This document shows positions 1-64,000 of a stretch of DNA of 64,000 nt, one piece after another. Position numbers and translations under genes: made by a program. The DNA comes from Tetracentron sinense (lineage: Eukaryota; Streptophyta; Magnoliopsida; Trochodendrales; Trochodendraceae). The DNA is taken from NCBI GenBank assembly GCA_015143295.1, contig CM026560.1:6946501-7010500 (forward strand), written 5' to 3'. A model generated the notes under the pieces. The model was not told the DNA's origin and ran no database searches. It was given only the letters and a program-made list of their open reading frames with translations. Numbering within the stretch: position 1 is the stretch's first letter; every line of letters starts with the position of its first letter.

Positions 1-460
1 GGCTTACTGGGCCCAATACCTTACACATTGACCAACCTCGGTCAAACAGAGATCTAATCTACCGGATTAGGCCCATTAGCCACCCTTGGTGCACACACAC
101 ACCCCCCCTAGCCTTGGCACTGGCTCATGTGCTAGAACTACGCTCGGTCTGATCTCACCCTAATGTGAGTACATAGACAACCCAACCTAGATTCGATCCT
201 ATTTTAGCTTTTCTTTCTTAGATTAGTCTTACTTTAAACACTTAGGCAATTTAGCAAAACTTTGACATTAATTGGCTTAATCCTAGGGAGTAAGGAACCG
301 TTGTAAAACGGAAGCCTCGGGATGCCTAACACTTTTCCTGGATTTAACCGAACCTCTTACCCTAATCTCAAATCATAGACCAAAGACCTTATCCAAATCC
401 TGGGGACTTATCCTTCCTGAATGAATAGGTGGCAACTCTAAAAACATCTTCACACCCGCG
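1..460 (-). mobile_element. Fragment of LTR-type repeat family A
   Basis: This stretch is, on the minus strand, a diverged copy of the repeat found on the plus strand at 51627-52255. Shared blocks include the 'agagt..ccacctattcattca' start, the 'tgttaggca(c/t)cc' block and the stretch about a transcript meeting 'gagatcagac..gagcgtagttc'. It carries no reading frame of note. The layout resembles the untranslated or LTR part of a plant LTR retrotransposon, but neither LTR ends nor a primer site is visible, so the class is uncertain. The fragment runs off the left window edge. Confidence 0.5.
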
Positions 461-634
461 AGAGTAAAACCTGTGAGTAAAAATCTCGCGCTCACACTAC
501 CTATGTGAAAGCATGTGATATTATGACATATTACCTAGTGGTTTGTATACGCTAAGTATTCAAGACTCAGTCGAACTGTTACTTCGGTAGGTCCTGTTGA
601 TGCACGTAGTCAGGAGCCTTGGGTTGAGGAGATG
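461..634 (+). mobile_element. Outer gypsy LTR relic, left part
   Basis: This is the left remainder of a gypsy LTR that was later split by the solo LTR at 635-3238. It contains the conserved LTR block 'gtttgtatacgctaagtattc' followed by 'ggtaggt' and the start of the acidic LTR reading frame (gagccttgggttgaggag). The right remainder is 3239-3527. The 5' limit is not resolved. Confidence 0.6.
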
Positions 635-1228
635 TGTAGAACCCCGGAACTAAGTTCACTAGGTTGTGAATAGTTCTGTGAATAGTGCTATGAATAGTGT
701 TGTGAATAGTGATGTAAATAGTGTTTTTCAATGCCTAAAGCCTTCATGGAATTATGGCTTTATGTTTTATAATGAAATGAGGTTTTAAATAAATCAAAAT
801 ATGTATGGAAAGTGTTTTGGGGGGTTTGTGATAAATGAAAAATAAGAGTATAACATACTCCAAGTGTCAAAGAAATGGATGCTTAAACATACCCTCAACT
901 TTAAGGAACTCTCACCGCTGATCGGAATCAAGTGATTTTTGAATTTTTGGAAAGGTATTGGAACCCTCTTCGAGGTTCATGTTTACCACTTCTTCAGATT
1001 TTGAGTCGAAGTTGGGTCAAACATCAGATTTCATAAATTGGGTCTGCTGAAATTCTGGACTGCTGAAATCCATTTCAGACCAGTCAGCTTTATGACCACT
1101 TTAGTATATGAATAAAGTATAATTAGAAGTTTTGCAAAACATGAAAGTTGTTTCCCTTTGAAAGACGAATCCAACGCAAGTTGAATCATCAAAATCGGAT
1201 AAGCGAGTCAAAAGTTATGGTCAAAATA

Positions 1229-1312
1229 CCAAAGTGGGAAAACGAAGCCCAGGCAGAGTTCAATTTCGACGACGAAGTGTGGTGGGGGGTTGATTTCGTC
1301 GACGAATTCAAC
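1229..1312 (+). promoter_or_regulatory. LTR palindrome slot, CGTCGACG variant
   Basis: In the position where other LTRs here carry the ACCGATCGATCGGT array, this LTR has TTCGACGACGAA and TTTCGTCGACGAA plus flanking complementary pieces. It lies about 100 bp upstream of the TATA box (TATAAATAG). The slot is equivalent by position, following the shared block ending near 1228; the sequence is different. Confidence 0.45.
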
Positions 1313-1479
1313 TCGAAAATGGCCAAAAACTTCCAGTAATGAGCTATAACTCATCACCGACCTTGGGAGATATTTTTCTACAATATTTTGAGATATTTGG
1401 CGGCCTTTAGGTTATAAATAGGGTCTGAATTTCATGTATAAGGGTTACCAAACCCTTGAATGTAATTAAGAGAGAGATT

Positions 1480-1514
1480 GAAGAAGAAGAAGAAGAAGAA
1501 GAAGAAGAAGAAGA
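1480..1514 (+). repeat. (GAA)n microsatellite
   Basis: About eleven uninterrupted GAA units lie in the predicted leader exon of the solo LTR, roughly 65 bp downstream of its TATA box. Confidence 0.95.
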
Positions 1515-2279
1515 GAAACTTTGTTCCTTTCCAACTGTTCTTCCCCAAGCTCAAGTGAGGTTCCAACCTTGTCAAGCTTCCTTCCTTTAGTGTTCTCGAG
1601 CTCACAAATCATCACTAAGGTGACTTCAAAGCTTGGAATTTCTCCAAGGAAATTCTGTTCGTGTTCTTGAAGAAGGGGGTTTTCAAAACCAGTTTTTCCA
1701 AAGCTTCAACCAAGCTTTCCTCAAGCTTGATTCAGTACACAGAAGTATAAGAACTTCCTTTTTAAGGTAGATACACTCTACTAGCTTTTAATTTCATAAA
1801 CCATCTTATAAATTCAAGATAAAATCCTTTGTATGGTGTTATGAACTAGTAGGGAATCCTACAAGCAAATTGTGATACTTTTATGCTTTAAACCAACGAA
1901 TAAAAAGTGTAGTAGTTCCTATTTTATTATTTGTTCTTGATGTTAAAATTCAAAGATGAAAAGCATGATTAAAAGACTTAAGTTTTGGGGAAAACCAATG
2001 AGAAAACCATATATTCTACTTGTGCTTGGATGTGTATGACTTCACTTATATCTTGGCTATTACTATAAATGAAAAGGTGAAATATTGTGATATGTAGAGT
2101 TTCCTTTTTGTCTACTATGTTATTCACAATTGCTACACAAGTACATATGTTGCATGATCGAGATTTTATCAATTATGGTTATCCAAAAAAGTAAAGGCAA
2201 AAGTAAAGTATAAGATGTAAAGAGGTAAATGGAAAGTATATGGAAAGTAAAGAGGCAAAGGAAGTATTTAGAAAAGTAA

Positions 2280-2575
2280 TGATACAGGATGATTCTAGTC
2301 ATCTATCTCAGGTTGATAGAAGGCCCGCCCATCTCCTGTAGGTTCATGGGTACTAATCAATCAAGTAATACCGATCGGGGAGGCACGATAGTAGGCCGCC
2401 TGGAAGGGAAAGGGATACTAGTCATCGGATTCTGACGAATAGCAGGCCACCCCGAAGGAAGATGGATACTAGTCGTCTACTCTGAAGGTAGCCGAAGGTG
2501 AGGATAACAGTAGGCCCGCCCAGTTTATGTGGGTACATGGGTACTAGTTGCCCGACTCCTTAGGTGGATCTAGGG
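2280..2575 (+). repeat. Decayed minisatellite in solo LTR
   Basis: Three to four imperfect units contain 'gggatactagtcat/gtc', 'gaggataacagtaggc' and 'ggtacatgggtactag'. The same array occurs reversed at about 54690-54960. It lies between the donor-like and acceptor-like sites of the LTR. Confidence 0.65.
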
Positions 2576-2865
2576 TATTTTAAATACCTGTAGATGAAAA
2601 GTATGAAACTAAGGTATTTTACAATACCTTAATGCAAAGATGTAAAGAAATGTAAAGTAAAGATGGTAAAGCAAAAGAAGATGTTTCTCCGAGATATATG
2701 CATATGATTGTTTTCAAATTAAGTTTTCCGCACTCTGATTAAAGTAATGCATGTGAAATGATTTGAACTACAATATATATGCTGCATTTATGTTTATGAT
2801 ATTACTATCTAGTGGTTTGTATACGCGGAGTATTCAATACTCAGCCGTACATATTATGTCGGCAG

Positions 2866-2999
2866 GTGTCTTCGACATTAGAGGTGAGCATCCTCAGGAG
2901 CCTCGGGTTGAGGAAGAGTATATTGAGCAAGTGCCTATTCCGGAGGAGCTTCAGGAGTATCAGAGGATACTTGATAGGTGGTGGCCTCAAAATGAGTGA
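2866..2999 (+). other. Conserved acidic LTR reading frame (PRVEEEY type)
   Basis: This reading frame lies directly after the acceptor-like GGCAG and encodes an acidic peptide with PRVEEEYIEQVPIPEEL and a terminal LDRWW. Related frames occur in the other gypsy LTRs (32235-32368, 39255-39388, 44126-44233, 61157-61272, and reversed 54249-54386). The shared core is (E/G)PWVEEEY. The frame is open upstream to an ATG at 2763, but conservation begins only at the acceptor, so it may be an exon of a spliced leader. Function is unknown. Confidence 0.45.
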
Positions 3000-3238
3000 G
3001 ATAGGGAGAGACTGATACCTGTATTTTGATGAGCGAGCATGTTCGCTCTTTATTTTGGATTATTGTATAAACTTGGATATAGTATGTATAGAAAATTTTG
3101 TATTCTGCTTCCGCTTTAGTATGTTTTATAAGTTGTACAGGATGTTAAGTATGCTTTATGTGTCATACGGGATGGTTTGACACGGCGGTCATGAACTAAA
3201 GTATCCCTAACTCCTAGGGGGTATTTTGGGTCGTGACA

Positions 3239-3527
3239 AGATGTACATTAAGGAAGTGCCTACTTTTGGTGAGCTTCAGGAGCAGAGGGCACTTGATAGG
3301 TGGCCCTATCTTTGAGTGATGAAAGAGAGTGATTGTACACATATTTTGTAAGTGGGCATGTCCACTTATTACTTTAGTTGCTTGTATAAAGCTTTGAATA
3401 CGGTGATGTTATAAAGAAATTTTTAGTCCGCTTTTTAGTATGTCTTATATGTTTTACAGGATGGTTCAATAATGAATTCACAACGCCAAAGTATCCTAAC
3501 TCCTAAGGGGTATTTTGGATCGCGACA
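3239..3527 (+). mobile_element. Outer gypsy LTR relic, right part
   Basis: This continues the LTR interrupted at 634. It resumes within the acidic reading frame (aaggaagtgcctactttt, gagcttcagg), then shows the 'tccgctttttagtatg' block and the terminal 'aactcctaaggggtatttt...cgcgaca' that ends gypsy LTRs in this window. The LTR end is placed at 3527. Confidence 0.7.
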
Positions 3528-4135
3528 AACTAAATCAATGCCGAGTTGATTTAGATTCAAGGTTGAGGTACATCTCTGGTATTGGTGATCAAATTTTATT
3601 GAGGAAGACATGTACAATTTATCTCCAAGGTGATTTCAGATATTTTGGATCAGCATGGAGTGGTGGACACATGTCACAGGCAAAGGCACAAACAAGAGAT
3701 CTTTATGGGGCTGCAAATTAAATTAAGAGGAAGATTATAACAATTTTTGTATCTTTATTCTAATTGTTAGATTGTCTCTTGACCTAACGGTTATGACTCT
3801 TTTATTCATTGAGTTTTATTAACTGACTAATATAAAGAGAGAAAGAGGGATTTTTTGGAGCCATCAATTGCGAAGGGTTGTCTTTTGTGAGGTTTTCACA
3901 GGTTTGAGAGGTAGAGAGAAATAAGGATGTAAAATGATGTTTTTTGGTGTGAGTTTTGGGTATTGAAATACACCTTCTTCTGTTTTTATCGTCATTCTTA
4001 TAATGAAAGATTCGAATGTTGTTCCCGTGGACATAGGTTTCTACACCAAATTATGTAAATTCTTTGTGCTATTGCATATTTTCTAGATTCAATTTCTCGG
4101 TGTTTCTCGTAACAATACTTACAGGTTAATGGAGA
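3528..4135 (+). mobile_element. Possible decayed copia LTR
   Basis: No gene is recognised. The block around 4020-4080 ('cccgtggacataggt', then 'ccaaattatgtaaattc') resembles the end of Tork-type copia LTRs, where transcripts read 'cccgtggacgtagg'. The small open frame at 3515-3721 matches nothing recognised. No target duplication or partner LTR is visible, so this is a tentative relic call. Confidence 0.35.
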
Positions 4136-7100
4136 TTGAATGATAATAATATCGAGCTTGAACAAAGTTGATTAAGCTTGAGCCGTGCTTGAACACCTCT
4201 GTATTTTAATCAGTTGAATCTGACCAACCCACTAATTGGATCAGATCGGATTGGCTCGAATCACTCCTATTCAGATGGATCTTGTCACATACACCATCGC
4301 GGATATACACACGTTGAAAAAAAAGAAAGAAAGATCACAATCAAAAAATGGAGAAAGTGGTCTCATTTATGCCACATGTTTGGAACTTTGGGAATGGGCA
4401 TATCAAAAGTGATATTGAGGCACGTTGTAGGTCGTACTTTCCAATCTAAGTGTGATTTGAAGGCAATAGCGGCGTAGATCTCCTTCCCACTCAGTCCTAT
4501 TCTCACCATGAATCATTTTGGATTCTCACTACAATTGCCTCCAATTTCCTTCCTCTTCCTCACCGTCCATTAGAAAAGATAGGAACTACTCCAAAAATCC
4601 CCATTATACTCATTAAGGCCTCAACTTGTTCGATTGGAAAATGACAAAAAGTAATCAACCAAACCACAACCCCTCCACCCAAATTTTCTTATCTCCTACC
4701 CTACTTGTGAGAAAGTGATGGATTTGTCCCTCTTGGTCTTGGCCCCTTAGTACATTTGGCCTTTTCTTCCCTAGATGTGTATATAAACATTATAAGAACA
4801 AAAGTCCATCTTCAAAAGGGGTAATTAAACATCACATTTTGTTCCAAACAGACATGGTTAATTTTGTAAGCACTCATGAATATTAAACTAAGTGTTTTGG
4901 GTCTTTGAAATTAGGTCAAACTTCCATGGATGGGGTTGAAAATACTACTTCAATCCGGCCCCTAAGCATCTGATACTCTCTGTATAACCCTGCAAGGATC
5001 TTATTCATTTTCTATCCTTAAAACTCTACATTTGTTAAATGTGTAATAAATATCAATAATATGCCGTCCGGTCGGATGCCCGCCGTATAAATTTAATTTT
5101 AAATTTTAAGCTAATAATATACTAAATAACTTGGTCTCCCACTTTCACGTGTGCTAACTGCTATGGTATTAGTTTTACCAAATCATCCCTAATCACATAA
5201 TAGTTTGACATGGTTCATGCATAGTCTTTTGGGCGGCACACACATTGTTAGAACTTTGTATTTTCTTTGATTTTCTTGTACGTGGTGGCATCATTTATCT
5301 ACTGTTAGTAGTTAAGGTTAGTATGTTAATTACTAAGAGTGGACCTCCTTATGCCACATCACCAAGGAAAGGAATCCCAGGACCACCCTCATGAGAGGAG
5401 GCAAACCTCATTTCCGAGCTAGATGGGTAGGTGTAAATATAAAATTGAGTTATTTCAAATCCCTATGATGTTAATTGACTTTTCTTTTATTGGTAAGCAT
5501 GGTGATTAGTGGATTAGCATGCAAGCCTAATCAGGTCGCGATTTCGACACCCAATAACTAACCCCACTTAGCAATCTGGCATCCTTATTATGAAGAATCA
5601 TTAGTAATATCAATTAGTAATGTTAGATTAATATTTCTTTTCCCTGAAACAGTGTCCTAAAACCATGTCCTGGATTTGACTATCATGCGCTACTTTTAAA
5701 TATCATTTTCACGTTGATTTTTGTGCTGTTACAATTTTATATCATCATAATTAATAGCGATTAGCAAAGAATTATGGTTTCAATGGTTTTAATTTACAAT
5801 ATTGTACCAAATTCACTCTCTACTCCCAGATGGTTGAGTCATGATCCCTCTTCATTCATTAACCGGCTCCTAACCTGCTTGGCCACGTTTAATTTTTAGA
5901 AAGCAAATTGTTCCCTGTGGTCATGAGTGTTTAAAGGCTAGGATCAAATCGGATATACGGATTTAACAACCGTAAACAATTGTACAAGAGATCCTGACCA
6001 TCAAACACTCAGGCCATAGGAAGAACCCAAGGAAGAGTACAAACGATTTGGTTCCCACTTTCTACTCATGTATGTAAAGAGCTTAATTAGTTAATCAACC
6101 CAATGGGTAGAAAATTTTAGCGAACAATTACAAGTTCACTATGAACTATGCAAATTCACTAACGAAAAATCAACTTAAAGGCTCAAGGCTTCTAAAAACG
6201 CTGATTGGAGCTTAGATAAAGTCGTCAAGAAGATCTCTGACTTACTAATATTACAAAATAAACTCAGCACCATGTTACATATTAACATACCCATAAGAAA
6301 TCTGTTGATTTCCTACGAGAAAAATAAATACCGTGGATTACTGATTTATGGTCTATCTTAAAATATGGCTTTGGCAATTATAATGACTTAAAGCAATATA
6401 TAATTACGCTATATGTAAATAACAACAATCCTCTAGTTATTGATGATGTAAGCGACAAGTTTCTTGATATTAAATACAATATTTATTAATTTTTATCAGA
6501 TTCAATGTATGATCTGTAATATTTGAATAATAGAATATACTAAAAATAGTCTTAAATTAGAAGAAATTATATTCACCTTTGTAGTAAATTTAAATGAAAA
6601 ATGTTAGTTTCCAATATTGTCAACCATTAATCCTCTTAAAAAGAAAAAGTTAAACAGATGCAGGTCCTACCAAAAAATATTTTGATTTTTTCTTTTATTA
6701 GAGTGATTAATAGTTGACACAAGTAGGCCAGCACTCTTCATGAAAAAAATAGTAAGCCAACAAGAAGGTTTTTTTTTTTTTTTGTGAGGTAAAAGGATAG
6801 GCCTCTTAGAGCATCTAAATCCTCTGGGCCCCTACAAACCCCTCAATCACACCCCCCACTAAGAAAGTTGGGATAAATCTTGATGGTGGCCACAAGGGGA
6901 AGGGATTGGAACTCAAGATTCCCAAGGGGTGGTCTCATTACCACAAAGGGACTTGTTTGCCATTTGAAGGAAAGGAGTAACTAAACAGTTAATGGCCTTA
7001 AGCCGTCCTTTTTATGTCGTCAATAAAGTCAAAAAGAATTAGGTTCGCACTTCGCTCTTGGCGTCAGCCATTTCATCATCTTTGTCTACCTTATTTTTCC

Positions 7101-7280
7101 CCTTATTTTTTCCATTAGTATTAGTTAGCTAGCTATGTAGACTTGGTTCTTACTGGACAATTTTGGAGAGAAATGCTCTCCTTGCGACAAATGTCGCTAT
7201 TTGGTAGCTCCCCTTTTCGTCCCCTCTATTTATATGCTCTTTGTCCACTCCCACTGCCATGGCAGTTTCTTTGACACAAC
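4136..7280. other. Intergenic DNA upstream of the dioxygenase gene
   Basis: There is no convincing gene, LTR end or transposase here. The DNA is AT-rich and single-copy-like compared with the flanks. The only structure is a weak foldback at 5905-6045. An open frame at 4214-4477 has no recognisable domain and is treated as chance. Confidence 0.6.
5905..6045. repeat. Small foldback (MITE-like)
   Basis: Two imperfect inverted arms, 'ctgtggtcatgagtgttt..ctaggatc' and 'gatcctgaccatcaaacactcaggccatagg', enclose a short AT-rich centre. The arms agree at roughly three quarters of positions. No target duplication was found. Confidence 0.4.
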
Positions 7281-7290
7281 CATATAAATC
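7281..7290 (+). promoter_or_regulatory. TATA box of the dioxygenase gene
   Basis: CATATAAATC lies 69-78 bp upstream of the ATG at 7359, a normal distance for a plant leader of about 45 nt. A second TATA-like tract (ctatttatatgc) occurs near 7226. Confidence 0.6.
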
Positions 7291-7358
7291 CCCATCCCCC
7301 TAAGAATACTTCATCCAACACTTGTGATTCTTCCCCCTTTCCCGACCTCCAAAAAGCA

Positions 7359-8874
7359 ATGATCGAAACGAAAATCAAATCGAATCCACCTCTCCTAGAT
7401 CAATATGAAGATCTTTTACGCCGCCCCCACAACTTTTGCACTACTCAATGCGATGATCGCCAAAATGGAATGGCTATAGGGGAATGCGAACTCCCATTAA
7501 TAGACCTTGGTGGTCTAACAAGCCACCATGCAGGGGAGAGGCAGGCTTGTGTGGAGAGGATCGCGAGAGCATCGTCGGAGTGGGGATTTTTCCAGGTGGT
7601 GAACCATGGGATCAGTTCTGAACTACTTTGGGAGATGAGGAAAGAGCAAGTGAAGGTTTTTGATACACCATTTGAGAGAAAAGCTAGTTGTGGGCTTTTG
7701 AATGAATCATATAGGTGGGGGACTCCAACGGCTATTTCTCCAAAACAATTCTCTTGGTCTGAGGCTTTCCATATTCCTCTCACTAAGATATCAGAAGAGG
7801 CTTGCTATGGAGAATTTGGTTCTCTAAGGTATATTACTTTCTCAGCATCCATTAACTTAGTAAAATGACTCTAATGTCCTTTCTATCTTTTAATCAACAT
7901 ATACTATTGTATTTTCCTATCTCAATCTTTGTCTTAAGGATGACATACAAACTAAAATAATGATAATTAGTCATTTCAATGATCTAAGATGCTTAGCTTC
8001 TTTAATTTGTTTTTACCCTTTACTAATTTTGCCTACTACGTACTGCTATAGGGAAGTGATGGAGAAATTTGCAGTGGCGATGTCAAAACTTGCTCGGTTG
8101 CTTGCTGGAGTTCTCGTGGAGAATTTGGGTCACTCAAAGGGTTTTTTCAAAGAAATTTGTAACGAAAGCACGTGCTATCTTCGCTTGAACCACTACCCAG
8201 TGTGCCCAATTGCGTCGGATATCTTCGGCTTAGTGCCTCACACCGACAGTGATTTTCTTACCATCCTTTGTCAAGATCAAGTTGGTGGATTACAACTGAT
8301 GAAGGATTCCAAATGGGTCTCTGTGAAACCAAATCAAGATGCTCTTATCGTCAATATTGGTGATCTTTTTCAGGTAATTAACTTTAGCATGCCAATTTAT
8401 GTGATTGAGCAGTGATTGGCATACCTGGGAAATGGATTTTAAAATCCAAGGCTGGGCCTCATTGGTCCATGCCCCCCCCCCTCTTAAGGGTATTTAAGAG
8501 GGGGGGGCATGGACCAATGAGGTCCAGCCTTGGAGTTTAAAATCCATTTCCCAAGGTACGTTAACTATTTCCCTATGTGATTATAAGTTCATTTTAAATG
8601 AAACCACCTATGAATTCTCATTTTAGTACAATAATAAATGTAGGCTTGGAGCAATGATGTATACAAGAGCGTGGAGCACAAGGTGATGGCAAATGGAAAG
8701 ACGGGGAGATACTCAATAGCCTACTTTCTATGCCCTTCTTATGATTCTTTGATAGGAAGTTGCAAAGAGCCTTCTGTTTATAGGAAATTCACTTTTGGAG
8801 AATACAGGAAGCAGGTTCAAGAAGATGTGAAGAAAACAGGCCACAAAGTGGGCCTTCCAAGATTTCTCCAATAG
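7359..8874 (+). CDS. GA2ox8: Gibberellin 2-beta-dioxygenase (GA2ox8-like), 3 exons
   Basis: This is a 2-oxoglutarate/Fe(II) dioxygenase predicted to inactivate gibberellins by 2-beta-hydroxylation in the cytosol. The similarity is closest to the GA2ox7/8 class that acts on C20 gibberellins. Exons: 7359-7828, 8052-8373 and 8644-8874, joined by GT-AG introns (AAG|GTATAT..CTATAG| and CAG|GTAATT..TGTAG|). The product is 340 residues with no stop, the usual family length. Visible motifs are FFQVVNHGI at 77-85, NHYPVC at 203-208, iron ligands H220, D222 (HTD) and H276, and the 2-oxoglutarate pair R286/S288 (RYS). Two introns at these places are typical of GA2ox genes. It is the only intact host gene in the window. 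Intron 2 carries a long hairpin. The family call is firm; the exact member and substrate are inferred. Confidence 0.9.
8424..8556. repeat. Long hairpin in intron 2 of the dioxygenase gene
   Basis: Two arms of about 60 bp are almost perfectly complementary (start TGGGAAATGGATTTTAAAAT, end its reverse complement) and flank a loop of about 10 bp (agggtattta). Arms differ at only a few positions, mainly a G/A change and the length of the C/G run. It is probably a small foldback transposon; no clear duplication beyond 'tac' on each side. Confidence 0.85.
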
Positions 8875-9450
8875 ATTACATACTGGAGGAAAGTTGGATC
8901 TTAGTCGATATGGGTGCTGCTCTATATTTGGGACTTGAACACCCTCAGATTTAACATCAGATATATAAAGTTTGATAAGCGATATTAATGTCAAATCAGT
9001 TATGGTACAAATAGAATAAAGACGCTGGATTGAAATGCATAGATGAACAATACCCTAGTTCTCTCACTCATATTCAACTTTAACGTGACATCTACATACC
9101 ACTGTATTTCCAAATTCAGAAAAAAAAAATAAAAAAATAGAAGAGATTAAAAAAAGAATCAGAAGTGTGATATGTGTAAGATCGAGGTTTCCATTTTATT
9201 CTATTCTTATTTGTGCATAGCAATCTAAGGTGTACTTTCTACCATAATGCAACGATGATTGGATCAATTGACTGTCCTCTTTACAGTCAGCACCTTTTTT
9301 TGGCTGAAATGATATCATGGAACACACTCGAAACGTGCACACACAGCCAAACCTAAGGTAGCTGCTAAGGTGCCGTAAGGGTAAGTCCAAGTAACCAGTT
9401 TAAAGGGCCTGTCTTATTGTAGAGGTTGCTCTCAACATCCTACATGGCAT
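8875..9450. other. 3' flank of the dioxygenase gene
   Basis: There is a possible poly(A) signal AATAAA at 9014-9019 and an A-rich stretch at 9120-9160. No gene or repeat is recognised up to the hAT-type element. Confidence 0.5.
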
Positions 9451-9712
9451 CAGGGGCGGAGCCACATGGGGCCAGGGGGGTTGAAGTTCCCCTTGAATTT
9501 TGATAAAAATAATAATCTTATGGTATTAATTGATAGAAAAGAGATTTCTTGGGAATTATTGGATGAATTACAATGGATAACCCAAAACTCTTAACTTGAA
9601 AAGACAATGTTAAAGATAATCTTCCTCTACTAAAAATATTAATCCAAGATTGAGATTGTGATGAAATACACTTATGATACAGTGTATCTCATGCATTTAT
9701 TTTCCTAATACT

Positions 9713-10075
9713 TGTAAGAGAATTAATCACACATCGACTAAATAGAGAAATAGTTGTGGCCTTATATACATGTAAGGCCTCTCCACTCATAGCCAATTGG
9801 TTTTGAGTTGGACGCTTTCACATGGTATCAGAGCCCAAAAGGCCCAATGGCCAAATTATGCTCACTCACGATGACAGATCCAAACAGAAAGGCTGTATGA
9901 TTGACGACCCAAAAAAAAAAGGCGCACGTGACAGACCTAGAATTAGGGCTGCACGTGAGGGGGCGTGTAAGAGAATTAATCACACATCGACTAAATAGAG
10001 AAATAGTTGTGGCCTTATATACATGTAAGGCCTCTCCACTCATAGCCAATTGGTTTTGAGTTGGACGCTTTCACA
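9713..10075 (+). mobile_element. TRIM retrotransposon, TSD ATACT
   Basis: This 363-bp element has two identical 110-bp LTRs (9713-9822 and 9966-10075; start TGTAAGAG, end TTTCACA). A perfect tRNA-Met primer site TGGTATCAGAGCC follows the left LTR at 9823. A purine tract GAGGGGGCG (9957-9965) precedes the right LTR. The exact 5-bp duplication ATACT lies at 9708-9712 and 10076-10080. The internal part is only 143 bp and non-coding, so movement would need enzymes supplied by another element. It is nested inside the hAT-type element. Confidence 0.95.
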
Positions 10076-10873
10076 ATACTCTCCCTCAAACATATGGGGA
10101 TAGAAATATCCTCGTGGGTTTGCCATTGTAAACATGGTGTGCTTGCCAATGATTGCCTGCCATTGTAAATTTAATGTTGCTATAAACTGCACAATAACAT
10201 ATGCTTCGTGCGCTAAAGATCAAAGAACCTCTATGGGTCTTGACTCTTGAAGGACAACCTCTATGGGCTTGAAGAAAGAAGCTTTTAATGGACTAGAAAC
10301 CTGAAAGGGCCTCTAATGGGATAAATAAAAGACCTCCGACGAAATAGATAAAGAGCCTCAATAGGCTAAGAAGAGCAGCCTTAATAGGCTGGAATGGGCC
10401 TCTCGTAGGCCTGAAATGGTATCTATGGACCTCAAAATAGGGCTTCTGTGAACCTCAAAATATGACTTCTGTGGGCCTGACATATGAGCCTCATGGGCTA
10501 TCTTTTTTTTATTTTTTTGGTTGGAAACTTTATCAAACAGGGACGAGGGTTTAATTAAAACCCTAAAAAAAAAATTGTTGCAGATGATTGCAGCCATGGG
10601 TTTGGCCGGCAATAATTGCAGCTTCTGAGAATGATAGTAGTGCTTCCGGCAAAGATGATAACAGCAGCTTAGGGTGGTGGATTTGGGCGGCAATGATAGC
10701 GGCTTCTGACAGTGTTATGGCTGTTGAGAGAGAGAGAACATCCATCTGTCAACCAAAAGAAAGTGAAGGAGGTTTTTAGGCCGTGGCTGGCGAAGCTAGA
10801 GGTGCTACCTTCTTAGTGGCGGAGGTGAAGAAGGACGGAGGAGTGGAGCCGAGGGATGGGATCACTAACCCCC

Positions 10874-10911
10874 TATATATATATATATATATGTATATAT
10901 ATTCTTTACAA
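10874..10911. repeat. (TA)n microsatellite
   Basis: A TATATA run with one G interruption, inside the hAT-type element. Confidence 0.9.
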
Positions 10912-11124
10912 ACGGACACAAATGCAAAAGCAATAACTCATGAAATTGACCCTTAAAAAAAATTGGGGCCTACACCCAACTCTAATGCTAACCCCCTACA
11001 AGAGAATCCTGGCTCCGCTACTGCAGGGCATTATCTCATTAGCTGTAATACAACCCTTTCCACCTCATTAACACTCTCCCTCTCATTAAATCTCTCAAAT
11101 ACCCATTGTGGACTACATCATCTA

Positions 11125-11421
11125 GGCCTCGGATTCTCTCTGGCGAAGCCAGAAAGGCTCCTCTCGAGCGTCTACAAAATAGGGGGCACGTGGTGGAGAA
11201 GTCAAAATCATGGATCGACGTCCCATGATTTTGACTTCTCCACACACTAAACGACATGTGGCAATAAATGGGTGAGAAAAAAGGGCTAAGATATCAAATG
11301 GGGAGAAGTCAAAATCATGGAAGAAAATGAACTGACTTCTCCTTATTTTGTTGTCACCTGTCGCATCATGGATAGATGACCGATACCGGCTTTCTAGCTT
11401 CGCCAGAGACAATCCTGAACC
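11125..11421. mobile_element. Mutator-type MITE copy 1, TSD CATCATCTA
   Basis: This 297-bp element begins GGCCTCGGATTCTCTCTGGC and ends with the imperfect inverse (GGTTCAGGATTGTCTCTGGC reversed). It is flanked by the exact 9-bp duplication CATCATCTA (11116-11124 and 11422-11430), diagnostic of Mutator-like elements. Internally it carries a second inverted pair, GGAGAAGTCAAAATCATGG and its complement, in several copies. It has no coding capacity. Confidence 0.9.
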
Positions 11422-11457
11422 CATCATCTATGCCCATTTGTTTCAAGTTGATGACAC

Positions 11458-11548
11458 ATCATCATCCTACATGGCATCATCTCATTGCTTTAGTCACAAG
11501 GCTTTCTACCACAATGACACTCCCTTTCCCATTAAATCTCTCAAATGA
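11458..11548 (+). repeat. Paralogous empty site of the hAT-type element
   Basis: 'cctacatggcatcatctcatt' followed by 'cattaaatctctcaaat' matches the joined flanks of the hAT-type element (9439-9450 plus 11032-11095) without the insertion. The two copies therefore come from a local duplication older than the transposon. Confidence 0.6.
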
Positions 11549-11772
11549 CAATTCGGCTTCTTCCAATTCTCTCGGTCCCAATAGAATAAATTTGGGAAGC
11601 GTGACAGAGAATTCCATCTCCTTCCCCTTATTGGTTTTCTACTGATGAGCTCAATTTAATAAAATTAAGGGAAGTGATGATTTAAAAACCCTCGATTAAG
11701 TACCTACTATAGAGTGTGTGAGTAGTTAGATTTAGAATACAGTTTCTGACCGAAACTAATAAAGTCTCTACC

Positions 11773-11979
11773 ATAATTATTTTTTAATATTATTTCCTAA
11801 AAATCAAGGTTATGTTGTTAAATCCTAAGGGTTAGTGAACCTTAACCATAGTTAATATGAGTTAGACTGTGATAGGTGTTGGCATGTGAGTATAAGGACC
11901 CGAACTCATATTAATTGTGGTTAAGATTCACTAACCAGGTTCAACAACATAACCTTGATTCTTTGAAAAAATAATTGGT
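11773..11979. repeat. Foldback element
   Basis: Inverted arms 'aaatcaaggttatgttgtt...agggttagtgaacctta' and 'taagattcactaacc...aacaacataaccttgattc' pair over about 85 bp with a short centre. It is MITE-like, without a recognised duplication. Confidence 0.6.
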
Positions 11980-12004
11980 TAAGATTTTTTTAACCCTCTT
12001 AGTC

Positions 12005-12418
12005 AATATTTTTTAAAAGGAATGAAAACCTTGAAGTTAATACTTTTTAAGAGGAATGAAATCCTTGAAGGTTATAACTAAACTCGAGGGAGTCCAGTTA
12101 TGGACGGACATGAGGCGGCCATGTGTGACATTCCTGAATTGTGGTTATTTATCCACCCCTAGGATCCTGTCCTTAGTTTTTAGAAAAAATATATTAAATT
12201 TTTTTAACCATGGTTTGAAAAAATATTAAAGTATTTTTAATATTTTTTTTTTCTAAAAACCAAGGATAGGTGGGTGAACCTTATGAGGGGGTGAATCTTA
12301 ACCACAATTAAAAGGTGTCAAAAGGACATGTGGTGATCTCAGGGGTGTAACCGAACTCCCCCAAGTCCGGTTATAACCGTCGAGGATTTCATTCCTTATT
12401 AATATTTTTTTCTAATAA
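12005..12418. repeat. Large foldback element
   Basis: The arms converge on a centre near 12215. Matching pairs are 'aggaatgaaatccttga' with 'tcgaggatttcattcctt', 'ggttataactaaactcgagggagtc' with its diverged complement near 12350-12380, and 'ccttagtttttagaaaaa' with 'tttctaaaaaccaagg'. It is non-coding, a probable derivative of a DNA transposon. Confidence 0.55.
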
Positions 12419-12849
12419 ATAAAGTAGACTGTTGCCTTAAGATTTAGTAAATCTTAGTCATAGTTAAGATGAAGGACACATGTTAACTTATGGTTGCGAT
12501 TGAAGTCAAAGAACTCAATCACTTGACTCAGTAAGGGGAGAGAGGAAGGAATAGCCGTACATATGCAAAGAGATAAAAGACTTTTTGCAACTCTCTTGAG
12601 CCGACTTAGATTTTTTTAATTATTTGGTTAACTCAACTACAACACAACAAGGCGATAACTGAACGCAAGACAAACGCTCATTTGAGAGGATACAACCGGC
12701 TAAGAGACTTTATCTCTTGTTTCCATCCCTCACTGATTGCGCTAATTTCGAGAAATCTAGATCTAATGCTCACACTCCATAGTACAATCGAATGTTTTTA
12801 ATCACTTTCCAAAAATTAAATGAAACACATACTTTTCCTTTACTCACCC
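12419..12849. other. Non-coding spacer
   Basis: No gene or element end is seen; the stretch lies between a foldback and the second Mutator-type MITE. Confidence 0.5.
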
Positions 12850-13149
12850 GGCCTTCAATTGTCTCTGGCGAAACCAGAAAGGGCTTGTCTCCGGCTTCCA
12901 TAGAATAGGTAACTAGTGGTGGAGAAGTCAAAATCATGGGGCCCATGATTTTGACTTCTTCCCACATATTAAGACATGTGGCGATAAGTGTATGAGAATA
13001 AGGAGGAGAGATATCAAATGGGAAGAAGTCAAAATCATGGGGGGGGGGGGGAAATTGGAATGACTTCTCCCCATTTTTTTTGCCAACTGTCGCACAATGT
13101 ATGGAACCCCGAGAGGAGTTTCTGGCTTCCCCAGAGGCAATCCAAAGCC
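12850..13149. mobile_element. Mutator-type MITE copy 2, TSD TACTCACCC
   Basis: This 300-bp element belongs to the family at 11125-11421. It begins GGCCTTCAATTGTCTCTGGC and ends as the inverse of GGCTTTGGATTGCCTCTGGG. Exact 9-bp duplications TACTCACCC lie at 12841-12849 and 13150-13158. It carries the same internal GAGAAGTCAAAATCATGG pairs, one of them now next to a run of 12 G (13040-13051). Confidence 0.9.
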
Positions 13150-13199
13150 TACTCACCCTCACCCCTCATGCTACTCTTAACTTCTCTTCTCCCACCGAT

Positions 13200-14139
13200 T
13201 TATGATACATGAAAGCCTGGGAGGGGAGGTCCACGTGGTGGTCCAGAGCAATTTCAGGAGATGAGGACGAAGAGTCTGAGCGTGGGTCGTTCAAAACGTT
13301 TCATTAGTTTTGTGTGTTTCAAACCCTTTAAACGGTCACATACCTCTTGGGAGGAGTAGCATCCGTTCAAAGATGCATGTCCCTGCATCCTCTCTATACA
13401 TCCCCTAATCACTAGACCAATAGATGCGTCTCTTCACATCTCCCCAACTCCTCCTCATACGTCCCCTGCTCACTAAATAAACAGGTGCGTCTCTCCTCCT
13501 CCCCTCTATATAAGTCTCCCCAAACGGCTTTCCATCTTCTATAGCTAAACCAACTCTCTCTCTCTCTCTCCCCAATTCACCTTCCCAACCAGATTCACCT
13601 TCCCAACTAAATCTTCATCCCGTCTCCCTATTCCTTTACAAATACCCCTAGTGACAAAGGTTTTCTCTAGCACCACCTGTAAGCAATGTGACATCGAGGT
13701 GTCCATATTTGCGATTAGGTTTCCTCTGTTATCTCATATCGGAATCGTAAGTCTGGTGTTGTTTTTCTATCAACTTATCAACATAGATGTCGACATTTGT
13801 CATTCTCTCTACTGGAAATCTTTGCAAAACCTCTTGTGAACAAAAAACCTTGCAGGAACAGAACCATGCCTGGTATAGAAATTTATATTCAGTCCATGAC
13901 CACCTCTCTCTGCTACGATCAAATGTTGTGATTGGGGTTTTAAAGTGTTACCAATAGAAGTTGGAGAGGGTAGCTTCGAGAAGTTCAAGCAACGGTTTTT
14001 ATTTGTCTGCGTTGACGAAGCTTTGGTTGGTCTTGGCCCATAATTTTCCTTATTTATTTTCCATCGGGATCTTCTCTTCTTTAGATTTTTTGAGAGGAAT
14101 TTTGTTGGAATTAAGAGTACTTTTCTCTCCCAAATTGCT
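13200..14139 (+). mobile_element. Probable 5' LTR and leader of Copia-B
   Basis: The stretch precedes a primer site and a copia gag. It contains a TATA box (CTATATAAG, about 13505) and a CT-rich leader (13553-13570). The left limit cannot be fixed because the other LTR of this element is missing. Confidence 0.4.
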
Positions 14140-14142
14140 TTT

Positions 14143-14155
14143 TGGTATCAAAGCC
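14143..14155 (+). other. Primer binding site of Copia-B
   Basis: TGGTATCAAAGCC has one mismatch to the complement of the plant initiator tRNA-Met 3' end and lies 376 bp upstream of the gag ATG. Confidence 0.7.
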
Positions 14156-14530
14156 AACCCAAGAAACAAAACCCTAGCTGCCAACCACCACCACACCGCA
14201 GCAACACCACCACCACTAGCCAGCTGACAGCCCCAGGCCACCAGCCAACAACCCTCGCGACAGGCGACTAACCATCATAGGCCACCAGCGGCCTTCCGGT
14301 CCCTAGCGCAGCCTCTGTGCTACCACCTTTGGCCTTCTCAGCCTGTCCGTGATGTATTAGAGCCCTCTCAAGCTCTTCGTCTATTGGTTGGGTAGCCGAG
14401 TGTCCAGTTACCCTTGTTTATTCAGCCCTTTTTTTCCTTTTTTCCAATTGTGGCTCTATTGTTGCCGATCGTTATCCGGCCTTTGTTATTTGTCTGTCAT
14501 TTTTTTTTGTATTGTTGGACTACTTGCATC

Positions 14531-14620
14531 ATGACTAAACCGGAAAAAGAAGTTGTCCCTGCTGCCCCTCCAACTTTCTTGGTTCCTCGAACAAATCTCT
14601 CTATCACTCAATCCACACTG

Positions 14621-14651
<31 letters not shown>

Positions 14652-16401
14652 TACAGAATTTTCATGCTTGGTCTCACTCCTTCTGCCTTTATCTTGGTGG
14701 AAAACGCAAGACTGGGTGGATTCTTGGAAAGGAGCCTAAGCCGACTGCATCTGATCCCAAGGTTGAACAGTGAGACATGGATAACTGTATTATTCTGGGT
14801 TGGATGTTAAACTCAGTGGAAGATAGGATCTACAATATGTTCATGTATCACGATACTGTCCATGGTCTGTGGAATGCCTTGACGAAGATGTATGCTCATG
14901 CACCCTGTGACTCTTGGATCTTCGAGCTCTATCAGGATATCTCTCATGCCTCCCAGGCTGCCTTGAGACTCTCAGTTGCGGACTTTTTTGGCTACCTCCA
15001 GACTAGATGGGAGGAGTTGGCTCAGTATGAGCCCCTTAGTGACTTCCCTACCAATGCTGCTATTGAGTCAAAACGTCTTGATCGTAGGCATACATACCAA
15101 TTTCTAATGGGTTTGAAACCTGAGTTTGAGGCTCTTCAGGTTCAGATTTTAAAGACCTCTCCTATGCCTTCTCTTTATGAGACATTTGGTACTGTGGATG
15201 AAGATGAACGCGGGCGTCGTCTTCTTCCACCGACTCCGTCACCTGAGTTGTCTCCACCAGTTCCTGATAAGATGGTCTTTGCTGCTCTTTCAAGCTCTTG
15301 TCTGGCAGGTAATCGCCATTATTTTCAGCATTGCCACAAGCCTCGTTATGTCATTGATCGTTGCTTTGATCTTCATCTTGAGTTGAAGCAATGTTATTCT
15401 CGGAATCGGGACCAGGGGAACGAAGATCGAGGGAAATGGGCTCCCCGTACAGGCTTCATGGCCGAGGTAGCACCTGCTCCATCTATTTTAGATTATAATC
15501 AGCTTCAGTCACAAATTGCTCAACTTCAGTCACACTTGGGCTTGGGTCCTGCTTCTTTTGCCACCATCTCGTCTGCCAGTCCCACGACTACTCTTGCTAT
15601 AGGTATACCTACTGCTCTTCATGTTAAGTCAGGCAATCCCACTTGGATTCTGGAATCCGGAGCCAATAATCACATGACTAGTGAGTTGTCCATTTTATCA
15701 TCTCCAATTACCCCTATTACTCAGTCCGTTCGTATTGCCGATGGGTCCTCTATCAGAATCAGTAGTTAGGGTGATGCACATTTGTCTTCAGACATCACTC
15801 TTCTCTCTGTTTTCTATGTTTCTAACTTTACTTATAATCTTCTCTCAGTTAGTTTGCTTGCAAAAAACCTTCATTGTGCTGTTATTTTCTTACCCGATCA
15901 TTGTCTTTTGCAGGACTTGACTTCGAAGAAGATTTTTGGCAGGGGATATGAGCGCGATGGACTCTACTACTTTGGAGATTCTCCGTCTCTCAAAGTGTCG
16001 TCATCTAGTCTTCATGCGTCTGTTTTGCCTGTTTTTGACTCTTCTGTTTTTTCTATTCAGACTCTTGATTTGTGGCATGCTCGTTTAGGACATGCAAACT
16101 TTCAGTATTTATGTTTGGCCTTTTCCACCTTTGAATAAAGCATGCAAGAACTTTAAATTTAAATGTGTGGTGTATGAATTGTCAAAACATACTCGCACTT
16201 ATATCCCTCGCATGCACCGTGCACCCAGTGCCTTGGATCTTATACACTCTGATGTGTGGGGTCCTTTTCCAGTGACTACCTTATCTCAACATCGTTATTA
16301 TGTCACTTTCATAGATGATTACACTCGTTGCACTTGGGTCTATCTTATGAAGAAAAAATCTGAGGTGTATTCCCACTTTATTAATTTTCTGCAAATGATC
16401 A
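14531..16401 (+). pseudogene. Copia-B gag, protease and integrase 5' part (broken)
   Basis: This is the polyprotein of a Ty1/copia element. The ATG at 14531 opens a gag of the UBN2/DUF4219 style (about 14590-15180). The aspartic protease follows (WILESGANNHM, about 15640, with E in place of the catalytic D), then the pre-integrase HARLGH motif (about 16075) and the integrase start (IHSDVWGPF, about 16240). Damage: a TGA at 14771 where a Trp codon is expected, a TAG at 15767, and a frameshift near 16100. The frame is then cut at 16401 by the SIRE-like element; it resumes at 27692. The element is non-functional. Confidence 0.85.
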
Positions 16402-17630
16402 TGTAAATCCCTATATAGGTGTTGGCAAATTCCGTGATCATTAGATAGGTCATGTGAGTTGAGTCGTCGAGTCATGTTCAACTTGTCAGAAGAGAAGAGC
16501 TAAAGCTTAAAGAAGATTGAAGAAAGAGAAGAAAAAGCTCCTACTCTAGATCTAGACAGGTAATGGACTTAGAGACCCCTACCTAGGTTGGATTTGGCTT
16601 AGATAACTCTAAACATACCTAGGAGGATAGTTTTAAACCTAACAAAGTTGTTTGATCTCATTTGAATCAAATAACAATGAAATGAATCATGGTTTGAAAA
16701 CAATTCTGTCTCAACCAATCGCTCGGTATGAGACCGATCGATCGGTGGCCTACCGAGCGATCGGTGGCTATCGACTGGACAAAAAGTTTGTATGGGATAT
16801 TTTTCCAGAGAGATGATTTCTAACCGAGCGATCGGTCATTTGGACCGAGCGATCCGTTTTGGACCGAGCGATCAGTAGTGAGCACCGATCGATCGGTCCC
16901 CGTAAAAGGAATTTTTATTTTTCTGGATTCTTTTTTTAAACCCTATATAAACAACTTTTTGGAGACCTAATTCGTGTCTTTTGATATTTTTGAAAGAGTA
17001 GAGGTCTGAGAAACTCTTCTAGGGTTTTTCTTATTGCTTTTATTAGATCTTTGTTGATCTCTCCTCTTTCTTTGATCCTAGAGAATGCAAGTATAGATCT
17101 AAACCTTTGATCTTGCATTGTGTGATCTTAGATCTGTATGAGATCCCTCTAGGGTTTGAAACTTTCTAAATTGATTCACAACCCTACACCTTGTGTGTGT
17201 GTCCGGTGTTTGATCCGGAGCCTTCGTGGAAGGAGATCGATCGTGTGTGCTCGTGGTTTTGAAGTAGCTTGAGAAGATTTGGTCGGTATGGAACCGAAGC
17301 TGCTACGGCGGAGATCTAACTTGTTGGTTCGTGGAAATCAAGAGTAAGAGTCTATACCTAGGAACGTCGTTTCTGTTTTGGTAAGGTCTTGTCTTGTACT
17401 TGATATCTTTTCATAGTGAAGTTTATTGCTGGACAAGGTCTCGTGGTTTTTTCCCGTTAGGGTTTTCCACGTAAAAATCTTCTGTGTTTGATTTGTGTGG
17501 ATTGTCTGATTGAATTGTTCATTGATTTCTAAACATATTAATTGAAAAATTAAAATTGGTTAGAAATTATTAGATAGACCTATTCACCCCCCCTCTAGGT
17601 CTTAGAGATCATTGATCTGGATAAATTTCA
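16402..17630 (+). repeat. 5' LTR of the SIRE-like element
   Basis: It contains the palindrome module (16714-16897), a TATA box TATATAA at 16944-16950, and a transcribed leader. It ends in CA directly before the primer site. Confidence 0.95.
16714..16897 (+). promoter_or_regulatory. 3-core-4 palindrome module, SIRE 5' LTR
   Basis: Seven 14-bp units of type ACCGAGCGATCGGT or ACCGATCGATCGGT: three, then a core of about 45 bp (16768-16812, with CTATCGACTGG, TTTGTATGG and CCAGAGAG), then four. Two of the last four have one base changed. The module ends 46 bp before the TATA box. The same layout occurs in gypsy LTRs. Confidence 0.85.
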
Positions 17631-17631
17631 A

Positions 17632-17644
17632 TTGGTATTAGAGC
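17632..17644 (+). other. Primer binding site of the SIRE-like element
   Basis: TTGGTATTAGAGC starts within two bases of the LTR end and has one mismatch to the initiator tRNA-Met complement. Confidence 0.85.
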
Positions 17645-17697
17645 GAGTTCACTGATAAGGCTAATCCCTTAAGTGTGATCCTGTATTATCCGTAATC

Positions 17698-20600
17698 ATG
17701 AGTACTCTAAGAGAAGGAGGATCCGTCTCTCGTCCCCCACTTTTTGATGGGAATAATTATGCTTATTGGAAAGCTAGAATGAGAGCCTTTCTCAAATCTA
17801 TTGACGAGAGAATTTGGATGTCTATACAGAATGGGTGGACTATGCCCATAAAAATTGTAGGAGATTTGACTGTGGTCAAATATTCTGATGAATGGGCCAG
17901 AGAAGAGCTTGAGTCAAGTGGATGGAACACTAAAGGTCTCAATGCTATCTTTACTGCAGTCACTGCTGAGGAATTCAGACGAATTTCTTCATGTGAAACA
18001 GCAAAGGAGGCTTGAGACATTCTTGAAATTACCCATGAGGGTACTACCACTGTTAAAATCTCAAAACTCCAAATGTTAACCACCAAATTTGAACATTTAA
18101 ACATGGATGACAATGACACTTTTGATGAATTCTATGCAAAACTTAGTGCCATTGTCAACGCTAGTTTCAATTTAGGTGAGAAAATATCTAAGTCCAAAAT
18201 AGTTAGAAAAGTCTTTAGATCTCTCCCAGAGAGATTTCAACCCAAAGTCACTGCAATCGAAGAGAGTAAAAATGTTGACTCTCTGAAGATTGAGGAATTG
18301 GTTGGTTCACTCCAAACCTATGAACTCAATCTCCGTCCATCCAAGAAGAACAAATCTTTAGCCTTGAAATCCATCAAGGAATCTTTGGATGAGGATGATA
18401 GTGATGGAGATATGAATGAGGAAGAAATGGCTCTCTTCATTAAAAAATTTCGAAAATTTTTTAGAACGAAAAAGAGGTTTAATCCCAAACAGGGAGAAAA
18501 ATCTTTTGAAAAGTCAAAGTCTAAGCCCTGGGAAAACAAGAAAAATTCCAAGAGTGGCGACAAGAAATCCCAAGGTGTTCAATGTTATGAATGCCATGGC
18601 TTCGGTCATATTTCACCTAACTGTCCTAACAAGAAGAAGAGTAAGAGCAAGGTGATGAATGCCTGTTGGGATGACAGTGATTCCAAGAATGAAGAATCGG
18701 ACAGTTCCTCTTCAAGTGAAGATACTGGAAATCATACGGCTTTCACTGTTTCCCTTTCTGGGATTCTTGAGACTATCTCTGCAGTTGATGAAAATGATAG
18801 AAGTGATGAGAGTGTTCATACTGAGTCTAGTGATGACTTACAGAAGAGTCAAACTGACTCTGAAAGTGATGAAGATTTGAAAACAACTTATGATAAGTTG
18901 TTTGCTGAAAGTTTGAAACTGACTAAAACAAAAATCTCTTTGAGCAAAAAACTGAAACTCATTCAAAATGAAAGAGGTATTTGTAAACTAGTAGCAGAAG
19001 AGAAGAGTGCACTAGTTAGTCAGTTGGAAAATGAAAAAGAAGCATTTGTTTTGAAAGTTCAATGCCTTTTGGAAGAGAATTTCTCATTGACTAATGTGAT
19101 TAGAAAATTAAAAGTTGAAAGAGACACTTCCATGAAAGAAATTGAAGAGTTAAGAACTCTGCAAATGGAGTTGGAAACTTTTAAAGACGCTCTTGTTGAT
19201 AAGGTGAAATTTCTTGAAAAAGAACATCAAATTACCCTTAAAGACAAGACTGACTTGATTCAGAAGGTCTATACTCTTGAAAAGGAAGTAAGAATGTTTG
19301 GTAACACTAGCTGCCTAGATGAATTAGTTAGAAAATATGGATCAAATTCGAGTAGATCTGGGATAGGACATGCTGACACACCAGCTGGTCCTTTAGCTGT
19401 TGGTACAATGGCTAGGGCAGTGTTTGAGCCAATACATTCTGATCCTAAAGAGAATTTACCTTCTACATCAAGTACTAAGGCTTATACAAATTTTGTAAAG
19501 CCTAGAAATACAGCTCCTAGAGTGAATGCTTTGAGGAATCAAATTCCTGTTAGAAGAAATCCTCCTCCTCTTCTAAGATTCATACCCACATGTCACTTTT
19601 GTGGTGTGAGAGGTCACATTCGACCTTATTGTAATGCTTTTAGGAGAGCTCCCCGAAATGGTTCATGGAACCAAAATCAAAGTCAAGGGACTCTTCAAAG
19701 GCAGATTCAGGTTCTAGCTGAAAAGTCTAGAATGTTGAGCGATGATGTTAATAGAATTGCTCAAATCTCTAGGACAAGAACTGGTCAATTTATTCCAAAT
19801 GATTATTCAAAAGGAAACAATTTGACTTATCAAAAAGCTAGAACTGAACAAAACAGAAAAAGGTCAAGATGGACAAAAAGGAAAAAGGTCTCTACTACAC
19901 AGATTAATGATCAAAGATCTAGACAAAGTTTAAAGACTGTGTATGTAAGAAAGGATGACCTTAAGTGCTTTGTCATTCATACTGCCTTGAAAGCCCAAAA
20001 CACAGAAATGTGGTACTTCGATAGTGGGTGTTCTCGGCATATGACAGGTAACAAGTCCTTATTTATTCAATTTGAGGACTGTCCAGATGGGACTGTTACT
20101 TTTGGTGATGGAAGCAAGTCTTTAGTCAAAGGAAAGGGTATCATCGATTCACCAGGCATACCTAAATTGAAAGATGCTTTGTTTGTTGAAGGACTGAAAG
20201 CTAATTTAATTAGCATAAGTCAACTATGTGATGATAACCATGCTATGCACTTTACCCAAAATAAATGCTTAGTCATTAATGGTAAAGGTAAGTGTGTTCT
20301 AGAAGGATTGAGAACCACTGACAATTGCTACGGCTTAACTCCCAGTCCTAATCCCTCAAATGTCTGTTATAAGACTAAAATTGAGGAGGTTGATTTGTGG
20401 CACCGAAGACTAGGTCACATGAACTTCAAAGACCTATGTAAAATCTCTAAGCAAGAGCTTGTGAGAGGTGTTCCCAAACTAGGAAAGTCTTCTACTCCTG
20501 TGTGTGGGCCATGCCAAATTGGTAAACAAATTAGAACCCCACATAAGAAGACTTCAAGTATTGCTACTTCATATCCACTGGAATTAATTCATATGGATCT

Positions 20601-23013
20601 TATGGGTCCTACAAGAACTGAAAGTCTAGGTGGAAAGCGATACATCCTAGTCATGGTTGATGATTTCTCAAGAATGTCATGGGTGGCATTTATAAGAGAG
20701 AAATCCGATGCTTTTGACAATTTCAAAAATATATGCTTGAAAATTCAAAATGAGAAAAGATGCCCAATCACTCGAATTCGAAGTGATCATGGAAAGGAGT
20801 TTGAAAACTCTAAGTACAACGACTTTTGTGATGAGTCGGGTATCAAACATGAATTTTCTGCACCTATTACACCTCAGCAGAATGGTGTAGTAGAAAGGAA
20901 GAACAGGGTTCTCCAAGAGATGGCTAGAGTTATGCTTCATAGCAACAATCTAGCTTCTCATTTCTGGGCTGAGGCAGTTAACATTGCTTGCTATATAGTT
21001 AATAGAGTTTTTCTAAGACCTGGAACAAGGAAAACCCCATATGAGTTGTGGAATAACAAAAAACCTAGTGTCAAGTACTTTCGAGAATTCGGAAGTAAAT
21101 GCTATATCCTTAAGGATAGAGAGCAACTGGGCAAATTTGAATCCCGAAGTGATGAAGGGATATTTCTTGGATATTCCACCAACAGTAGAGCTTATCGAGT
21201 GTATAACTTGAGAACCTCTACGATTATGGAGTCCATAAATGTAGTTGTGGATGACTCTGGTGTTGAAAATGTGCAACTTGAGGATGATGAAAGTGCTGAA
21301 AATGAAAATGTTGAAACTGTTTCAACTCCACTTATTGATAAGCAATCATCTCCATCAAAACCTACACATCCTAGGGTCATGAGTCCTCACACCCCCACTG
21401 ATATAATTGGTGATCTTGAAAGGGGAGTGAGAACGAGGAAACAAATTGAAAATGAAGTTAGCTACATTTGCTATACTTCATCTTTTGAACCCAAGAATGT
21501 AGCTGAAGCTCTTGCAGATGATAATTGGATAAATGCAATGCAAGAAGAGTTACTTCAGTTTACTAGGAATGATGTTTGGTATTTAGTACCTAGGCCTAAC
21601 AATACAAATGTGATAGGTACCAAGTGGATTTTCAAGAACAAATCTGATGAAAAAGGTACTATCATAAGAAATAAGGCTAGGTTAGTTGCACAAGGATACA
21701 CCCAAATTGAAGGTATTGACTTCGATGAAACGTTTGCTCCTGTAGCCAGGCTAGAATCAATAAGAATTCTTCTAGTTGTGGCTTGCCATATGAAATTCAA
21801 ACTTTTTCAAATGGATGTTAAGAGTGCCTTTCTGAATGGCATTCTACATGAGGAAGTCTATGTGGAACAACCAAAAGGGTTTGAAGATCCACATCACCTT
21901 GATTAAGTCTATTGACTAAAAAGGGCCCTCTATGGTTTAAAGCAAGCTCCAAGAGCTTGGTATGAGAGGCTGACTACTTATCTCTTGGAAAACGGATTTT
22001 CGAGAGGGGGAGTAGACAGAACCCTTTTCATAAAGAATGTGAAAGGTGATATTGTCATCGCCCAGATATATGTTGATGACATAGTGTTTGGTTCCACATT
22101 AGACTTACATGCTCGTTCATTTGCTGAACAAATGAAAAATGAATTTGAAATGAGCATGGTTGGTGAGCTAAGTTTCTTCCTTGGTCTTCAGATCAAGCAA
22201 TTGGATTCTGGGATCTCAGTTTCTCAAATCAAATATGCTAAAAATCTAGTGAAGAAATTTGGCATGAGCTCTGCTAAGCATGTAAGAACTCCTATGAGTT
22301 CTACAACAAAACTTAGTAAAGATGCTACAGGCAAAGATGTTGATCAAACTTCTTATAGAAGCATGATTGGTAGTTTACTCTACCTAACTGCTACTAGACC
22401 TGACATAGCCTTTAGTGTTGGTGCATGTGCCCGCTATCAAGCAAGCCCAAAAGAGTCTCACTTGCTTGCAGTTAAGCGTATCATTCGATATGTGAGTGGA
22501 ACTCTATAATTTGGCCTCTTGTATTCTTTTGATACAAATGCCACGATAGTTGGATATTCCGATGCCGATTGGGCCGGAAATGCTGATGATAGGAAAAGCA
22601 CCTCTGGAGGATGTTTCTATATTGGAAACTGCTTAGTTGCTTGGCTTAGCAAAAAGCAGAATTCAATTTCGTTGTCCACTGCAGAAGCTGAGTACATAGC
22701 AGCTGGCAGTTGTTGCACTCAACTTCTGTGGATGAAGCAGATGTTGAATGATTACGGGATTGAACAGAGCACTATGACTGTGTATTGTGATAATTCTAGT
22801 GCTATCAATATTTCCAAAAATCTCGTTCAACATTCTCGCACAAAACACATAGACATTAGACATCACTTCATCCGTGATCTTGTTGAGCAAAAGATTGTGT
22901 CTATAGAGTATGTCCAAACAGAGAATCAATTTGCGGACATTCTTACAAAACCCTTAGATTCCCTTAGGTTTGAACTCCTTAGGAAATCCATAGGTTTGTG
23001 TGGAGTTGAGTAA
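17698..23013 (+). pseudogene. SIRE-like gag-pol polyprotein, 4 nonsense codons
   Basis: One continuous frame of 1771 codons. Domains in order: gag (from 17698), CCHC knuckle ([14 protein letters not shown], about 18583), long charged coiled-coil part (18890-19310), second knuckle ([14 protein letters not shown], about 19591), protease DSG (about 20020), pre-integrase HRRLGH (about 20400), integrase with SDHGKEFE (about 20780), reverse transcriptase with YVDD (22069-22080), and RNase H with SDADWAG, STAEAEY and DNSSAI (22550-22980). Stops interrupt it at 18013 (TGA), 21904 (TAA), 21913 (TGA) and 22507 (TAA). No frameshift is present. Without readthrough the pol is inactive; the stops look like single-base changes from Trp, Tyr, Arg and Gln codons. 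Confidence 0.95.
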
Positions 23014-24435
23014 AGATGTACTTGTTTCATAGCCTATGTGTTCTTCATGTTCTATTTATGTCATAGAGCTATTTTTTTTGTTATTTTCTTTAAGTAATAA
23101 AAAATCCAAAAACATTCAAAAAATTGAAAAATATTGCAAAAAATAATGTGTTTGTATGACCTTCTTTCCAATCATTTTGCTTAAAGTTATTTCTTTGAAA
23201 TCATATTTGAACATATAATGCAAGGATAAATATTTCATAGGATTGGATAAATTAGGATAGGTCAAGTGTTGGTTTGATCTTGTGATTGAATTTGGTCATG
23301 CTAACTAATCTCAGTTAGAGTTGAGTAAACAAAGATGTTATCTAATGCACATGCACTCTAACTGATTCTTTAGATGGTATTAGTTCCTATTTAAAGGTTC
23401 TGATATTATACCATATGGTTCCCTAGATTAATCAAATCTAGTATAACCAATGACATAAAAAATTCAATAAAGTGAGCCCCCTAGTTATAAAAGTTATTGA
23501 CATGGAGATGACTACCTGTGAGTTTGTGTGATAGCTACTAGTAAATGCAAACAGTGAGTAATGGCTACCTAGACAAATAGTAGGTATCTATATGGATTGC
23601 TAGTGTGAAAGCCCCCACTGTCATTAGAAAGAGCTACCTTCTCACTTGTGTGAAAGTCACCAGTGTGCTAAAAACTATATATGTGTACTCCAAAAAGAAT
23701 TTTCACAATGAGTACAATTTGACTGAAAAAGAAATGAAATAAATCTGTTAGTCAAATTTGGGGTAAAAATTGCTCATCATATAAATATGGATGTTTATTG
23801 GTTTTAAAACTAGTTTTTGAAAATTTTAGAGTCCCATTTGAGCTATAATGTCAAAATCTAGATTAAGGAAGGAAACCAATTCAAAGAGTCAAGTAATGAA
23901 TTTTGATTTCATACTCACATTACTTCTACTTGTTTCTTGACTCTAATTGTGAATTTGATGCAAATACCATATTTAATCACCGGTGAAAATCAATTATTGA
24001 TTACATAATCCTTGTTTATGACTATACTTGATATATCAATTCTTGGGTGATTATTATTTATGATTTTAATGAAATTAATTGTTGCATATTTTTTTTGGTC
24101 AATTGGTCATTTTGAGGTAAACAATGAGTTTAAACCAAACCATAGGTTGAGGGGGAGATATGGTTATAAATGTAAAATTTTTGAAAATTTTTCAGACCAC
24201 CGATCGATCGGTCTTTCGTGAACAGAGTTATAAAACCCTCATTTCTATTTTTTTTTGTTCACTTGTTCTCCGATCTCCAGAGCGATCTCTCGGTTACCTC
24301 TCCTCCAAATCTTTCCTACGGTCATTCCATTCTATTCTAAAGGTTTCCCAAACATCTAAAAGGTAAGCTTTGTGCATTTTCTTGGATTTAGATTGATTTT
24401 CTCATCTAGGGCATCGTTTTCTTGCGTTTTCTTCC
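23014..24435 (+). other. Spacer between pol and the additional ORF
   Basis: A non-coding AT-rich stretch inside the SIRE-like element. It holds short imperfect tandem pieces (23500-23660: 'gctacct', 'agtgtgaaag', 'agctacta'), a purine tract TTGAGGGGGAGAT (24147-24159), and a promoter-like group at 24199-24237. Confidence 0.7.
24199..24237 (+). promoter_or_regulatory. Internal promoter-like site before the additional ORF
   Basis: One perfect LTR-type palindrome ACCGATCGATCGGT (24199-24212) is followed 16 bp later by a TATA-like GTTATAAAACC (about 24227-24237), 200 bp upstream of the additional ORF. A donor-like AAAAG|GTAAGC follows at 24361. This would allow a separate transcript for that ORF; inference only. 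Confidence 0.45.
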
Positions 24436-25728
24436 ATGGCTTTCGTTTTGTCGTTAATCCTTCTTGCCTATCTCATGTCTGGCGTTCCCAAACGTCGGAG
24501 GTTGGTCCTCAACAACCAAGAGGACCCTCCTCAAGATGAGGAAAACCAAGAGCCTTTTACTTTCACTCCAATAGGGCATGGTATTTCAATTGGGGACAGA
24601 CCAATTCGTCGACTGATAGATTCTACAATTGAGAATCGACAAAAATCTTTAGCTGATAAAACTCGGAAAAATAAAGGTAAAGCTTCATCTTCCCAGTCCA
24701 GTCAGTTATCCCAGTTTATAAGTCCTACTGCTGCTCAACTCTATAGTGAGTATTTTAGCAAGAAAGGTGTAATGGTTGAAAGGGACATACATATTTCCGA
24801 TTTTGGTGATTATTATCCTCCTACACTCATTTCAGATCCTAAATGGGAAGGTATACTTACCTTATCCGGTCCTGCTTCTGTCCAGTTAGTTAGGGAATTT
24901 TCCTCTAATTTTTCTGAAATCAACCAGAAAAAATGGTCATTCAAATCTCGAGCATTAGAACAATCTGTTGTCATAAATGCTGATTTGATTTCTAAATTCC
25001 TTGGCTGTCCTCGAGTTCCAAATGCATATTATCCTTATAATTATAAGAGTGATGAGGATAAAGACTCCATGGAACATGTTGTTACCTTTCTTAGTGGTAC
25101 TCCTACGTTTTGGGTTGGGTCTCTTATTGAAGTGGCGAAACTCACTAAGGATGCTCGACTAGTAAACCTAGTTATGAGTGCAAATATCCATCCAAAGGTT
25201 CATACTGCGAACCTTAGGGAAGATAGAGCTAGATTTCTGTTTAGTCTTCTACGTGGGCGTGATATTGATCTTGCCGCTCACATCATTGACTTGATGATCC
25301 AAGCCCATCAAACTAGTACAGCAGTTGGAGCCCTACCATTTGGTTCACTCATCACTAAACTTCTTGGTTCTCAAGGAGTTATCGCTCCTCCTGGTGTTCC
25401 TACTCGAGTTCCTAAGGGTCCAATCAACAAAAAGACCCTAGCTCAGAGTTTTTCACATGCCTCAGTTCGAGATACAGAGGAGGGAGCAGAAGTTAGTGCT
25501 GGGTCATCTCGTCCTCCTCCGACCACTATGGATGATCTTGGGAGGATGATGCGAGAGATGCAGATGGATCTCCAGACTCATGTTTCATCATACGAGGAGT
25601 TTACTACAGAGGTTCCTGGTAGACTTGGATCTCTCGATGCAGTCGTGCTAGGAGTACAGAGAGATGTTCGGGATTTTCGAGCTTACTATGAGTCCCAGCT
25701 CACTTCTGATAATGAACAGGAGGGATAG
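24436..25728 (+). CDS. Additional ORF of the SIRE-like element, intact
   Basis: 430 codons without any interruption, on the sense strand between pol and the 3' LTR, where SIRE-lineage elements carry their extra (sometimes called envelope-like) ORF. The first 14 residues are hydrophobic (MAFVLSLILLAYLM); a second Met at 24475 begins MSGVPKRRRL, a basic, nuclear-localisation-like start. Residues about 125-330 resemble the 'putative plant transposon protein' domain of such ORFs, with a FLGCPRVP segment, a NIHP..HTANL segment and an ALPFGSLITKL segment. The C-terminal 65 residues look like a coiled coil. Function is unknown, and no envelope features such as a clear transmembrane anchor are seen. 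That it is intact while gag-pol has four stops is notable. Confidence 0.8.
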   Translation: MAFVLSLILLAYLMSGVPKRRRLVLNNQEDPPQDEENQEPFTFTPIGHGISIGDRPIRRLIDSTIENRQKSLADKTRKNKGKASSSQSSQLSQFISPTAAQLYSEYFSKKGVMVERDIHISDFGDYYPPTLISDPKWEGILTLSGPASVQLVREFSSNFSEINQKKWSFKSRALEQSVVINADLISKFLGCPRVPNAYYPYNYKSDEDKDSMEHVVTFLSGTPTFWVGSLIEVAKLTKDARLVNLVMSANIHPKVHTANLREDRARFLFSLLRGRDIDLAAHIIDLMIQAHQTSTAVGALPFGSLITKLLGSQGVIAPPGVPTRVPKGPINKKTLAQSFSHASVRDTEEGAEVSAGSSRPPPTTMDDLGRMMREMQMDLQTHVSSYEEFTTEVPGRLGSLDAVVLGVQRDVRDFRAYYESQLTSDNEQEG

Positions 25729-26043
25729 TTCGTGATTGGATTTTATCTTAGTTGAGTGATAGTTTTTGTTTGACATTTTGATGTATTTTGTCTTGGTTGT
25801 ACTTAGTACAAACCTACTTGGATATTATTGACTTGTTATGGATGTATACATTTGAATGGTTTATGCTCATTATCTTTTATCTCATCTCATTTGGATGGTT
25901 ATGCATTAATTTTCTAGTCCACCTTTGGCATTTCGAGCCAAAAAGGGGGAGAGTTATGATTAATGTGTATTGTGTTAATGTGTTGGATGAGGTTATAAAT
26001 GTTTTGGATGATGTTATGGAATGCTTAACCTGTTATGGATATA

Positions 26044-26321
26044 ATATTGTGGAATTGTGGATGTTATGTAATACATATTTTCATTCTTCCAATATTTTAT
26101 CCCATATTTTATTTCTCATGCTTCACAGGTTTTTGATTTAGCATGTGCAGGCAAACAGGTTCTAAGTTTGGTGAATCATGACATATTGTGGAATTGTGGA
26201 TGTTATGTAATACATATTTTCATTCTTCCAATATTTTATCCCATATTTTATTTCCCATGCTTCACAGGTTTTTGATTTAGCATGTGCAGGCAAACAGGTT
26301 CTAAGTTTGGTGAATCATGAC
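26044..26321 (+). repeat. Two-copy 139-bp tandem duplication
   Basis: Copies 26044-26182 and 26183-26321 differ at one seen position (ttctcatgc versus ttcccatgc). Confidence 0.95.
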
Positions 26322-26449
26322 AAGCTAACATGCCAAAAGTCCTGTAATTATATTTTTGAGTCATGTAAAGGTCAATTTTCCATTTTTGAATCAATTGGGA
26401 AAATTTGAACCTAGTATATGAGTTAGTCTTGTTTTGTCTCGGAATTGCC

Positions 26450-26461
26450 AAAGGGGGAGAT
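26450..26461 (+). other. Polypurine tract of the SIRE-like element
   Basis: AAAGGGGGAGAT lies directly before the 3' LTR start TGTAAATCCC, the expected plus-strand primer site. Confidence 0.9.
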
Positions 26462-27691
26462 TGTAAATCCCTATATAGGTGTTGGCAAATTCCGTGATCA
26501 TTAGATAGGTCATGTGAATCGAGTCGTCGAGTCATGTTCAACTTGTCAGAAGAGAAGAGCTAAAGCTTAAAGAAGATTGAAGAAAGAGAAGAAAAAGCTC
26601 CTACTCTGGATCTAGACAGGTAATGGACTTAGAGACCCCTACCTAGGTTGGATTTGGCTTAGATAACTCTAAACATACCTAGGAGGATAGTTTTAAACCT
26701 AACAAAGTTGTTTGATCTCATTTGAATCAAATAACAATGAAATGAATCATGGTTTGAAAACAATTTTGTCTCAACCGATCGCTCGGTATTGAGACCGATC
26801 GATCGGTGGCCTACCGAGCGATCGGTGGCTATCGACTGGACAAAAAGTTTGTATGGGGTATTTTTCCAGAGAGATGATTTCTAACCGAGCGATCGGTCAT
26901 TTGGACCGAGCGATCCGTTTTGGACCGAGCGATCGGTAGTGAGCACCGATCGATCGGTCCCCGTAAAAGGAATTTTTATTTTTCTGGATTCTTTTTTTAA
27001 ACCCTATATAAACAACTTTTTGGAGACCTAATTCGTGTCTTTTGATATTTTTGAAAGAGTAGAGGTCTGAGAAACTCTTCTAGGGTTTTTCTTATTGCTT
27101 TTATTAGATCTTTGTTGATCCCTCCTCTTTCTTTGATCCTAGAGAATGCAAGTATAGATCTAAACCTTTGATCTTGCATTGTGTGATCTCAGATCTGTAT
27201 GAGATCCCTCTAGGGTTTGAAACTTTCTAAATTGATTCACAACCCTACACCTTGTGTGTGTGTCCGGTGTTTGATCCGGAGCATTCGTGGAAGGAGATCG
27301 ATCGTGTGTGATCGTGGTTTTGAAGTAGCTTGAGAAGATTTGGTCGGTGTGGAACCGAAGCTGCTACGGTGGAGATCGAACCTGCTGGTTCGTGGAAATC
27401 AAGAGTAAGAGTCTATACCTAGGAACGTCGTTTCTGTTTTGGTAAGGTCTTGTCTTGTACTTGATATCTTTTCATAGTGAAGTTTATTGCTGGACAAGGT
27501 CTCGTGGTTTTTTCCCGTTAGGGTTTTCCACGTAAAAATCTTCTGTGTTTAATTTGTGTGGATTGTCTGATTGAATTGTTCATTGATTTCTAAACATATT
27601 AATTGAAAAATTAAAATTGGTTAGAAATTATTAGATAGACCTATTCACCCCCCCTCTAGGTCTTAGAGATCATTGATCTGGATAAATTTCA
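26462..27691 (+). repeat. 3' LTR of the SIRE-like element
   Basis: Partner of 16402-17630. One base longer (gtattgagacc against gtatgagacc), otherwise about 17 substitutions by eye. TATA at about 27004-27011. Confidence 0.95.
26774..26958 (+). promoter_or_regulatory. 3-core-4 palindrome module, SIRE 3' LTR
   Basis: Same seven-unit layout as in the 5' LTR. The first and sixth units are perfect here (ACCGATCGCTCGGT, ACCGAGCGATCGGT) where the 5' copy has changes, so this copy is closer to the original. Confidence 0.85.
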
Positions 27692-28545
27692 GATCAAAAC
27701 CCAATATAATACTATTGTACGAAATATTCGGTCTGATAATGGTCGGGAATATATCACAAATGAATTTCGGAGTGAACTTAACAAAAGTGGTATTCTCCAG
27801 CAACTTACCTGGTCCTTACACTCTTGAGCAGAATGGTGTGGCGGAGCGTAAAAACCGCCACATTATGTCTGTTGTTCGGTGTCTCTTATGTGGTATGGGA
27901 GTACCCAAATATTTCTAGCATATGGCTGTCCTCACTGCCACATATCTTATAAATCGCACTCTCAGTCGGATCCTGCAAGGTAGGACCCCTATGCATGTCC
28001 TTCAGCCTGATAGCACCCTTTTTCCTATTATACCTCGTGTGTTCGGGTGCACATGCTTTGTTCAGAACCGCAGTCCTTCTCGTACTAAACTTGATGATAA
28101 GGTCATTCAGTGTATCTTCTTGGGGTATTCTAGCATGTCTAAGGGGTATCGTTTTTATGATCCGGTTACTTGTCACATTTATCACTCATTGGATGTTACT
28201 TTTTTGAAAACTATTCCTTTCTTTTCAGGTACTCGTTCCTTGCCGGGACCTGTTGAGGAGACTCCTCCAGAGGACAGTCCCTTGCTTCCTCGTCCTCCAT
28301 CCATTCTTGAGCCTCCTCTGATGTCCTCTCCTTCACTCATTAGCAGGTCCCTTCCTCCGGCAATCACTATTGATCCCTTCCCTTATGTTCCTCATTGTCC
28401 GTGCTCTAATATTCCTCGCCGTCCACGCTCTCATGTTCCTCCGCCAGACTCTTCTCCGGACTCAGGTACTTCACCTCTTCCTTTAGCTTCTGATATTGCA
28501 CCTCCCCGGTATCCTCCCCGTGATCGTCATCTCCCACCTGTTTGA
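27692..28545 (+). pseudogene. Copia-B integrase 3' part (truncated)
   Basis: This continues the frame cut at 16401, after the duplicated GATCA. It shows the integrase SDNGRE (about 27734) and EQNGVAERKNR (about 27828) motifs, then the conserved segment YLINRTLSR...GCTCFV and a Pro/Ser-rich linker. Damage: a stop and frameshift near 27820 and a TAG at 27916. Reverse transcriptase, RNase H and the 3' LTR are absent; the element ends at the reverse gypsy LTR. Confidence 0.85.
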
Positions 28546-28571
28546 GTTTTTCTTGTCGTACTGATCATCCC

Positions 28572-28745
28572 ATACCTGGTCTTAGTACATTAACACCCTT
28601 TCGTCCTTGTCTTGGAAACATATATTAGTGCTCGTACCTGGTCTTAGTACATTAGCATACTTTCATATTATTCATGTCTTGGAAACAGATACTAGTGCTC
28701 GTACCTAATCTTAGTACACTAGTATCCTTTCATGCTTGTCATTTT
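28572..28745 (-). repeat. Minisatellite, about 65-bp unit
   Basis: Three units of type 'cttagtacattagca..ctttca..cttgtcttggaaaca..agtgctcgtacct'. It is related in style to the array at 52928-53745. Confidence 0.75.
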
Positions 28746-29857
28746 TTCTTGTGAGTCAGGTATGACATATCCTAGGGATATTCCCTACCCTTGACATTCA
28801 TGCTTGTTTCACAATTTCACATTTCTTGTTCTTGTTATTTTTTTATGTACATGCACGTGAAAATCCGATTCATACATGCATGTGTGCTTGTGGGTGTAAC
28901 TTGTGAACATAATAATAGCATGGAACAATTGAGGATAATATATAACATTTGAACAATTATAGCCACATGAGTGATTTAAGGAATTCATAAAACATATCAT
29001 CATTTTTACAATTCTTGGGGAAATTACCCTATCTCATATCTCATAGATTAGGTTTCACATTTTACACATGCATTTAATCAAACACCTTGCATGCCACATT
29101 TTTCTTCATTTTTATTCATTTGTTCATAGCCTTAGGTTTTTATCTCATTCATACATTTTGTCATACACATAGTGTTCATGGTTCTTGTAAGCCTTTATTT
29201 CATATTTTATCATTTCCACATTTCATCAACACATGGTATATTCATTATGAGTACAATGCCCTTCTACCATTTCCCAACATACATCCATCACAACCATACG
29301 GCATCCAATCGCCACAACCACCATTAACACATCCACAATTTATTTTTTATCTTGTTTAATTTAGGGATTTAGTAAAGAAATCAAGAATGGAATGAACTAA
29401 AGGAAACTACATGCATGCTTTTAAAATAAACTTAGGTTATCACTAAAGTAGTTAGTAGGGTGTACTAACCTTGAGATCAAAGCTTGATCTTGGAAGAAAA
29501 ACCTTGATTTGGGGTTCCAAGCTTGAGGAAGAACACCACTTGAAAAGTGGAGGAACCCTTGCTTGATTTGGGGAAGATCCTTGAGGAAACTTTGAGAATG
29601 AGATCCAAGGCTCAAGGAGGGAGGATCTTGGCTTGAAGGAAGAGATCCAAGCCTTAATTGGTCTTCCAAGCACTCCTTGAGCAAACCCTAGCTCCTTCTC
29701 TTCTTTCTTTCTCTAACCCTCTCCCAAAAACAAGTTTGAGGGTGTATGAAATCCTCAACCCTAGAATTTGAGGTTATATAGAAAAGGGGAGGTCAAAAGA
29801 CTCATCTACCCTTAAGGATTTGGCTTTAAAATGACCAAAAAAAGGCCAAAAAGGGGT

Positions 29858-29994
29858 TGCTCGGCCAACCGGTGGTGCCCATCGGTTGACCGGTTCAAAA
29901 TAAGCTCTCTGTACAAAAATACCATACAAAATTTGGCAGGTTCGGTCGAACAGTAGTGAGGTTCGGTCGACCGAATTTGTGTTCGGTAGACAGG
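29858..29994 (-). promoter_or_regulatory. Palindrome module, GTCGAC variant
   Basis: On the minus strand: units such as TTCGGTCGACCGAA, then a core with TTTTGTATGG and CAGAGAG as in the ACCGATCGATCGGT modules, then ACCGGTCAACCGAT and related units. The core is conserved while the palindrome centre has changed to GTCGAC. TATA lies about 75 bp downstream on this strand. Confidence 0.65.
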
Positions 29995-31032
29995 TTGCTG
30001 ACTCGTCTTGGTATTTTGGCCATAACTTTTGAATCGGTGCTCGGATTTCAACGATTTGACTTGCGTTGGCTTCGTCTTTGAAAGGAAAACAACTTTCATG
30101 TTTTATACAACTCCTAATTTTGAGTTTTACTTATTTTAAATGGGCCTACAAGTGGACTAGTCTAATGTGACTGCTGAATCGACAGCAGACCCACTTTTCG
30201 GAAACCTCACGTTTGACATAACTTACGCTCAAAATATGAAAAAGTGTAAAGCATGAATCTTTAAGAAGGTTTAAATACCTTTTTAAAAATTCAAGAATCA
30301 CTCAATTCCGATTAGCGGTGAGAATTCTAGAGGTCCTTAAACTTGAGGTATGCTAAGGCATCCCTCTTTTCCACACTTAGAACTATTCCACTCGTACTCC
30401 TTCATCCCAAACACCAATAGCATGTTCTTTAATACCCTCACATACAATAAAACATGTTATAACCTCCTCACATCATTCACAAACACCTAGGAAACCTTTG
30501 GTCTCAAAAGCACTGTTTACAACACTATTCACCTACAACCCTTTAAGTACTTAGGGTATTTTATATACCTTTGCTTCTACACACAAAGAGTATATTTATA
30601 CTCTCTTTTTAAGACTCAACACTCGAACTTAAAACTCTCACTTAGCTCACCATACTACTAAGAGCAAAATGAAAGGCCTCAAGCCTCTACACACACCACC
30701 CAAGGGTACTATTCACTGCCACTTTTCATAGTATAGTGAACTCGAATTCCGGGGTTCTACACCTTTAACATTAAGGACTTGGGTCCTCTACCGTATTTGT
30801 AGAGCCCCGAAATTTCATTTCACTAAGAATGAATAGTGTGTGAATAGTGCCCAAGTGTGGTTCTGCACACATATGAGTCTTGTGTTAATATACAAGTTTG
30901 GATTTATGGTGTGCATGTTCTAATGGGTCTATATGTCCTTAAGGAGTGTGTTAAAAGCATAAAAGAGTATTGAAATTGGATTGGAGAGGATTCGAGTGGC
31001 GTAAACAAGGTTTTTCAGCAAAACAGGGGTCA

Positions 31033-31216
31033 ACCGATCGCTCGGTCATTACCTGCGATCGATCGGTCCACTACCGATCGCTCGATAGCTGTCGCACGGT
31101 TAACTTTTTTGTATGGGGAAAAATTCCAGAGAGCGTGTTTTTGACCGATCTCTCGGTCATAACACCGATCGACCGGAAGCCACCGATCGCTCGGTCCATA
31201 CCACCGATCGATCGGT
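31033..31216 (+). promoter_or_regulatory. 3-core-4 palindrome module, Gypsy-1 5' LTR
   Basis: Seven units, mainly ACCGATCGCTCGGT (reverse complement of the SIRE unit) and ACCGATCGATCGGT, arranged three, core (with TTTTGTATGG and CCAGAGAG), four. Length 184 bp, the same as in the SIRE 5' LTR. The last unit ends 56 bp before the TATA box. Confidence 0.85.
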
Positions 31217-32234
31217 CATACGCAGATTTTCTTCATTAAGGGTGTTTAAGACTTTGACCATCACCCTTTGCCTATAAAAGGGCTGGGTTCGTGCCTTAGG
31301 GTTTCACAAACCCTTTGTGCATTGTTTTTGAGGGATTTGAAGAAGAGAAGGAGGAGAGGACTTGGTGATCGTTCAAGCTTGAGGAAGATCAAGTTCTTCC
31401 TTTCCATTTGGTGTTTTCCAACCAAGAACTCACTGTTCTTGCTTGTTCCAGCCATTGGGAGTCAAACTCATTGATTTCTCCAAGGTAGATACACTCTACT
31501 ACAATCTTGCAATCCTACTAGTTACTAATTATGATTCTTCTTATCTATGCCCTATTTATATGTATTGATTTTATGTATGAAAATGTGTGATTATATACTT
31601 GGATGAAGGTTACTATTATGATGCACTCTAAGTGTTTGATAAAATACCTCTAAGGGATTCTATGCTTAAATATGATGATTTCTCTTATTAAGTGCATATG
31701 CTCGCATGTCTCGCATGAACCGATGGTTTCCATGGATTTCTTAAAGTGCAAACAAAGGTTTTTCACGAGAAGATGAATAATGAATGATTCTAAGTAACTC
31801 TATGATTTCTCTAAGATCGTTTCACAAGCTCTAAGGATCATACCATGCTCACAAGGAAACTCTATGATAATGCTCTAAGATCGTCTCACAAGCTCCACGG
31901 ATCACAATGAAATGCTCTAAGATCTCTAAGGTTATGCTCTATGGAAATGCTCTAAGGTTATTGCTCCATGCTCTATGTCTCTACGGATCATAATGACTCT
32001 AAGTAACTCCATGAACTCACAAGAACTCATAAGGCTATGATTATCGATTGACTCACACGGTTACAGTTTTGGTTTCGAATATTATCTCACATACGTTTTC
32101 ACGGTTTCCATGCTTTAAGGAATTTACGGATTTCATTCTCCATGTCTTGTATGCTCCATGCCTAACCGCTTTATTGTTATTAGTTTGTATACACTGAGTA
32201 TTCCATGCTCAGTCGATATTGTTATGATCGGCAG

Positions 32235-32368
32235 GTGCTCGGGTTCCATTCGATTTGTGTGGCGAAGAACCTTGGGTCGAGGAAGAGTACCGTGACCCGG
32301 AGCCTTCCATGGATCACTATCATGACGATGGTGCTTTAGATAGGAGTCGTGACTTCGATTTCTATTGA
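32235..32368 (+). other. Acidic LTR reading frame, Gypsy-1
   Basis: After GGCAG the frame encodes a short acidic peptide containing FDLCGEEPWVEEEY and ends at a TGA near 32368. It is the counterpart of 2866-2999 and, in the 3' LTR, of 39255-39388. Confidence 0.45.
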
Positions 32369-32675
32369 TCGACCGACTTAGAACTTGTGTCTTTTGTTAT
32401 GTGAGTGTGGGGTTTGTCCACTCCACTTTTGGGTTTCTCACACATGTATACTTGTTGGTTCTTACTTGAGCCAAGTTATAGGAGTATTCATTTTGCTTCC
32501 GCTATGTTTAGTATTTTGTTTTCCGCTGTGCATTGTATTTCATTTCCGCTATGTATATTCAGGTACTCTGACAGGTTTCCACGTGTGCCTTATGTATCAT
32601 ACAAGAGGTATGATACGGCGGTCACGAGTCAAAGTATCCTTAACTCCTAGGGGGTATTTTGGGTCGCGAAAGACT

Positions 32676-32688
32676 TGGTATCAAAGCT
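32676..32688 (+). other. Primer binding site of Gypsy-1
   Basis: TGGTATCAAAGCT, near-complement of initiator tRNA-Met, five bases after the LTR end. Confidence 0.85.
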
Positions 32689-33039
32689 AGTTATGTCTAA
32701 CGACAGACTTAGTTAGGTCACTCAGGCTTGGCCTAAGCAGAAGTAATTCCTATGAGTTGAACTTAGAACTCAGAAGGACTCAGTTGTCTTAGGCTTGTTA
32801 CCATGACATAACCGGTAGCAAGTGAATCCTTAGGTCAGTATAGGATCCGAGATCGATGTGATCCTATGCGAGGTTCTATTATAGGCTCTAAAGTATAATT
32901 ATATGATGATATATATATACCTCGATGTATACTATGTGCGGTATAGCATTTCATGATTATTGAATTGCTATATGATATGTGAGGTTTGGTATCCAAGTTA
33001 GACTCATGTTTTGCCAAATTGATCTCAGGATTCGATATC

Positions 33040-34255
33040 ATGAGACGTGGCAATCGGGGTCGAGGTTACCATACTCGGAGGGCCGAGAGTGTAGTTCCGA
33101 GAGAAGAGGAACCGTTGTATTTCACAAATGCTATGGACTCCATAGCCGAGACTTTGGCATTGTTGGCAGCGAGGCCTATGCCTACCCCACCGTCCACGCC
33201 TGTGCCTACACCAGTGCATCACACCGCGGGGCTCGAAGCTTTTAGGAGACTGCGGCCTCCTACATTCTATGGCACTCTGGACCCCATGGTGGCCGAGTCT
33301 TGGATTATGCAGCTGGAGAAGACCTTCCGGGCTCTCCGTTGTACCGATGAGCAAAGGGTAGAATGGGCTTCCTTCGTGATGGAAGGTGAAGCCGAACACT
33401 GGTGGAGAGCTGCCCAAAGGCAGAGGGATGTTGCTACGGCAGGTGTGCCCTGGACTTGGGCGGAGTTCTTAGAGACTTTCAGGGAACAGTACTTTCCCAG
33501 GTTTATTCAGGAACAAAAGGCGAGAGAGTTTATGCTTTTGGAGCAAGGGTCGATGAGCGTAGCCGAGTATGAGGCTAAGTTCACCGAGTTGTCTAGGTTT
33601 GCTCCGCACTTGGTGGCTACTGAAGACCTACAGGTCAGGAAGTTTGAGATGGGCTTGAAGGCTTTCATCCGAGATCGGGTGTCCATCCTCCAGGTAGAGT
33701 CTTGGAGAGAGATAGTAGGGAAGGCGAAGATCGCCGAAAAGAATGCGGAAGACTTCGTGAGAAGAAGAGACAGTGGCTTCGGGAAGAGCATGTCTCGAGG
33801 TCAGTCGAGTAGTTCTTCAGAGAAAAGGACTAGGACTGCACCGTACCAGTTCTCCCAGCCGATGTCGGCTCAGAGACCTTCTTTTGCGCCTCAGGCACCG
33901 CGTCCTACGGCATTGTAAGCTACGAGGGTTATGCCTCCGGCTTCCTCCGCATCGCAGACATTTGAGGAGTGCGCCGTATGTGGTCGTCAGCATAAGACTG
34001 GAGATTGCCGAAGAATGTCAGATGGATGCTTCCACTGTGGCGAGATGGGCCATATGATTCGAGATTGCCCGCGCAAGCAGTCACAGTCTGGATCACAGGG
34101 AGTTCGGCCTCCAGGCAGGCAGAATTCACTTCAGGGGTCTTCATCTCAGGCCTCTAGATCCTTGCAGCCTACCCAGCAGCCTCGTCAGGCGAACCAGGGC
34201 AGAGTCTTTGCCATGACTGATAGAGACGCACAGGCATCTGATGATGTTGTGCAAG
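33040..34255 (+). pseudogene. Gypsy-1 gag (one nonsense codon)
   Basis: The start is placed at 33040 (MRRGNRGRG), because Gypsy-2 gag starts with the same MRRG and both have an acceptor-like CTCAG|GA about 11 bases upstream. The retrotransposon gag domain spans about 33240-33750 (FVMEGEAEHWWRAA, LSRFAPHL). The knuckle CFHCGEMGHMIRDC lies near 34030, preceded by CAVCGRQHKTGDC. A TAA at 33916 interrupts the frame. The exon ends at 34255 within DDVVQG, where an intron-like gap begins. Confidence 0.85.
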
Positions 34256-34393
34256 GTACGCGCGAACTAGTCTTTGTCGAAGTTCTAATATTGCCATGAT
34301 ATGTTCGTATCTATATATATCCTATGTGGTGTTTTGCGATGTTTGTATCTATATGTATGGTTGTGTTGTAACTGGGATGATTCAAATTCTCAG
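34256..34393 (+). other. Putative intron between gag and protease, Gypsy-1
   Basis: 138 bp from CAAG|GTACGC to TTCTCAG|GTT. Removing it joins the gag knuckle region to the protease in frame (phase 1), while reading through meets a TGA at about 34297. Gypsy-2 has an equivalent 135-bp gap at the same codon. No transcript evidence here. Confidence 0.65.
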
Positions 34394-37300
34394 GTTCGTT
34401 GCTCGTAAATGAATGTTTTGCAAGAGTGTTGATAGACACAGGATCCACTCACTCGTTCGTTTCACCAAGCTTTGCCAAAGGCTTTACGTCCGAGCCAAGC
34501 AAGTTACCTAGGGAGTTGTCCATTTCGACTCTATTGGGAAAATCTATTGAGACAGATAAAGTGTGTCCGGATAGTGTTGTACAAGTCATGCAGCACGAGT
34601 TGCCAGTCGACTTGATCCTTTTGGGATTTCAGGATTGGGATTTCGATGTCATCCTAGGTATGGATTGGCTCTCAACTCACCATGGACACGTGGCGTGTTT
34701 CGAGAAGGTGGTGCATTTTAAACCCGTGGGGTTAAAGCCGTTTCATTTCAGGGGACTTCAGAGAAGAGACATTGCCCGCTTTGCAGCTCTTAGTCTCAAG
34801 GGTGTAGAAGTGCGAGACTCCACACTCATTCCGGTGGTATGTGAGTATATGGATGTTTTTTCGGAAACCTTACCGGGATTGCCTCCTGATCGTGCAATCG
34901 AGTTTGCGATTGAGCTAGCTCCAGGCACAGTTCCGATTTCAAGAGCTCCGTATAGGATGGCCCCTATTGAGCTTAAGGAGTTAAAAGAGCAGTTAGAAGA
35001 ATTGCAAGGCCTTGGTTTCATCCGGCCAAGTGTTTCACCTTGGGGAGCTCCGGTTCTCTTCGTGAAGAAGAAAGATGGATCAATGCGTATGTGCATTGAT
35101 TACAGGCAATTGAACAAGGTCACGATCAAGAATCGTTATCCATTGCCTCGGATAGACGACTTGTTTGACCAATTGAAGGGTGCGCAGTTTTTCTCCAAGA
35201 TTGACCTTCGATCTGGTTATCATCAGTTGAAGATCAAGAAAGAGGACATTCCGAAGACAGCATTCCGAACTCGATACGCTCATTACGAGTTTTTGGTCAT
35301 GTCTTTTGGACTGACTAACGCGCCGGCAGCATTCATGGATTTGATGAATCGGGTGTTCAGATCGTCTCTCGATCAATGTGTGATCGTGTTCGTAGACGAT
35401 ATCCTTGTGTATTCACAGTCACTGGAGGATCACACGAGAGATCTCCGTCTGGTATTGCAGACACTTCGAGAGCATAGTCTATATGCTAAGTTGAGCAAGT
35501 GCGAGTTCTGGCTGAACAAGGTGTCTTTTCTTGGACACGTGGTATCTGCTGAAGGTATTTCAGTTGATCCTGCAAAGATTGAAGCGGTGATGAATTGGGA
35601 AAGGCCGAAGAGTGTCACCGAGATTCGTAGTTTTCTCGGGTTGGCAGGATATTACAGAAGGTTTGTGGAAGGATTTTCAAGTTTAGCAGCTCCGCTTACC
35701 TATCTCACACGGAAGAACACGAGGTTCACTTGGAGTGATAAGTGCGAGGCTAGTTTCTTGGAGTTGAAAAAGAAGCTTACTTCGGCTCCTGTTCTCACAG
35801 TTTTCCATCTGGGAGCGGTGGTTTCGAAGTCTATAGTGATGCTTCACTAGTGGGACTTGGATGTGTTTTGATCCAGCATAAAAAGGTGGTCGCCTATGCT
35901 TCCCGTCAGCTGAAGGAGCATGAGCAGAATTACCCCACATGACTTAGAGCTCGCTGCGGTCATTTTTGCACTGAAACTTTGGCGTCACTACCTCTATGGA
36001 GAAGAGTTCGTGGTGTTCACAGACCACAAGAGCTTGAAGTATCTTTTCCTCCAGAAGGAGTTGAATATGAGGCAGCGTCGTTGGATGGAGTTCATGAAGG
36101 ACTACGACTGTTCCATCCAGTACCACCCGGGTAAGGCTAACGTGGTAGCCGATGCTCTTAGCAGAAAACCTTACGGAGTTATGGCTCAATTGAGAGTGCA
36201 AGAGTGGAAGTTGTTACATGATATGTGTCATTTGGACACTACTCTCAGGCATGTCACCTATGGGCCGATAATGTCCAACGTGGTGGTTAGGCCACAGATC
36301 CTGAGCCAGATCAAGGAGTTACAGAATTCAGATGTTGAGTTGCTTGCTTACCGAGACAAGTCGGTGAGTAACGGCAGTCAGGAGTTCGCTTTAAATGATG
36401 ATGGTGCTATCACATTTAAGGGCAGGTTGTGTGTCCCCGCCGACACAGTATTGAGGGATGAAATTTTGAATGAAGCTCACCGATCAAAGTACACGGTACA
36501 TCCGGGAGGTACTAAGATGTACCAGAATCTCAAGAAGCACTACTGGTGGCGGAACATGAAGAGGGAAGTCGCTGAGTACGTCGCCAGATGTTTAATTTGC
36601 CAGCAGGTAAAAGCCGAACATCAAAGGCCGGCAGGTCTTTTGCAGTCCCTTCCTATTCCGGAGTGGAAATGGGAGAACATCTCGATGGATTTCATTGTGG
36701 GTTTGCCGCGAACGGCGAAGGGCTCCGATGCTATTTGGGTGATTGTGGACAGGTTGACTAAGTCTGCACATTTTATTCCGTACCGAACTACTTTCAATGC
36801 AAATCAGTTGGTAGCCCTATATGTTAAGGAGGTGGTTCAACTGCACGGTGTGCCAGTTTCTATCGTGTCTGATCGAGATCCTCGGTTTACTTCCAGGTTT
36901 TGGAAAACTTTCCAGGATGCTATGGGTTCTCGTTTAGAATTCAGTACCGCCTTCCATCCTCAGACCGATGGACAAACGGAGAGGGTGAATCAAGTAGTGG
37001 AGGATATGCTCCGAGCTTGTATGCTGGATTTTCAGGGTAGTTGGGAGGAACAGTTGCCGTTGGTTGAGTTTGCCTACAACAATAGCTATCAGGCAAGCAT
37101 CCAGATGGCACCTTTTGAAGCTCTGTATGGTCGGAGTTGTCAATCACCGCTATACTGGGATGAAGTTGGTGAGAGGAAGATTCTTGGTCCTGAGTTGATA
37201 GAGCGGACCGCAGAAAGGGTCAAAATTATCCGGGAGCGATTGAAAAGTGCTCAAGATAGGCAGAAGAGCTATGCGGATATACGCCGCAGAGATTTAGAGT

Positions 37301-37725
37301 TCCGAGTTTGAGATCGGGTCTTTGTGAAGATTTCGCCGAGTCGGGGAATCATGCGATTCGGGAATAAGGGAAAGCTCAGTCCTAGGTACGTGGGACCATT
37401 TGAGATCGTCACAAGGGTTGGTGAGGTTGCTTACAGGGTAGTACTACCGCCTCACATGGCAGCGGTCCATAATGTATTTCACGTCTCTATGCTTAGAAAA
37501 TACATTTCGGATCCGTCTCACGTCATCGCTCTTAATCCTGTTGAGATTCGAGAGGATCTTACGTTGGTTGAGCAACCAGTCCAGATTCTGGATCGTCGAG
37601 ATCAAGTGTTGCGAACCAAGACTATCCCTTTAGTCCTAGTGAAGTGGCAGCATCATTCCAAGGAAGAGGCTACATGGGAGCGAGAAGCGGAAGTGAAGGA
37701 AAAGTACCCTCACTTGTTTGAGTAG
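34394..37725 (+). pseudogene. Gypsy-1 pol (PR-RT-RH-INT-chromodomain), broken
   Basis: Protease DTGSTHSF at about 34435; reverse transcriptase 34980-35540 with FVDD at 35389-35400; RNase H 35840-36170 ([10 protein letters not shown]); integrase with an HHCC zinc finger (36480-36610), MDF (about 36687), SDRDPRF (about 36869) and TERVN (about 36978); then the GPF/Y segment (RYVGPFEI, about 37385) and a chromodomain (about 37580-37722, LVKWQHHSKEEATWE). Damage: a one-base frameshift near 35805, a second near 35935, and a TGA at 37309 in place of a Gly codon. The chromodomain suggests targeting to heterochromatin, as known for chromoviruses. Confidence 0.9.
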
Positions 37726-37804
37726 TTTTCCTTGTTAGTTTTGTGTGTATTTTGTTCTAGTTATGTTTTTGGCATCGTTCTAATTTCGAGGATGAAATTC
37801 TTGT

Positions 37805-37817
37805 AAGGGGGGAGGGA
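37805..37817 (+). other. Polypurine tract of Gypsy-1
   Basis: AAGGGGGGAGGGA lies directly before the 3' LTR. Confidence 0.9.
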
Positions 37818-39691
37818 TGTAGAGCCCCGAAATTTCATTTCACTAAGAATGAATAGTGTGTGAATAGTGCCCAAGTGTGATTCTGCACACTTATGAGTCT
37901 TGTGTTAATATACAAGTTTGGATTTATGGTGTGCATGTTCTAATGGGTCTATATGTCCTTAAGGAGTGTGTTAAAAGCATAAAAGAGTATTGAAATTGGA
38001 TTGGAGAGGATTCGAGTGGCGTAAACAAGGTTTTTCAGCAAAACAGGGGTCAACCGATCGCTCGGTCATTACCTGTGATCGATCGGTCCACTACCGATCG
38101 CTCGATAGTTGTCGCACGGTTAACTTTTTTGTATGGGGAAAAATTCCAGAGAGCGTGTTTTTGACCGATCTCTCGGTCATAACACCGATCGACTGGAAGC
38201 CACCGATCGCTCGGTCCATACCACCGATCGATCGGTCATACGCAGTTTTTCTTCATTAAGGGTGTTTAAGACTTTAACCATCACCCTTTGCCTATAAAAG
38301 GGCTGGGTTCGTGCCTTAGGGTTTCACAAACCCTTTGTGCATTGTTTTTGAGGGATTTGAAGAAGAGAAGGAGGAGAGGACTTGGTGATCGTTCAAGCTT
38401 GAGGAAGATCAAGTTCTTCCTTTCCATTTGGTGTTTTCCAACCAAGAACTCACTGTTCTTGCTTGTTCCAGCCATTGGGAGTCAAACTCATTGATTTCTC
38501 CAAGGTAGATACACTCTACTACAATCTTGCAACCCTACTAGTTACTAATTATGATTCTTCTTATCTATGCCCTATTTATATGTATTGATTTTATGTATGA
38601 AAATGTGTGATTATATACTTGGATGAAGGTTACTATTATGATGCACTCTAAGTGTTTGATAAAATACCTCTAAGGGATTCTATGCTTAAATATGATGATT
38701 TCTCTTATTAAGTGCATATGCTCGCATGTCTCGCATGAACCGATGGTTTCCATGGATTTCTTAAAGGGCAAACAAAGGTTTTTCACGAGAAGATGAATAA
38801 TGAATGATTCTAAGTAACTCTATGATTTCTCTAAGATCGTTTCACAAGCTCTAAGGATCATACCATGCTCACAAGGAAACTCTATGATAATGCTCTAAGA
38901 TCATCTCACAAGCTCCACGGATCACAATGAAATGCTCTAAGATCTCTAAGGTTATGCTCTATGGAAATGCTCTAAGGTTATTGCTCCATGCTCTATGTCT
39001 CTACGGATCATAATGACTCTAAGTAACTCCATGAACTCACAAGAACTCATAAGGCTATGATTATCGATTGACTCACACGGTTACAGTTTTGGTTTCGAAT
39101 ATTATCTCACATACGTTTTCACGGTTTCCATGCTTTAAGGAATTTACGGATTTCATTCTCCATGTCTTGTATGCTCCATGCCTAACCGCTTTATTGTTAT
39201 TAGTTTGTATACACTGAGTATTCCATGCTCAGTCGATATTGTTATGATTGGCAGGTGCTCGGGTTCCATTCGATTTGTGTGGCGAAGAACCTTGGGTCGA
39301 GGAAGAGTACCGTGACCCGGAGCCTTCCATGGATCACTATCATGACGATGGTGCTTTAGATAGGAGTCGTGACTTCGATTTCTGTTAATCGACCGACTTA
39401 GAACTTGTGTCTTTTGTTATGTGAGTGTGGGGTTTGTCCACTCCACTTATGGGTTTCTCACACATGTATACTTGTTGGCTCTTACTTGAGCCAAGTTATA
39501 GGAGTATTCATTTTGCTTCCGCTATGTTTAGTATTTTGTTTTCCACTGTGCATTGTATTTCATTTCCGCTATGTATATTTAGGTACTCTGACAAGTTTCC
39601 ACGTGTGCCTTATGTATCATACAGGAGGTATGATACGGCGGTCACGAGTCAAAGTATCCTTAACTCCTAGGGGGTATTTTGGGTCGCGACA
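37818..39691 (+). repeat. 3' LTR of Gypsy-1
   Basis: 1874 bp, equal in length to the 5' LTR. The palindrome module is at 38053-38236, TATA at 38293-38300, and the acidic frame at 39255-39388 (its stop is TAA here, TGA in the 5' copy). Ends CGCGACA and abuts a broken Copia-C LTR. Confidence 0.95.
38053..38236 (+). promoter_or_regulatory. 3-core-4 palindrome module, Gypsy-1 3' LTR
   Basis: Same seven units as 31033-31216, with three or four substitutions (for example CGACCGGA to CGACTGGA). Confidence 0.85.
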
Positions 39692-41296
39692 AGGATTCCT
39701 TAAGTAATAGGGATAAGTCAACAACCAACAAATGGAGGAATCCTAGTCAAACTAGGATACCTCAAACCACAAAGGGGGGGCGTGAGCATCAAGGGGGGCG
39801 TGAGTTTTGAAGAGTTTAAGACTCCTTGTTGCAATCCAACTCCATGTCATCTTAATCCTAATTGCAATCCAACCATTGGATTTAAATTCCATAATAAATA
39901 GAATTATTATTTAATAATTATTCAAGTAACCTTGTCCTAATCCAATTAGGACTTCCAAAGTGGGTGCCCAACCTTAGGGTTTAAACCCATGGGTTTGGGC
40001 CCATATTAAAGGTCCATATTGATGGGTTTATGGATATGGGTAAAACTCATTTCCCCTTTAATTATATTAATTAAATAATTACCAAAATAATCTTTTCATT
40101 TAAATTAACAATTAATTTAAACAGTAGATTAGCTTTTAATCTATTTAATCAATGATTAACATTTAATCATTTTAAATAATTGATTAACTTTTAATCAATT
40201 TATGAGCTTGTATTTCTTATAGTAAAAGCATCTCCACAAATTGCTCTGGGACATTCTTATCCTGGCCTACCTCATGTTATCCCATTAACCCTAAATAGGA
40301 ATTACATCGGAATTGCAAGTGACGTGAGATATTCATGTTGCAATTGAATCCCAATGTATGAACATTAACCAATACGGATCCCGCCACATGAAATTTTGAA
40401 TTCGATTTATCCTTCCAAATACATTATCCTTAATGGGCCTTCGAGATTGACATACTATCTAACTCATAGCCCTTTACACATCATCCGGGTTTCCAAGACT
40501 TATGATTAAGTCATGAAAAATAATTTCTCATGAAAAACATTTTGAGAAAATCCTTTAATAAGTATAATATCTTTTAATAAAAGTATATTTCAAAACTTAT
40601 TTTGGTTTCAAAATCACTTACGCAGGATTTGAACTTAATCAACTGTCTTACCCGGAACTTGGATAATCTCTCAAATTAATGAACATGGATTTCTTGTTTG
40701 AAATTAATCATGACTCGGACAGCTTTATGACTATCCAACTGTCACTGTATTGTATTCCTTAAGTTAGAAAATATGTTGGTGGAATAAAACAGTCAAATCA
40801 CTGCTCAGTCATAGATGAACACATCAGATCTAAGGTTCATCGAAGCTGTTCAATTCAAATGAGAGACCAACTATCTGATAGTATGCTTGTGCAAGAGGTC
40901 TCTCATTGAATGCAATCAGTTAGTATACATTTAAAGACCCATTTGCTGATGTGTAGTCTCCACTATAATAGTTCAAGATAGAACTACATCTCAACTATTG
41001 AGAACATCATAGCATTCTGGTAACCATATAAGTAAAGTGTCTAGCTTCACTCACAGTTGTGACAATATAAGGTATAAGGAACCAGAAAGTTATATCTGCC
41101 TGTGATAATCCAATCACATAACTTTCCTATAATATATCCTAAGGACTTTTATCGATATCTCATATCGTATAGATCATCTCATGATTATGGTTAATTATCC
41201 ATAATGAATACACAATAGATTAAGAAGAAGTCTTTATTAATCAAATTAATAAGAGTCTAACAATCTAAATGACTTTTCTAGGCATCATGTCTAAAA
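39692..41296 (-). repeat. 3' LTR of Copia-C, outer part missing
   Basis: Matches the right LTR from 49505 onward and continues about 850 bp further to the LTR start. On the minus strand the polypurine tract (AAGTGGGAGAT, 41297-41307 region) precedes it, with the first bases changed from the expected TGTTAG. About 630 bp at the LTR 3' end are absent, cut exactly at the Gypsy-1 terminus. Confidence 0.8.
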
Positions 41297-42283
41297 ATCT
41301 CCCACTTACCGTAAAAGTCACTGTGCTATAGATTTCAATCCCATACTATCTAAGTGTGTTACAAAAACTTTATCTGATAAAGCCTTAGTCATCGGGTCAG
41401 CAACATTAAGTTGAGACCTTATCTTTGTAACATCAATATTTTGCCTTATCTCTCAATAATCTCATTAATGAGAAGATACTTCCTCTAAGTGAAAAGTAAG
41501 CACATAATACCTAGTCCTTTTCAGGTACTTCATGGTGTGCTTCATAGCTATCCAGTGATTAATACCTGGATGGCTTTGGAACCAACTAACGACTCCCACT
41601 ACATGACAAATATCCGGTCTAGTACATAACATGGCATACATGAGGCTCCCAACTGCCGAAGCATAAAGGCACCTCTTCATCTGCTCGATCTCATCAACTG
41701 ATGTAGGGGCCATCTTTTTGGAGAAAGTGACACCATGTCTAAAAGGAATGAGTGTTGTCTTACAATCACTCATATTGTACCTAGACAATATCTTGTCTAT
41801 GTAGGAAGTTTGGCTCAATCCCAACATTCGGCATTATCTATCTCTCAGAATCTTTATTCCGAGAATATAGGATGCCTCCCCAAGTCTTTCATTGAGAAAT
41901 GCTGAGAAAGTCATATCTTGACTAATGATAACATTCCTACATCATTCCCAATGAGTAGAATGTCATCAACATATAAAATTAGGTATACTATTGCTCTCCC
42001 ACTGTCCTTCTTGTAAATACAAGAATATTCTTCCAAATTCTTTGATCGAAAGATCAAATATTTGGTTCTAGCTTCTAGAAGCTTGTTTCAAATCATATAT
42101 CGACTTGTTGACCTTGCATACCATGTTCTCCTGATTAGGAGCAATGAAACCCTTTATTTGCTTCATATAGATGTCTTCATCTAACATTCCATTAAGGAAA
42201 TCAGTTTTGACATTTATTTGTCATATCTCATAGTCATGGTGTGCAGCTATAGCTAGCAATATCCTAATGGATTTGACCATAGA
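41297..42283 (-). pseudogene. Copia-C reverse transcriptase part and RNase H relic
   Basis: On the minus strand, after the solo LTR, the reverse transcriptase resumes with the segment around DVKT.FLNG (about 42190), then YVDDILL (about 41965-41990) and the C-terminal part (41465-41827; LGLSQTSYIDKIL, GSLMYAMLCTRPD). A TGA replaces a Trp codon near 42224. Most of RNase H is deleted: only its tail (near DPMTKAL, 41345-41415) remains before the polypurine tract. Confidence 0.8.
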
Positions 42284-42495
42284 TGTAGAGCCCCGGACCT
42301 TTTCACATTTTATGCATGACACTTTCATAGCCATTTTGCCTTTAAAGAGGAATAATTAATAAATAAGGAAGAAATTGGAAATTCCGAAATGTCAAAAATG
42401 TTCATTTTCGAAGTACGAACCCAACGCAAGTTGAATCGTCAAAATCGGACGAACGAGTCAAAAGATATGGCCAAAACAGTCTGGACTTGCAGGCA

Positions 42496-42679
42496 ACCGA
42501 TCACTCGGTCCATAGAGCGATCGATCGGTCCAAAACCGATCGATCGGTAGCTATCGACTGGTCAAGATTTTTGTATGGAGAAATTTTCTAGAGAGTTGAT
42601 TTTTGGTCGAGAGCTCGGTCAACACACCGATCGCTCGGTAGGCAACCGATCAATCGGTCATTAACACCGATCGCTCGGT
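42496..42679 (+). promoter_or_regulatory. 3-core-4 palindrome module, solo LTR
   Basis: Seven units (for example ACCGATCACTCGGT, ACCGATCGATCGGT, ACCGATCGCTCGGT) in the arrangement three, core (CTATCGACTGG, TTTGTATGG, AGAGAG), four; total 184 bp. The downstream TATA is degenerate (ccttaagag, about 42742). Confidence 0.85.
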
Positions 42680-43589
42680 ACTCGGGTTTTTGCAGAAATT
42701 TCAGTAAGGGTATTATGGTCTTTTGGTCGGTTCACTCTTACCTTAAGAGTTTAACCCGAGCCTTTAGGGCTCATTCTCAACACTTAGAAGATTTGGGGGA
42801 TTAGAAGAGAGGAGAAAGGGTTTCCTAAGCTAGGGTTTTGCTTTTGGAGAAGAATCAAAGGGGTTTTGAGACCCTAGATCACTTCAAGTCCGGTTTTTCT
42901 CCAAGATCAAGGCTCAAGCACTCGTGGAGAGCGTTCCCCAAGCTAGGGCAGCACCTCACGGTCGTTTTTGGAAGGGGTTTCTTTCTCATTTCTTCAAGGT
43001 CGGTACTTCTTGCTACCCTCCTAGTTATAGCTCATCTTTTTCTTTATTTCTCTTTGTTTCTTTCATTTGTACATGTGTTACGAGTTTGGAAGTGTGAACG
43101 TGGTGAATGGAGATGGAATAGGCGATTGGATGCCGTGTGAAATGATGTGATGAATGAAATGGGGAGGGCATTGTATCCATGATGAACAAACACGTTTGAT
43201 GTGAGTAAACTCACCTAGAAAAGCATGATTTAGGTTTAAAAGAATAATCAATAATGAACACACCATGTTTGATGAAATGCCAAGGTGAATAAAGTGAGTT
43301 GTAAATTGGGAAATGCATGCCTAATAAATTATGGATATTGCTAGGGCCTATGATAGTGTGTTTTCTTGCTTTCCCTAAATGATGTGAATATTACATTGCT
43401 CAATCATTGATGTTATATGTGTTGTGAATTACCCAAATGTCATATTTAAATTTAAATGCAAGTATGTACACGATTCCCACGAGTACGGCATGCATGACAT
43501 GATTTATCAAGGTTTTCGAGAACATGGTTAGAGGTGGGACATATCCTACGATATGTTTTATCTCACTTTTCACAAGAAAACAAGAACCA

Positions 43590-43750
43590 ACATTCCACGA
43601 GGGGTCTCCCCTCACTCACAAGTGCATATCATGAAGAAGGGCCTCCCTTCCCTCGCAAGTACATACATATCATGAAGAAGGGTCTCCCTTCCCTCTCAAG
43701 TGCATTGCATAAAGAAGGGTCTCCCTTCCCTCTCAAGGCATCTCTCAAGC
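43590..43750 (+). repeat. Minisatellite, about 50-bp unit
   Basis: Four units of 'gaagggtctcccttccctctcaagtgcat', differing in length, inside the predicted leader intron of the solo LTR. Confidence 0.85.
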
Positions 43751-44125
43751 GCATCTCACAAGGATATCTCACAAGTGTATCTCACAAGTTACATGATCAC
43801 AAGCAAGCTCGCATGACATGCATGACATGCATGACATGACACGTACGACAAGATCAAGCAAAACAAACACGACAAGCTTTCAAGTACGAAAAGATATTTC
43901 AAGCCAAGTCAAGTGCACGATGTTTTCAAGAGGTTTTATCGGCTTTCTACGAAATACAAGCATGATTATAAATCGCTTTACTTCCTTGTATGATATGAAT
44001 TGTTTCCGTCTAACATATATGAATTGCTCCTGATTTATGTATTGCCATTTTTATGCTATGACTATTGGTTAGTATTTGGTACCCGCTGAGTATTCCATGC
44101 TCAGCCGTACTTCTTATGTCGGCAG

Positions 44126-44233
44126 GTTCTGAGGGAGCTGCTGCTCCATTTGATGTTTGTGCTCCTGGTCCATGAGTGGAAGAGGAGTACGTCGAGGAGC
44201 CTTTGGAGGAACCTCCCGTAGAGGGTTATCAGT
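44126..44233 (+). other. Acidic LTR reading frame, solo LTR
   Basis: Counterpart of 2866-2999: FDVC...GP(stop)VEEEYVEEPLEE. The TGA stands where other copies read TGG, a single G-to-A change. Confidence 0.4.
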
Positions 44234-44539
44234 AGGTGGTGTTAGATTCTGAGTGGATTAGTTGTGGGTGAGCATGAGTGATTATATCCATGTATTTTGG
44301 CGGGCATGTCCGCACTTTCTTTGTTTTGATTTCTTTGTATTAAACTTGGACCATATGTATATACTTAGAGGTTGTTAGACTTCCGCTGTGTTTTATAGTT
44401 ATGTTTCCGCTGTCACCCTCTATTGTATATGCTCTGTGGGTTTTTGCAGGTTGGTTTGTCAAGCAAGTCATGTAAGCCATGATTAGTCGTCCAAAGTTCA
44501 CTCTAACTCCTAGGGTGGGTTTTGGGTCGCGACAATAGA

Positions 44540-47182
44540 TACAGGTGAAAAGGTATCCTCATAATCAACTCCTTGAATCTGAGTATAACCTTTTACAACA
44601 AGTCTTGCTTTATAGGTCTCCACGTTACCATCGGCACCCTTCTTCCTTTTGTAAATCCATTTGCATCCAATTGGTCTTATACCATCTGGTGGATCTACTA
44701 AAGTCCAGACACTGTTGTCATACATGGAATCTGTTTCAGCATTCATGGCTTTATTCTATTGAGATGCATCTACATCTAATGTAGCTTCCTGATAAGTATT
44801 AGGATCTGTATCCTCATCATCAATGGTAACTATATAAACCTCATTATTATAATACTGAAGTCTATCTAGTGGTCTAGAAACTCTTTCAGACCTTCTCAGT
44901 GGAATAGAATCAGGAGAATCATTAATAGAAGGATTAGGTTCAGTTTGGACACTGGCTGTGTTGTCTTTTATCTCATGAAATTCAACCTTTTTAAGGACAT
45001 CCATTTCTTCGTCCAAGAAAGTGGCATGAAACCTAACAACTATTGTTTGGTCTGCCTTGGACTAGAAATAGAAACCCTTAGTTTCTTTTGGATACCTTAC
45101 AAAATTTTATTTCTCTGTCCTAGATTCAAACTTAGTAGGTTCGAGTTTACGAACATGCGCAGGACAACCCAATACCCTTAGATGTTGTAAACTAGGTTTT
45201 CGCCCAGTCCACAATTCATAGGGTGTAACCGGAATAGACTTAGATGGAACCCGGTTCAGAATGTAAATTGCAGTTTGTAAAGCATATCCCCAAAGATATG
45301 AAGAAACATCGGCATGACTCATCATAGAGCGAACCATATCTAATAAGGTCCGGTTTCTTCTTTCAGAAACTCCATTTTGTTGAGGAGAGGCAAGACTTGT
45401 TCATTGCAAGATAATCTCATTATCCCTTAAGTAATCCATAAACTCGTTGGTGAGGCATTCGCCACCTCGATCTGATTGAAGTGTCTTTATGGATTTGTCA
45501 ATTTGATTCTCAACTTCTAATCTGAATTCTTTGAATTTTTCAAAGGTGTCATATTTGTGTTGCATCAAATAGACATATCCATATCTGGAATAGTCATCAG
45601 TAAATATGAAAAAATACCGGTATTGCCCTCGTGCAACAATGTTAAATGGACCACATACATCACTATGTATTAGTCTTAACTTTTCTTCAACTCTTCCTAC
45701 CTTTTTAGGGTAAGGCTTCTTGGTCATCTTCCCTTTGAGATAAGATTCGCAAGTAGGGAATGGTTCTACCTTGAGGAAGTCAAAGGGACCATCTTTTACC
45801 AACCTCTTGATCCTATGAAGATTAATATGACCAAGTCTCTTATGCCAAAGATAAGTAGACTTAGTGCAATTTCTCTTCATTCCAAACATTGTAGATGATG
45901 ATGAGGCATTGTCACTTTGCAGACATTCATTATTTACCAAATGAAATATTAAATAAAAACCATTAATGAGATTGTCAGTAATCAAGATCATTCCATCTTT
46001 CTTAATTTCAACAATTGAATTAAAATTGATAGAGAATCCATAAAGTAAAAGTCTAGATACTGAAATCAAATTCATGTGTGCTCTAGGCACATCAAAATAG
46101 TCTTCTAAAACTAATGTCTTTCCAAAAGGTAAATAAAGAGTAAAACCGCTTATTGACTTGACTTCAACTTTGGCATCCGAGCCAACTTTAAGTTTCTGCT
46201 CCTGTTTGGTCGGTTTCCTGGTTTCCTTGAATCCCTACAACCAATTGTAAACATGTACAGTGGATTCAGAATCTATGTACCATGAATTAGGGAAACCATC
46301 CAGAAAGTTTGACTTAACAGTAAATAATACTTCAAAGCATCTCATACCTTGAGTACTGGCACAACCCTTCTTGAGAGTTGCAAGATAAATCCTACAGTTC
46401 CTCTTCCAGTGGCCTATTTTACCACAGTAAAAACACTTTCCATTGCCCTTCTTATCCTTGCCAGCAACTAATGCCTTATCCCAGTTGTCTTTTAACTTTC
46501 CTTTACCATTGTTTCTCTTCATTTTTTTTTCAGATACCATCACAGGTATAGGTCTTTCAACAAACATGATTTCACCATCAATATCTTTTCTGATCTCATC
46601 TTCTACAGCCAATAGTGAGTCCAACAACCCACCTAGAGTCATCTCTAACTTGTTTATACTGTAATTCACTACAAACAAGTTGAATGACCGATGGAGTGAC
46701 TATAGAATAGTATTGATTTTGGTGATATGATCCATCTCTCGACCGTATATCTCCAGTTCTTTAATAAAACCCATCATCTTCATGATGTGTTCTCTGACTG
46801 AAGTTCTCTCTTTCATCTCGGTGGTAAGAAGAGACCTTAACGCTGTTTGTTTGGTAGACTTATTCTCTTCACCAAACATCTCATGTAGGTGATGCAATAT
46901 GTTTGAAGTATTATCCATATGATTATGATGGTTATACAATATAGTGAATAATGATGCTAACACCCAATCTCTTGCTGTCTGATTAGAACGATTCCATAAA
47001 TCAGCTTCAGCTAACAGATCTGGTGTTGAATCCAGGAGAACCACACGTTTAGAAGTTGTAAGACACATAGTAAGCTTTTCAGAAGAGAGTACCAGGTATA
47101 TCCTAAATTCCCAGTCTACATAGTTAGTTCCGACTAACTTTTCATCATGAAGAATTTCAGTCATTGGGTGTAGGCCTCTCAT
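44540..47182 (-). pseudogene. Copia-C gag, protease, integrase and RT start (nonsense-broken)
   Basis: Minus strand, one frame from the ATG at 47182. Gag (to about 46235) has the knuckle CFYCGKIGHWKRNC near 46420; protease WYIDSEST (about 46275) has E for G in the catalytic DSG; pre-integrase HKRLGH near 45840; integrase with IHSDVCGPF (about 45660) and SDRGGE (about 45460); linker with RRSERVSRP (about 44890); RT start with GCKWIYKRK (about 44660). Stops interrupt it near 46697, 46235, 45401, 45104, 45060 and 44756. No frameshift is needed to read through from gag to RT. The segment ends at the ATAGA duplication of the solo LTR. Confidence 0.85.
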
Positions 47183-48855
47183 GATCTAATCAAATGACAA
47201 AAATAGATAGTATTAGGGATCTATTGTATTTATTAATACATATTAGATTATGGGTCTGTTTCTAATGGTATTGCCAATTTGGGAAGAATCAATTGGCATC
47301 GAAAACTTAGACACTGGCTTAAAGTGATCCTGCCTTTGGGCACATCATCACATCGCCTTAAATAGGTAGATAGAAACTATCTTCTCCAATTTCACAGATC
47401 TCATCTAGTGAATTCTGGAGCATTCGATCTACTGTCTGATCTATAAGGGATGTTATATTTACGCTTTGGCGTTATTGTATATTATCTCTTATTCATATGC
47501 CCACCTACCATTAACCTAATAAACATCTAGCGAAAGCTCACGCTTTGGCGTTATTGCTACCACTACTTGCTTATATAGTTTTCACCATGTTCACACATAG
47601 GTGAGAGGGATTGGGCCCGGCTTTGGCCTGTCAGCTTACTCACACTACCCACTATAGGATCACATAGTGTATGATAGAAGATCATAATACTTAGGGACTT
47701 GTACCCAGTCTTATATACACATGATATATTAGGGCAATTATTTCAACATAATAATTAAACATATAAACAGATATCATCTCATAATAAAATAAATTAGTAT
47801 CATCTCATGATAATAAAAACAATAATATACGAGATTAATCGCTATGTGTCAATAAATTAAAATGCATGGATGCAAGAGAATGAGATAAGAATAAAGCCAG
47901 CTTGCAAACTCTTTCGCGATCCCATCCTTTATCATCTTATCGAGATCATCATCGCAGCATCTTCCTTAACAGCATCTCCACCAATGCATTATCCAGAATT
48001 TAAATGGCATTAGGGAAACCAGTATTCTATTCGCCCTTTTCAGGAAAACCGAATGAATCTGCCCTTTACAGATTGTCAAAACCTACTACATATTATCCAC
48101 TAATATGAATGCATGAATGATAAACAATTTATTATAAATATGACCCATAACTATAATCTCATATAAAATAGATGCTACATGGTGATGGAGTACTTTTTTT
48201 TATTTTAAAAGGATTTAAAATTTGATGACAATTATCAAATCGCTCGATAAAATCTATATCTTATATAAATCAAACCTCGGAGAATAAAACTACTGTATTT
48301 TCCATAAAACAATTTTCATAAAATTATTTTTTAAAATATAAGACAAAATTTTCTTAAAATCTCTACAATATTTTATTTCTTTCTCGAATGCAAGATCCTT
48401 TCTTGAATGCAAGATCCTTTCATATAGATTGGTTCTACTATTATCAAGATTAAAATAAAAATTAAGAGAATCGAAAATCCTAAATATGATCTCATCATAA
48501 ATTAGGGTTTTATAGTTTTTCAAAAAAATTTATTTATGGGAAAAATCATTTATTAATTATTTTAAACAATTAATAAATATATATTAAATGATCAAATCAT
48601 TTTTAAAAAGTTTCAAAATAAACTCTTTATTTTGAATTTAATTATATCATATATAATGCTAGTTTTTTAAAATTATTAAATTATCATTATCAAATCTCAT
48701 TCAATAATATAATAAAATAATTATTTATTTATTCATTTCATGAACAAATAAAATAATAAAACTACGAGTAATATTAAATAGATCTAAATAAAATTCATCT
48801 CATGAATTAAATTATCCATTTAATTACCTTATTAAAATAAACAAATACACCCTAA
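47183..48855 (-). other. Untranslated leader of Copia-C
   Basis: 1.67 kb between primer site and gag, AT-rich and without coding potential. It holds two copies of 'cacgctttggcgttattg' (about 47459 and 47541) and a short tandem 'gaatgcaagatcctttc' (48387-48421). The 77-codon frame at 48290-48523 is AT-driven and not called. Confidence 0.6.
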
Positions 48856-48871
48856 CCATGCTCTGATACCA
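48856..48871 (-). other. Primer binding site of Copia-C
   Basis: On the minus strand TGGTATCAGAGCATGG, a perfect match for the first 12 bases of the initiator tRNA-Met complement, two bases from the LTR end at 48874. Confidence 0.9.
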
Positions 48872-48873
48872 CT

Positions 48874-50236
48874 TGAAGGGGGACCTGGATAAAAATTTAT
48901 GTGGAAACTGGATCCTTTAGATCTTAACACCATAGAAAGCATCAAAAATTATCTAAGAGTTTTAGTCATATCACCTCGGTGAATGATGTTCACCGTCGAA
49001 ACTTAATCCACTCGAATCATCAGAACCCTTTGTAGAGATTTCTCGAAGAAATACTTGAAGCTCGATCTTTGTTCTTCGCTATCCCACGAACTTTAGAATC
49101 TCTTTCTGGAATTGTTGAAGCGAGGGGAAGAAAATTGAGTAATGGTGTAGACCATCAATCACCCATAATCTTTAGGTTCAAAACCCTAACATAGCAAAAC
49201 CCAACTTGGACCACCCTTAATAGCTCACGAAATTCCCTAAGGTAGACCCTAGGGCCTCATGGTTTAGAGAGAGAGGAGAGGGAGAGAGAAAAAATTCTGG
49301 AGAATTTTGAATAACCTCCCCACGTTTTGGTGTTGGTATATTTGTAGGATTTTTAACAATTCCAATCTTAATACAACTACAACTTATCTCTTAAGAAGTT
49401 ATTTATTAATAATAACTCTTATTATTAATTTAAATAAAATTCTAGTTTAACTATAACTACTTTAGTTATAGTAATTCTGCTAATTAAAGAGTCCTTATTG
49501 AATGAGGATTCCTTAATTAATAGGGATAAGTCAACAACCAACAAATGGAGGAATCCTAGTCAAACTAGGATACCTCAAACCACAAAGGGGGGGCGTGAAT
49601 TTTGAGGAGTTTAAGACTCCTTGTTGCAATCCAACTCCGTGTCATCTTAATCCTAATTGCAATCCAACCATTGGATTTAAATTCCATAATAAATAGAATT
49701 ATTATTTAATAATTATTCAAGTAACCTTGTCCTAATCCAATTAGGACTTCCAAAGTGGGTGCCCCACCCTAGGGTTTAAACCCATGGGTTTGGGCCCATA
49801 TTAAAGGTCTATATTAATGGGTTTATAGATATGGGTCAAACCCATTTCCCTTTTAATTATGTTAATTAAATAATTACCAAAATAATCCTTTAATTTAAAT
49901 TAACAATTAATTTAAACAAAAGATTTGCTTTTAATCTATTTAATCAATGATTAACATTTAATCATTTTAAATAATTGATTAACTTTTAATTAATTTATGA
50001 GCTTGTATTTCTTATATAGGCATCTCCACAGATTGCTCTGGGACATTCTTATCCTGGCTCACCCAATGTTATCACATTGACCCTAGACAGGAATTATATT
50101 GGAATTGCAAGTGACGTGAGATATCCATATTGCAATTGAATCCCAGTGTATGAACATTAACCAATACGGATCCCGCCACATGAACTTTTAAATTTGATTT
50201 ATCCTTCCAAATACATTATCCCTAATGGGCCTTCGT
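48874..50236 (-). repeat. 5' LTR of Copia-C, outer part missing
   Basis: It begins next to the primer site. The part 49505-50236 matches 39692-40448. It then breaks at 50236 ('gggccttcg'), losing about 850 bp that the other LTR retains. A reverse gypsy LTR fragment follows directly. Confidence 0.8.
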
Positions 50237-51626
50237 GTTTTCCTTGTGAGCCAGGTATGACATATCCTAGGGATATGCCCTATCCTTGACCGGCCCGATG
50301 TCCGGCTTTATCATTCGTATCGTGAATCACAATTTTTGTTCTTGTTTGATTTATCATATACATATACTTTAGAAAACTAGTCCATGCATGCATGCGTGTG
50401 TGTGTGTAGCATTTGTAGTAATCGTGGTGACTTGTATAACTCAAGGGAAGGTATGTAGCATTTCAATTTCTAATAGAAGCATGAGGGAATGTAGATAACA
50501 TGTAGAGAATTGGATCAAGATAATCATTTAAGAAGAATCACTCAATTCATGCTTTCATAATTTTCATTAATTCATTCAAATTGTCATTTAAGCATTTTAT
50601 CAAATACTTGGTATGCAACATTTTCATAGGTCATGTATTTAAGTTGTTAGGTGTATACATTTCATCAAAACATCAAGGTGTATTCATTATTTGTAGAATG
50701 TCCTTCCACCATTCTCTATTACACACAATATATCGCATTCATACGGCATCCAATCGCCTCACCCTTCATCCATTCATACATCTCACAACCTTTATCTTCT
50801 CGTTCATTTTGGGAAAATTAGGGCATTTCAATAAAAGGGAAAATAGGGGAGATCAACACACCACATTTAAGAGAAAAACTAGGTTAATACTAAGGTAGTT
50901 AGTAGGGTGTACTAACCTTGAATAGGGGAAGAAAAACCTTGAAAATGGTGAGAAGGATCGCTGTCCATGCTTGGAGAAGAACTCCACACGTGCTTGAGGG
51001 TGGATTTGAGAAATCTAAGCTCCAATGGGTCCTCCAACAACTCTTGCAACAAACCCTAGCTTCTTCCCCCTCTTCCTTCTCTCAAAATCCCCAAAATATA
51101 TGCTTGAGGGTGTATGAAACCCCAAACCCACAAATTGGGGCTTTTATAGAAAATGGGGTGGTCAAAGACCTATTTACCCTTAATGAAATCTGCAAAACGC
51201 GAAAGACGGATCGATGACCAAGCGATCAGTGTTTTTGACCGAGCGATCGCTTGCCTACCGAGCGATCGCTTGAAAATACCCTCTCTAGAATTTTTCCCCA
51301 TACAAATTTTTGGACCAGTCGATAGATACCGTTCGCTCGGTTTTGGATCGAGCGATCGCTACTTTGGACCAAGCGATTGGTGCTCTGCAAATTTTGACAC
51401 TTGATCTATTTTGCTGTTTTTCCTTATTTTGGTATTTCAGCCATAACTTTTGACTCGTTCGCCGGATTTTGACGATTCAACTTGCGTTAGATTCATCATT
51501 CGAAGGGGAACATTTCTGACATTTTAGAATCTTCAAATTTTTTATATTTATTAATCGGACTATGTGAAAGGTCAATTGGCTATGAGAACATTGTTCATTA
51601 GGTACGAAAAGGTCTGGGGCGCTACA
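50237..51626 (-). mobile_element. Reverse gypsy LTR fragment
   Basis: On the minus strand it starts TGTAGCGCCCCAG at 51626, then the shared block (51430-51510), palindrome module (51203-51381), TATAAAAG (51141-51148), donor-like AAG|GTTAGTACACC (about 50918) and AT-rich intron-like DNA. It breaks off at 50237 near the minisatellite edge, so the 3' third of the LTR is missing. Confidence 0.8.
51203..51381 (-). promoter_or_regulatory. 3-core-4 palindrome module, reverse LTR
   Basis: On the minus strand three units, a core (CTATCGACTGG, TTTGTATGG, AGAGAG), then four units. The units are more diverged (ACCAAGCGATTGGT, ATCGAGCGATCGCT, ACCGAGCGATCGCT as read on plus). It lies 55 bp from the TATA box. 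Confidence 0.8.
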
Positions 51627-52255
51627 GATTAAGAGTCACCACCTATTCATTCAGAAAGGATAAGTTCCCAGGGGTTAGATAAGGTCTTGGTCTGTGAGTG
51701 AGATCAGACTAAGGGGTTCGGTTAAGTATGGGGAAGATGTTAGGCACCCTGAGGCTTCTATTTTACAATGGTTTCGTACTACCTAGGTGTAAGCCAATTA
51801 AAGTTAACCATGTTCAAAATGCCGGAGTGTTTAAGGTAATACTAATTCAAGAAAGGAAAAGCTAACTAGGGTCGAACCCGGGTTGGGTTGCCTACGTACT
51901 CAGAGGGTGAGATCAAACCGAGCGTAGTTCTGGCACATGAAACTGTGCCAAGGCTAGAGGTGTGTGTGTGCACCAAGGGTGGCTAACATGAACTAGTTCG
52001 GCAGACTAGGGTTTGATTGACCGAGGTGGGTCAAGTGCATGGTTCAAGTCCGGTAGGCTTAAGGGTAGTCCGATAGACTAGTGTTTGAATCCGGTAGGCT
52101 GAGGTGAAGTTTGACCAGAATTAGGATTGCTAACCGAGGTTAGGTCAAACTAACCATGGTTAGGGTTCTAACCACAGTTAAAGGGATGTATGATCAAGCC
52201 CAGTAGACTTCTAATGGGGCCCGATAAGCCGAAGGTAAGTCCGGTAAACCGGATT
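51627..52255 (+). mobile_element. LTR-type repeat family A, left part
   Basis: Same repeat as 1-460, here in plus orientation, with the segment 'gttgcctacgtactcagag' and a run of related phrases built on 'ccggtaggc' and 'gctaaccgaggttag'. It is interrupted at 52256 and resumes at 57460. Class not determined. Confidence 0.55.
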
Positions 52256-52927
52256 TATCACGCCCTAAAATACGCCCTAGGAGTTAAGAGGTTTTGGCGA
52301 CGTGACTTATACTTAAAACTATCCTGTAAAGAGTATACAAGGCATGATAAATCATGAACCAAAAATTTCTTTTATAACTTACTGTATTCCAAGTGTTAAC
52401 ATAAACAATTGACTTAATAAAATTTCTAATAAGTACAAGAGAGTTCAACACTTGAGTTACCAACTCAAGCTTACATGAAAAGTCCTAAACAAAAATCCCA
52501 AAATACATGTCTCTCTTACTCATCCCAACCCTAGGGCCACACATCAAACCCCTAACATTTGATTGACACTCCGACCAACCTCCTACTCTCCATGAATCGC
52601 CTCGACAAACGTATGGTGTACCTACCGACATCAATAGGTACGGCTGAGTATGGAATACTCAGCGAGTACAAGCTACTAGCTGACAATAGTAATAACATTA
52701 ATAAATAATAACAATAATATGTTATGCATGGTATAGTTCATTATCACATATACAAAATCAGAGTGCGGAAGCTAATATAATTAACACTTGTACAATCTGG
52801 AACATTATACTTTAATTCATACTTTCAAATTATGCTTTAACCAACATGTATTTTCTATTACTTTGTAAGTCTTGTGATTTCCTTACATATCTTATACATC
52901 TTGTAGTTAAATACACATCCTTTGAGA

Positions 52928-53745
52928 TTATTTATTTCACTGGTCTTGTTTAGCTAGTACTCGAACTATGGAATGGACATATATAGTAGGATATTGTCAT
53001 TCTTGCTTGTCTTGTTTGACTAGTACCCGAACTATGAAATGGACGGACATACTAGGTTCTTGTCATTCTTACTTGACTAATGCCCAGACTATAATGGAAC
53101 GAAACACATTAGCCTCATGTCTTGTTTAACTAGTACCCGAACTATGACTTGGACAATCATACTAGTTTCTTGTTTTGCTTGACTAATACCCAGACTATAA
53201 TGGAACGGAACACATTAGCCTCATGTCTTGACTTGACTAGTGCTCAGACTATAGTGGAATAGAACACACTAGCATTTCACTTGCTTACTAATGCCCAGAC
53301 TATGATTGAACATGAACATTAGTATCCTTACCTTGACTTGACTAGTGCCCGGACTATGGTGGAACGGAACACACTAGCATTTCACTTGCTTACTAATGCC
53401 CGGACTATGATTGAACGGAACATAATAGTATCTTTGCCTTGACTTGACTAGTGCCTGGACTATGGTAGAACATAACACACTAGCATTTCACTTGCTTACT
53501 AATGCCCGGACTATGATTGAACGAAACACATTAGTATTCTTGCCTTGACTTGACTAGTGCCCGGACTATGGTGGAATGGAACACACTAGCATTTCACTTG
53601 CTTACTAATGCCCGGACTATGATTGAACGGAACACATTAGTATCCTTGTCTTGACTTGACTAGTGCCCAGACTATGGTGGAACGGAACACACTAACATCC
53701 TTGTACTTGCTTTACTAATTACCGAACTTTAATGGGACGAAACAC
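52928..53745 (-). repeat. Minisatellite, about 55/110-bp unit
   Basis: About thirteen half-units of 'actagtgcccggactatggtggaacggaacacactagca', alternating with 'ttactaatgcccggactatgattgaacgg'. The alternation gives a higher-order unit of about 110 bp. Longest array in the window. Confidence 0.9.
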
Positions 53746-54248
53746 ATTAGCAAATTAACTTGCTTGTTCTTGTTGTTTCTTGTATGCATATATTTGAAAT
53801 CTTGGTTAATGCATGCAAACATGTGGTGTGTGACAATGTGTGAGCATAATAATGACATGAAAAGGATTGTGAATATCATATAGCATTTCCACTTTCTATT
53901 GATAGTCATGTATGAATGTGAGCAATATAGAGAGCATTAGATCAATTTTACCCGTTGCATTAGATCAATTTTACCCTTTAGAGGACAACCCCAAAAATCA
54001 TGCATGTTATAGGTGTCGCGACCCAAAATACCACCTAAGAGTTAGGGATACTTTAGTCCGTGACCGCCGTGTCAAACCATCCTGTATGACACATAAGGCA
54101 TACTTAACATCCTGTACAATATATAAAACATACTATAGCAGAAGCAGAATACAAAATTTTCTACACATACTATATCCAAGTTTATACAATAACCCAAAAT
54201 AAAGAGCGAACACGCTCGCTCATCAAAATATATGTATCAGTCTCTCCT

Positions 54249-54386
54249 TATCTCACTCTGTATGGGGCCACCACCTATCGAGTATCCTCTGATACTCCTG
54301 AAGCTCCTTTGGAGTAGGTACCTCCTCAACATATTCCTCCTCAACCCAAGGCTCCTGAGAATGCTCGTCACAAATGTCGAGAGGAC
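54249..54386 (-). other. Acidic LTR reading frame, reverse LTR
   Basis: Minus strand, after GGCAG: EPWVEEEYVEEVPTPKEL and a terminal LDRWW. It is nearly the same as 2866-2999 but with Trp in PWVEEEY. Confidence 0.45.
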
Positions 54387-55907
54387 CTGCCGACATAATA
54401 TATACGGCTGAGTATTGAATACTCCGCGTATACAAACCACTAGATAGTAATGTCATAAACATGAATACAGTATATATATCGCAGTTGAAATCATTTCACA
54501 TGCATTATTTAATCAGAGCGCGGAAAACATAATGTAAAAACAATCATGTGCATATATCTCAGAAAAACATCTTCTTTTGCTTTACCATCTTTACTTTACG
54601 TTCATTTACATCTTTGCATTACGGGTATTGTAAAATACCTTAGTTTCATTACTTTCCATCTACAAATATTTAAAATACCCTGTATCCACCTAAGGAGTCG
54701 GGCAAATAGTACCCATGTACCCACATAAACTGGGCAGGCCTACTGTTATCCTCACCTTTGGCTACCTTCGGAGTAGACGACCAGTATCCATGATCCTTCC
54801 AGGTGGCCTGCTATTCGCCAAAGTTCGACGACCAGTATCCCTTTCCCTTCCAGGCAGCCTGCTATCATACCTCCCCGATCGGTATTATTTGATTGATTAG
54901 TACCCATGTACCCACAGGAGATGGGCAAGCCTTCTATCAACCTGAGATAGATGACTACAATCATCCTGTACCATTACTTCCTCATATACTTTCCATTACT
55001 TTTCCTTTTACTTGCCATTACTTTCCCTTTACATCTTATACTTTACTTTTGCCTTTACTTCTTTGGATAACCATAATTGATAAAATCTCGATCATGCAAA
55101 CAAATGTGCTTGTGTAGCAATTGTGAATAACATGGTAGACAAAAAGGAAAACTCTACATATCACCAATATTTCACATTTTCATTTATAGTAATAGCCAAG
55201 GTATAAGTAAAGTCATACACATCCAAGCACAAGTAGAACATATGGTTTTCTCATTGGTATTCCCTAAAACGTAAGGTTTTTAATCATGCTTTTCATCTTT
55301 GAATTCTAACATCAAGATCAGATAATAAAATAGGAATTGCTACACTTCTTATTCATTGGTTGAAAGCATAAAAGCATCACAATTTGCTACTAGGGTTCCC
55401 TATTAGTTCACAATGCAATACAATTGATTTTATCTTGAATTACCAAATGGTTTATGGAATTCAAATCTAGTAGCTTGCTCTACATATTAAAATTCATATT
55501 AAACAACCTAGTAGCTTGTTCTACTAGTTCATAACAACAAACAAATGGAATTGATCTAGATTTACAACATATGGTTTATGAAATTAACATCTAGTAGAGT
55601 GTATCTACCTTTATAGATCAATCCCTTGATCTAATTCGCTTGAGGATGCGCCGAGGAAGACACCTTGAAAGAGAAATGATCTTCTCTTTTGGTTCACAAC
55701 CCTAACCAACACCCAAGCTAAGAGCAATCCAAGAAGAACCAGCCTTCTCCTTTTCTTCCTCTTTCAAAACCTCTTTCAAACTCTCTCTAGGGTTGTAGAA
55801 ACCCTAAAACCCACGAAAATGGTGCTTATATAGGCCAAGGGGGTTGCCCAAAGACCCCCATATCCTTAAAAATATCCTGGAAGTCGGCTACTACCCAAAA
55901 ACCCAGC

Positions 55908-55944
55908 TGAACGGTCGACCGGTCAGAAGTTCGGTCGACCGGTT
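55908..55944 (-). promoter_or_regulatory. Reduced GTCGAC palindrome pair
   Basis: Two copies of ACGGTCGACCGGT / TTCGGTCGACCGG lie about 80 bp from the TATA box in the usual slot; the TTTGTATGG core is absent. Confidence 0.5.
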
Positions 55945-57459
55945 TGGTCACCTTGTCTCCCGTTTTTTCTGCTTCAGTGTTTTGACCATAACTTTTTACT
56001 CATTTATCTGATTTTGACGATTAAACTTTTGTTAGATTCTTATTTCAAAGGGAAACAACTTTCATGTTTTATACAACTCTTAATTTTGAGATTTTCATAG
56101 TCTAAATGGGCCCACAAGTGGACTGGTCCAAAATGACTGTTGAATTGACAGCAGACCCTTGAAGAGGGTTTGAATATCCTTCTAATTGCTCAAGAATTAC
56201 TCGATTCCAATAAGAGGTGACCAAACTAGAGCTTCCACAAGTTGAGGGAATGTCAAGACATCCCTCTTTGACACTTAGAACCTTTAGAGTGCTATCACAC
56301 TCACTCACCTTTGGTTCAACACCCTACTCACACCTCATTACCCATTCCCCCATAGCTTTTTAACCCACCTAGGTAATCATTGAACACACACCCACATGCA
56401 TGAAAGGCCTTGACCTTTTTATGCCTCGTGCACTAGCACTATTCACTGTACTATTTACTAAGACCCTTTTAAGCACTTAGGACATTTTATACCCATGCTT
56501 TTCCCCCTTTAGAGCATCTTTGTTCTCTAGCTTGAGATCCAACACACGCACATAAAACTCTCACTTGACTCACCATAAAACCAAGAACACACTAGAAGGC
56601 CTTAGGCCATTACACGCACTGTCTAAGAGCACTATTCACATGAACAGTGAACCGAATTTCGGGGCTCTACATCCTTCCCCCCTTATGAGAAGTTCGTCTT
56701 CAAAATTAGAACGATACGCACTCAAGCGATGATACTTTTCCCTCAATTCATTATACATGACTAAGTCAAGCAATGCATAGCAGCACCCATATTCTATAAG
56801 GTTTAACATCCAAAAAGTGACTGTCATGGGACGATCAATCATCCAAATCCCTGAGGTTGTCTGAATTTTTGCAGTTTGGTATTTCGACCATAACTTTTGA
56901 CTCGTTCATTGGATTTTGACGATTCAACTTATGTTGGACTCATCTTTGAAAGGGGAACAACTTTCATGTTTTACATAACTCCTAATTCTTTTTTATTCAT
57001 GATCCAAAGTTGCCATAAAAGTTACTGTCAGAAAATTTAGCAAAAAAATGATGGAAAACTCACATTTGACTTATCTTAGACTCAAAATATGGAAAAATGT
57101 TAAGCACGAACCTCGAAGAGGATTCCAATATGGTTCTAATGGTTTAAACATCACTCAATTCCGATAAGAGGTGAGAAAACTAAACTTCTCTCAAGTTAAT
57201 GTTTTGTAGAGACTTCCCTCTTTTAAACCTCTAGAACCTTTTCCACCTTTTGTTTTCGACACCCATAACCTAGGAAACATTCCTAAGGCCATTATACACA
57301 TTAAAATACATTGTTCATGCAAATTTTGAAAACCCCATCTCCCATTTTCGTTAAGAATCTTTCAAGACCTACCTTAGGCATCAAGCCGTAGATACTTTTC
57401 ATTGCACTATTCACTACCCTATTCACATGAACAGTGATCGTGAGATCTGTGGTTCTATA

Positions 57460-59113
57460 GGATTTTAGGCCCGGTAGGCCAAAAACTGAAAGTAACCGCA
57501 GTTAGGGTTGCTAACCAGGGGTTAAGGGTGGTCTAACCTTGGTTAGGGTTGCTAACCAGAGTTTTTTAAATGGGCCAAAGTCAGTTTTATGGTCCAAGAA
57601 GTCTTTTTTGTGAATTTTCCAGATTTTGTGGGGTTAAAGGGTGCTTAACCATGGTTAAATGTTAATCAATTGTGAATTTAACCATGGTTAAGGGTCAAGT
57701 TAAGTCCAAATTGGGCCCAGGGGGCTAGGTAGGGCCTAGAGTGGCCTCCTACTAGGCCTGGGCCCTGTGCAAATAGCCCAAAGTTAAAAAAGTTTAATGG
57801 CGGTAATAGGATTACCGCCATTAATACTGTAATTTTAATCCTGGTTTGCACACTGATAACACGGGTTAGGGACTAACCTAGGGTGCTCTCAAAGCATGGG
57901 TTTGAAGAGGGGACCCCCGAGAAAAGAGTGAGCCTGGGGTGGGCCCAAGGGGTGGCCTAGAGTGGGCCCCACAAAGTGCCAAAGGTGATGTATGTAAAAC
58001 CATAGAGTGGCGATACATAATCTACCGCCATTGCCAAAACAGGTAAGAAATGAATTGCGGTAGATGGTTTACCGCCATTAAGCACAGTGTTGGTTTTTCG
58101 AATAACCATGGTTAGTGTTAACCCATGATCTTGGGAGGACCAGGTTAGTCTCAGGAGAGGCAAATGGGTTCAACGCAGGCCTTGGACATGGACCAGGACC
58201 CACCAAAATAGGCTAACCAAGGTTAAAACAGTGAAGGCAAAGAATGGCAGTACTGAGTTTACCGCCATTCCTGGTTTTTTTTAAAAACCAGAAATGTGCC
58301 CATGGGGGCTGTGCTCAGGGGTAACTAGGGGTTCCCTCATGAATTGAGGGACCCCCAGTAGGTTCTGAGATTGGTCTTAAAGCTCAGGGCATCGCTTGTA
58401 CCCGTAGGGGTTCACCACGCCCATGATCAAGGTGGGTGAACACCCCTGCATTAGGTTTTAGTACTAACAAACAGTAAGAAATAAGAAAAGTTCCCTAGAA
58501 ATAACCAGGGGCTCACATGGAATTCAACAAGAGAAAAAGGAAAGGGGAAAGGGGCAAGGCCCTACCCTGCTCTGTTTCTTGCCGAGGGAGGTACTGTGAA
58601 CTGTGGCGGCGCACCTTGTGATGGTGCTGCAGGGCTCAAGCAGGGGAGAGCTGGGCTTTCCTTGGGCGCTAGGTAAAGCTTATGGAAGCTTGGAATGGAG
58701 TTTCGGATGAGTTGGTTATCCAACAGGGTTCAAACTGGAAATTTTTGGATCCCTTCTACGGTTGAGGAGGCTACTACTTATAGAGGGAGGTCCTTGGGAC
58801 TTAAGGGGGATTAAGGGGAAGAGGAAGATAGTGGTTGGACCCTTTGGAGGTCGAGTGAGGGAGCTGATGGGAGGGTGGATTGGATGGTGGAGTGTGCAGG
58901 GGGGCTGTAGACTGCGAACTGGGAATTTAAACAATGGCGGTAGATGGTCTACTGCCATTGTTAAACCAGGCAACAAGCTAATTGGCGGTAGACCATCTAC
59001 CGCCAATAAGAAATTTTTTGATTTTTGGGCCTGGCCCAAGCACGATGACTATGGGGGGTTTGGCTTTAGGGTTTTTGGGCTTTATGGGCCCAAGTCGAGG
59101 TTCAGGCCCTAGA
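57460..59113 (+). mobile_element. LTR-type repeat family A, right part
   Basis: Continuation of 51627-52255 after the nested LTR. It holds many copies of 'gctaacc.gggtta' style phrases and six short inverted repeats built on ATGGCGGTA..TACCGCCAT (57796, 58007, 58053, 58242, 58931, 58979). The open frames here (for example 58762-59112) follow from GC-rich repeats and show no domain. Confidence 0.5.
57796..59008 (+). repeat. Array of six dispersed hairpins (GGCGGTA type)
   Basis: Inverted repeats at 57796-57822, 58007-58032, 58053-58080, 58242-58270, 58931-58962 and 58979-59008. Each is 9-12 bp arms (AATGGCGGTA and complement) around 5-8 bp. Confidence 0.8.
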
Positions 59114-59605
59114 TGTAGAGACCCGAATCTTTTTCATGTTTTTATTTCATTGTGTTAAGGGTATTTTAGCCCTTGTGATGTTTGATATTTATTGTTTTTT
59201 TTATGCCTAATTATTGTGGTGTAAACTAGGCTTAATCAACTTGTAACGGATGGATGTCATGGCACATCCTAAACTTTAGGAAGCTCTAGTTTTAGAACCG
59301 TTTACCGGAATTGTGTGATTCTTGAACCATTAGAAAGGTGTTGGAATCCTCTTCGAGATTCATGTTTAGTGTTTTTCCTCATTTTGAGTTTAAGTCAAGT
59401 CAATAGTGAGTTTTGTCTAATGGAATTGCAGATCAGTCAATTTTGGGGATATTTTAGTCTATAAATTAAGTGGAAATTAGAAATTCTAAAATGCCAGAAA
59501 TGTTCGTTTTCGAAAGACGAATCCAACCCAAGTTGAATCGTCAAAATCCGACGAACGAGTCAAAAGTTATGGCCAAAACAGTAAAGGGAGTCAAAACCTG
59601 CAGGA

Positions 59606-59791
59606 ACCGATCGCTCGGTCAGAACCAGCGATCGATCGGTCCAAAACCGATCGATCGGTATCTATCGACTGGTCCAAAATTTTGTATGGGAAAATTTTCC
59701 AGAGAGTGTGTTTTTGACCGATCGCCCGGTCATAAACACCGATCGATCGGTAGGCAACCGATCGCTCGGTCATTACCACCGATCGCTCGGT
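59606..59791 (+). promoter_or_regulatory. 3-core-4 palindrome module, Gypsy-2 LTR
   Basis: Best preserved copy: ACCGATCGCTCGGT, AGCGATCGATCGGT, ACCGATCGATCGGT, core (59661-59706), then ACCGATCGCCCGGT, ACCGATCGATCGGT and two ACCGATCGCTCGGT. TATAAATA follows at 59866-59873. The core is close to that of the SIRE LTR. Confidence 0.9.
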
Positions 59792-60719
59792 CCTTCGTGT
59801 TTTTGCTGATTTTTAGTATGGGCTTTTTGGTCTTTTCGTTCTCAGACCTTGGGGCTATAAATAGGGGGTCCTACTCGAAATATTAAAATACTCCACCTAG
59901 TTCTAACCTAATTTGGCAAAAAGGGGGAGAAACCCTAGGGTTTTGAGAGAGGGTTTTCTTGGAGAAGGAGGAGATTGATAGGAGATTGCAAGAAAAGTTT
60001 GGGAAGCTTCTCCAAATCGTCTCGGGAGCGTTTTGAATCCAAGGGAGGGATTCCTAAGGTCGATATACTATCCTAATCAACTCTATTTTAAGGTTTGGTG
60101 AATGTTGATGTGCTAAGAATTGTAGAAATAGATAGTTGATGCATTTTCCCTAATTTTCTATGAAATAAGCTAATTATGGATGGGAATGTGAATGGATATG
60201 TGGATTGGAAATGTGGATAGAATGTATGGAGGATGGGAAATGTATGGAGGATGGGATTAATTGGTGGATGTGGATGAATATATTGATTGTATGGATGAAT
60301 TATGGTTTGACGAATGCTTGAAAATATGGAGGAGAAATGGATTCATATTATACGTACACAAGGTGTTTGTGAAAAGGCTTGAATGGATAAATGCTATTAT
60401 ACTCTTATGAAATGGTAGTAAATTGATTATGAATTGCGATATGAATTATGATAAGATATGTATATGTGAATGGTTTGTTAAGTATGTCTAATTATTTGCA
60501 TGGAAATTGATAGTCGGGAAGGTAAGAACTTAGAGGAACATCTCTCAAACCGGGAATTCTCTAACTATTTGGTATGGGACAGTATAGTGGAGTTTCCATG
60601 ATGGGAGATCGGAACCTAAGCAATTACCAACTCGAATATTAATTTCGACACTTAAGCACATATGCACGTGTATGTTAAGATAAGAGTCTCACAAGTCACA
60701 CATATGGACTACAAGCATG

Positions 60720-60935
60720 AACATGGCATACGTATGACATTCTGAATAAGCATAAGCATGGCATGGTCCGTATCCGCCAAGAACGGCATGTCTCATTACT
60801 GTGTGATCTGAATAAGTGCATAAGGCATGGTCCGTATCCGCCAAGAACGGCATGTCTCATTACTGTATGATCTGAATAAGTGCATAAGCATAAGCATAAG
60901 CATAAGCATCTCACAAGCACGTGGTCTCGTAAGCA
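60720..60935 (+). repeat. Minisatellite and (AAGCAT)n in Gypsy-2 LTR
   Basis: Two long units of 'gcatggtccgtatccgccaag..ggcatgtctcattactgt' (about 70 bp) with short runs of AAGCAT, inside the predicted leader intron (60059-61156). Confidence 0.9.
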
Positions 60936-61156
60936 TAAGTACCTCATAAGTGTATGGTTTTCTAAGTCTAAGATTCTCACAAGTACACGAGTCAAGGTGA
61001 TGATATGATGTATATGCGCACACGTTCTTCCGCACTCTGATTATGTTATTATGCTATTGGATATGTTTCTGACTAAGTGCAGGTATATCATTATTGTTGG
61101 TTGGATTTTATATACACTGAGTACCTTTGTACTCAGCCGGACTTTTGTCTTGGCAG

Positions 61157-61272
61157 GTATAGAGCAGGAGTACACGGTGGAGCCGTGGGTTGAGGAAACA
61201 TACATTGAGGAAGGAGGTGAAGGTGAGCCTTCTGAGGAGGGAGCCGGAGACTTGGGCGGCTACACCTCTTAG
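61157..61272 (+). other. Acidic LTR reading frame, Gypsy-2
   Basis: After TTGGCAG the frame reads VEPWVEETYIEEGGEGEPSEE, ending at a TAG at 61272. It shares PWVEE.Y with the other LTRs although the surrounding DNA is strongly diverged. Confidence 0.45.
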
Positions 61273-61557
61273 TTTACATTTCTTTTCTTTGAGAGAGTTT
61301 TGTATTTGACTTTTAGAGGATGTTGCCCAGTAGACTTCTTGTTAGTTGTGTATCAGACTTGTTGGTTCTTTGTGAGTTGTATATATAGACCTCAGACTTG
61401 TGCAGGTTGGATTGGGTTTATATATCGGAATTTTATTACTCTCATTTTTGGAGACTCGTGTAGTAGCCTTGTATGCATGGTTTTAAGCAGGTTTAAGTAA
61501 TGTGGCGATTCTAAAGTCCTATTTTAGCCTTGTGGGATTTTGGGGTCGTTACAGAGG

Positions 61558-61571
61558 TGGTATCAGAGCTC
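61558..61571 (+). other. Primer binding site of Gypsy-2
   Basis: TGGTATCAGAGCTC begins four bases after the LTR end; the first 12 bases match the initiator tRNA-Met complement. Confidence 0.9.
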
Positions 61572-61851
61572 TAGGCATTAGGTTCCCTTGGGCTAAGTTG
61601 TCCTCTTAGTAGGAGTCATGTTATGTCACTCCGGGTCTGATACCAGAGGATATCAATCAGTGCTCAAGGCATTAGAGCCCTTAAGGGTAAGGTGTTAAGT
61701 ATAGGGTATAGGAAGATGTCAACCTCAGGGAAGCAACATCAAGTTTAGGATTCTAATTGTTCAGGATTGGGTTATGATTAAGTGTAGATTTAGGAATTTT
61801 ATGTGAGTTTATTCCTAAATAAGTTGTTTTCTTCTTCTCAGGACTGTAAGC

Positions 61852-63055
61852 ATGAGAAGGGGTGGAAGAAACCATAGGAATGGAGGAGGCAGTGTGACAG
61901 ATGGGGATTCCCCAGATGGTGCTTCCCAAGCCAATGTGAGTCGGGCTATGGAAGCTATTGCTGCAGCCATGGAGAGGCAGGCTGAAATTATGGCTCAGCA
62001 AACTGCATTGCTAGCAGCTGGTCAAGCTAGACAGGAGAGGCAGGTTGATGTTCACCCACCTCGTCATAACGGAGTGGAAGCTTTTAGGAGGATCAACCCT
62101 CCAGCCTTCTACGGTAGTACAGATCCCTCAGTTGCTGAGTTGTGGATCATGCAACTAGAGAAGATTTTCACCGTGCTTGAGGCTACCGATGAGCAGAGAG
62201 TGAAATGGGCCTCCTTCGTCATGGAAGGCGAGGCTGAACATTGGTGGAGGGCCGCATCTAGGCAGAGGAATGAAGTGCGAGCGGGACAAGAGTGGACTTG
62301 GGGAGAGTTCCTCGACATCTTCTACGAGAGATACTTCCCGGTGTTTGTGAGAGATCAGAAGGAGATTGAATTCTCTACCTTGGAGCAAGGGAGGATGTCA
62401 GTGGCCGAGTATGAGGCCAAGTTTGTAGAGCTTTCTAGGTTCGCTCCTCACTTGATTGCTACGGAGAGAATGAAGGCAAAGAGGTTTGAGCGAGGTTTAA
62501 AGGATTTTATTCGGGAGAAAGTTTCGATACTTCAGCTCGAGTCATGTAGGGAGGTGTATCAGCGCGCCTTGATAGCTGAGAAGAATTCAGAAGAATTGTT
62601 GAAGAAGAGGGAGAAGTTGCAGGCAAGCAGGTTTGTTCCCCAGGACAAGAGGTCGAGGATAGCAGGTCCTATGCCGATTGCTAGGCCTACCCCTTATCAG
62701 AGGCCGACTCAGGTAGCCCCACGAGCAGCTCAGGTGGCTCCGCCTACTACTGGCATTCAGCTGTTTGATGTATGCCGCCAGTGCGGAAAGAGGCACAGAG
62801 TAGGAGAGTATAGGGCAATTACGGGAGGCTGTTTTCATTGTGGAGAGGTCTCACACCGGATCCGAGATTGCCCACTCCGCATTCAGCAGGGGATTCAGTC
62901 GACTCAGCCACAGGGAGTCAGGCCCCCAGTTAGGCAGTCCACACAGCAGAGGCCACCACAGGGTCCTAGACCTCAGCAGCCTCACCAGCCAGCTCAGGGT
63001 CGAGTGTTTGCTACCTCGGAGCGGGATGCACAGGCGTCCGACGACGTTGTGCAGG
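61852..63055 (+). CDS. Gypsy-2 gag
   Basis: 401 codons from the ATG at 61852 (MRRGGRNHR), which follows a strong acceptor-like 'cttcttctcag' (ends 61841). The gag domain spans about 62070-62600 (FVMEGEAEHWWRAA, LSRFAPHL). The knuckle is CFHCGEVSHRIRDC near 62830; the preceding CRQCGKRHRVGEY has Tyr where Gypsy-1 has Cys. The exon ends at 63055 in DDVVQG; without splicing the frame stops at 63082-63084. Confidence 0.85.
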
Positions 63056-63190
63056 GTATGTTTAATTGTGCTTTAGTCAATTAAAATATTGTTCTGATGC
63101 TATGTGTGTGATATTAAATATTATGTGATATGATGTAAGATGCATGTATATATTCATGATTTGACAAATTAGCTTTGTGTATTAATTCAG
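63056..63190 (+). other. Putative intron between gag and protease, Gypsy-2
   Basis: 135 bp from CAGG|GTATGT to AATTCAG|GCTC. AT-rich, phase 1, at the same codon as in Gypsy-1. Joining the sides restores an open gag-protease frame; read through, it has a stop after nine codons. Confidence 0.7.
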
Positions 63191-64000
63191 GCTCATTGTT
63201 GATAAATGATTTCCTCGCTCATGTTTTGATCGATACTGGTTCCACTCACTCCTTCGTCACACCTAGTTTTGCACGAGAATTTCTGATTGAGCCAAGTCTA
63301 TTAGATCGTGTATTGTCTATCGCTACTCCTGTTGGTACTTCTGTTATTACTGATAAGGTCTATCGAGCTTGTGATATTCGAGTAGGCCAGAGAGAGATGC
63401 CAGCTGATCTGATTGTCCTTGAGTTCCAAGATTTTGACGTCATTTTAGGCATGGATTGGCTTTCCAAATACCATGGGCATGTTGACTGTTTTGGGAAGGT
63501 AGTCAACTTTAGACCAATCAGTGAGCCCTCTTTTCGTTTCCAAGGGTTGAAGAAGAAGGACTTAGCTCGTTTCGCGGCATTGAGTCTTACTACCTCGGAA
63601 GCACCAGATTTCTCAAGTATTCCAGTTGTAGAGGAATTCATGGATGTCTTTCCTAAAGACTTACCGGGTTTGCCACCGGATAGAGAAGTAGAGTTCGCAA
63701 TTGAGTTGGTTCCGGGTACGGCACCCATCTCTAAAGCTCCGTATAGGATGGCTCCAGCAGAGTTGAAAGAGCTTAAGGAGCAAATTGACGAACTGCTTGG
63801 TCTTGGATTTATCCGCCCAAGTGCATCACCTTGGGGAGCTCCTGTTTTGTTTGTGAAGAAGAAGGATGGTTCGATGAGGATGTGCATCGACTATCGGCAA
63901 CTGAACAAGGTCACCATCAAGAACAAATATCCTTTACCTAGGATCGATGACTTGTTTGATCAGTTGCAAGGAGCTAAGTATTTCTCCAAGATCGACTTAA
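63191..64000 (+). CDS. Gypsy-2 pol, protease and RT start (partial)
   Basis: Open to the window end without a stop. Protease DTGSTHSF at about 63234 and ILGMDWLS near 63445; the conserved RT entry (PYRMAP, about 63738; [23 protein letters not shown], about 63807; [10 protein letters not shown], about 63885). The active-site DD lies beyond the window. It has no ATG start, consistent with translation from a spliced gag-pol message. Confidence 0.85.

What the first reader, a model, noticed from the sequence alone, without database searches (positions are those of the whole stretch)
16714..59791. Same palindrome promoter module in copia and gypsy LTRs
LTRs of two unrelated superfamilies, the SIRE-like copia (16714, 26774) and several gypsy LTRs (31033, 38053, 42496, 51203 reversed, 59606), contain a module with the same layout: three 14-bp near-palindromes, a core of about 45 bp with CTATCGACTGG, TTTGTATGG and CCAGAGAG, then four near-palindromes. 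Length is 184-186 bp in six copies and about 179 in the reversed one. It ends 46-75 bp before a TATA box in each LTR where TATA is clear. The copia core resembles that of Gypsy-2 too closely for chance. Because Ty1/copia and Ty3/gypsy LTRs are not otherwise homologous, the module seems to have moved between them as a unit, perhaps as a promoter or enhancer cassette.
Basis: partly seen in the sequence, partly recalled or inferred. Interest (0 to 1): 0.92.

Follow-up and report, generated by a model that had tools for sequence, protein, structure and literature searches.

The report
Promoter module shared across retrotransposon superfamilies
In one plant genome, two very different kinds of retrotransposon carry the same array of DNA palindromes around a conserved core just upstream of their promoters, in two matching versions, which suggests that control modules pass between mobile elements that are otherwise unrelated.

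Summary
The module is real: six copies of 184-186 bp (seven boxes, 57-bp core) and one of 165 bp. Copia-gypsy similarity stops at its edges. The core alone is 34-45/57 identical in the ten copia-gypsy pairs, while spacer sequence is random and only spacer length is kept. It is not a one-off: the core pattern has 15,344 exact matches in the 1.16-Gb genome (reversed control 0).

The copia element is a Sirevirus. Palindromic "RM boxes" before the TATA box are already described for Sireviruses and called Sirevirus-specific (Bousios 2010); here most sampled copies lie in Ty3/gypsy LTRs.

New here: two module types occur in both superfamilies. Type A uses ACCGATCGATCGGT, type B ACCGGTCGACCGGT-like words with the upstream boxes shifted about 10 bp. 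The left half of the core groups by type (copia A versus gypsy A 13.9/21; versus copia B 7.7/21), although the LTR backbones group by superfamily.

Best reading: a U3 enhancer array for a dimeric DNA-binding factor, exchanged between superfamilies. The factor, enhancer activity and direction of exchange are untested. Type B rests on few loci (three copia, three gypsy). Other species could not be searched.

The parts
16402..17630 (+). 5' LTR of Sirevirus-type copia element (TSD GATCA at 16397-16401 and 27692-27696)
16714..16897 (+). module copy, type A, 7 boxes + 57-bp core (copia 5' LTR)
24150..24157 (+). linker polypurine tract AGGGGGAG before the extra ORF
24199..24212 (+). single perfect box ACCGATCGATCGGT upstream of the extra ORF; TATAAAA at 24229-24235; a weak second box (2 mismatches) at 24281
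24397..25728 (+). extra open frame after pol (443 aa stop to stop), Pfam PF20167 'putative plant transposon protein'; in the place of the Sirevirus ENV-like gene
26452..26463 (+). Sirevirus polypurine tract and attachment site AGGGGGAG-AT/TG; 3' LTR begins at 26462
26462..27691 (+). 3' LTR of the Sirevirus-type copia element
26774..26958 (+). module copy, type A (copia 3' LTR)
29862..29993 (-). type B module in a reversed gypsy LTR: five CGGTCGACCG-like boxes (0-2 mismatches) at -65, -45, -24, +36, +57 around core TTTGTATGGTATTTTTGTACAGAGAG
31033..31216 (+). module copy, type A, 5' LTR of chromodomain gypsy element (LTR from 30798)
37312..37725 (+). C-terminal pol piece of that gypsy element with chromodomain (PF00385, E 3e-07)
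38053..38236 (+). module copy, type A, 3' LTR of the same gypsy element (LTR from 37818)
42496..42679 (+). module copy, type A, gypsy LTR beginning at 42284
51217..51381 (-). module copy, type A, six boxes (165 bp), reversed gypsy LTR beginning at 51626
55912..55941 (-). two CGGTCGACCG boxes, 20-bp pitch, at the homologous place of another reversed gypsy LTR; the TTTGTATGG core was not seen there
1265..1306 (+). two TTCGTCGACGAA-type palindromes (one with a mismatch), 30 bp apart, at the homologous place of a further gypsy LTR; no core seen
59606..59791 (+). module copy, type A, 5' LTR of a gypsy element (LTR start taken as 59114); the same module, 100% identical, lies 7,442 bp downstream beyond the window

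Best explanation
It is a promoter-proximal regulatory module in the U3 part of the LTRs: an array of 14-bp palindromic boxes at about two-helical-turn pitch (18-21 bp) on both sides of a conserved core (TTTGTATGG-N7-TYYHAGAGAG), ending 46-68 bp before the TATA box where one is seen. The boxes are of the RM kind known from Sirevirus copia elements. The most likely mechanism is that a dimeric DNA-binding protein of the host occupies the boxes, side by side on one face of the helix, next to a second factor on the core, and drives or tunes transcription. The module exists in two versions (A and B: different box word, upstream boxes shifted by about one helical turn, different left core), and both versions occur in Sirevirus copia LTRs and in Ty3/gypsy LTRs, so the module as a whole has passed between the superfamilies, most likely by template switching between RNAs packaged or reverse-transcribed together, or by gene conversion. 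Shown: anatomy, module-only similarity, genome-wide multiplicity, both types in both superfamilies. Inferred: binding by a dimer, enhancer role, route and direction of exchange.
For: Core, boxes and box spacing conserved, spacer sequence random between copia and gypsy: copia3 versus gypsy 59k boxes 88/98, core 43/57, spacers 7/31 against a shuffled mean of 7.6. No copia-gypsy LTR match below E 0.08 outside the module. The 31k and 59.6k gypsy elements: reverse transcriptase third codon positions 44.6% identical over 271 codons, module 83.5%, so the module changes far more slowly than near-neutral sites. Core pattern 15,344 exact genome matches, reversed control 0. At least 40 copia-type module matches at 96-100% (40 scored of 2424 candidates) and 40 gypsy-59k-type at 99-100% (40 of 1402), both lower bounds. 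In the first 33 core matches of contig C1: 26 gypsy type A, 2 copia A, 2 copia B, 2 gypsy B, 1 unclassified B. Type A boxes at -75/-74, -54, -35 and type B at -85, -64, -45, -25/-24, with downstream boxes at +36, +57, +76, +97. Copia B L034 and gypsy B L047 match only from -21 to +109, in the same register, whereas copia B L034 and L040 align with the window copia along about 695 bp of LTR. Left core: copia A versus gypsy A mean 13.9/21 (n=18), versus copia B 7.7/21 (n=3). One box also stands 16 bp before an internal TATA in the copia element.
Against: No binding, expression or reporter data. The module tree and core tree (window copies only) do not nest copia inside gypsy, so direction is open; the core tree has weak supports (72, 44). 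The right half of the core does not separate the types (copia A versus gypsy A 13.8/20, versus copia B 13.7/20). Type B is few: three copia loci (L034, L038, L040), three gypsy (window 29.9k, L047, L061; L061's flank match is only 56 bp), one unclassified (L036). Box number is not fixed: 2+4 and 5+3 in the two random-sample copies. The 18-21 bp pitch fits two helical turns only roughly.
Confidence: 0.62

Rival explanations
1. Parallel evolution: RM-type arrays and core were shared long ago, and each superfamily then changed box word and register on its own because both depend on the same host factor as its specificity shifted. No later exchange is needed.
For: Both types occur in both superfamilies. 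Types A and B differ by a symmetric pair of transitions (ACCGRTCGAYCGGT) and a shift of about one helical turn, which a change in one protein could select. L047 has mixed words, an intermediate state. Spacers between copia A and gypsy A are random, so any exchange is old.
Against: CTATCGACTGG at -19 is 11/11 in 8 of 8 copia A modules (one family) and at least 9/11 in 14 of 18 gypsy A, but at best 6-8/11 and at other offsets in type B; the left core of copia A resembles gypsy A, not copia B. Sharing of that stretch is hard to explain without common descent of type A.
Confidence: 0.2
2. The array is kept because its RNA folds into hairpins that feed, or escape, small-RNA silencing; conservation reflects structure in the transcript rather than protein binding to DNA.
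For: Both copies folded are far more stable than shuffles (z -7.0 and -5.9). In maize Sireviruses palindrome-rich LTR regions are small-RNA hotspots (passages in PMC10760457 and PMC5311732; the original 2016 paper is not held).
Against: Palindromes give stable folds whatever their role. Asymmetric boxes stand mostly in one direction within a module (T/G versus G/T 16:1 in four gypsy copies), which leaves mismatches in box-to-box pairing; copia has 1:4. Helix-turn register is meaningful for DNA, not for an RNA hairpin.
Confidence: 0.1
3. The boxes are bound by a protein that an element itself encodes (as VANC proteins of VANDAL transposons bind their own motifs; recalled), for instance by the extra copia ORF, and gypsy elements hijack it.
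For: The extra ORF (PF20167) has a perfect box just before its own TATA.
Against: I found no extra ORF of 150 aa or more beside gag and pol in the gypsy element at 30.8-39.7k. PF20167 is not described as DNA-binding; a protein search found no relatives (7996 candidates, none scored). No structure was predicted.
Confidence: 0.05
4. Chance likeness or a single nested insertion of a gypsy LTR piece into one copia element.
For: Similarity does stop at the module edges.
Against: Core shuffles never reach the observed score; the module lies in both LTRs and in six further Sirevirus LTRs on six contigs; no target-site duplication was looked for or noticed at its edges.
Confidence: 0.01

Closest known systems
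Sirevirus repeated motif (RM) boxes, Bousios et al. 2010, PMC2829016 (abstract, passages and parts 2-3 of the main section read)
   Same: Palindromic boxes in many copies in the first half of the LTR, upstream of the TATA box, CpG-rich, family-specific word, extra boxes upstream of the ENV-like gene. The Vitis Sirevirus word CGGTCGACCG is the type B word here.
   Different: The paper calls the RM Sirevirus-specific among the copia elements it compared and names no gypsy carrier in what I read. Type A word has CCG...CGG order, not CGG...CCG. The composite with a fixed core, two registers and presence in gypsy LTRs is not in the parts read.
[quoted passage not shown] 2016; seen only as cited in PMC10760457 and PMC5311732)
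   Same: U3 palindrome arrays, hairpin-forming, proposed cis-regulatory role.
   Different: Maize Sireviruses only; different word. PMC10760457 reports the same maize palindrome also in elements annotated as Helitrons, a possible case of sharing between TE orders.
Tnt1 BII-type repeated boxes and other U3 enhancer repeats (recalled; named in passing in PMC2829016)
   Same: Repeated short dyad boxes upstream of TATA acting as transcription activators.
   Different: Not tested here for sequence likeness; no cross-superfamily sharing known to me.
Template-switch recombination between LTR retrotransposons (for example PMC1950507, search listing only)
   Same: A route by which an LTR segment can move between elements.
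   Different: Known cases that I recall are within a superfamily; here the exchanged piece is shared by Ty1/copia and Ty3/gypsy.

Membership tests
Sirevirus (copia element 16402-27691) | PPT AGGGGGAG exactly 10 bp before the 3' LTR, followed by AT/TG | tested here: met
   AGGGGGAGATTG at 26452, LTR at 26462
Sirevirus (copia element 16402-27691) | several identical PPTs in the linker | tested here: met
   24150, 25944, 26452
Sirevirus (copia element 16402-27691) | 5' LTR junction CA/ATTGG and PBS TATCAGAGC | tested here: met
   CA-ATTGG-TATTAGAGC at 17629-17644, one mismatch in the PBS
Sirevirus (copia element 16402-27691) | ENV-like gene after pol (many members) | tested here: inconclusive
   443-aa frame with PF20167, not shown to be an envelope
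Sirevirus RM boxes | palindromic, repeated, upstream of TATA in U3, CpG-rich | tested here: met
   CpG o/e 1.58-1.78 in four modules, 0.61-0.66 in the rest of those LTRs, 0.57 in the window; positions
Sirevirus RM boxes | at least eight copies per element counting linker copies | tested here: met
   seven in each LTR plus one perfect and one weak box before the extra ORF
Sirevirus RM boxes | CGG-CCG core signature | tested here: not met
   type A word ACCGATCGATCGGT has CCG...CGG (met by type B, CGGTCGACCG; the paper's Tnd-1 is also an exception)
Sirevirus RM boxes | restricted to Sireviruses | tested here: not met
   type A and B arrays in gypsy LTRs
Ty3/gypsy chromovirus (element 30798-39690) | RT before integrase, chromodomain at the end of pol | tested here: met
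   RVT_1 34381-35850, rve 35914-37311, Chromo PF00385 37312-37725
Ty3/gypsy chromovirus (other module-bearing LTRs) | chromodomain | not tested
   59.6k element shares 71% RT and 56% gag identity with the chromodomain element but is cut by the window end; 42k, 51k and most sampled loci are LTRs only
Tekay/Del lineage | placement in an RT tree | not tested
   lineage name is recalled; no tree was made
LTR enhancer | raises transcription in a reporter | not testable with these tools
   no functional data

The most novel reading that the evidence does not exclude
LTR promoters of this genome are built from a small set of interchangeable modules ('alleles' A and B) that move as units between Ty1/copia and Ty3/gypsy elements and each match one state of a host DNA-binding factor, so that unrelated retrotransposons share and track one transcriptional niche, in thousands of copies.
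Probability: 0.5. Interest if true: 0.82.

Novelty: new variant of a known kind. Interest (0 to 1): 0.7.

Why it matters
LTRs of copia and gypsy elements are thought to share only their general plan. If whole promoter modules pass between them, control sequences and coding sequences of retrotransposons have separate histories, elements of different superfamilies can come under the same host control together, and one factor could govern thousands of LTRs (15,344 core matches here). The two versions in both superfamilies make it testable whether modules were exchanged or changed in parallel, and the box words give a direct handle for finding the binding protein.

Tried and rejected
Species and relatives: pattern scans of viral contigs and a scan for relatives of the gypsy RT found nothing; the protein search with the extra ORF scored 7996 candidates and kept none; no plant collection other than this genome was at hand, and the species is not known to me. 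Rfam: no family in the window. Literature for the letters: searches gave only unrelated hits (7 papers; 20 listed of 37). Literature for RM-type arrays in gypsy LTRs: (listings; passages read in six papers other than PMC2829016) gave no report of them; only open-licence papers are held, and searches listed 15 of 39 and 12 of 57.

Rejected: single nested insertion; chance; fixed 3+4 layout. Not decided: direction. Trees of window copies put copia apart from gypsy and do not show which gave to which.

Weak points of the sampling: L029-L048 (20 loci) were picked from the 100 listed core matches for unusual middles; with L053-L072 (20 loci) they make the first 33 matches of C1 complete, and that set is the one counted; all carry the pattern's exact letters, so conservation inside the pattern is by choice. 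One search used 8 copia A (seven nearly alike), 18 gypsy A, 3 copia B and 2 gypsy B modules, before L053-L072 were fetched. The 200-kb sample (20 evenly placed stretches on six contigs) held two module copies, both gypsy. A palindrome-cluster scan of it gave 8 clusters against 0 in five Markov controls, but by eye four of the eight (L010, L014, L016, L024) do not look like LTR box arrays. Pattern CGACCG-N12-36-core has 444 matches, control 0, but some are type A copies in which CGACCG arises from a spacer, so it does not count type B.


Full report
The finding says that LTRs of a copia element and several gypsy elements share a palindrome module. I checked it in the window, then in the genome. 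Positions below are window coordinates, or bases from the first T of TTTGTATGG.

Observation. Six copies are 184-186 bp with seven 14-bp boxes and a core of exactly 57 bp; the reversed copy at 51217-51381 has six boxes in 165 bp and also a 57-bp core. Box pitch is 18-21 bp, and 71 bp across the core. In the six seven-box copies 243 of 294 box pairs are complementary. Of 72 half-sites in the window 64 lie in the modules. CpG is 1.58-1.78 of expectation in four modules and 0.61-0.66 in the rest of their LTRs.

Not only palindromes. With boxes removed, the core is 34-45 of 57 identical in the ten copia-gypsy pairs and no shuffle of 2000 reaches this. Spacers between copia3 and three gypsy copies are at the shuffled level (7/31, 7/30, 10/31), though their lengths are kept within one or two bases; between gypsy copies the spacers are more alike (22/31, 23/31, 17/30). 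Two whole-LTR comparisons agree: outside the module no copia-gypsy match is better than E 0.08. Among gypsy elements the 31k and 59.6k copies are 83.5% identical in the module, while third codon positions of their reverse transcriptases are 44.6% identical over 271 codons. At looser scoring the 31k module match extends a little into the flanks (221 bp, 79.6%), and for the 51k LTR about 140 bp downstream, so gypsy LTRs do share some backbone.

The elements. The copia element has the Sirevirus PPT and attachment site, three linker PPTs, the Sirevirus PBS junction with one mismatch, TSD GATCA, and LTRs that differ at 17 aligned sites of about 1,229. It carries one perfect box 16 bp before an internal TATAAAA ahead of an extra ORF with PF20167. 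The gypsy element at 30.8-39.7k has RT, integrase and a chromodomain; its LTRs differ at 20 sites of about 1,873.

What was known. Bousios et al. 2010 (PMC2829016; abstract, passages, parts 2-3 of the main section; [quoted passage not shown] Vitis has CGGTCGACCG. The copia half of this finding is therefore a new member of a known kind. I found no report of such arrays in gypsy LTRs and the passages read, within an open-licence library.

Genome. After seven unanswered tries, the own-genome search worked. The copia module has 40 scored full-length matches at 96-100% (2424 candidates), two of them the window's own, and the gypsy 59k module 40 at 99-100% (1402 candidates), including the window's own copy and a mate 7,442 bp downstream; all are lower bounds. 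Six other copia matches read in full lie in Sirevirus LTRs at 96-98.5% (one over 580 bp only). The core pattern has 7,619 + 7,725 exact matches and none when reversed. In 200 kb taken at even places, two modules were found, both gypsy, with 2+4 and 5+3 boxes, so box number varies.

Two module types in both superfamilies. Around 40 fetched core matches, and in the window, boxes fall into two sets. Type A: word ACCGATCGATCGGT, boxes at -75/-74, -54, -35 and +36, +57, +76, +97 (some 1-2 bases off), usually CTATCGACTGG at -19. Type B: ACCGGTCGACCGGT-like, boxes at about -85, -64, -45, -25, same downstream register in the fuller copies. Upstream boxes thus differ by about 10 bp, one helical turn. 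In the first 33 matches of contig C1, complete and unselected, I count 26 gypsy A, 2 copia A (L056, L063), 2 copia B (L034, L038), 2 gypsy B (L047, L061), 1 unclassified B (L036). Several copies are irregular (for example L071 at -42 and -21; L038 downstream at +51 and +71). L040 is a further copia B locus with the Sirevirus PPT/attachment site next to its LTR; L034 and L038 were classed as Sirevirus by 73-74% matches of the LTR's 3' part to the window copia, L038 only in the longer stretch (its 800-bp flanks had no match). The window's own 29.9k gypsy LTR is type B (-65, -45, -24, +36, +57).

Backbone and module disagree. Copia B L034 and L040 align with the window's copia A along about 695 bp (61%), so they are one LTR lineage; yet L034 matches gypsy B L047 only in the module (-21 to +109, 71%, same register). 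The left half of the core, which the pattern does not fix, is 13.9/21 alike between copia A and gypsy A and 7.7/21 between copia A and copia B. The right half does not separate them (13.8 and 13.7 of 20). Word, register and left core therefore go with module type, backbone with superfamily. I read this as exchange of the module between superfamilies, perhaps twice. Parallel change under a shared factor explains words and register but not the shared CTATCGACTGG. L047, a gypsy LTR with mixed words, looks intermediate, which would fit an origin of type A in gypsy; this is a hint only, and the trees of window copies do not settle direction.

Mechanism. Conserved boxes, core and spacing with free spacers, helical register and closeness to TATA point to proteins bound to DNA. 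Boxes are pairs of half-sites ACCGAKCG; asymmetric ones mostly face one way within a module (16:1 in four gypsy copies, 1:4 in copia). RNA folds are stable (z -7.0, -5.9) but any palindrome array folds. The factor is unknown; I name none. All functional steps are inference.

Noticed in passing
16397-16401 and 27692-27696: The Sirevirus is nested in an older copia element: TSD GATCA, with copia pol pieces on both sides (14774-15769, 27919-28545).
   Followed up: partly
26044-26322: Two nearly identical (99%) 139-bp tandem copies in the Sirevirus linker shortly before the 3' LTR.
   Followed up: no
53008-53752: Array of a 106-bp tandem repeat, about six copies.
   Followed up: no
1778-3238 and 54014-55473: Inverted pair of about 1.46 kb, 89% alike, both near module-less gypsy LTR pieces.
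   Followed up: no
7275-8415: Two open pieces of a 2-oxoglutarate dioxygenase gene (DIOX_N and 2OG-FeII_Oxy), the only host-like gene seen among frames of 150 aa or more.
   Followed up: no
L027 2325-2500; L026 3950-4075: Other palindrome clusters with other words (TCGCTCGAGCGA; ACGATCGATCGT, GCGATCGATCAC) in the random sample; no TTTGTATGG core or LTR context shown.
   Followed up: partly
L063: A copia LTR (94.8% flank match) whose core middle is gypsy-like (GGAAAAT instead of GGTATTT), a possible recombinant core.
   Followed up: no
1265-1306: TTCGTCGACGAA palindromes at the module's place in a related gypsy LTR, a third word without the core.
   Followed up: no
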